Positions 1 to 27,804 of a DNA stretch of 27,804 nucleotides are shown here, one piece after another. The stretch spans positions 11,252-39,055 of the IMG/VR virus record IMGVR_UViG_3300030117_000581; one strand, written 5' to 3'. The notes under the pieces were generated by a model. That model was not told the DNA's origin. It did not search any database and saw only the letters and a program-made list of their open reading frames with translations. The translations under genes were made by a program, and so were the position numbers. Position 1 is the stretch's first letter, and each line of letters starts with the position of its first letter. The DNA comes from a virus.

Positions 1-2705
1 TTAAAAAACTCATCTATGTGTACCATTACGCCGTCTATTTCAGCTTCATAATTTTCATCTAATAAAATTCTTCTTTTAGCCATTCCTAAGTGAGGCTCGC
101 TTACGTGGTCTGTCACTAAATCAAGAATGTCAGAAATATCGTCTTTAGTAAATCCTAAATCTTTTGCTTTTTCTGTTAAATCATCTTTAGCATTTTCTAA
201 GAATTTTTTAGTCTGTTTGTAACCTCTGTGAGCTTCAGGATCTTCTCCAAAACTAACAATTCTTTTAGCTGCTTCTAATGCTTTTTTGTCGGCTATTTTT
301 GCAGCTTCTCCTCCTGTAGTTAGATTAGCTTTTCTAATAGCAGTAGCAAAAAACTCAATAACTTTTGCTTTTCCAAATGTTTCTATTTTTTTAGCAAAAG
401 TAGTAGGTTTGTAAACTCTATGAAAATAAGTTGCAGCATCAGGAATTTCATCAGCAAGAAGCCCGTATTTTTTAGCGTGGTTTAAAAGTTTAGTATGAAA
501 ATTTTGGATTGCTTCTACTGCTAATTGTTCAGCTGCGTCTAGCCCAGATTTATCTTCTCTAGTTAAAGCTCTAATAATTCTTCTGTTTGCTCTAGGATCT
601 TTTAAATCTAATCTGTACCCTAGTTTTTGAGCTTGAATATCTGCTGCCATAAGTCCACTTCTAAGCTCTGCTGTAACTCTTTGAGTATTTTGTCTCACTA
701 CTGTTTGTGCGTTATAGCCACTTCCTCTAGGACTTTCCATAAATGCAGAGGTAAACTCACGTATTAAAAGAGATTCACTAGAAAGAAGTCGAGTAGCTAA
801 AGGAGTAGTCAAAGTGTGTAGCCATTTTCCTAAAACAGGAATAGGAAGTGCAGACGCTCCTTCAATATACCTAGCAACAGTTTCTCTGAAACCTTTACCA
901 TGCCCGTGAGCTGTTCTAGGAATTAACCCAGCATTAGCGGTTGCTTCTGCTCCAATATCTTTAGGGTCTAAGTCAATTAAACCGTCAGATTTCTTAAAAG
1001 GTATTTCTGGGTTTACATCCACAGTCCCGTCTGCATGGTCTATTCGTTCATTTCGAGCATTTGCTATAGGATGTGGATCTACGTCTTTTGATCTTTTTGA
1101 TACTTTTGGATTTAAAATATCAGTATCTATAAACGTAGGTTTTAAAGGTTTGGTCTTTTTTCTTCCTTTAGACAGTTTAATTAACTTACTTGCATTTATT
1201 TTGTAAGAAGTTTTTTTAGATTTTTTTGCTTTGTTAATACCGTTAATAGCAGCTTCTTGCAATTCTGCGGATACTTTTTCAGGGTCTTCTATTCCTTCTT
1301 TTTTTAATCTGTCAATTAATGCTTTTTTAGATTTTAAAGATTTAGTAGTCAAAATACTCCAAAGAGCTTTGTCTATATCTCCATCAAATTCAATGTCAAT
1401 TCCTAAAATTTGTTTCATTTTTTTAGAACGAGATATAAGTTTGTTTTCAGCTCCGGTTATTTTAAAACCTTCTTTTACAACTGTATGTCCTTGGTTAAAA
1501 TCTTTAATTAATTTTTCTGATATCAAACGACGAAGCACCATAGGTTTAGGGTCTAATCCTATAGAAATATTTAATTTTCTAGCTAATATTATGAGTTGTC
1601 TGCCATCTAGTTTAGATAAATTTCTTTCAGTCTGTTTAGAAAATGCTTCAACACCCGGGGTTTCTTCTCTTCTTTTTACAGCAATTTCAAAACGAAGTTC
1701 GTCATCAGTTTGTTTTTTATTTCTTTTTATGCCTAGCCGTTTAGCTTCAGCTCGTAATTCTTTTCTACTAAGCCCATCAAGTTCTGTTAATATTTCATCG
1801 TCGCTTACTGCTCTTAATTTAGGCCCTGCTTCGTAGTCGGCAGCTTTTTCTCTACGGGCTGCTCGTAAAAGTTCTGCTTTTTCTTCTGCTTCAACTTGGC
1901 GTAACATTTTGCCGTATGCGGGGTCAAACCATTTAGGCTTTATAGCAGATCCTAAAGATCCTATTCCGGCAGACATGCCAAGAGCTAAAACTACATCATT
2001 TGGAGTTAAAGTTTTATCTAAGTTATACCTTAAAATTTCAAAAGGAATTTCAGCTCCAGTAACTTTTAAAGCATTATTTATAGCAATTAACCTTTGACTT
2101 CTTAAAGCAGCCGCAGGTGCTTGAGCTATTGTTGAAGCTGACGCAGTTGCAAACAGTCCAGCCGCTCCTAATCCGTACATAATTGCCATGTATTCAGGAA
2201 TTTGAGATCCCATTAAAGCCAAGAAACCTCCAACTTTATCTAAGGCTCCTCCTTTAAATAGTTCCTCCATCCTTTTTAAACCTAATCTAGCATCGTCAGT
2301 TTCGTGTAAAAACTCCATAAGAGAGCCAGAACTTTTTAATCTTTCTTGAGTTTCTTCTGGAAGATCCGAAGCATAGTTTGTTAAAAGATCATCAGAAACC
2401 ATAAAATTTGGATCATTTCTGAATGTATCAAAAGTTGCTAAATCACGAATAGCTTCTCCAGTTACAGTTGCATACTTTAAAGAAGTTCCAAGTTTTCCAA
2501 CAAATCCTAAATTTCTTTGGTAAGGCTGGTACATTAAAGATAATTCTCTAGATGTACGGTATTGAGGATTGTCTATTCGATTAAACATTCCTAAAGGAAC
2601 CATGCCAAAGTTTACATCTTTTAAGGTTTTATTTTGAGACGGGAGTTGAGGGTCTTGTATAGTTGTTGCATTTTCTGCGTTATACTCAAACGAATTATTT
2701 AACAT
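1..2705 (-). CDS. Internal virion protein D (T7 gp16-like), partial
   Basis: The reading frame opens at an ATG whose first base overlaps the stop of the upstream gp15-like gene, with an AGGAG about 10 bases before it. It stays open for 901 codons to the left edge, so the C-terminus is missing. Position after the gp14-like and gp15-like genes and the large size fit the T7 gp16 slot, the protein that helps eject DNA through the envelope. Roughly residues 150-200 are rich in Gly, Ala and hydrophobic residues (around GGFLALMGSQIPEYMAIMYG) and could contact membrane. Long Lys- and Glu-rich stretches follow. I do not see the N-terminal lytic transglycosylase domain that T7 gp16 carries. The assignment rests mainly on gene order and size. 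Confidence 0.75.
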   Translation of the reverse strand, partial: MLNNSFEYNAENATTIQDPQLPSQNKTLKDVNFGMVPLGMFNRIDNPQYRTSRELSLMYQPYQRNLGFVGKLGTSLKYATVTGEAIRDLATFDTFRNDPNFMVSDDLLTNYASDLPEETQERLKSSGSLMEFLHETDDARLGLKRMEELFKGGALDKVGGFLALMGSQIPEYMAIMYGLGAAGLFATASASTIAQAPAAALRSQRLIAINNALKVTGAEIPFEILRYNLDKTLTPNDVVLALGMSAGIGSLGSAIKPKWFDPAYGKMLRQVEAEEKAELLRAARREKAADYEAGPKLRAVSDDEILTELDGLSRKELRAEAKRLGIKRNKKQTDDELRFEIAVKRREETPGVEAFSKQTERNLSKLDGRQLIILARKLNISIGLDPKPMVLRRLISEKLIKDFNQGHTVVKEGFKITGAENKLISRSKKMKQILGIDIEFDGDIDKALWSILTTKSLKSKKALIDRLKKEGIEDPEKVSAELQEAAINGINKAKKSKKTSYKINASKLIKLSKGRKKTKPLKPTFIDTDILNPKVSKRSKDVDPHPIANARNERIDHADGTVDVNPEIPFKKSDGLIDLDPKDIGAEATANAGLIPRTAHGHGKGFRETVARYIEGASALPIPVLGKWLHTLTTPLATRLLSSESLLIREFTSAFMESPRGSGYNAQTVVRQNTQRVTAELRSGLMAADIQAQKLGYRLDLKDPRANRRIIRALTREDKSGLDAAEQLAVEAIQNFHTKLLNHAKKYGLLADEIPDAATYFHRVYKPTTFAKKIETFGKAKVIEFFATAIRKANLTTGGEAAKIADKKALEAAKRIVSFGEDPEAHRGYKQTKKFLENAKDDLTEKAKDLGFTKDDISDILDLVTDHVSEPHLGMAKRRILLDENYEAEIDGVMVHIDEFF

Positions 2706-5236
2706 TAATTTCTAGCTCCTGCTCGTCCTGTGCCAAAGTAGTAAGTATCTGCTCTTTGATAAAGCCCTTCAGGAGCCACGCCTGTTTCTTTTTCTTGCTG
2801 TAAAGCTCTTTGTCTTATTTTTTCTTTCTCAGTCAGCATAGGTTCAGGAATTAATCCAGCTCTCATTGCGTCTCTAAAATCAGATTCTTCTAAAGCATCG
2901 TAGTACAATCTATTACCCCAAGAACCGGGCATGTCTTCTCCAAACAATAAAGTTATTTCGTTATAACTAAAAGAATCTCTTAGTACGTTTCCTACAAACA
3001 AATCCCATTGCTCTCCTTCTGATTTGGGAGCAACTTCAAATCTAACTTTCATAATATCTTCCCCTATGTCTTTATTATTTTTAATTAAATTTTGAAGTCT
3101 TTCGTATAGTTCTTTGTTTTGTTCTACAGACAAATCTAATTTTTCAGGCATTCTTCCTCTAGATATTTGAAAAGAAGAAAACTCAACAAGTCTTTTAGCA
3201 TACTCTAGTGTGTCTTGATTAGAATACGAACCAAAGTTTCCTAGGTCGTGCCTTAAAATAAATTTTCCGTCTATTACTACGCTATTCTCTTTTACAAAAT
3301 TAATAGCATCGTTTACAGCTTCTTTAACATTTGTCTGCCCAAAAAACATGTTATTAAAAGCAAATCGTTTTACCAAATTATATTGAGCAGGATCTGCTCC
3401 TGACGAAACAAACTCGTCGGGAAATTGAGCATCCATTGCTTTAGATATATTACTAATTGATACTTCGTTATTAGCTCTTTCTACAGCCCCAACAACAGCT
3501 CGGTATACTTGTCTACCGTCTGCTGCCCCTTTATATTTCTGAATGTACTCTGCTTGTCTATATATTTCTAAATTTTCTGCTCCTACTACTTTTGATAAAA
3601 GTTGATCTTTTCCTACTTCTGTGAAAGCCAAATAAGTTTCAAATGCTTGTACAAATTTTTGTTCGTGCGTAGTGGGGACTTCTGCATTTACTTGATCTGC
3701 AATGCCTTGGCGAATTTCTTCAGCATTTCGAACCCAAGAGCTAGGATTCCCATATTCTTTAAGCATTGTAGATGTTTCGTCGGGAATAAAATTAAGTTCA
3801 GCAGCAGCCATAGCCATAGCGTTAGCTTCAGTCATGTTTTCTTCTTGCATTAACTGGTTAAATTTGTGTTTATACAGCGTTAAATTTACAGACTTTTGAA
3901 CATTTTTTAAATTTATAGTGTAATCTGAACCGGATTTGCCTTGAGCGTGTAATTGTTTGTTCCGTAAAACGTAGACTCCTTCTTCACCTTTAGGACTTCT
4001 AATTATTTTATAGTCTTCGTCAAAATTTGGAATAACATCTCTAAGTTGCTTAACTGCCGATCCTAAAATATCATCAGAATTTGTAAGCACAGACGTAGGG
4101 TCTACTCCTACAAGGTTTGGGTTATTTACTATAGTTGATTGTACAAATTCATCTAAACCTCTCCCAATTGATGTTGTTTTTTGAGCTTGAGTTCTAGTAT
4201 CTGTAAAAGTTATATTTCTTTCTATTTGAGGTATTGACTCAGCGTAAGCATTAACAATAGAAGGTTCATCTGCAAGTCTTGGTCTTTTTCCTTTTTGGTT
4301 TGCTGGCCCTATTTCTGCTAACTCAAAAGCCTGTTTAATAAAAGGAGCTGCTGCTGCGTTGTTTATCATGCCATCAATTAAAGTATTCCCTATAATTCTG
4401 TTTGCACTTTTTCTGCTTATAGATCCTTCCCAAGGCCCCACATATTGATCTCCAATTTCTTCAACTATTTGTTTTATTCCAAAAACTATTCTAGAATTTC
4501 TTGCTTCTTTAGATTCGTTAGGATTTTTTGTTCCCATTAAATTTCTAATTTCCATGTTTATTTCAGCTTGAATTCCTGTAATTGCTAAGTTTTGAGTTTC
4601 GGTGCTTATGTAATTTGCTTGGTCGTTTCCAAAACTTTCATATAATTTAGAAGAATATTTATTTAAAGCTATATCAAAATCCGCACTTCCGCCTTCTCCT
4701 GCTGTCCATTTTAATTTTGAAAGTTCTTCTTCAAGCCATTCCATGCTCCCTTTCATAGTTTTTAACCTAGGGTCTTCGTCTCTTAGTTTGTGTTTTTCTG
4801 AATCCCAAAGTTGCCCTAATCTTTGTATTTTTATAGCAGCATCAGCTCTTGCTAATCCTTTTTGGCTTGCTGGATTTTCTATAAATAAAATGTCGCCGTC
4901 GTCTACTGCTTCACTAAGTGTTTTGTTTACAGCTCGAAGTTCGTTGTACGCTTGTTTTATGTCTGCTTCTTCTTGAGCAGCGTCTCTTTTTGCTGCGGCT
5001 ACTCCGTAATTTTGTACTGATTTGGACAATCCTGAAAAAGCGGCGGCTAATTTTTGTTCGTTCTGTCCTAACCCTAAAGCAGGAGCAGTAGGCATAGGAG
5101 TTCCCGCTTCTGCTACAGGCATCCCAGCAGCACCTTGGTCTATTGTCACATCTCTAGGAGTTGCTACAACATCTAAAGCTGATTCAGCTGGAGCTACATT
5201 AGATACGACGGTTCTTGATTGCGGTCTTTTTGCCAT
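2705..5236 (-). CDS. Internal virion protein C (T7 gp15-like)
   Basis: This 843-aa protein starts with MAKRPQSRTV behind a near-perfect AGGAGGTG at 7 bases, directly after the gp14-like gene. Length (T7 gp15 is about 750 aa) and position between the gp14-like and gp16-like genes indicate the ejection-tube core protein. The first 45 residues are low-complexity and rich in Ala, Pro and Val. The next section (about 60-200) is highly charged and looks helical, for example YNELRAVNKTLSEAVDD. No enzymatic motif or membrane segment is visible. The stop overlaps the ATG of the gp16-like gene, so translation of the two is probably coupled. Function comes from synteny rather than from a clear motif. 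Confidence 0.8.
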   Translation of the reverse strand: MAKRPQSRTVVSNVAPAESALDVVATPRDVTIDQGAAGMPVAEAGTPMPTAPALGLGQNEQKLAAAFSGLSKSVQNYGVAAAKRDAAQEEADIKQAYNELRAVNKTLSEAVDDGDILFIENPASQKGLARADAAIKIQRLGQLWDSEKHKLRDEDPRLKTMKGSMEWLEEELSKLKWTAGEGGSADFDIALNKYSSKLYESFGNDQANYISTETQNLAITGIQAEINMEIRNLMGTKNPNESKEARNSRIVFGIKQIVEEIGDQYVGPWEGSISRKSANRIIGNTLIDGMINNAAAAPFIKQAFELAEIGPANQKGKRPRLADEPSIVNAYAESIPQIERNITFTDTRTQAQKTTSIGRGLDEFVQSTIVNNPNLVGVDPTSVLTNSDDILGSAVKQLRDVIPNFDEDYKIIRSPKGEEGVYVLRNKQLHAQGKSGSDYTINLKNVQKSVNLTLYKHKFNQLMQEENMTEANAMAMAAAELNFIPDETSTMLKEYGNPSSWVRNAEEIRQGIADQVNAEVPTTHEQKFVQAFETYLAFTEVGKDQLLSKVVGAENLEIYRQAEYIQKYKGAADGRQVYRAVVGAVERANNEVSISNISKAMDAQFPDEFVSSGADPAQYNLVKRFAFNNMFFGQTNVKEAVNDAINFVKENSVVIDGKFILRHDLGNFGSYSNQDTLEYAKRLVEFSSFQISRGRMPEKLDLSVEQNKELYERLQNLIKNNKDIGEDIMKVRFEVAPKSEGEQWDLFVGNVLRDSFSYNEITLLFGEDMPGSWGNRLYYDALEESDFRDAMRAGLIPEPMLTEKEKIRQRALQQEKETGVAPEGLYQRADTYYFGTGRAGARN

Positions 5237-5926
5237 TTAAGCACCTCCTGTGGTAGAAGCTGGAGTTGGGTTTAGTGCTTCTATTGTTTGATGGTGAGCT
5301 GCTGCGTTAATTACCCCAGCTCCTGCTTGCACCATATAAGGAGCCATAGAAGGTCTAGCAACTGATTGTACTGGAGCTGCTGGGTTTATTGGAGCCATTG
5401 GGGCTGGCAACGCAGCATTTATTCTGTTTTGAGTTTGAGCTTGTATTGCATACATATTCATTTGAGATTGTTTTAATTTATTTCTTAAGTTAGTAAAAGA
5501 TGCTTGAGAAACTCTAGCTTCTGCAAGTTCGTATTGCTGTTGAGCTAATCTTACTGAGTTTCCTACAGTTCCTGTTTCTGCGGCGGCGGCTCTAACAAAA
5601 GAAGATCCTTGTCTAGCTTGCATAGACGCTCTTTTAATTTGTTGTAGAGTAGCATTTTTTGTTTGTTCTACTCGATCTAATAATGCTGCGTATTGTCCAC
5701 TAGCTGAGTCTTCCGCAGAATCTGCTAAAGAATTATATCTGTCTGCTTGCCATTGAGCTAGTTCTTCCTGATAAGCTACTTGTCTATAGTATTCAGCGTT
5801 CCTGTGTAGTCCTAGCTTCCTGTTGTATTCAGCTTGTGCTTTGTATTGTTTTCTAGCAGCAGAAGCTCCGGCAGCTCCCTGAGCTACGCTTATAGCTCCC
5901 ATTGTTGCTGATACAGGATCACACAT
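5237..5926 (-). CDS. Internal virion protein B (T7 gp14-like)
   Basis: A 229-aa protein starting MCDPVSATMG, an N-terminus typical of gp14-type internal virion proteins (MC-P--A-M, followed by a Gly/Ala-rich segment). Residues 8-25 are Ala/Gly-rich and mildly hydrophobic. Residues 30-170 are rich in Gln, Ala, Arg and Tyr and look like a long helix (for example YYRQVAYQEELAQWQADRYN). The last 50 residues are rich in Ala and Pro. In T7, gp14 forms the outer-membrane part of the ejection channel. A GCGAGG motif precedes the ATG by about 7 bases. The gene overlaps the gp13-like gene by 8 bp and ends 1 bp before the gp15-like start, as expected for one co-translated virion operon. Confidence 0.87.
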   Translation of the reverse strand: MCDPVSATMGAISVAQGAAGASAARKQYKAQAEYNRKLGLHRNAEYYRQVAYQEELAQWQADRYNSLADSAEDSASGQYAALLDRVEQTKNATLQQIKRASMQARQGSSFVRAAAAETGTVGNSVRLAQQQYELAEARVSQASFTNLRNKLKQSQMNMYAIQAQTQNRINAALPAPMAPINPAAPVQSVARPSMAPYMVQAGAGVINAAAHHQTIEALNPTPASTTGGA

Positions 5927-6389
5927 GATTTAACCTCGCAAATTCTAAGAATGTTTTATTATAAGGGCCTAATGTCACACGACGAATAAAAGTAAACCCA
6001 AGCCATTGTATCCATTTAATATGGACTGTATTTTTTTCGTACACACAGTTAAACACCATGTCATACGGTTCTAGTAATGTAGGCAGGAACTTCCTGCTTT
6101 GCCTTAAAAAAGATATTGGAACATCGTTAGTTAGATCGTTGGTTGCTAACAACCATATTGATCCTGTTTTTAACTCTCGATCCATTGGAACTACTCCAAA
6201 CATAGTAAACGGAGTCCCGTCTTTCATACCAGTATAACAGTAAGGTTTAGATTCTAGATACCCTGACATCAAAGCAGTTTCTGGAGAAACATTACCTACT
6301 GCTGTTAGTTCTTCTATATCCGCTTTTCTCATGTTGTTAGCTACATGGTACACATGGGGTAGAGTAGATGTTAAAACATAAGTCTTCAT
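5919..6389 (-). CDS. Phage gp13-like protein (internal virion protein A type)
   Basis: A 156-aa protein with the pattern of the gp13/DUF2833 family: ADIEELTAVG, then SPETALMSGYLES, then TMFGVVPM, GSIWLLATNDL, and a C-terminal WIQWLGFTF followed by GPYNKTFLEF. The fold of this family is related to GNAT acetyltransferases, although no acetylation is established for it. In T7, gp13 is needed for virion assembly but is not a major structural component. The start overlaps the stop of tail tubular protein B by 1 bp (TAATG), with AGGA just upstream. The gene sits in the canonical slot between gp12 and gp14 homologues. Family call is firm; its biochemical role is not. Confidence 0.85.
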   Translation of the reverse strand: MKTYVLTSTLPHVYHVANNMRKADIEELTAVGNVSPETALMSGYLESKPYCYTGMKDGTPFTMFGVVPMDRELKTGSIWLLATNDLTNDVPISFLRQSRKFLPTLLEPYDMVFNCVYEKNTVHIKWIQWLGFTFIRRVTLGPYNKTFLEFARLNHV

Positions 6390-8869
6390 TAAATCCTAGG
6401 CTGCGATCGGGTAACGTAGCTTGCTTCAAATTCTACCGACTGCAAGTTGCTAGGGAAAGCAGAATCGTTCTCTATTTCTATTTTTACTCTGTCTGATCTT
6501 GCAAACACAGGAAATCTAAAATCTCCTGATTGGCTAGGTATTGAACCTAATAGTCCACCAGCAGAATAGAATCTACCTGAAAAAGGATACTCAGTTGTTG
6601 AACCGTCAGATCCACCAATCTCAGGAGTTACTTTAACTTTGAAAAACGCAGTATCTTCAAACACTACAGTCATATAACGTAGCTGATGCCTACCTGCTGC
6701 TACCATTTCAAACCCACCTTTTGCAGTTGCTTTTTTAAGAGTAGGCTCAGTAAACTCGTATTTCATGGTGTAAGGAAGTCCTACGAATAAATCCTCATTG
6801 GTTACAGCCTCGGACAGCGTGATAGTGTTACCGCTAACAGAAGAAACTCCCACCGTGTCTCCTCCAGTAGTAACAACTTGCATAGCATCCGATGAGTTCA
6901 TTTCGTAGTTTGTAGGCAACGTAAGAGTAGTTCCTGTTTGTCCTGTAAGTTTGTGACGACGATCTAAGGTAGTTACATATTCAGCCCCAGTATCAACAAG
7001 TCCTGTCTGCAAATCCATGCGTTCTAGGTATGTTTTAGAATCTCTTACTACTACCAAGAAAAGAGCAGAACCTACGAATTGTAAGTTTAAAATAGTAGCT
7101 CCAGTAAAAGTAAACTTACTCCAAGCTGCTTGAACTCTCTCACGTCCATTGTTGAAGTATTTGTATATGTAAAGCTCATTAGCTGTGCCAGCAAGAACTG
7201 CAAGAACATCTTCGTGAGTAGACGCTGACATTTGTTTTATAGTCCCACTTATATACTTAGGAACTTGAGCTGTAGATTCTAGTGCGTCAAATTGTATGTC
7301 TGTTTCGTTTGTTTTAAAGAACTCTCGTACTCCTGAGAAAGAACCACGAGTAAATGGGAAGAACAAAGAAGACCCACTTGCTACTGGCCTCATAGATGTT
7401 TGCACGTCAAAGTTAGTTACTTGAGTAATTGAGGCAGTAAGAGGACTTAATATTGCTTCTCCTTGCAGAGCAAACTGTGTTCTGTCTGAGAATAGAATAA
7501 GTCGATCACTAAAAGGTACTGCTGACTTTAGCTCATTAATCTCAGTACCACCTACTCCAACGTCTACAACAGCTGTATCAAGTAACTGAGTAACAGTAGT
7601 TCTAAAGAAGTTAAAATAAAATGCAGTTTCACTTAGAATAGCATTTTCTCCTGAAAGAAGTACTAGACGATTTTTAAAGAAACTAATGTCGTTTATTTTC
7701 TTGTCTACAAAAGATGGATTAGGATTCGTTAGCAAAGCCCCAGTTTCTCTTGGGTTAAATCCAAAGTTTGTATAGTCAGACCCAGCAGGAACATTAGATC
7801 CCGGTGTTGTTCGGTCTGCCCGTTTAACCATAAAAGTACCATCAGATTGTCTTATTAGTATGTGGGGTAAAGTGTCGTAATTCCAAGTAAATTTCTCTCC
7901 TCCACCTATAGTTTCTACCCATAGGCCCTCACCAAAGTCAGCTCCTCCGTTTGTTTCAAAGATAACATGGTAGTCATCTACGTCGGATTCAGGATCTCCT
8001 TTTACTAAAATTTTCATTCCGTTTTTTGCTATAGAAGGTAGATCACTAAAATTTTGTACGCTGTCTTTAATAACTCTGTGAGCTGATTGTCCTAGTGAAT
8101 CTTCTACAGTTAAAGTAAAGTCAGTAGAAGAGTGAGAAACAAACACAACACTTCCTTGAGATGTTGAGGTGTAATCAGTTACTCCGTTAATGTCTCCTGC
8201 TAAGTTAGCTGCAATAGCTTCAGTAGATGGAGGATCTGGAGGGTACGCATACGTTTCGCTACTCATGTCGGGGTCAATGTCTGTCGCAGTAGGATCGTGG
8301 TCAAATTCTCCTATTTGTACTTCTGAACCTCCGTCAAGAAAGGACTGCACTTTAAAGTGAATACCTTGCCCAGAAGCCTTGATCCAAATAAGAGCTTCGT
8401 TAGGTTGTGCAGTAAGTCCTCTAGAAAAAGTAGACAAAGTATCTGCAAGTTGGCAAGTAACTGAAGTGTTTACTAAGAAAGTAACATCAGCAATAGACAC
8501 AGCTTTAAAGTTAGCAGAAGGAGAACTGTCTGTTAAATAAGTACTAGATCCTAAGTCAGTATGCACAATTTTTTGAGTGCCATCTAAATCGTGTACTAAA
8601 ACAGTATTTCCTGATCCTGTAAGAGTTACTAAAAATTCTTCATCTACATCTCGTGTTACTACATGAGTAAAAGCGTCAGTAGCGTTTACCGATGAAGTAC
8701 TATTTTTAAGTTGATTTACATAGTTTGTAGGAGGTCTTTTAGTCAGTCCGCCAACAACTAAAGGCATTGCATTTTCTTGTGCTTCGCATTGGTTAGGTAG
8801 ACGTTGTGTTGCAGGTTGTTGAGATACCCCGCCAACTAAGTTAGGAACGCTCGTAGTAATAAGAGCCAT
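6389..8869 (-). CDS. Tail tubular protein B / nozzle (T7 gp12-like)
   Basis: An 826-aa protein beginning MALITTSVPNLVGGVSQQPA. The segment NLVGGVSQQPATQR and the following NQCEAQENAMP and GGLTKRPPT are the N-terminal signature of T7 gp12-type tail nozzle proteins. Length is close to T7 gp12 (794 aa). A central beta-rich region includes FFKNRLVLLSGENAILSE and PFSDRLILFSDRTQF, repeating units typical of the gp12 beta-propeller. The C-terminal part has RFYSAGGLLGSIPSQSGDFR. It forms the tail nozzle together with the gp11-like protein encoded upstream. Start and upstream stop overlap as TAATG, indicating translational coupling. Confidence 0.95.
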   Translation of the reverse strand: MALITTSVPNLVGGVSQQPATQRLPNQCEAQENAMPLVVGGLTKRPPTNYVNQLKNSTSSVNATDAFTHVVTRDVDEEFLVTLTGSGNTVLVHDLDGTQKIVHTDLGSSTYLTDSSPSANFKAVSIADVTFLVNTSVTCQLADTLSTFSRGLTAQPNEALIWIKASGQGIHFKVQSFLDGGSEVQIGEFDHDPTATDIDPDMSSETYAYPPDPPSTEAIAANLAGDINGVTDYTSTSQGSVVFVSHSSTDFTLTVEDSLGQSAHRVIKDSVQNFSDLPSIAKNGMKILVKGDPESDVDDYHVIFETNGGADFGEGLWVETIGGGEKFTWNYDTLPHILIRQSDGTFMVKRADRTTPGSNVPAGSDYTNFGFNPRETGALLTNPNPSFVDKKINDISFFKNRLVLLSGENAILSETAFYFNFFRTTVTQLLDTAVVDVGVGGTEINELKSAVPFSDRLILFSDRTQFALQGEAILSPLTASITQVTNFDVQTSMRPVASGSSLFFPFTRGSFSGVREFFKTNETDIQFDALESTAQVPKYISGTIKQMSASTHEDVLAVLAGTANELYIYKYFNNGRERVQAAWSKFTFTGATILNLQFVGSALFLVVVRDSKTYLERMDLQTGLVDTGAEYVTTLDRRHKLTGQTGTTLTLPTNYEMNSSDAMQVVTTGGDTVGVSSVSGNTITLSEAVTNEDLFVGLPYTMKYEFTEPTLKKATAKGGFEMVAAGRHQLRYMTVVFEDTAFFKVKVTPEIGGSDGSTTEYPFSGRFYSAGGLLGSIPSQSGDFRFPVFARSDRVKIEIENDSAFPSNLQSVEFEASYVTRSQPRI

Positions 8870-9507
8870 TATCCAAGACTCCTAGAAGTGTTTAGTCTGC
8901 CTATGATTCTATGAACATCGTGGTTGTCAAAGATTGTTCTGTCTCCAGTTTCTCCTTCAAACTCTTTTAGCAAAGCTAAAGCACGAGTTTCATCTTCACG
9001 AGAAAACATGTGATGTTTCTGAGATCCCACCATACGATCTTGAAATACACGAGCAGCTTTTATAGTCGCATATCGACGTGCTGGCTCAGGAAGCTCTGTA
9101 AAATCTAGTAAGTAAATAACAGTAGCTACAACTTCCGTTTCAAAATCATAAGTGTTATTAGTACGATCAAATAGTTTATCTCCACGCTGAGTAATGTCTC
9201 TAGTATCTGTAACTGTTGTGTTTCTATTAACATCTTGAGTTACTATTCCGTGGTCTACTAAATCAATTCTTACTATGTTTTCTGCTAATACTATTTGTTT
9301 ACTTGCATCAGGCTGAAAAGCTACATTGTATTGCGTATTAAAATGCCAGCCCATTGTTTGTATTTCTCTAGTAATTTCTGTTAATACATTTTGAGCAATC
9401 GCTGCATCAGCATTTTTAGGATCACTAAGAGAAGTAATAGGAGGTTCACCAACCGCCGAAAGAATTGTGTTTACTGCATCGAGTTCTGTTGTTCTAGCTC
9501 CAGCCAT
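8869..9507 (-). CDS. Tail tubular protein A / gatekeeper (T7 gp11-like)
   Basis: A 212-aa protein with the gp11 N-terminal signature: ELDAVNTILSAVGEPPITSL, followed by ADAAIAQNVLTEITREIQTM and GWHFNTQYNV. Length matches T7 gp11 (196 aa). It would form the adaptor ring between portal and nozzle. The ATG has AAGGGAG 6 bases upstream. The gene is the first after the strong terminator that follows the capsid gene, so it depends on read-through or on a promoter I could not identify. The C-terminal half contains EPARRYATIKAARVFQDRM, also usual for the family. Confidence 0.95.
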   Translation of the reverse strand: MAGARTTELDAVNTILSAVGEPPITSLSDPKNADAAIAQNVLTEITREIQTMGWHFNTQYNVAFQPDASKQIVLAENIVRIDLVDHGIVTQDVNRNTTVTDTRDITQRGDKLFDRTNNTYDFETEVVATVIYLLDFTELPEPARRYATIKAARVFQDRMVGSQKHHMFSREDETRALALLKEFEGETGDRTIFDNHDVHRIIGRLNTSRSLG

Positions 9508-9529
9508 TAGACGCTCCCTTCTTAATTTT

Positions 9530-9566
9530 AAAAAAGGAGACGACCCCTTATTCAGAGGCCGCCTCC
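9530..9566 (-). terminator. Intrinsic terminator after the major capsid gene
   Basis: Read on the minus strand, a 12-bp stem (GGAGGCGGCCTC with GGGGTCGTCTCC, three G-T pairs) closes a 7-base loop and is followed directly by six Ts. It lies between the capsid stop and the gp11-like gene, the position of T-phi in T7. It would keep capsid transcripts high and lower tail-gene expression. A smaller hairpin (GACATG, 6-base loop, CATGTC, 9570-9587) lies just before it. Confidence 0.93.
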
Positions 9567-9611
9567 GGGGACATGGAGACTCATGTCAATTATACAATAC
9601 TTAAGTATATA

Positions 9612-10739
9612 TTAAGTCTTGTTAGAGAATTCATAGCAACATTCTTCACGAAGAACACCGTGACCCATAGCATATTTTGCTAAGAGTAGAGTTCCAAGTC
9701 GTTCCATAATGTACTCTGATTCCATTGCTAAGTCCATTAACTTAACAGTACCGACACCTTCAGACTGGAACCCAACACCAATAGTGTTAGAGAAATCAGC
9801 TTGTAGGTAACCAGTATTGGAACCAAATTGTGGGTTTGCAATAAGATCAGAAGCTCCAACAATATCAGCACTTCCGTTGTTTGCTTGTGGAATGTGGTTG
9901 CTCTTTAGAATTCTAACGCCAGCAACTTCCATGATTGTACCACTAGCAGTAGAACCATTTCCTTCGTTTCCAAAGTCTCGGTTTATTGCATCTGTGTTTT
10001 CCTTGATGAGCTTATAGTACTCAGCAGGAGGAAGAATAGCGTAACGACCTTGCTGTGGGACATTTCTTTCGTCCATAAGCTCGGCCATTTTAAAGATTCC
10101 TTTAACCCAGTCAGAACCTTCGACAGTTCCATCGTTGTCGCCAATGCCTCCAATTTCATTTGCTGTAGCTTCGTCGCTAGTGCCACCATCGCAAAGAATA
10201 GTACCGCCTAGAAACTTATTAGCAAGCATGGCTACTTTACTAGATTCAGTATTACCGTATCGGTCAGTAAGTTCTCTTGCACCGCCGATGATTGTACCTA
10301 TTAGGTTTTCATCAGTTGTGTAAGCTAACTCTCGTCCAATTTCTGTGCTGTATACTGATCTAACGTCGAAGTGGTTCATGGCTTCATCTATATCAGTAAG
10401 AAATGCGGATGAAGTAAGAACTGCGTCAATAGAAATCACACGTTCGCTGTGAGTCATGCTTGTGTTGTATTTAGCTGGGCCAGCAAGGTCTCCTGCTGCA
10501 TCTTCTACTAAAACAGACTCTCCGGGTGTGTGATACTTAGCGTGTGCAACACCAGTTACTGGGAACTGTGCTGATTTACCGCTTGTGATTGTGCGAGTGC
10601 GAACTAAAGGTAGGACTTGATTTTGCTCTTCAAAAACTGTAAGGACTTCCCCTGAGAAGACCTTTAAAAACAAAGCAGTATTTGAACCAGCACCTTGGTC
10701 TTGTCCGAACCTTGAGCCACTCGGGGCTGCATATGCCAT
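9612..10739 (-). CDS. Major capsid protein (T7 gp10-like)
   Basis: A 375-aa protein with the T7-type capsid pattern: near the N-terminus GSNTALFLKVFSGEVLTVFE, then VRTRTITSGKSAQFPVTG, YHTPGESV, SERVISIDAVLTSSAFLTDI, and FDVRSVYSTEIGRELAYTTD. The C-terminal part has VGFQSEGVGTVKLMDLAME. This is an HK97-fold shell protein. It follows the scaffold gene but is separated from it by three lysis-type genes, whereas in T7 scaffold and capsid are adjacent. An AAAGGA lies before the ATG and one copy of the 17-bp palindrome lies 25 bp upstream of the start. The downstream terminator isolates the gene, consistent with high expression. Confidence 0.96.
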   Translation of the reverse strand: MAYAAPSGSRFGQDQGAGSNTALFLKVFSGEVLTVFEEQNQVLPLVRTRTITSGKSAQFPVTGVAHAKYHTPGESVLVEDAAGDLAGPAKYNTSMTHSERVISIDAVLTSSAFLTDIDEAMNHFDVRSVYSTEIGRELAYTTDENLIGTIIGGARELTDRYGNTESSKVAMLANKFLGGTILCDGGTSDEATANEIGGIGDNDGTVEGSDWVKGIFKMAELMDERNVPQQGRYAILPPAEYYKLIKENTDAINRDFGNEGNGSTASGTIMEVAGVRILKSNHIPQANNGSADIVGASDLIANPQFGSNTGYLQADFSNTIGVGFQSEGVGTVKLMDLAMESEYIMERLGTLLLAKYAMGHGVLREECCYEFSNKT

Positions 10740-10763
10740 GGTAAAATTCCTTTGTAAATTAAA

Positions 10764-10780
10764 TTGTCGTAGTACGACAA
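10764..10780. promoter_or_regulatory. 17-bp palindrome upstream of the capsid gene
   Basis: TTGTCGTAGTACGACAA is a perfect inverted repeat with 8-bp arms and one central base. It lies in the 80-bp gap between the lipoprotein and capsid genes, 25 bp before the capsid ATG. It is one of seven related sites in the window. It is a candidate repressor operator or other regulator site; as RNA it could fold into a 7-bp hairpin with a 3-base loop. Confidence 0.7.
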
Positions 10781-10819
10781 AAACTAAAATAAATGTGGTG
10801 TTTCTGTTTATTTCTCAAG

Positions 10820-11092
10820 TCAGTTATCCATCGCAATGGGCTGAAAATCTTCTTCAACTTCGACATCCATCGAACCTGCATACCATCCTTCTGGTATGAG
10901 GACTTTACTAGCCGACAATTCCCAAGAACTGCCGTTCCAATAATAAACTTTTCCCTTAGTGTTAGGGCCTATTCTTATAAGCCCTTCACTTTCTGGGACG
11001 AATACTACTTTTGAACTTCCGCACCCTGTTACTCCAAGCATTACGAATACGCTTAGGAGGAGGAGGGGCATCTTTTCCAATAGTAGGTTCAT
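10820..11092 (-). CDS. Small phage lipoprotein, lysis-cassette type
   Basis: A 90-aa protein with a clear lipoprotein signal: hydrophobic residues 9-20 (PLLLLSVFVMLG) ending in the lipobox VTGC, with Cys24 as the lipid-modified residue. The mature 67 residues are soluble and include VFVPESEGLIRIG, KVYYWNGSSWELS and IPEGWYAGSM. The tail -PEGWY- recurs in small lipoproteins near phage lysis genes, as I remember them. It follows a holin-like gene and a 58-aa membrane peptide, and overlaps the latter by 107 bp in another frame, reminiscent of Rz1 inside Rz. It could be an outer-membrane spanin subunit, but it lacks the Pro-rich Rz1 composition. GGAG precedes the ATG by about 9 bases. Confidence 0.75.
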   Translation of the reverse strand: MNLLLEKMPLLLLSVFVMLGVTGCGSSKVVFVPESEGLIRIGPNTKGKVYYWNGSSWELSASKVLIPEGWYAGSMDVEVEEDFQPIAMDN

Positions 11093-11162
11093 TTGTTTTC
11101 TCCAAAATAGTAGGAAGTAGAGCCTTAAAAATAGACCCTAGTAAACTTGCTAAAAAAGACAT
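10986..11162 (-). CDS. 58-aa small membrane-associated protein
   Basis: A short open frame with a strong start: GAGG lies about 7 bases before the ATG, which overlaps the stop of the holin-like gene as TAATG. The product begins MSFLASLLGSIFKALLPTIL, a 20-residue hydrophobic or amphipathic helix. It continues with a short acidic linker, PPPPK and a strongly basic tail (RIRNAWSNRVRKFKSSIR). The last 107 bp overlap the lipoprotein gene in a different frame. Placement suggests a lysis role, either a second membrane permeabiliser or an inner-membrane partner for the lipoprotein. It is far shorter than a normal Rz. I do not recognise a family. Confidence 0.6.
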   Translation of the reverse strand: MSFLASLLGSIFKALLPTILEKTNEPTIGKDAPPPPKRIRNAWSNRVRKFKSSIRPRK

Positions 11163-11389
11163 TACGCTTCCTCTTCACAAGACTCCCACATGGCTTCTTC
11201 TTCTGCTTGCTTTTTCTTCACAGCAGTTCTTGAAGCACCATAACCAAGTGCTGCTAAAGCTGACATAGCCATTCCTAGCATTTGGCCGACAGAAGACTCC
11301 ATAGGGAAGGCACCTGACGCACATAATGCTCCGATTAACATGGCCGCACTTGACATCCAAAACTCTGTAGATTTGTATCCGGGTTTCAT
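11162..11389 (-). CDS. Holin-like small membrane protein
   Basis: A 75-aa protein starting MKPGYKSTEFWMSSAAML. There are two hydrophobic segments, roughly residues 11-28 and 33-51 (SVGQMLGMAMSALAALGYG), joined by a short turn, and a charged C-terminal tail (KKKQAEEEA). This layout and the KPGYKSTEFW start are typical of small two-segment phage holins. Its job would be to open the inner membrane at lysis, releasing or activating the lysozyme encoded near 18 kb. GAGGTG lies 7 bases before the ATG. It heads a three-gene cassette between scaffold and capsid genes, whereas T7 places its holin after the tail genes. Confidence 0.75.
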   Translation of the reverse strand: MKPGYKSTEFWMSSAAMLIGALCASGAFPMESSVGQMLGMAMSALAALGYGASRTAVKKKQAEEEAMWESCEEEA

Positions 11390-11398
11390 TTTTTCACC

Positions 11399-12196
11399 TC
11401 ATAAAATGTTGGAACTGGAAAGACGAGACTCTACATCTCTACGGTATGCAGGGTCTTTACGATAACGTGGATCCTTCATAGCCTCAGTAAGTTCTGCTAA
11501 AGAACGGAATGCTCCAGAGGCTCCTTTAGAACCTGTGTCTCCTTGAATAAGAGGACGAGCCATTCCAGCAGATTCTTTCCATCGGCTAGATAAATTTTTA
11601 ACAGCAAACAACATTTCTTCATTTGTTCCTTGCATAACGACATTATTAAATACATCTTGCTCTTGCTCAGTAAGTTCTGTAGAAGCCCATTCAATCATGG
11701 CATCGTAGTTCTCTTCTCCTCCTACAGTTCCGTATACAGAGTTCATGTGGACATTTAAAGAAGCCTGTTGCCCTTCAATATACTGGTCAATAAATTCACG
11801 AGGAATGTTGATTTGATTCGCAATCCTCTCCCTCGACTCTTCTGAAATCGTCCCAGTCTCCGAAAGCTCCGTCGTATATTCTTCATATCCCCCATTGAAA
11901 AAATTGGCATAGGATTCGGGAGTACTCTCTGGCTGTTCTTCAGTTTTCTCTTGGTCTTTTTTGGAATACGCTGATTGCAATTCCTGATAAGCCTTCGCCA
12001 ACTCCTCTGGACTTGTAAATTTCTCCGGTAGCCATTCGGGACGCTCTTCTGTCGTTTCATCGGTTACAGGTTCTACTCCTTCTTGTTCTTGAGGGGCATT
12101 TGTTTCTTCCATCATTGCAGCTTCTTGCTCTAATGTTGGATTTTCATTTGGGTCGTTTTTGACTACTTCAACTTTTTCGTAATTAGACACTTTCAT
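11399..12196 (-). CDS. Capsid assembly scaffolding protein (T7 gp9-like)
   Basis: A 265-aa, strongly acidic protein. The first 110 residues are dominated by Glu, Gln and Pro. A short motif ERPEWLPEKFTSPEELAKAY lies around residues 51-70, common in podovirus scaffolds. The C-terminus carries the family signature RSLAELTEAMKDPRYRKD followed by PAYRRDVESRL and SNIL, which in related phages contacts the capsid protein. It guides procapsid assembly and then leaves the shell. The ATG lies inside the last codons of the portal gene (14-bp overlap), so translation is probably coupled to portal. Length compares with T7 gp9 (307 aa). Confidence 0.93.
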   Translation of the reverse strand: MKVSNYEKVEVVKNDPNENPTLEQEAAMMEETNAPQEQEGVEPVTDETTEERPEWLPEKFTSPEELAKAYQELQSAYSKKDQEKTEEQPESTPESYANFFNGGYEEYTTELSETGTISEESRERIANQINIPREFIDQYIEGQQASLNVHMNSVYGTVGGEENYDAMIEWASTELTEQEQDVFNNVVMQGTNEEMLFAVKNLSSRWKESAGMARPLIQGDTGSKGASGAFRSLAELTEAMKDPRYRKDPAYRRDVESRLSSSNIL

Positions 12197-13730
12197 TCTC
12201 CATGTCTTGCTGTACTTGTCCTGCGACAGTACTTATGGCCTGTGGTGCAGCTTGTTGGGCCAGTCCCATCATTTGCTGTTGCTGCATCATACCTTGTATT
12301 TCTTCTTCTGTACGTACTAATCCTTCAGTATCTATTCCAAGAGCAGAAGCTCTCCTAGACATATACTCTCGAATATTTACATATTGACCCAATGCTTCGG
12401 GGCCTACTGTCTGAGCTATGCCTTGTAAATAAATATCAAGTTTAGATAAGTCGTTCCCTCTTCCTAACGCATCAATTCCTGTAATAATTGTAGGAGTTAC
12501 CTTATCTTTAGGAATCTTAGGGAGTTTCTTTTGTTTCTGCATCCTGTCAATAATTCTGTTTACCAAGGGTAATTGGAATTCCTGAGACAAGACACTATAT
12601 ATTCCACCTAATTGTCTCTCTATAGACTGGGTAACTAATCTTACTTCTTCGGCCGTAACTCGATCCGCATTACGAATAGATGCTTCTGTAAGGAGAAAGG
12701 CATACGATAAACGCTCGCTGATTGTCTGCATCGCTTGTAGCGTAATACTGAAATCTTGGGTTTTATCGACTTTGAGTACACTAACATCGGCAGCACTCCC
12801 TTCTCTGATACTTCCATTTGGAGATTCAGCAAGAGTCCTTGCTCTCGTTGTACCGTTTGGATTGACTAAGAATAACACTTTAGAAGCAGCAGCACTTCCT
12901 TCAACAATAGCTTTAGAAAGTCCCTCTAAACTTTGTAAGTCTCCGTAATACTGTTCTACATATCCTCTACCATAAGACTCCCCGTCTACTCTAAGCATTC
13001 TTAAAGCTATAAAAGGAGAACGGTTTTTCTCATATATAGTTCTAGTTTCTTCTAGTATGTGACCAAAGATTTCCTGTACAACTTCTACCTTCCCATTGGG
13101 CAATGTATGCTGCATGGTGAATATCTCACACGTATCGTCAAATTTAGATTTTTTAGCTTCAGCGTATTGTTGAGCGTATTCTGGCAGCATAGCCGGGGAC
13201 ACATTTTCTTTTATAATGATTACCCTCGCATTGCCCATAGGATCTCGTTTGCAGACAAATCGGTCGAGGTGTATTACTCTCATAGGGCCTTTTTCAGGTA
13301 AATACAATAAAGCATTACCAGTCACAACTAGATGTCGTAAGGCTTCAAAGGTTGAAACTCGGATATTATTAGACTCGATTTCTCTAGAAACGGATCGTTC
13401 GATATCAGAAAGAGATGACTCTACTTCTGTTTTTATTCTGGGGTCAATCCCATCCATCTTTCTCATTTCTCTCTCATCTAAAATAAGACGAAAGAAAGGA
13501 GCATTAGGAGGTAGCAAACTTAGTAATAAAGCAGAACTAAGGTTGTTAACAGCTCTTGCTCCTAAAGATTGGAAAGGAGTAGGAAATCTTTTATGTCCCG
13601 TGGTTGAATCGTCTGGCAGAATAGTAGGTATTGTAAGGGCTGAGGAATCTCTTCCACGATCTAAGTATGTCCTGCGTTCTGCCTCGCATTGGTTATACAT
13701 TCCTTTGATTGAAGCACCTTGATCTAGCAT
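12183..13730 (-). CDS. Portal / head-tail connector protein (T7 gp8-like)
   Basis: A 515-aa protein matching T7 gp8 in size (536 aa) and pattern. Near the N-terminus are CEAERRTYLDRGRDSSALTI, then FPTPFQSLGARAVNNLSSAL and LLSLLPPNAPFFRLIL. The middle has VVTGNALLYLPEKG and SYGRGYVEQYYGDLQSLE. The C-terminal part has NADRVTAEEVRLVTQSIERQ, followed by a Gln/Met-rich tail that is usual for these portals. It forms the dodecameric ring through which DNA is packaged and ejected. I see no good ribosome binding site immediately before the ATG, so translation may be coupled to the upstream Pro-rich gene, whose stop overlaps it. Confidence 0.96.
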   Translation of the reverse strand: MLDQGASIKGMYNQCEAERRTYLDRGRDSSALTIPTILPDDSTTGHKRFPTPFQSLGARAVNNLSSALLLSLLPPNAPFFRLILDEREMRKMDGIDPRIKTEVESSLSDIERSVSREIESNNIRVSTFEALRHLVVTGNALLYLPEKGPMRVIHLDRFVCKRDPMGNARVIIIKENVSPAMLPEYAQQYAEAKKSKFDDTCEIFTMQHTLPNGKVEVVQEIFGHILEETRTIYEKNRSPFIALRMLRVDGESYGRGYVEQYYGDLQSLEGLSKAIVEGSAAASKVLFLVNPNGTTRARTLAESPNGSIREGSAADVSVLKVDKTQDFSITLQAMQTISERLSYAFLLTEASIRNADRVTAEEVRLVTQSIERQLGGIYSVLSQEFQLPLVNRIIDRMQKQKKLPKIPKDKVTPTIITGIDALGRGNDLSKLDIYLQGIAQTVGPEALGQYVNIREYMSRRASALGIDTEGLVRTEEEIQGMMQQQQMMGLAQQAAPQAISTVAGQVQQDMENESV

Positions 13731-13990
13731 TAATAATTAACGGGGCTACCGCTACCTCCGGGAGGGTTCACAGGCCCTCGTGCGATTGTAAATAAAGATT
13801 TGCCCATTTTCATTGCTTGTCTTCTTTTCTTAGCTTTTGATACAGGACGTGCTTGTAATTTTTTCTCTTCCGGTATTTGTGAGATAACTGGAGGAGGAGC
13901 TAATATTCTTTGAGGAGGAGGAGCTGGAGGTGCTACAGGCTCGGGGGGCGGTGGCGGTGGAGCCGCAGCTCTCGGGGATCTCATACACAT
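13730..13990 (-). CDS. Proline-rich small protein before portal
   Basis: An 86-aa protein starting MCMRSPRAAAPPPPPPEPVA. The first 35 residues are mostly Pro and Ala; the middle is basic (KAKKRRQAMKMGKS) and the end Gly/Pro-rich. Small Met-Cys-starting, polyproline proteins occur directly before the portal gene in many podoviruses and are usually left as hypothetical structural proteins. A good AGGAG lies 7 bases before the ATG, and its start and stop each overlap a neighbour by 1 bp. That supports it as a real gene in the virion operon. Function is unknown. Confidence 0.7.
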   Translation of the reverse strand: MCMRSPRAAAPPPPPPEPVAPPAPPPQRILAPPPVISQIPEEKKLQARPVSKAKKRRQAMKMGKSLFTIARGPVNPPGGSGSPVNY

Positions 13991-14178
13991 TATTTAACTC
14001 CTTTTATAATTTCTTGTTGCTCGTTGTACTTAGAATTTAAAAAACGTACAACAGCTCTTTGTCCGGCGTAAAACCAAACTTTCTTTTCTTCCCAGTCTAA
14101 ATCAGCACATCTTTCTGGAAAATTAATGTTTAACTGCTTGATTAAATCCTCGGGAACGGTTGGGTATGCTTCTTCCAT
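13990..14178 (-). CDS. Hypothetical protein, 62 aa
   Basis: A small soluble protein beginning MEEAYPTVPEDLIKQLNINF, with a likely helical segment YAGQRAVVRFLNSKYNEQQE. AAGGAG precedes the ATG by about 7 bases, and the stop overlaps the ATG of the Pro-rich protein. Reading-frame packing and the strong start signal support it. It may be one of the short conserved proteins found between exonuclease and portal genes in T7-like phages. I do not recognise the family. Confidence 0.6.
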   Translation of the reverse strand: MEEAYPTVPEDLIKQLNINFPERCADLDWEEKKVWFYAGQRAVVRFLNSKYNEQQEIIKGVK

Positions 14179-14183
14179 TGTTT

Positions 14184-14528
14184 TTACTCCTTATAGTAAT
14201 CCTTTTCATTTTGGGCATAAGCCAAAAACAGCACGCTGTAGTTAATAAGATCCACGATTGTGTCCTCAAGAGCCTCATCTTTTGTTTTATATGTACCATT
14301 TGTGACAAAAGTAGCAAGCCTAGAAAACTTGTCAGTCATTCTTACTAAAAACCCAGTTTTTGTATCTGTAATTCCCATTGATTCTACTCTAGAAAAATTA
14401 AGAAACGGATTAGATTTGTCGGCTCCTCCGCTGTAATCGTGGTTTTTTGCTTTCATAAGTTCTACTGCTTTGTGCGTAAGCTCATCGTGAAACGCTAAAA
14501 GCTCATCTCTTGTCATTGTGGATCCCAT
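14184..14528 (-). CDS. DUF1599 / Nmad1-like protein
   Basis: A 114-aa protein with the pattern of DUF1599, also described as nucleotide-modification-associated domain 1: a helical start (AVELMKAKNHDYSGGADKSN), then FLNFSRVESMGI, GFLVRMTDKFSRLATFV and EALEDTIVDLINYSVLFLAY. The arrangement of acidic and Lys residues (KNHDYSG, MTDKFSRL, DTIVDLINY) recalls all-alpha NTP-pyrophosphatase-like proteins. A role in nucleotide metabolism is plausible but unproven. GAGG lies 7 bases before the first ATG; a second ATG four codons in is possible. The gene overlaps the exonuclease by 16 bp, placing it at the end of the replication block. Confidence 0.75.
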   Translation of the reverse strand: MGSTMTRDELLAFHDELTHKAVELMKAKNHDYSGGADKSNPFLNFSRVESMGITDTKTGFLVRMTDKFSRLATFVTNGTYKTKDEALEDTIVDLINYSVLFLAYAQNEKDYYKE

Positions 14529-15259
14529 AAAATAACCTCTTTCCTTTTGTAATCACCCCATCGAAGTATCCTAGCTACCCTAGCTTGGACTAATGCATCT
14601 TCCGCAGTAAGCCCCGCATTTTCATACGCTCCTACTACTGTATCCCATGAAACAGAATCCTCTAATAATCTTTCTGCTCTCTTAGGGCCTATTCCCGGAC
14701 ACCCCGGATATCCATCCACGGCATCCCCAGTTAAAGTTTGAAACAAATGATTATAGTCTGCTTGCTCTGGGTCTACCATATATATCTCATCTTGAGGTTT
14801 ATCTGGATTGTAATGAAAACCCGGAATTGTTTTTAAATCTTTATCAATGCTTACTACTATTCGATCTCCTTTTAATCCTGTGTATTTATCTTCAGGACAA
14901 GTAGCTAACATTCCTAAAACATCGTCTCCTTCTAGGTTGTGGTATGTAATACACCGATAAACCTTGTTCATATATTCTTTTAAAGGAACAAATCCCATAG
15001 GTTTTCTGTGTTTTTTCCTATGTAGTTTGTACTTAGGATATACATCTTTACGCCAGTTTTCGTCTCCGGACAAAGCAATAATTATACTGTCTGCTGTTAA
15101 ATTGGTTTTTAAAGTTCCAATCCAAAGATCCAAGCGATGCCGTGCTTCTTTCATGTCTGTTGTTAAAGTCCAAAAGTCATTGCCCCAATCTTGCTCATAC
15201 TCGCATGATTTAGTAACAGAGTAAAGAGCAACGTCTCCATCAATCAGTATAGTTCTCAT
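14513..15259 (-). CDS. 5'-3' exonuclease (T7 gp6-like, FEN family)
   Basis: A 248-aa protein with the metal-binding motifs of the FEN/PIN-type 5'-3' exonucleases: ILIDGDVALYS at the N-terminus, LEGDDVLGMLA and VSIDKDLKTIPG in the middle, then GDAVDGYPGCPGIGPKRAER. The last is the Asp cluster plus the helix-hairpin-helix that grips DNA. In T7 the homologue degrades host DNA and removes RNA primers. It is shorter than T7 gp6 (300 aa). AGGAG lies about 9 bases before the ATG, and the gene overlaps the preceding small gene by 20 bp. Position downstream of the DNA polymerase matches T7 order. Confidence 0.93.
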   Translation of the reverse strand: MRTILIDGDVALYSVTKSCEYEQDWGNDFWTLTTDMKEARHRLDLWIGTLKTNLTADSIIIALSGDENWRKDVYPKYKLHRKKHRKPMGFVPLKEYMNKVYRCITYHNLEGDDVLGMLATCPEDKYTGLKGDRIVVSIDKDLKTIPGFHYNPDKPQDEIYMVDPEQADYNHLFQTLTGDAVDGYPGCPGIGPKRAERLLEDSVSWDTVVGAYENAGLTAEDALVQARVARILRWGDYKRKEVILWDPQ

Positions 15260-15455
15260 CGGGGGATGCTCCTGACTGCAAAGCTACTTCTCCAAGTCTT
15301 ACAAGACCTAAACAAGAATGATAAGAACCAGAGAAAGAAACAACTAAATCTTCTGTTTCATTGGTACGACTAGAAGCAGCTATGAAAATCATTTCATCAA
15401 ATCTTTTCTGTAGCTCTTTCACTAATTTTTCTGTAGGAATAAAGTCAACACTCAA
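15240..15455 (-). CDS. Hypothetical protein, 71 aa (TTG start)
   Basis: A small protein read from a TTG (TTG AGT GTT GAC) with GGGAG 8 bases upstream; the start overlaps the stop of the LAGLIDADG gene by 4 bp. It has a charged helix (TEKLVKELQKRFDEMIFIAA) and a beta-like section (DLVVSFSGSYHSCLGLVRLG). It overlaps the exonuclease start by 20 bp. Packing and start signals support it as a gene. I see no recognised motif. Confidence 0.55.
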   Translation of the reverse strand: MSVDFIPTEKLVKELQKRFDEMIFIAASSRTNETEDLVVSFSGSYHSCLGLVRLGEVALQSGASPDENYTD

Positions 15456-15913
15456 TTTAAAATCTCCCTTTGTCCATTTAACATATCCTTTAAAGTTTTT
15501 CTCATATCTGATTTAGCAGGGTAGTTCATAATAGCTTCTAATATATTTGCTTGGAATTTTTTAGTAGAAAGATAAGGTATTAACTCTCTGCATAAATTCT
15601 TAGCCTTTGTACCAGAGACTTGCCATCGGTACACAGTTTTCCCAGTAGAAGTTTTTCTACTTACTTCGTGTACCGAGCCGTTTGCAATCTCACAACATTT
15701 ATCAACCATAGATTTAGAAACACTTTCTACTACTATTGCTGGAGAAGTTGTGTAACGTAAGTGACCCTCTCCATCAATAATCCCAGCAACCCAAGCAAGA
15801 TCAATGAGTCTCTGCCCAGTTTCTTCCGACTTTATATTCTCCGTCGAGCGGGCAGTTGAGGGAGAGATTTTCCCCCGCATCACGCATCGACTGTACTGTA
15901 ATCCTTCCGACAT
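15452..15913 (-). CDS. LAGLIDADG-type homing endonuclease
   Basis: The frame encodes 153 aa with one LAGLIDADG motif, LAWVAGIIDGEGHLRYTT (about residues 39-56), where the acidic residue of DGEG would bind metal. A single-motif protein of this length would act as a homodimer. The ATG at 15913 has AAGGAG 10 bases upstream, so it begins inside the last 113 bp of the DNA polymerase gene, in a different frame. The first 35 residues are therefore overprinted on the polymerase C-terminus and may not be conserved; a later ATG at codon 12 is possible. The gene stands free, not in an intron or intein, since the polymerase is intact. Confidence 0.8.
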   Translation of the reverse strand: MSEGLQYSRCVMRGKISPSTARSTENIKSEETGQRLIDLAWVAGIIDGEGHLRYTTSPAIVVESVSKSMVDKCCEIANGSVHEVSRKTSTGKTVYRWQVSGTKAKNLCRELIPYLSTKKFQANILEAIMNYPAKSDMRKTLKDMLNGQREILN

Positions 15914-17615
15914 TATCCGCTAACTCCTTGCGTACTTGTAATTGAACTTCGTCATGAACGTGAGCAACCATAATCACATCTTCTTTCGAGTATCCATGTT
16001 CCCTAAACTTTCTGTGCATTAGACAAGTAGCCTCCTTCATAGCAATGCTACCACAAGATTGTAACAAAGTATTAAGAGCAGAATGTTTTGAGCGTATTTT
16101 TAATCTCCTACCATCAACAGCTTTTAAGTAATCTCTATGATCTAAAGCTGCTTTTACACCGTCTTGAACTCTTTTAAGTGCTGGCATATTTCTAAGAAAT
16201 CTTTCTCTTAACTCAGCACCTTCAGACATTCCTCCTCCAACAATAGCTCCTAACTTCTGATTGCCAGCCCCATAACATAAAGCATATATAAGAACTTTAG
16301 CCATGTTTCTGTCAGGCAAGTCAGCAGCCTCTTGGTTTGCAGAATGAATATCACCATTTAAAATCGCATCTCTGTATTTACCATTGTCATGTGGGAAGGT
16401 GTAATGAGCCAAAGCTCTTAACTCGAGTCCCGACATATCTGCCCCAACCATGCAAAATCCTTCAGGAGCGTAAAATAATTCCCTACAAGTCTTCCCGTAT
16501 AGTGCGTTTACCCTAGGAACTTGAGACATATTAGGCCTTCGATGAGTGCATCTTGTGGTCACAGCTCCACATGGATTGACTTGACCGTGGATTCTTCCAT
16601 CTACTTCTAACTTTAACCAAGCCTCTGTGCCGTCGCTCAACATCCCTAGTCTTTTAATAATAGTTAGGTATTTGGAAAGAAGTTTTGCTTCGGGATAATC
16701 AAGTTTACCGAGTACGGACTCATCGACTTTAGGTCTACCTTCACCTGTATAGTCTTCTGGCTCCCATCCGTACTTTTCAATAAAGAAATTGGCGATTTGA
16801 AGCCTACTTGCTGGGTTAAAGTTTGTAACTTTTTTTCTAAGCGGGCCGTCTTTGAGTCTCGATTTTGTTTTGGCATCTGGTGCATCCCCTTTTAATTTAT
16901 ACTTGTTTCCTGTTTCAGGATCAAGAAAATACTCACAAGTTTTCATAGGAACAATCTTTGGTGGTATGTTGTCAACCAATTCTTCATACAATTCATTCTT
17001 TAAAGCTAGTAGTTCAGCATGAAAAGTCCTAGCTTTTTCTACGTCGAAAGCGATTCCGTCTAGCTCTTGTTGTTTTATTATTGCCGAGAACTCGTGTTCC
17101 CGTTTGGACGGGTTTTCAGGAAGGTTCTCCTTCTGGATCTTCTCCCAAAGAGCCTTGGTAACTTTTACATCCTGTACACAATACTCTCCCATTTCTTCTG
17201 TGTATTCAGAGAAATCATTTGTATCTGAGAATTCTCCCTTGAGTATTCCAAGACGATATCCCCAAGATTTAAGTGAGTGTCTCCCCATAAGATTTCTAGG
17301 AAAATCTATAATTGAGTAATCGTCCTGAATAATGTCAGGCCATAAAACTCTAGATAAAATTAAAGTATCTAATACTTCTCCTTTAAATTCCCAATCAGGG
17401 TGCAAACGTTTTATAGCTCTCAAGTCAAAGTCTTGGATGTTGTGTCCCACAATAACATCTGCCTCTGACAAAATCTTTAACGCTTCGTCAACAGGGACTA
17501 ACTTTGGATCTTCATCTGGAGTAGCCAAAGCTATGCAATGAATAGTTTTTAGTCCCAACAACGTGTTAAAGTTTTTTATATCGTTAGTCTCTATGTCAAA
17601 TATAATCACGGCCAT
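15801..17615 (-). CDS. Family A DNA polymerase (T7 gp5-like)
   Basis: A 604-aa polymerase with both domains. Proofreading exonuclease: Exo I FDIETND (Asp7, Glu9), Exo II VGHNIQDFDL (Asp64), Exo III YCVQDV (Asp149). Polymerase: motif A VGADMSGLELRALAHY (Asp393), motif B NMAKVLIYALCYGAG (Lys440, Tyr444, Tyr448), motif C VAHVHDEVQ (Asp555, Glu556). It ends EYKVGRNWAETH, a normal T7-type C-terminus. It is 100 residues shorter than T7 gp5 and probably lacks the large thioredoxin-binding loop. The start overlaps the sigma-like gene by 20 bp, and the 3' end is overlapped by the LAGLIDADG gene. Confidence 0.97.
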   Translation of the reverse strand: MAVIIFDIETNDIKNFNTLLGLKTIHCIALATPDEDPKLVPVDEALKILSEADVIVGHNIQDFDLRAIKRLHPDWEFKGEVLDTLILSRVLWPDIIQDDYSIIDFPRNLMGRHSLKSWGYRLGILKGEFSDTNDFSEYTEEMGEYCVQDVKVTKALWEKIQKENLPENPSKREHEFSAIIKQQELDGIAFDVEKARTFHAELLALKNELYEELVDNIPPKIVPMKTCEYFLDPETGNKYKLKGDAPDAKTKSRLKDGPLRKKVTNFNPASRLQIANFFIEKYGWEPEDYTGEGRPKVDESVLGKLDYPEAKLLSKYLTIIKRLGMLSDGTEAWLKLEVDGRIHGQVNPCGAVTTRCTHRRPNMSQVPRVNALYGKTCRELFYAPEGFCMVGADMSGLELRALAHYTFPHDNGKYRDAILNGDIHSANQEAADLPDRNMAKVLIYALCYGAGNQKLGAIVGGGMSEGAELRERFLRNMPALKRVQDGVKAALDHRDYLKAVDGRRLKIRSKHSALNTLLQSCGSIAMKEATCLMHRKFREHGYSKEDVIMVAHVHDEVQLQVRKELADNVGRITVQSMRDAGENLSLNCPLDGEYKVGRNWAETH

Positions 17616-17964
17616 TGTTCATTAGTGCCTTTCTAGTACCCTTTAAATACTCTTTAACTAAAGGGTCTTTTCCTAACCGCTCCCTTAACTTTGCCAAAGC
17701 CTTTCTTTCTATTTGTTGGACTCGCTCTGCGGAAATAGCTCTGTCCTCAAACTCTGCAAAGTATTCTCCAATAGTCCTATAAGGAACCGGCTTGCCTTTG
17801 TAACGCATCAGAAACTTTTTTCCAGTAGCGATCTGTTGACTGTCTTCGATTTCCTCTTGGGCCTCCATTAAAAATTCTTGCCTTATCCTCTCTTGTTCCA
17901 TCTGGGCAATATCTGCTCCAGTAACTACAGATGACTTTTTCGGCGTATCTGGGTTTTCGGACAT
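17596..17964 (-). CDS. Small sigma-70 region-4-like DNA-binding protein
   Basis: A 122-aa protein. Residues 1-50 are charged and rich in Glu and Gln. Residues 64-95 resemble sigma-70 region 4.2: RTIGEYFAEF, then ISAERVQQIERKALAKLRER, close to the usual -RERIRQIE-KAL-KLR- recognition helix. The turn between the helices is about five residues longer than usual. No region 2 is present, so it is not a complete sigma factor; it could redirect host RNA polymerase or act as a simple regulator. The ATG has AGGAG at 9 bases but lies 188 bp inside the lysozyme gene, in another frame. Later starts (for example 17808) have weaker signals. Confidence 0.68.
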   Translation of the reverse strand: MSENPDTPKKSSVVTGADIAQMEQERIRQEFLMEAQEEIEDSQQIATGKKFLMRYKGKPVPYRTIGEYFAEFEDRAISAERVQQIERKALAKLRERLGKDPLVKEYLKGTRKALMNNGRDYI

Positions 17965-18121
17965 CTTCGTAAACTCCTCTTAGTTCTGGACAATAATTAA
18001 TGGCATCTAGCCAAAAATTAAACTGTATTTGGTAACTTCCCAACGAATCTCCTCCGTCACCCAAAGCATTATTTGCGTCCTGCTCGCCTCCTGTTTCTAC
18101 TTCCCGTATAGCAGAAAGCAA
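17777..18121 (-). CDS. Invertebrate-type (i-type) lysozyme-like endolysin
   Basis: The conserved part reads AIREVETGG, GDGGDSLGSYQIQFNFW, then ARIFNGGPRGN and DRYWKKV. This follows the destabilase/i-type lysozyme pattern (-MESG-, -D-GSLSCG-QI---YW-, -AR-HNGGP-G-, -YW-K-), with a Glu in VETGG and an Asp in GDGGD as probable catalytic pair. Most of the animal cysteines are missing. It would cut peptidoglycan glycan strands at lysis. I place the start at a TTG right after the primase-helicase stop (TGAGTTG) with GGAGGAG upstream, giving 114 aa. The frame continues upstream to ATGs at 18157 and 18382; the longest form gains a basic N-terminus and hydrophobic PLLVLVMLLLVA, like a signal or signal-anchor. 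Confidence 0.75.
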   Translation of the reverse strand: MLSAIREVETGGEQDANNALGDGGDSLGSYQIQFNFWLDAINYCPELRGVYEDVRKPRYAEKVICSYWSRYCPDGTREDKARIFNGGPRGNRRQSTDRYWKKVSDALQRQAGSL

Positions 18122-18122
18122 C

Positions 18123-19727
18123 TCACGATTCTCCTCCACTAGGCACAGCAACGACATCAACTTCTTCCCATTCCCGCAGTCTTCCTGTGTTTCCGTCGTA
18201 CTCAAGGTAACAAGCGGGGCCTGTAGAACCTGAATATCTGTTCTTGAGTACTCGGAGTCGCATTCTGTTTGCGTGGTGTTCATCTTGTTGATCTCGTTCG
18301 CAACCAATAACAGCATCACTAAGACAAGCAATGGCCGTAGATCCTCTAAGTTGTGCCAACGATGTTTGTCCGCCTTCTTCATGGGGCCTCCCGTCAGGTC
18401 TTTTTAAGTGACTTACTAATATTAAGTGAACTCCTGTTTCTTCTACCAAAGATCGGAGCTTGGTCATTGTTGAGTCAATCATTCTACGCTCGTCACCTTC
18501 AGCAATAGAACTAACAACAATACTTAAATGGTCTAAAACAATAACATCGCACTCCATTGCACGAATCATGTAACGTATATGTGTCAAAAGATTACTGGGA
18601 TCTAAAGAACCCCAATGATCATACAAATACATTTTACCTGACCCCACAGTTTTTTCATAGGCCTGTCGCTTCTGTTCTACTGTAATTCCGTCACGCTCCC
18701 AATAAAAAGGAGGACAGTTTAAATACAATCCTAAAATGTTATCAGCAGTAACTCGCATGGATTCTTCAAGAGCTACATAGCCCACAGTTTTACCTTGGTT
18801 TAAAAAGTAGTAAGCAAGCTCTCGTGTTATAGAACTTTTACCAATACCAGTTCCTCCAGTAAGAGTTACCAGTTCTCCTCCACGCATGCCAAACAGTTTG
18901 TCATTAAGTCCATCCCAAGGGTAAGGTATTTTTTCCCTTGTATCTTCTTTTACTATGACATCCCATAACTCAGTTCCGGGAACCACACCATCAGGTCTAA
19001 AAGATTTAGCACCATACACAGCATCTACGATCTCTTTTACTTTCCCGTTCTTCAAGCAATCGTTAGCATCTTTCTCGCTGAGTGACCCTACAATCTTTGC
19101 TTTTCCGGGAGTAAAAAGTTGTGCTACTGTTTTAGCCATCTCTCTTCCACGCTCGTCTTGATCAAAGAAAAGAACAACAGATTCGTAGCTTTCTAACCAG
19201 TTTAGATTCTTAGCAATCTCTTTATGTGCATGGGAAATCCCTGAACTCAACGAAAGCACAGGCCATTTAAGTCCGAACGCTTGAGACACACTTAGTGCAT
19301 CTATTTCGCCTTCGACTATGGTTACCATCTTATCGTTGTCTCTCCATAGATTTCTCCCATAAAGAGAAGCACGAGAATAATCTCCCAACCACCTAAAACT
19401 TTTATCCTTGAACCTAAGTTTTTGAGCAACAAGCTCTCCATGAGAATCATGGTAATTAGCAACTTGCACAGGCTGACCGTTGTAGTTACCTACTCCGTAG
19501 TTCCACTTGCGACAAGTTTCTTCCGTAAGTTTTCTAGGGCCTAGCTCTAGAATTTCATAATCAATGAGTCCTGACACTTTGCGAGTCTCCTTTCGCTCAA
19601 CGTGTTCACCATCTCCTTTTTCATAATAATTACAACCAAAACACCAAGCATGATTGTCCGTGTACCTTGCTAAATTATCTCTAGACCCACAGTTCGGACA
19701 AGGCTCGTGTCGTAGGAATTCCGACAA
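18123..19727 (-). CDS. DNA primase-helicase (T7 gp4-like)
   Basis: A 534-aa bifunctional replication protein. A zinc finger lies at Cys10, Cys13, Cys29 and Cys32 (CPNCG, CFGC). The TOPRIM primase core has VEGEIDALS (Glu139, Asp143) and LFFDQDERGRE (Asp189, Asp191). The DnaB-type helicase has Walker A TGGTGIGKSS (about 289-298), Walker B VIVLDHLS (Asp399) and the C-terminal RVLKNRYSG. Length is close to T7 gp4A (566 aa). The start is a TTG with GGAGG about 9 bases upstream, overlapping the RusA-like gene by 47 bp. It unwinds DNA and lays primers for the polymerase encoded downstream. Confidence 0.96.
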   Translation of the reverse strand: MSEFLRHEPCPNCGSRDNLARYTDNHAWCFGCNYYEKGDGEHVERKETRKVSGLIDYEILELGPRKLTEETCRKWNYGVGNYNGQPVQVANYHDSHGELVAQKLRFKDKSFRWLGDYSRASLYGRNLWRDNDKMVTIVEGEIDALSVSQAFGLKWPVLSLSSGISHAHKEIAKNLNWLESYESVVLFFDQDERGREMAKTVAQLFTPGKAKIVGSLSEKDANDCLKNGKVKEIVDAVYGAKSFRPDGVVPGTELWDVIVKEDTREKIPYPWDGLNDKLFGMRGGELVTLTGGTGIGKSSITRELAYYFLNQGKTVGYVALEESMRVTADNILGLYLNCPPFYWERDGITVEQKRQAYEKTVGSGKMYLYDHWGSLDPSNLLTHIRYMIRAMECDVIVLDHLSIVVSSIAEGDERRMIDSTMTKLRSLVEETGVHLILVSHLKRPDGRPHEEGGQTSLAQLRGSTAIACLSDAVIGCERDQQDEHHANRMRLRVLKNRYSGSTGPACYLEYDGNTGRLREWEEVDVVAVPSGGES

Positions 19728-20136
19728 TTTCTTTTACCTCCACAATAATTTTAGGCACGTCCCCATACCTCTTTGACATTGAAGCCCAAACAATTTGGTC
19801 ATCGTCAAACCATACGTATTTATTTAAAACATCCAAAGTTTTAAAATAGTTATCGACATCTCCTCGAGGGTGAAGTCTTTTAGTTGTCTTAGGTTTAGCA
19901 ACAATAAAATCAGCAGAGACAACAACCATGTTTCCTAATGGAAACTCAACAGGCCATGTTGCTTCTTCAAGTAAGTCATTTGCTACGTTCCTAAAGTTAG
20001 TATATTTTTTGCCGTAGTAGACCCTGCTCATGCGTCCTCGCCTAAAAAACTTAGGTCTGGACGCAGGAACAGGATCAATGGGAAGAGTTATGATCCACTT
20101 ATCTACGTCAAAAGTTGTTTCAATACATGGATGCAT
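19681..20136 (-). CDS. RusA-like Holliday junction resolvase
   Basis: From the ATG at 20136 this is a 151-aa protein. It has PVPASRPKFFRRGR and YGKKYTNFR near the front, then PRGDVDNYFKTLDVLN and VWFDDDQIV. That matches RusA-family endonucleases, whose catalytic acids lie in a D-DN---K--LD-L motif followed by a DD-Q motif (here Asp93, Asp95 and Asp111-113). It occupies the slot of T7 gp3 endonuclease I, so it probably replaces it in cutting branched replication and packaging intermediates. It overlaps the ssDNA-binding gene by 17 bp and has only a weak ribosome binding site. The frame extends upstream without a better start. Confidence 0.85.
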   Translation of the reverse strand: MHPCIETTFDVDKWIITLPIDPVPASRPKFFRRGRMSRVYYGKKYTNFRNVANDLLEEATWPVEFPLGNMVVVSADFIVAKPKTTKRLHPRGDVDNYFKTLDVLNKYVWFDDDQIVWASMSKRYGDVPKIIVEVKEIVGIPTTRALSELWV

Positions 20137-20692
20137 CTGAAGAATCGTAGCTCTCAGAACTCTCCATAGTGAAACCGTCGTCTGTACTCCAATCAAAATT
20201 ACCGGCACCGTTGTATTCTTTAAGATCGAATACTCTTACTTGTCGAAGTTTCAAAGAAGCACCTACTGCTCCTGCACCTTCGTAACCAACTAAGTCAGCA
20301 CCAATTTGTATTTTAGATCCGCCTCCGATTGTTATACCGTCAGCTTTAAACTTTGAATAAAGATCGTTACCTTTTGAATCCAACAGTTTAGGACGTTGCG
20401 GAACATTCTTGTAATCAAACTCAGGCAATGCAAACTTAATGGTGTACATACCTGCTTCGTCTTCACAAGGTTTCCAGTTTAGTTCTCTCCTGTTGTACTT
20501 CTTGTTTGGATTTAATTTTTTAATTTGCTCGTCAATGACATGATTTGCTTTCTTATTCAAGTCATTCATTTGCTCCTTGTTCATAATTAAATCAACTTGG
20601 TATTTTTTGTATTTGCTGTCTGGGTCTTGTAGCTTAGGCCATTGGCAAAGACAAATAGGACTGGTGTACTTCTGTACAAAATATTTACTCAT
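20120..20692 (-). CDS. Single-stranded DNA-binding protein (T7 gp2.5-like)
   Basis: A 190-aa protein in the gp2.5 slot directly after RNA polymerase. A beta-rich core would fit an OB fold: ASLKLRQVRVFDLKEY at 145-160, with a Gly-rich turn GITIGGGSKIQIG earlier. The protein ends in a flexible acidic and aromatic tail (DWSTDDGFTMESSESY). T7 gp2.5 and related SSBs use such a tail to bind the polymerase and helicase. The start MSKYFVQKYTSPICLCQWPK follows a perfect TAGGAGGT. Sequence, tail and synteny agree; length is close to T7 gp2.5 (232 aa). Confidence 0.88.
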   Translation of the reverse strand: MSKYFVQKYTSPICLCQWPKLQDPDSKYKKYQVDLIMNKEQMNDLNKKANHVIDEQIKKLNPNKKYNRRELNWKPCEDEAGMYTIKFALPEFDYKNVPQRPKLLDSKGNDLYSKFKADGITIGGGSKIQIGADLVGYEGAGAVGASLKLRQVRVFDLKEYNGAGNFDWSTDDGFTMESSESYDSSDASMY

Positions 20693-20701
20693 GTGAACCT
20701 C

Positions 20702-23116
20702 CTAGTTCCAATAATATAATGAGTCTCTTACCCTCGTTAAATCTAAAGTTCCCATCTCCGGCAACGAAGGTAAACTAACGCCGGAGGGGAGAGTACATTC
20801 AATTTGTGTTGCAAAATCAGCAAGAACATCATACTCGAAAATGCTGATTGTTGCCTCCCGTATACAAGAGGCCATTAAAGAACAGTAAGCACTATGTGTA
20901 GACATAGTATCGTGGGTAGATGTTATGTCTTTGATTCCTCTGTTTGTACACATAACAACACTTTCACCTAGTAATCCACCCAGTCCGTCCAACGAATGAA
21001 TCCAGTTTGGGCATACTGAGTTTACAGTCTTTCTTCTGTTTGGTCTTCCGTTAGGCATGCGAAGCCTGTGTTGTCGCATCACTCCGTTGACTAAAGTTTT
21101 AACTGCGTAACGATCAGTACTTTCGTAGTGCATCGACACAGGAAACCCAAGAGGAGTAATCCAACGAACTGGGACTTCATTGTCTACGCAAATCCCTGCA
21201 ACTTCTCTTAACCAATCCATACATCTTCTGGCTGATCCTACTACTTCTCCAATAGATTCCCAAACTATAGTTGCAAGATAAGAGCATGGTTGATACGTTG
21301 AATCACCAAAAGGATTTTCTTTTCCTGACTTCACTAAATCATAAAACCATTCAGTTACATACTCTTTACAAGAATAATAAGTTGAACCGTAACACAATGT
21401 CATGGTACTTCTTTTTGTCGTACTACGACTTATTCCAAACTCAAGCCATTTCTTACCAATGTCGTCACCCTTTTCGTACAGTTTCTTTCGAACAATGTCA
21501 GCAACTTGTTGGTACACATCATTTGGTAACTCATTGGGAATAACATTTGTAGCTACTGCGGATGTGTAGTCTCTAAGAATAATGCTATAAAGTTGTAGAC
21601 CTTGAGTTGTAGCGTCCATTCCTATAGGTAACGTAGAATTAAACGAAGACCCTGTATTGTGGAAATCGTTTATCTCCATGCAAGCAGCGAGAAATCCCCA
21701 AGGTTCATCCGCTTTAGCCCATGTCATATCAGACAAAGGATCTCTACCTATGTTTCTTATCAGCGAAATATTATCTTCGACCCATTTAATCCTTTCATCG
21801 TAGTTCGACTTAGACATGCCCCACTTGTTCGCAGCATTTATGAGTAACCACTTTACTCCTGATTCGTCTTTGCATTCGTTTACTGGCACACCTCTGTTGA
21901 ACCAAAGCAACGAGCGACTCCAATCAGGGCCTTGAGGTTGTAGGAAATACGGACGTGGATACACACGGGATCTAAAGTCCAGCGACAAAGGAAAAAATAT
22001 TTTTTGGTTTAAAAATTTATTGGAAAGGTTTAATACTTTTAAAACTTGCAACCTCTTTGACTTTATTCGTTCGTTGTCAAAGTGAGTTCGAGCAGCCGAT
22101 TTTCTCCATTGTCTTCTTGCTTCCTCGTCCTCCCCAATGTTTGCAGGTTTAGGAGGAATAGGAGTATCTTCCATTGGAGGTAGTCCTCCTATTGGAAGTC
22201 CTCTGTTTCGACAATGTTTAAGAACATCGACCATCCTTCCGTTTACTTTGTATGCCGTAGATTGCAGCGAATTAACCGCACTATAAACGGAGGGCATCTT
22301 GGCGAGTGATAGTGTTTCCATGTGACTCTCGTCATACAGCTTGACAAGAGGACGGCGATGTCTTTCCATGCCCCTGTAACCACCGATGAACACATTGTTC
22401 CACTCTACAGGCTTCTGTACCATAGGAAGCCAGACAGGATTTAAATATTCGTTGTACTCGTGAGATTTTTTTATCCAAGTCAATAACTCAGAAGTAGGTT
22501 TAATAATCGTGTATGACTTTCCTGCCTGATTCGTTCTTGTCATAATATCTATAATCGCTGTGGACTGTCTTAGTAACTCTATACAAGTTAATCCAACTGA
22601 TGCAGCTTCTTTACGAGACCATTTAGGCATAATTATCTGGTGGTACTGCATGGATCTGTTTATAAACTTAGATTTATTTGTGTATGACTGATACCGATCG
22701 AGTACTCGGTGCATTTGTTGCCATAAAGATGGGTGATCGCTTTGTAATTCACGAAAACGTATTTCATCTTCGATCATTCGACCCACTACACTAGCCGCAC
22801 TCATAATTTTTCGTTCTACGCTTATTGAATCGAGTACTGACTTTGCTGTTATACCTGCACAGACTTCAGGAGGAAGGATTGATAAAAACTCATACGCTCT
22901 ATGTCTTTTCCCCGGAGCTTTTTCTGCTTTCTTAAGCCAATCAGTAAGAGCTTGAGCCATTTCAGTTATAGAATGAGCAAGCAATCTCTGTCCCACAGAT
23001 GTTGTAGATTCTAACTTTGTTTCCGCTGCTCTTTTTACTTTGTGCAAGTAACGCTGACGGCCAAGCTCGATCATCTCTTGTTCTAAATTTTCTTGTTGAT
23101 TTTTATGTTCAGTCAT
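20702..23116 (-). CDS. T7-type single-subunit DNA-directed RNA polymerase
   Basis: An 804-aa polymerase from the ATG at 23116 (AGGG just upstream; a TTG four codons earlier is possible). Conserved blocks: FRSRVYPRP; motif A LPIGMDATTQGLQLYS (catalytic Asp501); motif B SRSTTKRSTMTLCYGS (Arg564, Lys568, Tyr576); motif C THDTMSTH (His735, Asp736), preceded by NWIHSLDGLGG. It would transcribe the middle and late genes from phage-specific promoters. It is about 80 residues shorter than T7 gp1. The gene follows the integrase after a 37-bp gap that holds a copy of the 17-bp palindrome, and its motif B coding sequence contains another near-copy. Confidence 0.97.
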   Translation of the reverse strand: MTEHKNQQENLEQEMIELGRQRYLHKVKRAAETKLESTTSVGQRLLAHSITEMAQALTDWLKKAEKAPGKRHRAYEFLSILPPEVCAGITAKSVLDSISVERKIMSAASVVGRMIEDEIRFRELQSDHPSLWQQMHRVLDRYQSYTNKSKFINRSMQYHQIIMPKWSRKEAASVGLTCIELLRQSTAIIDIMTRTNQAGKSYTIIKPTSELLTWIKKSHEYNEYLNPVWLPMVQKPVEWNNVFIGGYRGMERHRRPLVKLYDESHMETLSLAKMPSVYSAVNSLQSTAYKVNGRMVDVLKHCRNRGLPIGGLPPMEDTPIPPKPANIGEDEEARRQWRKSAARTHFDNERIKSKRLQVLKVLNLSNKFLNQKIFFPLSLDFRSRVYPRPYFLQPQGPDWSRSLLWFNRGVPVNECKDESGVKWLLINAANKWGMSKSNYDERIKWVEDNISLIRNIGRDPLSDMTWAKADEPWGFLAACMEINDFHNTGSSFNSTLPIGMDATTQGLQLYSIILRDYTSAVATNVIPNELPNDVYQQVADIVRKKLYEKGDDIGKKWLEFGISRSTTKRSTMTLCYGSTYYSCKEYVTEWFYDLVKSGKENPFGDSTYQPCSYLATIVWESIGEVVGSARRCMDWLREVAGICVDNEVPVRWITPLGFPVSMHYESTDRYAVKTLVNGVMRQHRLRMPNGRPNRRKTVNSVCPNWIHSLDGLGGLLGESVVMCTNRGIKDITSTHDTMSTHSAYCSLMASCIREATISIFEYDVLADFATQIECTLPSGVSLPSLPEMGTLDLTRVRDSLYYWN
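21415..21431. promoter_or_regulatory. Near-copy of the 17-bp palindrome inside the RNA polymerase gene
   Basis: TTGTCGTACTACGACTT keeps a perfect 13-bp core (GTCGTACTACGAC) and loses only the outer two bases of one arm. It encodes part of the conserved SRSTTKRS motif, so chance or coding constraint is a fair alternative to regulation. Confidence 0.35.
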
Positions 23117-23136
23117 AATCCCTACCAATGTGTGTA

Positions 23137-23153
23137 ATGTCGTACTGCGACAA
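23137..23153. promoter_or_regulatory. 17-bp palindrome between integrase and RNA polymerase
   Basis: ATGTCGTACTGCGACAA abuts the integrase stop and lies about 20 bp before the RNA polymerase ATG. It differs from the consensus by one internal base and one end base, and is identical to the copy at 24345-24361. A bound protein here could block transcription into the RNA polymerase gene, a natural switch point between lysogeny and lytic growth. Confidence 0.65.
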
Positions 23154-24155
23154 TTATTTCGACTCTAAAACTTTTATTGCACTCTTTAAATTACTCGGAG
23201 CTAAGTGTGCATAACCCAAAGTAGTTCTTAAATCTTTATGCCCTGCCAGTTCTTTTACTTCGTTAATTGGAACTCCACCCTGCACTAACCTTGAACAGAA
23301 AGTATGCCTACAAGTGTGTAGCATCCTTGGAAAATTTCTATTCGTCATTCGTTTAAAACGGTCTACCTTAGAGTCCCAGTAAATTGTCGATAAGTTAAAA
23401 GGAGTTTCTAATTCTTTATTGCTCTTTAACTTTTTAAATATTCTTTTTACCCTGCTAGTCATAGGGATCGAGCGAACAAGTCCTGTTTTAATTTTATCTG
23501 GATCTTTCAAGTGAATGACTGACTCGTCAAAGTCCACGCAATCCCAAGTAAGACTTGCCGCTTCGCCTCGACGCATCCCAGTATCAATTAAGACTGTAAA
23601 GAAATCCTCAAACTCTTCATCGTCAGTTGTCTGGATAAGTCCTATGATTTCTTTTTCTTGTTCCTTTGTGTAGTACTCATTCCTAGCTATTGGTTCCTTC
23701 TGATTAGGGAACACAGGCTTCGTAGATATAATCCCATGCTTTTTCGCATGACCAAGTATCTTAGAAATGATTGCACCTTTTCTGTTAATAGTAGCGGGAG
23801 AATTCCCTTGCAATCTTAAGTCCAATGCGTACTTCTCTAAATCAGATGTAGTTATATCTTTTATAAGTGTTTCTTCACCGAAGTAATCCACTACATTTAC
23901 AAGTCTGTTAAAAGTATGATCTGCTGATTTTTGTTGCGACCAAATTAAATCGTACACACGGTAGCCCATACCCCCAACACTAACTGGGTCACGAATCTCT
24001 TTTGCTTTCTTAGGGCTTCGTCCTTCCATTAAATCTATTCTAACCTCTAATTCATATTTTTGTGCATCAATTAAAGATTGGAAAGAACGACGTACTCTTT
24101 TGCCGTTGCAAGTTACATCTACTTGCCATGAATTGTTTCTTCTTGATATTGCCAT
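23154..24155 (-). CDS. int: Tyrosine recombinase / phage integrase
   Basis: A 333-aa integrase from the ATG at 24155. An N-terminal arm-binding-like part (RRNNSWQVDVTCNGKRVRRS) is followed by a SAM-like core-binding region (LVNVVDYFGEE, DLEKYALDLRLQGNSPATIN). The catalytic domain has Arg195 in DTGMRRGEAASLTW, a Lys near KTGLVRSIPM, His280 and Arg283 in HTCRHTFCSRL, His306 in LAGHKDLRTTLGY and the nucleophile Tyr315. All active-site residues are present. It would insert the phage genome into the host chromosome. A frame extension upstream to a TTG is unlikely. The leader carries a terminator-like hairpin. Such integrases sit next to the RNA polymerase gene in temperate T7-like marine phages. 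Confidence 0.96.
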   Translation of the reverse strand: MAISRRNNSWQVDVTCNGKRVRRSFQSLIDAQKYELEVRIDLMEGRSPKKAKEIRDPVSVGGMGYRVYDLIWSQQKSADHTFNRLVNVVDYFGEETLIKDITTSDLEKYALDLRLQGNSPATINRKGAIISKILGHAKKHGIISTKPVFPNQKEPIARNEYYTKEQEKEIIGLIQTTDDEEFEDFFTVLIDTGMRRGEAASLTWDCVDFDESVIHLKDPDKIKTGLVRSIPMTSRVKRIFKKLKSNKELETPFNLSTIYWDSKVDRFKRMTNRNFPRMLHTCRHTFCSRLVQGGVPINEVKELAGHKDLRTTLGYAHLAPSNLKSAIKVLESK

Positions 24156-24167
24156 TGTTGTCTCTAT

Positions 24168-24230
24168 AAAAAAAGTAAGACAGGCCAAAACTTAATATAG
24201 GTCATCTAGATTTACATGACCTGCCTTACT
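24168..24230 (-). terminator. Terminator/attenuator-like structure in the integrase leader
   Basis: On the minus strand AGTAAGGCAGG (24220-24230) pairs with CCTGTCTTACT (24174-24184), 11 bp with one G-T pair, and is followed by a run of seven Ts ending 13 bases before the integrase ATG. A second hairpin, AGGTCAT (24216-24222) with ATGACCT (24199-24205), sits inside the loop and shares three bases with the outer stem, so the two partly compete. It could end the early transcript or make integrase expression conditional. Confidence 0.7.
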
Positions 24231-24245
24231 GGAGGTAGCTATGAA

Positions 24246-24330
24246 GGGCTAGACTCTTGAAAGATCCTCGGAGGAAACACTCCTCACTTTTAGGAAAAGC
24301 ACGTTTAATTCACTCCCAAAAGCCTAGCCC
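24246..24330. other. Structured intergenic element bounded by GGGCTAG/CTAGCCC
   Basis: This 85-bp stretch between the DUF932-like gene and the integrase is closed by a perfect 7-bp inverted repeat. Inside are a 5-bp hairpin (GAGGA, 5-base loop, TCCTC) and a CTTTT-AGG-AAAAG hairpin. Length and closing stem recall a class II tRNA, but there is no T-loop or usable anticodon arm. It could be part of the attachment site or integrase-arm region. Confidence 0.4.
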
Positions 24331-24344
24331 GTTGTTGGTGCCAA

Positions 24345-24361
24345 ATGTCGTACTGCGACAA
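24345..24361. promoter_or_regulatory. 17-bp palindrome at the 3' end of the DUF932-like gene
   Basis: ATGTCGTACTGCGACAA directly follows the TAA stop of the DUF932-like gene, about 190 bp before the integrase start. It is the exact twin of the site at 23137-23153. Confidence 0.65.
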
Positions 24362-25267
24362 TTAAAAAGTAGTCGCAAGTTGAGTAGACTTGTCCTCAGC
24401 CTCCTCAGAATAAAACCTTTGGTCAATAATCTTAGTAAGATTGGACATCTTCTGTCCCTGATCAAACAAAGAACGACCACGACCAAAGCTGGTGAACGCA
24501 TTTTCTAGCGACCACACATTGTCTTCTTTGAATTCAACATGCTCAGGATTGTTGAAATGCTCAAGCACGTCAAGAACATGAGCCTTTGCAATTACTCCAT
24601 TCTTAACAGCTTCGATAATAAGAAACCGAGCATCATCCTGAGTGCATTCAGTTTCTTTGTACTTGTTCATGCGAGTGACCTCAAGCTCCGCACATTGCTG
24701 AACATTAGCGATCATGTTTTTAAGTAAATCGTCTACTGGTGTAAACTCTCCCATATTAGACGGATCTACTCCTTTGGTGTGCTTTCTCCTGAAAGAATAA
24801 TCAGCATTAAACATACCGTTACTACATACCTGAACACGTTTGCCGAATAGTCCTCCCAATGCAATAGACATATCGCAAGACTGAACCAAAGCCATCTCCC
24901 AAGAAATACCTGCTACATCTGGTAAAATATCCTTGTGTGTAATACCAAACATAGTAAGAAACCGACCATACTTAGGTAAGTCTGGTATTCTTTTCTTAGC
25001 ACTCTCCCTAGAAAGCCCGACATAATTTACGCTGTCGCTTACTCGGAAGCCTGAAGATTCCAAAGCATTCTCAGCCATGCCAACGAATTGATCGTGAGGA
25101 ATAGGTCGCCAATCACTTGGACCAAGTTTGGGGACAGAAAGATCCTTCAGTCTTTCACGATCCCATACTTCTCCCCAGTTACCTCCATCGAAAGGAACTG
25201 GAGCTTTGGGTCTACTTGCCTCTACGTATGCAGGAACTGCCTGCTGTCCTAATGTATTTGTAACCAT
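24362..25267 (-). CDS. DUF932-like phage/plasmid protein
   Basis: From the ATG at 25267 (GGAG 9 bases upstream) this encodes 301 aa. The pattern WEMALVQSCDMSIALGG, RVQVCSNGMF, then RRKHTKG resembles DUF932 proteins of phages and plasmids, whose conserved core has a -VCSN- motif. Residues 190-230 hold VTRMNKYKETECTQDDARFL and IIEAVKNGVIA, likely helical. The function of the family is not established; members often sit near early or anti-defence genes. The start overlaps the end of the preceding 68-aa gene, and the stop runs straight into the palindrome. Last gene before the integrase. Confidence 0.7.
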   Translation of the reverse strand: MVTNTLGQQAVPAYVEASRPKAPVPFDGGNWGEVWDRERLKDLSVPKLGPSDWRPIPHDQFVGMAENALESSGFRVSDSVNYVGLSRESAKKRIPDLPKYGRFLTMFGITHKDILPDVAGISWEMALVQSCDMSIALGGLFGKRVQVCSNGMFNADYSFRRKHTKGVDPSNMGEFTPVDDLLKNMIANVQQCAELEVTRMNKYKETECTQDDARFLIIEAVKNGVIAKAHVLDVLEHFNNPEHVEFKEDNVWSLENAFTSFGRGRSLFDQGQKMSNLTKIIDQRFYSEEAEDKSTQLATTF

Positions 25268-25268
25268 G

Positions 25269-25475
25269 TTAAAAGTCTCCAAGTTTGTATGATTCTATAT
25301 AAGAATCAGGGTTACGTAAAATATCCATGAGCCATTCACGCTCTGCCTCACAGAGTAAATCTTCTTCTTCGTCCTTAAGTAATATCGCTCCTGCGTATGT
25401 CAACGCCATTTTTTTATTCTTAGCTTTTAAGAACGAATCTACAATCTTAAGTTTGTTAGTCCAGAAAAATCTCAA
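25269..25475 (-). CDS. Hypothetical protein, 68 aa (TTG start)
   Basis: Read from a TTG directly after the preceding stop, with AAGGAGGT 10 bases upstream, a strong signal for an otherwise weak codon. The product is charged, with helices such as KIVDSFLKAKNKKMALTYAG and acidic DEEEDLLCEAEREWLMDILR. An internal ATG (Met23) is a less likely start. No family recognised; it belongs to the early gene cluster. Confidence 0.6.
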   Translation of the reverse strand: MRFFWTNKLKIVDSFLKAKNKKMALTYAGAILLKDEEEDLLCEAEREWLMDILRNPDSYIESYKLGDF

Positions 25476-25745
25476 TTAGTCTGTACCTCCTTCCGCTAAC
25501 TTTAGCTCGTCGTGGTAAACCGCTTTGGAATACCCAAACATTGTGGGCAACTCCAAGGTTGACCCGTACCTATGGAAAATATCGGTGAACAAATCTTGTA
25601 ACAATTCTTGGTCAGTCATGTTGACATCAGCATTAACCATTGACCTGTACATGTTCAGTATCTGTTCTCCTTTCTTAGAATATGACAATACATTCCTCTG
25701 ATTGATCTCTGAAAAATATTCAGCATGTTGCAGTCGCTCGTTCAT
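25476..25745 (-). CDS. Hypothetical protein, 89 aa
   Basis: The ATG at 25745 has AAGGAG 7 bases upstream and lies 26 bp inside the 3' end of the Cys-rich gene. The product starts MNERLQHAEYFSEINQRNVL and looks all-helical and soluble, with an acidic middle (MTDQELLQDLFTDIFHRYG). The same frame stays open further upstream inside the Cys-rich gene, but that part is probably shadow. No recognised domain. Confidence 0.6.
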   Translation of the reverse strand: MNERLQHAEYFSEINQRNVLSYSKKGEQILNMYRSMVNADVNMTDQELLQDLFTDIFHRYGSTLELPTMFGYSKAVYHDELKLAEGGTD

Positions 25746-26505
25746 TGGCTGTCTCCTTGACAGTAAGAGAAGTGAAGTGCTTCGCACCTGATCCGTGGAC
25801 TTGTTCCACAATATTAGGTATCTTAGCAGAACGATCACGAAACGCCCCTGCACACAAGCGACAGTCATAACAAGTAGTTTTCCTGCCCATAGTTTTAGAA
25901 GCAGGACAAACAATCTCATCTGGCTGTAATGTATTTAAGTCGTCCGTGACTCGAAATGTGCGATAACCCATGTCATTAGCCCGTTGCTTTTGATCAAGAG
26001 TTTCAACACTAGCCATACAATAATCGGATAAATTGTCGTAGTCCGACAAGTTCTCCCATTGATGTGTGTAGCCCATATGCCCCTTTGACTTGTGGAGCAA
26101 ACGATCCCACACTTCCTTGTTAATCATTGCAGGATCACCATACGATCCCAAACGAATAACACGATCTCTTCCCAGCGACTCAAGAGAAGTAGCTTTTGGA
26201 TACCCTCCTTCGCTGTACTTCTTCCAAATAGCATTGTGTGATCTCATGTTCACATAGCAAGTCCTAGTGCCATCAGGCTGAGGACGATGAGGACACTCAC
26301 CACAAATGCCAGACTCCGAGCGATTCTTAATAGCCTCGCTAGGCTTCTCGTTCTTGAGTTGAATTGTAACTTGTATTACATTCGCACCTGTTTTGATGTT
26401 GTGAGACGGAGTACGGAACCCAGTACCAACAGCAAAAATCTCAGTAGAATTGTCGTACTCCGACAACTGCTCGTGCAATACATAACCATTGTGTTTTAAA
26501 TACAT
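25720..26505 (-). CDS. Conserved Cys-rich phage protein, function unknown
   Basis: From the ATG at 26505 (GGAGG 5 bases upstream, leader of about 16 bases from the promoter) this encodes 261 aa. Cysteines cluster in ICGECPHR, TCYVN and, near the end, CPASKTMGRKTTCYDCRLC. Between them are RLGSYGDPAMINKEVW, GYTHQW, YCMASVETLDQKQRANDMGY and RTFRVTDD. I remember this pattern from proteins of unknown function in many phages and proteobacteria. The Cys groups suggest a bound metal or iron-sulphur cluster. It is the first gene after its own promoter, so it should be expressed very early. Two palindromes of the 17-bp family lie inside it, both encoding LS(E/D)YDN. Confidence 0.75.
   Translation of the reverse strand: MYLKHNGYVLHEQLSEYDNSTEIFAVGTGFRTPSHNIKTGANVIQVTIQLKNEKPSEAIKNRSESGICGECPHRPQPDGTRTCYVNMRSHNAIWKKYSEGGYPKATSLESLGRDRVIRLGSYGDPAMINKEVWDRLLHKSKGHMGYTHQWENLSDYDNLSDYCMASVETLDQKQRANDMGYRTFRVTDDLNTLQPDEIVCPASKTMGRKTTCYDCRLCAGAFRDRSAKIPNIVEQVHGSGAKHFTSLTVKETANERATATC
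26033..26049. promoter_or_regulatory. 17-bp palindrome variant inside the Cys-rich gene (distal)
   Basis: TTGTCGTAGTCCGACAA matches the consensus with one arm mismatch. It is intragenic and in the same codon phase as the site at 26450, both encoding LS(D/E)YDN, so peptide-level constraint is possible. Confidence 0.45.
26450..26466. promoter_or_regulatory. 17-bp palindrome variant inside the Cys-rich gene (proximal)
   Basis: TTGTCGTACTCCGACAA, one arm mismatch, lies about 55-70 bp downstream of the predicted transcription start. It would suit a roadblock operator for the promoter at 26528-26555, in the same relative position as the palindrome below the other promoter. Confidence 0.55.
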
Positions 26506-26527
26506 ATCTACCTCCATGTCAATGTAT

Positions 26528-26555
26528 ATTGTACCAGAAACTGAGGGACAGTCAA
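26528..26555 (-). promoter_or_regulatory. Host sigma-70-type promoter for the Cys-rich gene
   Basis: On the minus strand the -35 box TTGACT and the -10 box TACAAT are 16 bp apart, with the predicted start near 26521. The spacer CCCTCAGTTT-TGGTA is almost the same as in the promoter at 27687-27714. The -35 box lies between GGGAC and GTCCC, an inverted repeat that could be an operator. A strong terminator lies directly upstream. Confidence 0.85.
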
Positions 26556-26562
26556 GTCCCAC

Positions 26563-26610
26563 AAAAAACGTGAGGAGCCGAGATTTAGTTTTGGTGACTC
26601 GACTCCCCAC
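26563..26610 (-). terminator. Intrinsic terminator before the second early promoter
   Basis: On the minus strand GTGGGGAGTCGAG pairs with CTCGGCTCCTCAC over 13 bp (two G-T pairs) around a 15-base loop, followed by G and six Ts. It lies just after the 121-aa gene and isolates the upstream unit from the promoter that follows within 10 bases. Confidence 0.9.
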
Positions 26611-26621
26611 GCCAACATGGG

Positions 26622-26987
26622 TCAACTTGGATTGAATTTCTCTAAGTATTCACAAAAGTAAGAATCAACAACACCTTCGCAATCCTCAGAGAATGTCTCT
26701 GGTGATTCTAACAGCAAAGTATGGCACTCGGACATCATCTCGTCCATATTTTTAAATACGGCTGACTCGATACCACAAGCTATTTCTACTGAGTCTTCTC
26801 GTTTGATTATGTCAAACTTAAGTCCGAACTGGGAAAGAAAAGTCATAGCTTTCTCCCGTCCTTCCTCGTTCTGCTCATTTATAACTCGACCCAAACAATG
26901 AGCAGCGACCCGAGCGGACAAGGCATTCATTAGGCTTTCCGCTAGTAACCTGTTTATTGCTTCTGCAAATTTTTCACCTTTACTCAT
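26622..26987 (-). CDS. Hypothetical protein, 121 aa
   Basis: The ATG overlaps the stop of the Api92-like gene (ATGA), so the two are translationally coupled; GGGG lies upstream. The product starts MSKGEKFAEAINRLLAESLM and is predominantly helical, with a Cys-containing acidic C-terminus (SEDCEGVVDSYFCEYLEKFN). I see no membrane segment or known motif. It is the last gene of the first early unit, ending 12 bp before a strong terminator. Confidence 0.6.
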   Translation of the reverse strand: MSKGEKFAEAINRLLAESLMNALSARVAAHCLGRVINEQNEEGREKAMTFLSQFGLKFDIIKREDSVEIACGIESAVFKNMDEMMSECHTLLLESPETFSEDCEGVVDSYFCEYLEKFNPS

Positions 26988-27451
26988 TGTAAATACCCCG
27001 CAATCTCACAACCCGACTCACGGTAAAACCAAGTCATCGAAGCATAATCATCAAGTATCTCTCTAACTTTATTATGCACTCCTTCAGGTGGATTCCATGG
27101 TGTATCGAATGACATGGAAATATTAAGTTCATCATTATCTGAAAAATAAATATCAGAGCGATCCCATTTCACACCCCAGTTGTCATATCGCCAATGATAC
27201 CAGTCATAATCTTCACCATTCTCTAAAACATACTCAGGTAGTCTGTCTTTTACTTCTACTATTTTATGCTTAGGCTCTGGAACTATAATCTTAAAGCTGA
27301 ACCAGTTATCCTCCTCCTTCCAGTTCCCTTGGCATTTTTCGTTACGTTCTTCCAATGGAATATTAATAGCTTTCCTGATTCGCAGTCGTTCTTCCATAGG
27401 ACAGTCTCTATGAAAAGAAATATCTACTTCGTTTATGCACCAATTAGCCAT
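26984..27451 (-). CDS. Api92/DUF1281-like protein
   Basis: A 155-aa protein with features of the Api92-like/DUF1281 (YubB ferredoxin-like) family: MANWCINEVDI at the start, then WYHWRYDNWGVKWDRSDI, and near the end MSFDTPWNPPEGV. The WY-WR--NWG-KWD and PW-PP blocks are the hallmark. These proteins are common on phages and plasmids, and their function is not established. GAGGTG precedes the ATG, which overlaps the stop of the upstream 55-aa gene. It belongs to the first early transcription unit. Confidence 0.75.
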   Translation of the reverse strand: MANWCINEVDISFHRDCPMEERLRIRKAINIPLEERNEKCQGNWKEEDNWFSFKIIVPEPKHKIVEVKDRLPEYVLENGEDYDWYHWRYDNWGVKWDRSDIYFSDNDELNISMSFDTPWNPPEGVHNKVREILDDYASMTWFYRESGCEIAGYLQ

Positions 27452-27611
27452 TGGACACCTCCTCAGTCATCATAGAATTAACTGATTCTTGTAGTTCTTT
27501 CAGTAAATCGTTTTTGACTTTTTCTTTCTCTAACAGAGAAGTTTCCATATCAATGATTGAGCATTGTACCGAACCTAGTAGTTCGATAATTACATTAACT
27601 GGACGTTTCAT
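27444..27611 (-). CDS. Hypothetical protein, 55 aa, first gene of the early unit
   Basis: A short frame starting MKRPVNVIIELLGSVQCSII, with GGA about 7 bases before the ATG; an ATG two codons earlier is possible but sits too close to the binding site. The second half is a charged helix (LLEKEKVKNDLLKELQESVN) that may form a coiled coil. Its stop overlaps the ATG of the Api92-like gene. It is the first gene after the promoter at 27687 and the palindrome at 27627, so it should be among the earliest proteins made. No family recognised. Confidence 0.6.
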   Translation of the reverse strand: MKRPVNVIIELLGSVQCSIIDMETSLLEKEKVKNDLLKELQESVNSMMTEEVSNG

Positions 27612-27626
27612 ACCCATGTCCTTTCT

Positions 27627-27643
27627 TTGTCGTACTACGACAA
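27627..27643. promoter_or_regulatory. 17-bp palindrome in the leader of the first early unit
   Basis: TTGTCGTACTACGACAA is a perfect palindrome lying between the promoter and the first gene, about 40 bp downstream of the predicted start and 16 bp before the ATG at 27611. Here it has the strongest case as an operator that blocks elongation or initiation. Confidence 0.72.
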
Positions 27644-27686
27644 TTTAATTAGAAAAGCCAGAGTAACGCTACCCTGACTTAGGTAT

Positions 27687-27714
27687 ATTCTACCATAAAC
27701 TGAGGGAATGTCAA
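27687..27714 (-). promoter_or_regulatory. Host sigma-70-type early promoter
   Basis: On the minus strand a consensus -35 TTGACA and a -10 TAGAAT are 16 bp apart, with the start near 27680. The spacer and flanking bases (CCCTCAGTTT-TGGTA-AATATAC) match the promoter at 26528-26555. TGAGGG and CCCTCA form an inverted repeat around the -35 box. It should be read by the host polymerase right after DNA entry or in the prophage. Confidence 0.88.
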
Positions 27715-27719
27715 CCCTC

Positions 27720-27743
27720 ACAGCGACCATGGCGACAGCGACC
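27720..27743. repeat. Tandem GGTCGCTGT repeat upstream of the early promoter
   Basis: Two copies of GGTCGCTGT (minus strand; 27735-27743 and 27720-27728) are spaced 15 bp start to start and end 5 bp upstream of the -35 box. This is a possible activator or repressor site. No counterpart is seen at the second promoter. Confidence 0.5.
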
Positions 27744-27773
27744 TAAAATCCTGCGAGTGACCAAACCTATCAC

Positions 27774-27791
27774 AAAAGCCCCTTCGGGGCT
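27774..27791 (-). terminator. Intrinsic terminator at the right edge
   Basis: AGCCCC and GGGGCT form a 6-bp GC-rich stem with the 3-base loop GAA, followed on the minus strand by four Ts. On the plus strand the stem is followed only by TATCCC before the As, so the minus direction is favoured. It would end a transcription unit lying to the right, outside the window. Confidence 0.75.
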
Positions 27792-27804
27792 ATCCCAAAA
27801 AAAT

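Follow-up and report, generated by a model that had tools for sequence, protein, structure and literature searches.

A T7-like phage of bacteria from an uncultivated clade was found to carry nine copies of one 17-bp palindrome, several of them in front of its key genes, while its relatives carry different palindromes at the same places, and these change together with a fast-diverging viral protein without a family assignment. The best explanation, to which we assign a probability of roughly 0.6, is that the palindromes are dispersed double-stranded DNA operators of one phage-encoded DNA-binding regulator, with binding and repression inferred from comparative evidence.

We first determined how often the pattern TTGTCGTA-N-TACGACAA occurs, with up to three mismatches, in the window, i.e., the whole stretch of 27,804 nucleotides under study, which corresponds to bases 11252-39055 of the 39,055-bp virus record IMGVR_UViG_3300030117_000581 (G000). 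It was found seven times, against an average of 0.15 and a maximum of 2 in 100 dinucleotide shuffles. The observation made in the preliminary description, that of seven copies with four of them in gaps at control points (the first early leader and ahead of the integrase, RNA polymerase, and capsid genes), was thus confirmed, and the positions given there are right. The remaining 11 kb of G000 contains two more sites near the other end, making nine in all. No other repeat family of this quality exists in the genome. All genes lie on the minus strand, and in the direction of transcription (coding coordinate = 27805 minus window coordinate) the sites are at 162, 1339, 1756, 3444, 4652, 6374, 17025, 38291, and 38546.

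Positions of the palindromic sites, promoters, and genes (window coordinates unless marked G000)
Position	Strand	Feature	Details
27687..27714	-	sigma70-type promoter, TTGACA-16-TAGAAT	first early unit; coding 91-118
27627..27643		palindrome TTGTCGTACTACGACAA, exact	first early leader, 43 bp downstream of the promoter, 9 nt (agaaaggac) before an ATG
26528..26555	-	second sigma70-type promoter, TTGACT-16-TACAAT	near-copy of the first; coding 1250-1277
26450..26466		site, 1 mismatch	in coding sequence, 61 bp downstream of the second promoter, in the 5' part of a DUF7227-like gene, probably about 13 codons into it
26033..26049		site, 1 mismatch	in coding sequence, same gene and reading frame as the preceding site
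24362..25282	-	DUF932-like early gene	weak match, E=0.0019
24345..24361		site, 2 mismatches	directly after the stop codon of the DUF932-like gene, upstream of integrase
23154..24188	-	tyrosine integrase	
23137..23153		site, 2 mismatches	directly after the integrase stop codon, in the RNA polymerase leader; identical to the 24345 copy over 21 bp
20702..23128	-	T7-type RNA polymerase	tested and rejected as reader of the palindromes
21415..21431		degenerate site, 2 mismatches	inside the RNA polymerase gene
10764..10780		palindrome TTGTCGTAGTACGACAA, exact	capsid leader
9612..10739	-	major capsid protein	
G000:749-765		site TTGTCGGACTACGACAA	outside the window
G000:494-510		site TTGTCGCAATGCGACAA, a perfect variant	outside the window

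We then asked whether relatives carry the same sites. An exact-motif scan of viral contigs found only about 97%-identical relatives and unrelated hits. The former keep the sites they cover, contig L009 those in the RNA polymerase leader and inside its gene, and contigs L012, L013, L015, and L017 that in the capsid leader. Searches with RNA polymerase alignments, in turn, found a clade of uncultivated T7-like viral contigs, most of which, where enough sequence was present, have a palindrome family of their own, 16-18 bp long and repeated about 5-19 times. Examples are AGTCTAAG-N-CTTAGACT (contig L024), TTTATAGA-S-TCTATAAA (L025), TGTCTAGR-N-YCTAGACA (the complete genome G001 and others), GGTCTAGA-S-TCTAGACC (L104, L107, L145), TTCTAGGATCCTAGAA (G030), TCCGGGGASTCCCCGGA (G010), ATCTGGGTATCCCCAGAT (L023), and GGTGCAGTSACTGCACC (L062). 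Shuffled sequences of the same base composition gave far smaller families, except in one very GC-rich contig. Some members of the clade (for example L159, L161, and L169) show no such family, and neither do ten isolated T7-like phages, LUZ100 and three pelagiphages among them. G010, which is syntenic with this phage and 57% identical to it in RNA polymerase, has its own palindrome in the capsid leader, in the first early leader, and near the DUF932-integrase junction.

The arrangement of the sites relative to genes was examined next. Of 165 sites, 86 are followed within 60 nt by a Shine-Dalgarno sequence and a start codon, mostly 10-25 nt away, while random positions give about 20% and the antisense side of the same sites gives 13 of 165. 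In seven genomes, 26 of 74 sites have a strong sigma70-like promoter within 100 bp upstream, against 4-7% expected, the distance from the -10 element being usually 30-50 bp and 68-72 bp at SSB. The common unit is a host sigma70 promoter, 30-50 bp, the palindrome, a Shine-Dalgarno sequence, and a start codon. In this phage, two sites follow strong promoters, and a third, at coding 38546, follows a TTGCAT-16-TATAAT sequence read by eye. Other sites lie inside operons or genes. The units precede early genes and RNA polymerase, and beyond the early region sites precede SSB, primase, DNA polymerase, and, in this phage and G010, capsid. That target set is what a silencer of lytic growth would need.

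To identify a candidate reader of the palindromes, we compared L024 with L025, which have 99%-identical RNA polymerases but unrelated palindromes. At matching gene junctions the flanks are up to 100% identical while the palindromes match at chance level, 6-8 of 17; for example, flanks agreed at 73 of 74 and 67 of 68 bases and the palindromes at 6-7 of 17. The single junctions carry this argument, since the average flank identity of 84% is less telling given that the gap-tolerant aligner gives 72% for unrelated stretches. Gene by gene, the early and replication genes of the two are mostly 77-100% identical, and a gene at the right end, lying near palindromes, turned out to be the one gene present at the same place in both but without similarity. 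A few small L024 open reading frames have no L025 match, of which the 123-aa one appears to be absent from L025 together with its site. Across relatives this right-end gene usually lies between two palindromes, and the proteins of eight relatives align. In a partial Mantel test over nine phages, half-site distance followed right-end protein similarity when polymerase similarity was held constant (partial rank r=-0.63, p=0.0026; for 12 phages, -0.53, p=0.003), while polymerase had no effect (p=0.90). It should be kept in mind that the half-sites were assigned by hand and that three of the 12 regulators were assigned by position only.

The right-end proteins of L102, L024, L025, and this phage matched no Pfam or PHROG family. 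DUF3102 was considered as the family of the regulators, but only L062 matched it, below the cut-off. AlphaFold gave a confident all-helical core (mean pLDDT 81, above 90 over most of residues 50-180) with a helix-turn-helix-like pair at 96-106 and 111-127 and a long C-terminal helix. Fold searches of PDB found no significant match and those of BFVD one uncharacterised viral match, so that DNA binding is inferred from an HTH-like helix pattern. In this phage the corresponding gene lies outside the window; it starts at G000:458 on the minus strand, 35 nt after the perfect site, and is cut by the contig end after 152 residues. Its product showed no detectable similarity to the regulator alignment or to the G010 protein, a scan of viral contigs for its relatives found none, and its structure model is poor (pLDDT 51). 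The regulator of this phage is therefore assigned by position only.

In the reading we favor, the bound protein most likely stops host RNA polymerase in the leader, about 30-70 bp downstream of the sigma70 promoters, as a stoperator-like roadblock, which would silence lytic genes and give immunity to phages carrying the same palindrome, with regulator and operators switching specificity together. The analysis itself establishes the sites, their counterparts in the clade, their recoding in place, the exclusion of the polymerase as reader, the covariation with the right-end gene in relatives, and the order of promoter, site, and start codon, whereas direct binding, repression rather than activation, the roadblock, and the immunity role are inferences. 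By all comparative signs the system is real, clade-wide, and functional. It resembles dispersed repressor operators such as L5 stoperators and KorB operators in how it appears to work, but it does not meet the criteria for membership in any of the known families.

The interpretation offered in the preliminary description was only partly supported. It compared the sites with lambda-type operators, and that comparison holds for the geometry (an imperfect 17-bp palindrome with one central base) only, because the sites lie downstream of the promoters, in leaders, starting 30-72 bp from the -10 element at most matched promoters, and not over the promoters. It tied the sites to lysogeny through the integrase, yet only 7 of 30 records have a tyrosine integrase, so the system is not bound to integration. 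G001 has one site between the DUF932-like gene and RNA polymerase, where this phage has the integrase between two identical 21-bp copies. Of its two alternatives, a site related to the phage polymerase was not supported, and an RNA hairpin is disfavored but not excluded.

The RNA alternative, in which the palindrome forms a hairpin in each leader and is read as RNA by the right-end protein to control translation or processing, is unlikely but survives best. The sites sit mostly just before start codons and downstream of promoters, so they are transcribed, hairpins of 6-8 bp are possible, and the tight spacing to the Shine-Dalgarno sequence also suits translational control, although compact gaps could explain it. 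However, over 13 families G.U and A.C departures from pairing numbered 26 and 35, whereas a hairpin should tolerate G.U better; asymmetric centres occur in both orientations; and the stem sequence is fixed within a genome although an RNA stem could vary with compensation. An apparent left-right asymmetry in this genome (8 against 3 departures), which could be read as an RNA loop, was not repeated in relatives. Only slightly less likely is that the same regulator and sites serve activation or antitermination at early promoters, or a partition or nucleoid role in a plasmid-like prophage. Dispersed sites and an all-helical protein with a long C-terminal helix resemble plasmid regulators, most relatives lack integrase, and L062 is the whole 40,302-bp contig NZ_LIOL01000017.1 of Chelatococcus sambhunathii DSM 18167, whose ends show no overlap, so a circular episome is possible but hypothetical. 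No ParA-like partner was seen, albeit without a dedicated search, and a fixed place 30-50 bp downstream of the promoter suits a roadblock better than activation.

Classical lysogeny operators of a MarR-type repressor next to integrase, as proposed for LUZ100-like temperate T7 relatives, are very unlikely. This phage does have an integrase, and L062 has a MarR gene, an integrase, and 24 sites, but no MarR match was found among the genes tested in this genome, L062 alone having one, most relatives with the system have no integrase, and LUZ100, Pasto, and RHEph21, which have an HTH or MarR gene plus integrase, have no such site family. Promoters of the phage RNA polymerase, suggested by sites preceding RNA polymerase and capsid as phage promoters do in LUZ100, are rejected at the family level by the L024-L025 comparison and the covariation test, by G001 (complete, with a 127-bp end overlap), whose sites lie only between the right end and SSB so that its late genes would lack promoters, by the absence of a conserved start sequence after the site, and by the mapped LUZ100 promoters not being palindromic.

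We compared the sites with described systems one by one. The L5-type stoperators of Cluster A mycobacteriophages (PMC6550527, PMC9283540) are likewise numerous and dispersed, many of them in short intergenic gaps, with a binding site upstream of the repressor gene for autoregulation and sites downstream, and with motif divergence following repressor divergence. L5 sites, however, are 13-bp, asymmetric, of one orientation, and read by a monomeric repressor, and the motifs of related phages stay similar, whereas the present ones are 16-18-bp palindromes, with asymmetric centres in both orientations, that can change completely between near-identical genomes, and no homology of the candidate regulators to L5 gp71 was indicated by the Pfam, PHROG, or PDB fold searches. 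KorB of plasmid RK2 (PMC11790492) is a global repressor with dispersed symmetric operators, including sites away from promoters, but it is a ParB-type CTPase clamp working with KorA; the phage protein matched no ParB family in Pfam and no PDB fold, and its putative operators are downstream of promoters. The start-associated (SAS/ESAS) sequences of Cluster K mycobacteriophages (PMC3203893) are repeats, including 17-bp inverted repeats, just upstream of the start codons of a subset of genes, with a consensus differing between subclusters. ESAS are two 17-bp inverted repeats with a spacer, next to a 13-bp SAS, with no reader known, while here there is a single 16-18-bp palindrome with a candidate reader and no second repeat family was found. 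LUZ100 and temperate T7-like phages with MarR and integrase (PMC10134795) share the T7-like gene order, control points before RNA polymerase and capsid, and a proposed repressor-polymerase interplay, but the LUZ100 control points carry non-palindromic phage promoters. P1 C1 operators are dispersed operators of one repressor but are asymmetric, and the T4 early-promoter stem-loop cassettes are promoter-plus-palindrome units before early genes with no known phage-specific reader.

A further-reaching reading, possible but somewhat less likely than not, is that a new, very fast-diversifying family of phage DNA-binding proteins and their genome-wide palindromic operators form immunity types in T7-like phages, a phage changing its type by replacing the regulator gene and recoding about a dozen dispersed sites in place. 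How a dozen dispersed sites change together with one gene, as in L024 and L025, is a testable puzzle. The system would also provide a set of orthogonal protein-operator pairs for synthetic biology and a function for a protein group without any family assignment. T7-like phages are textbook lytic phages, long assumed to be strictly lytic and repressor-free, and a clade-wide operator system with a private code in most lineages would mean that many uncultivated T7 relatives can be silenced and can exclude phages of the same type.

The small protein encoded by the first ORF listed in the table below showed a weak match to a sigma-factor family (phrog_351, E=3e-4, profile 685-745), and a homologue is present in a syntenic relative. 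It is possibly a region-4-like regulator in a phage which has its own RNA polymerase. The ORF overlapping the 3' end of the DNA polymerase gene was found to contain LAWVAGIIDGEGHL, which, judged from the sequence alone, looks like a LAGLIDADG homing endonuclease motif.

Positions of the additional features in the window, in the whole virus record (G000), and at its ends
Feature	Position	Strand
Small protein with weak sigma-factor match	window 17596-17964	minus
ORF overlapping the DNA polymerase 3' end	window 15452-15913	minus
Identical 21-bp copies of the site on either side of the integrase gene	window 23136-23156 and 24344-24364
In-gene sites in the same reading frame	window 26033-26049 and 26450-26466
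Site in a doubtful ORF	G000:749-765
Early promoter regions	window 26524-26563 and 27683-27722
Ends of the G000 contig	window end 27804 and L010:1-470

The two in-gene sites both encode LS[DE]YDN, and the site in the doubtful ORF reads the same. The two early promoter regions turned out to be 83% identical over 40 bp and to have the same TCCCTCAGTTT spacer. The G000 contig breaks inside the right-end gene, while its left end starts with a terminator-like hairpin, as expected if the two ends join there.

A complete T7-like phage (L195 / L062, NZ_LIOL01000017.1) with MarR, integrase, and 24 palindromes over 40 kb is present as a separate contig in the genome of Chelatococcus sambhunathii DSM 18167. 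The record G017 (L126, L180) has a right-end gene of similar make-up, but its only palindrome family is GC-rich and confined to the sequence near that gene; it is possibly a member with weak or lost sites. As for the integrase gene of the phage studied here, it lies between two identical copies of the site, while the relative G001 has a single site and no integrase at this place; the integrase looks like a cassette gained between duplicated sites.
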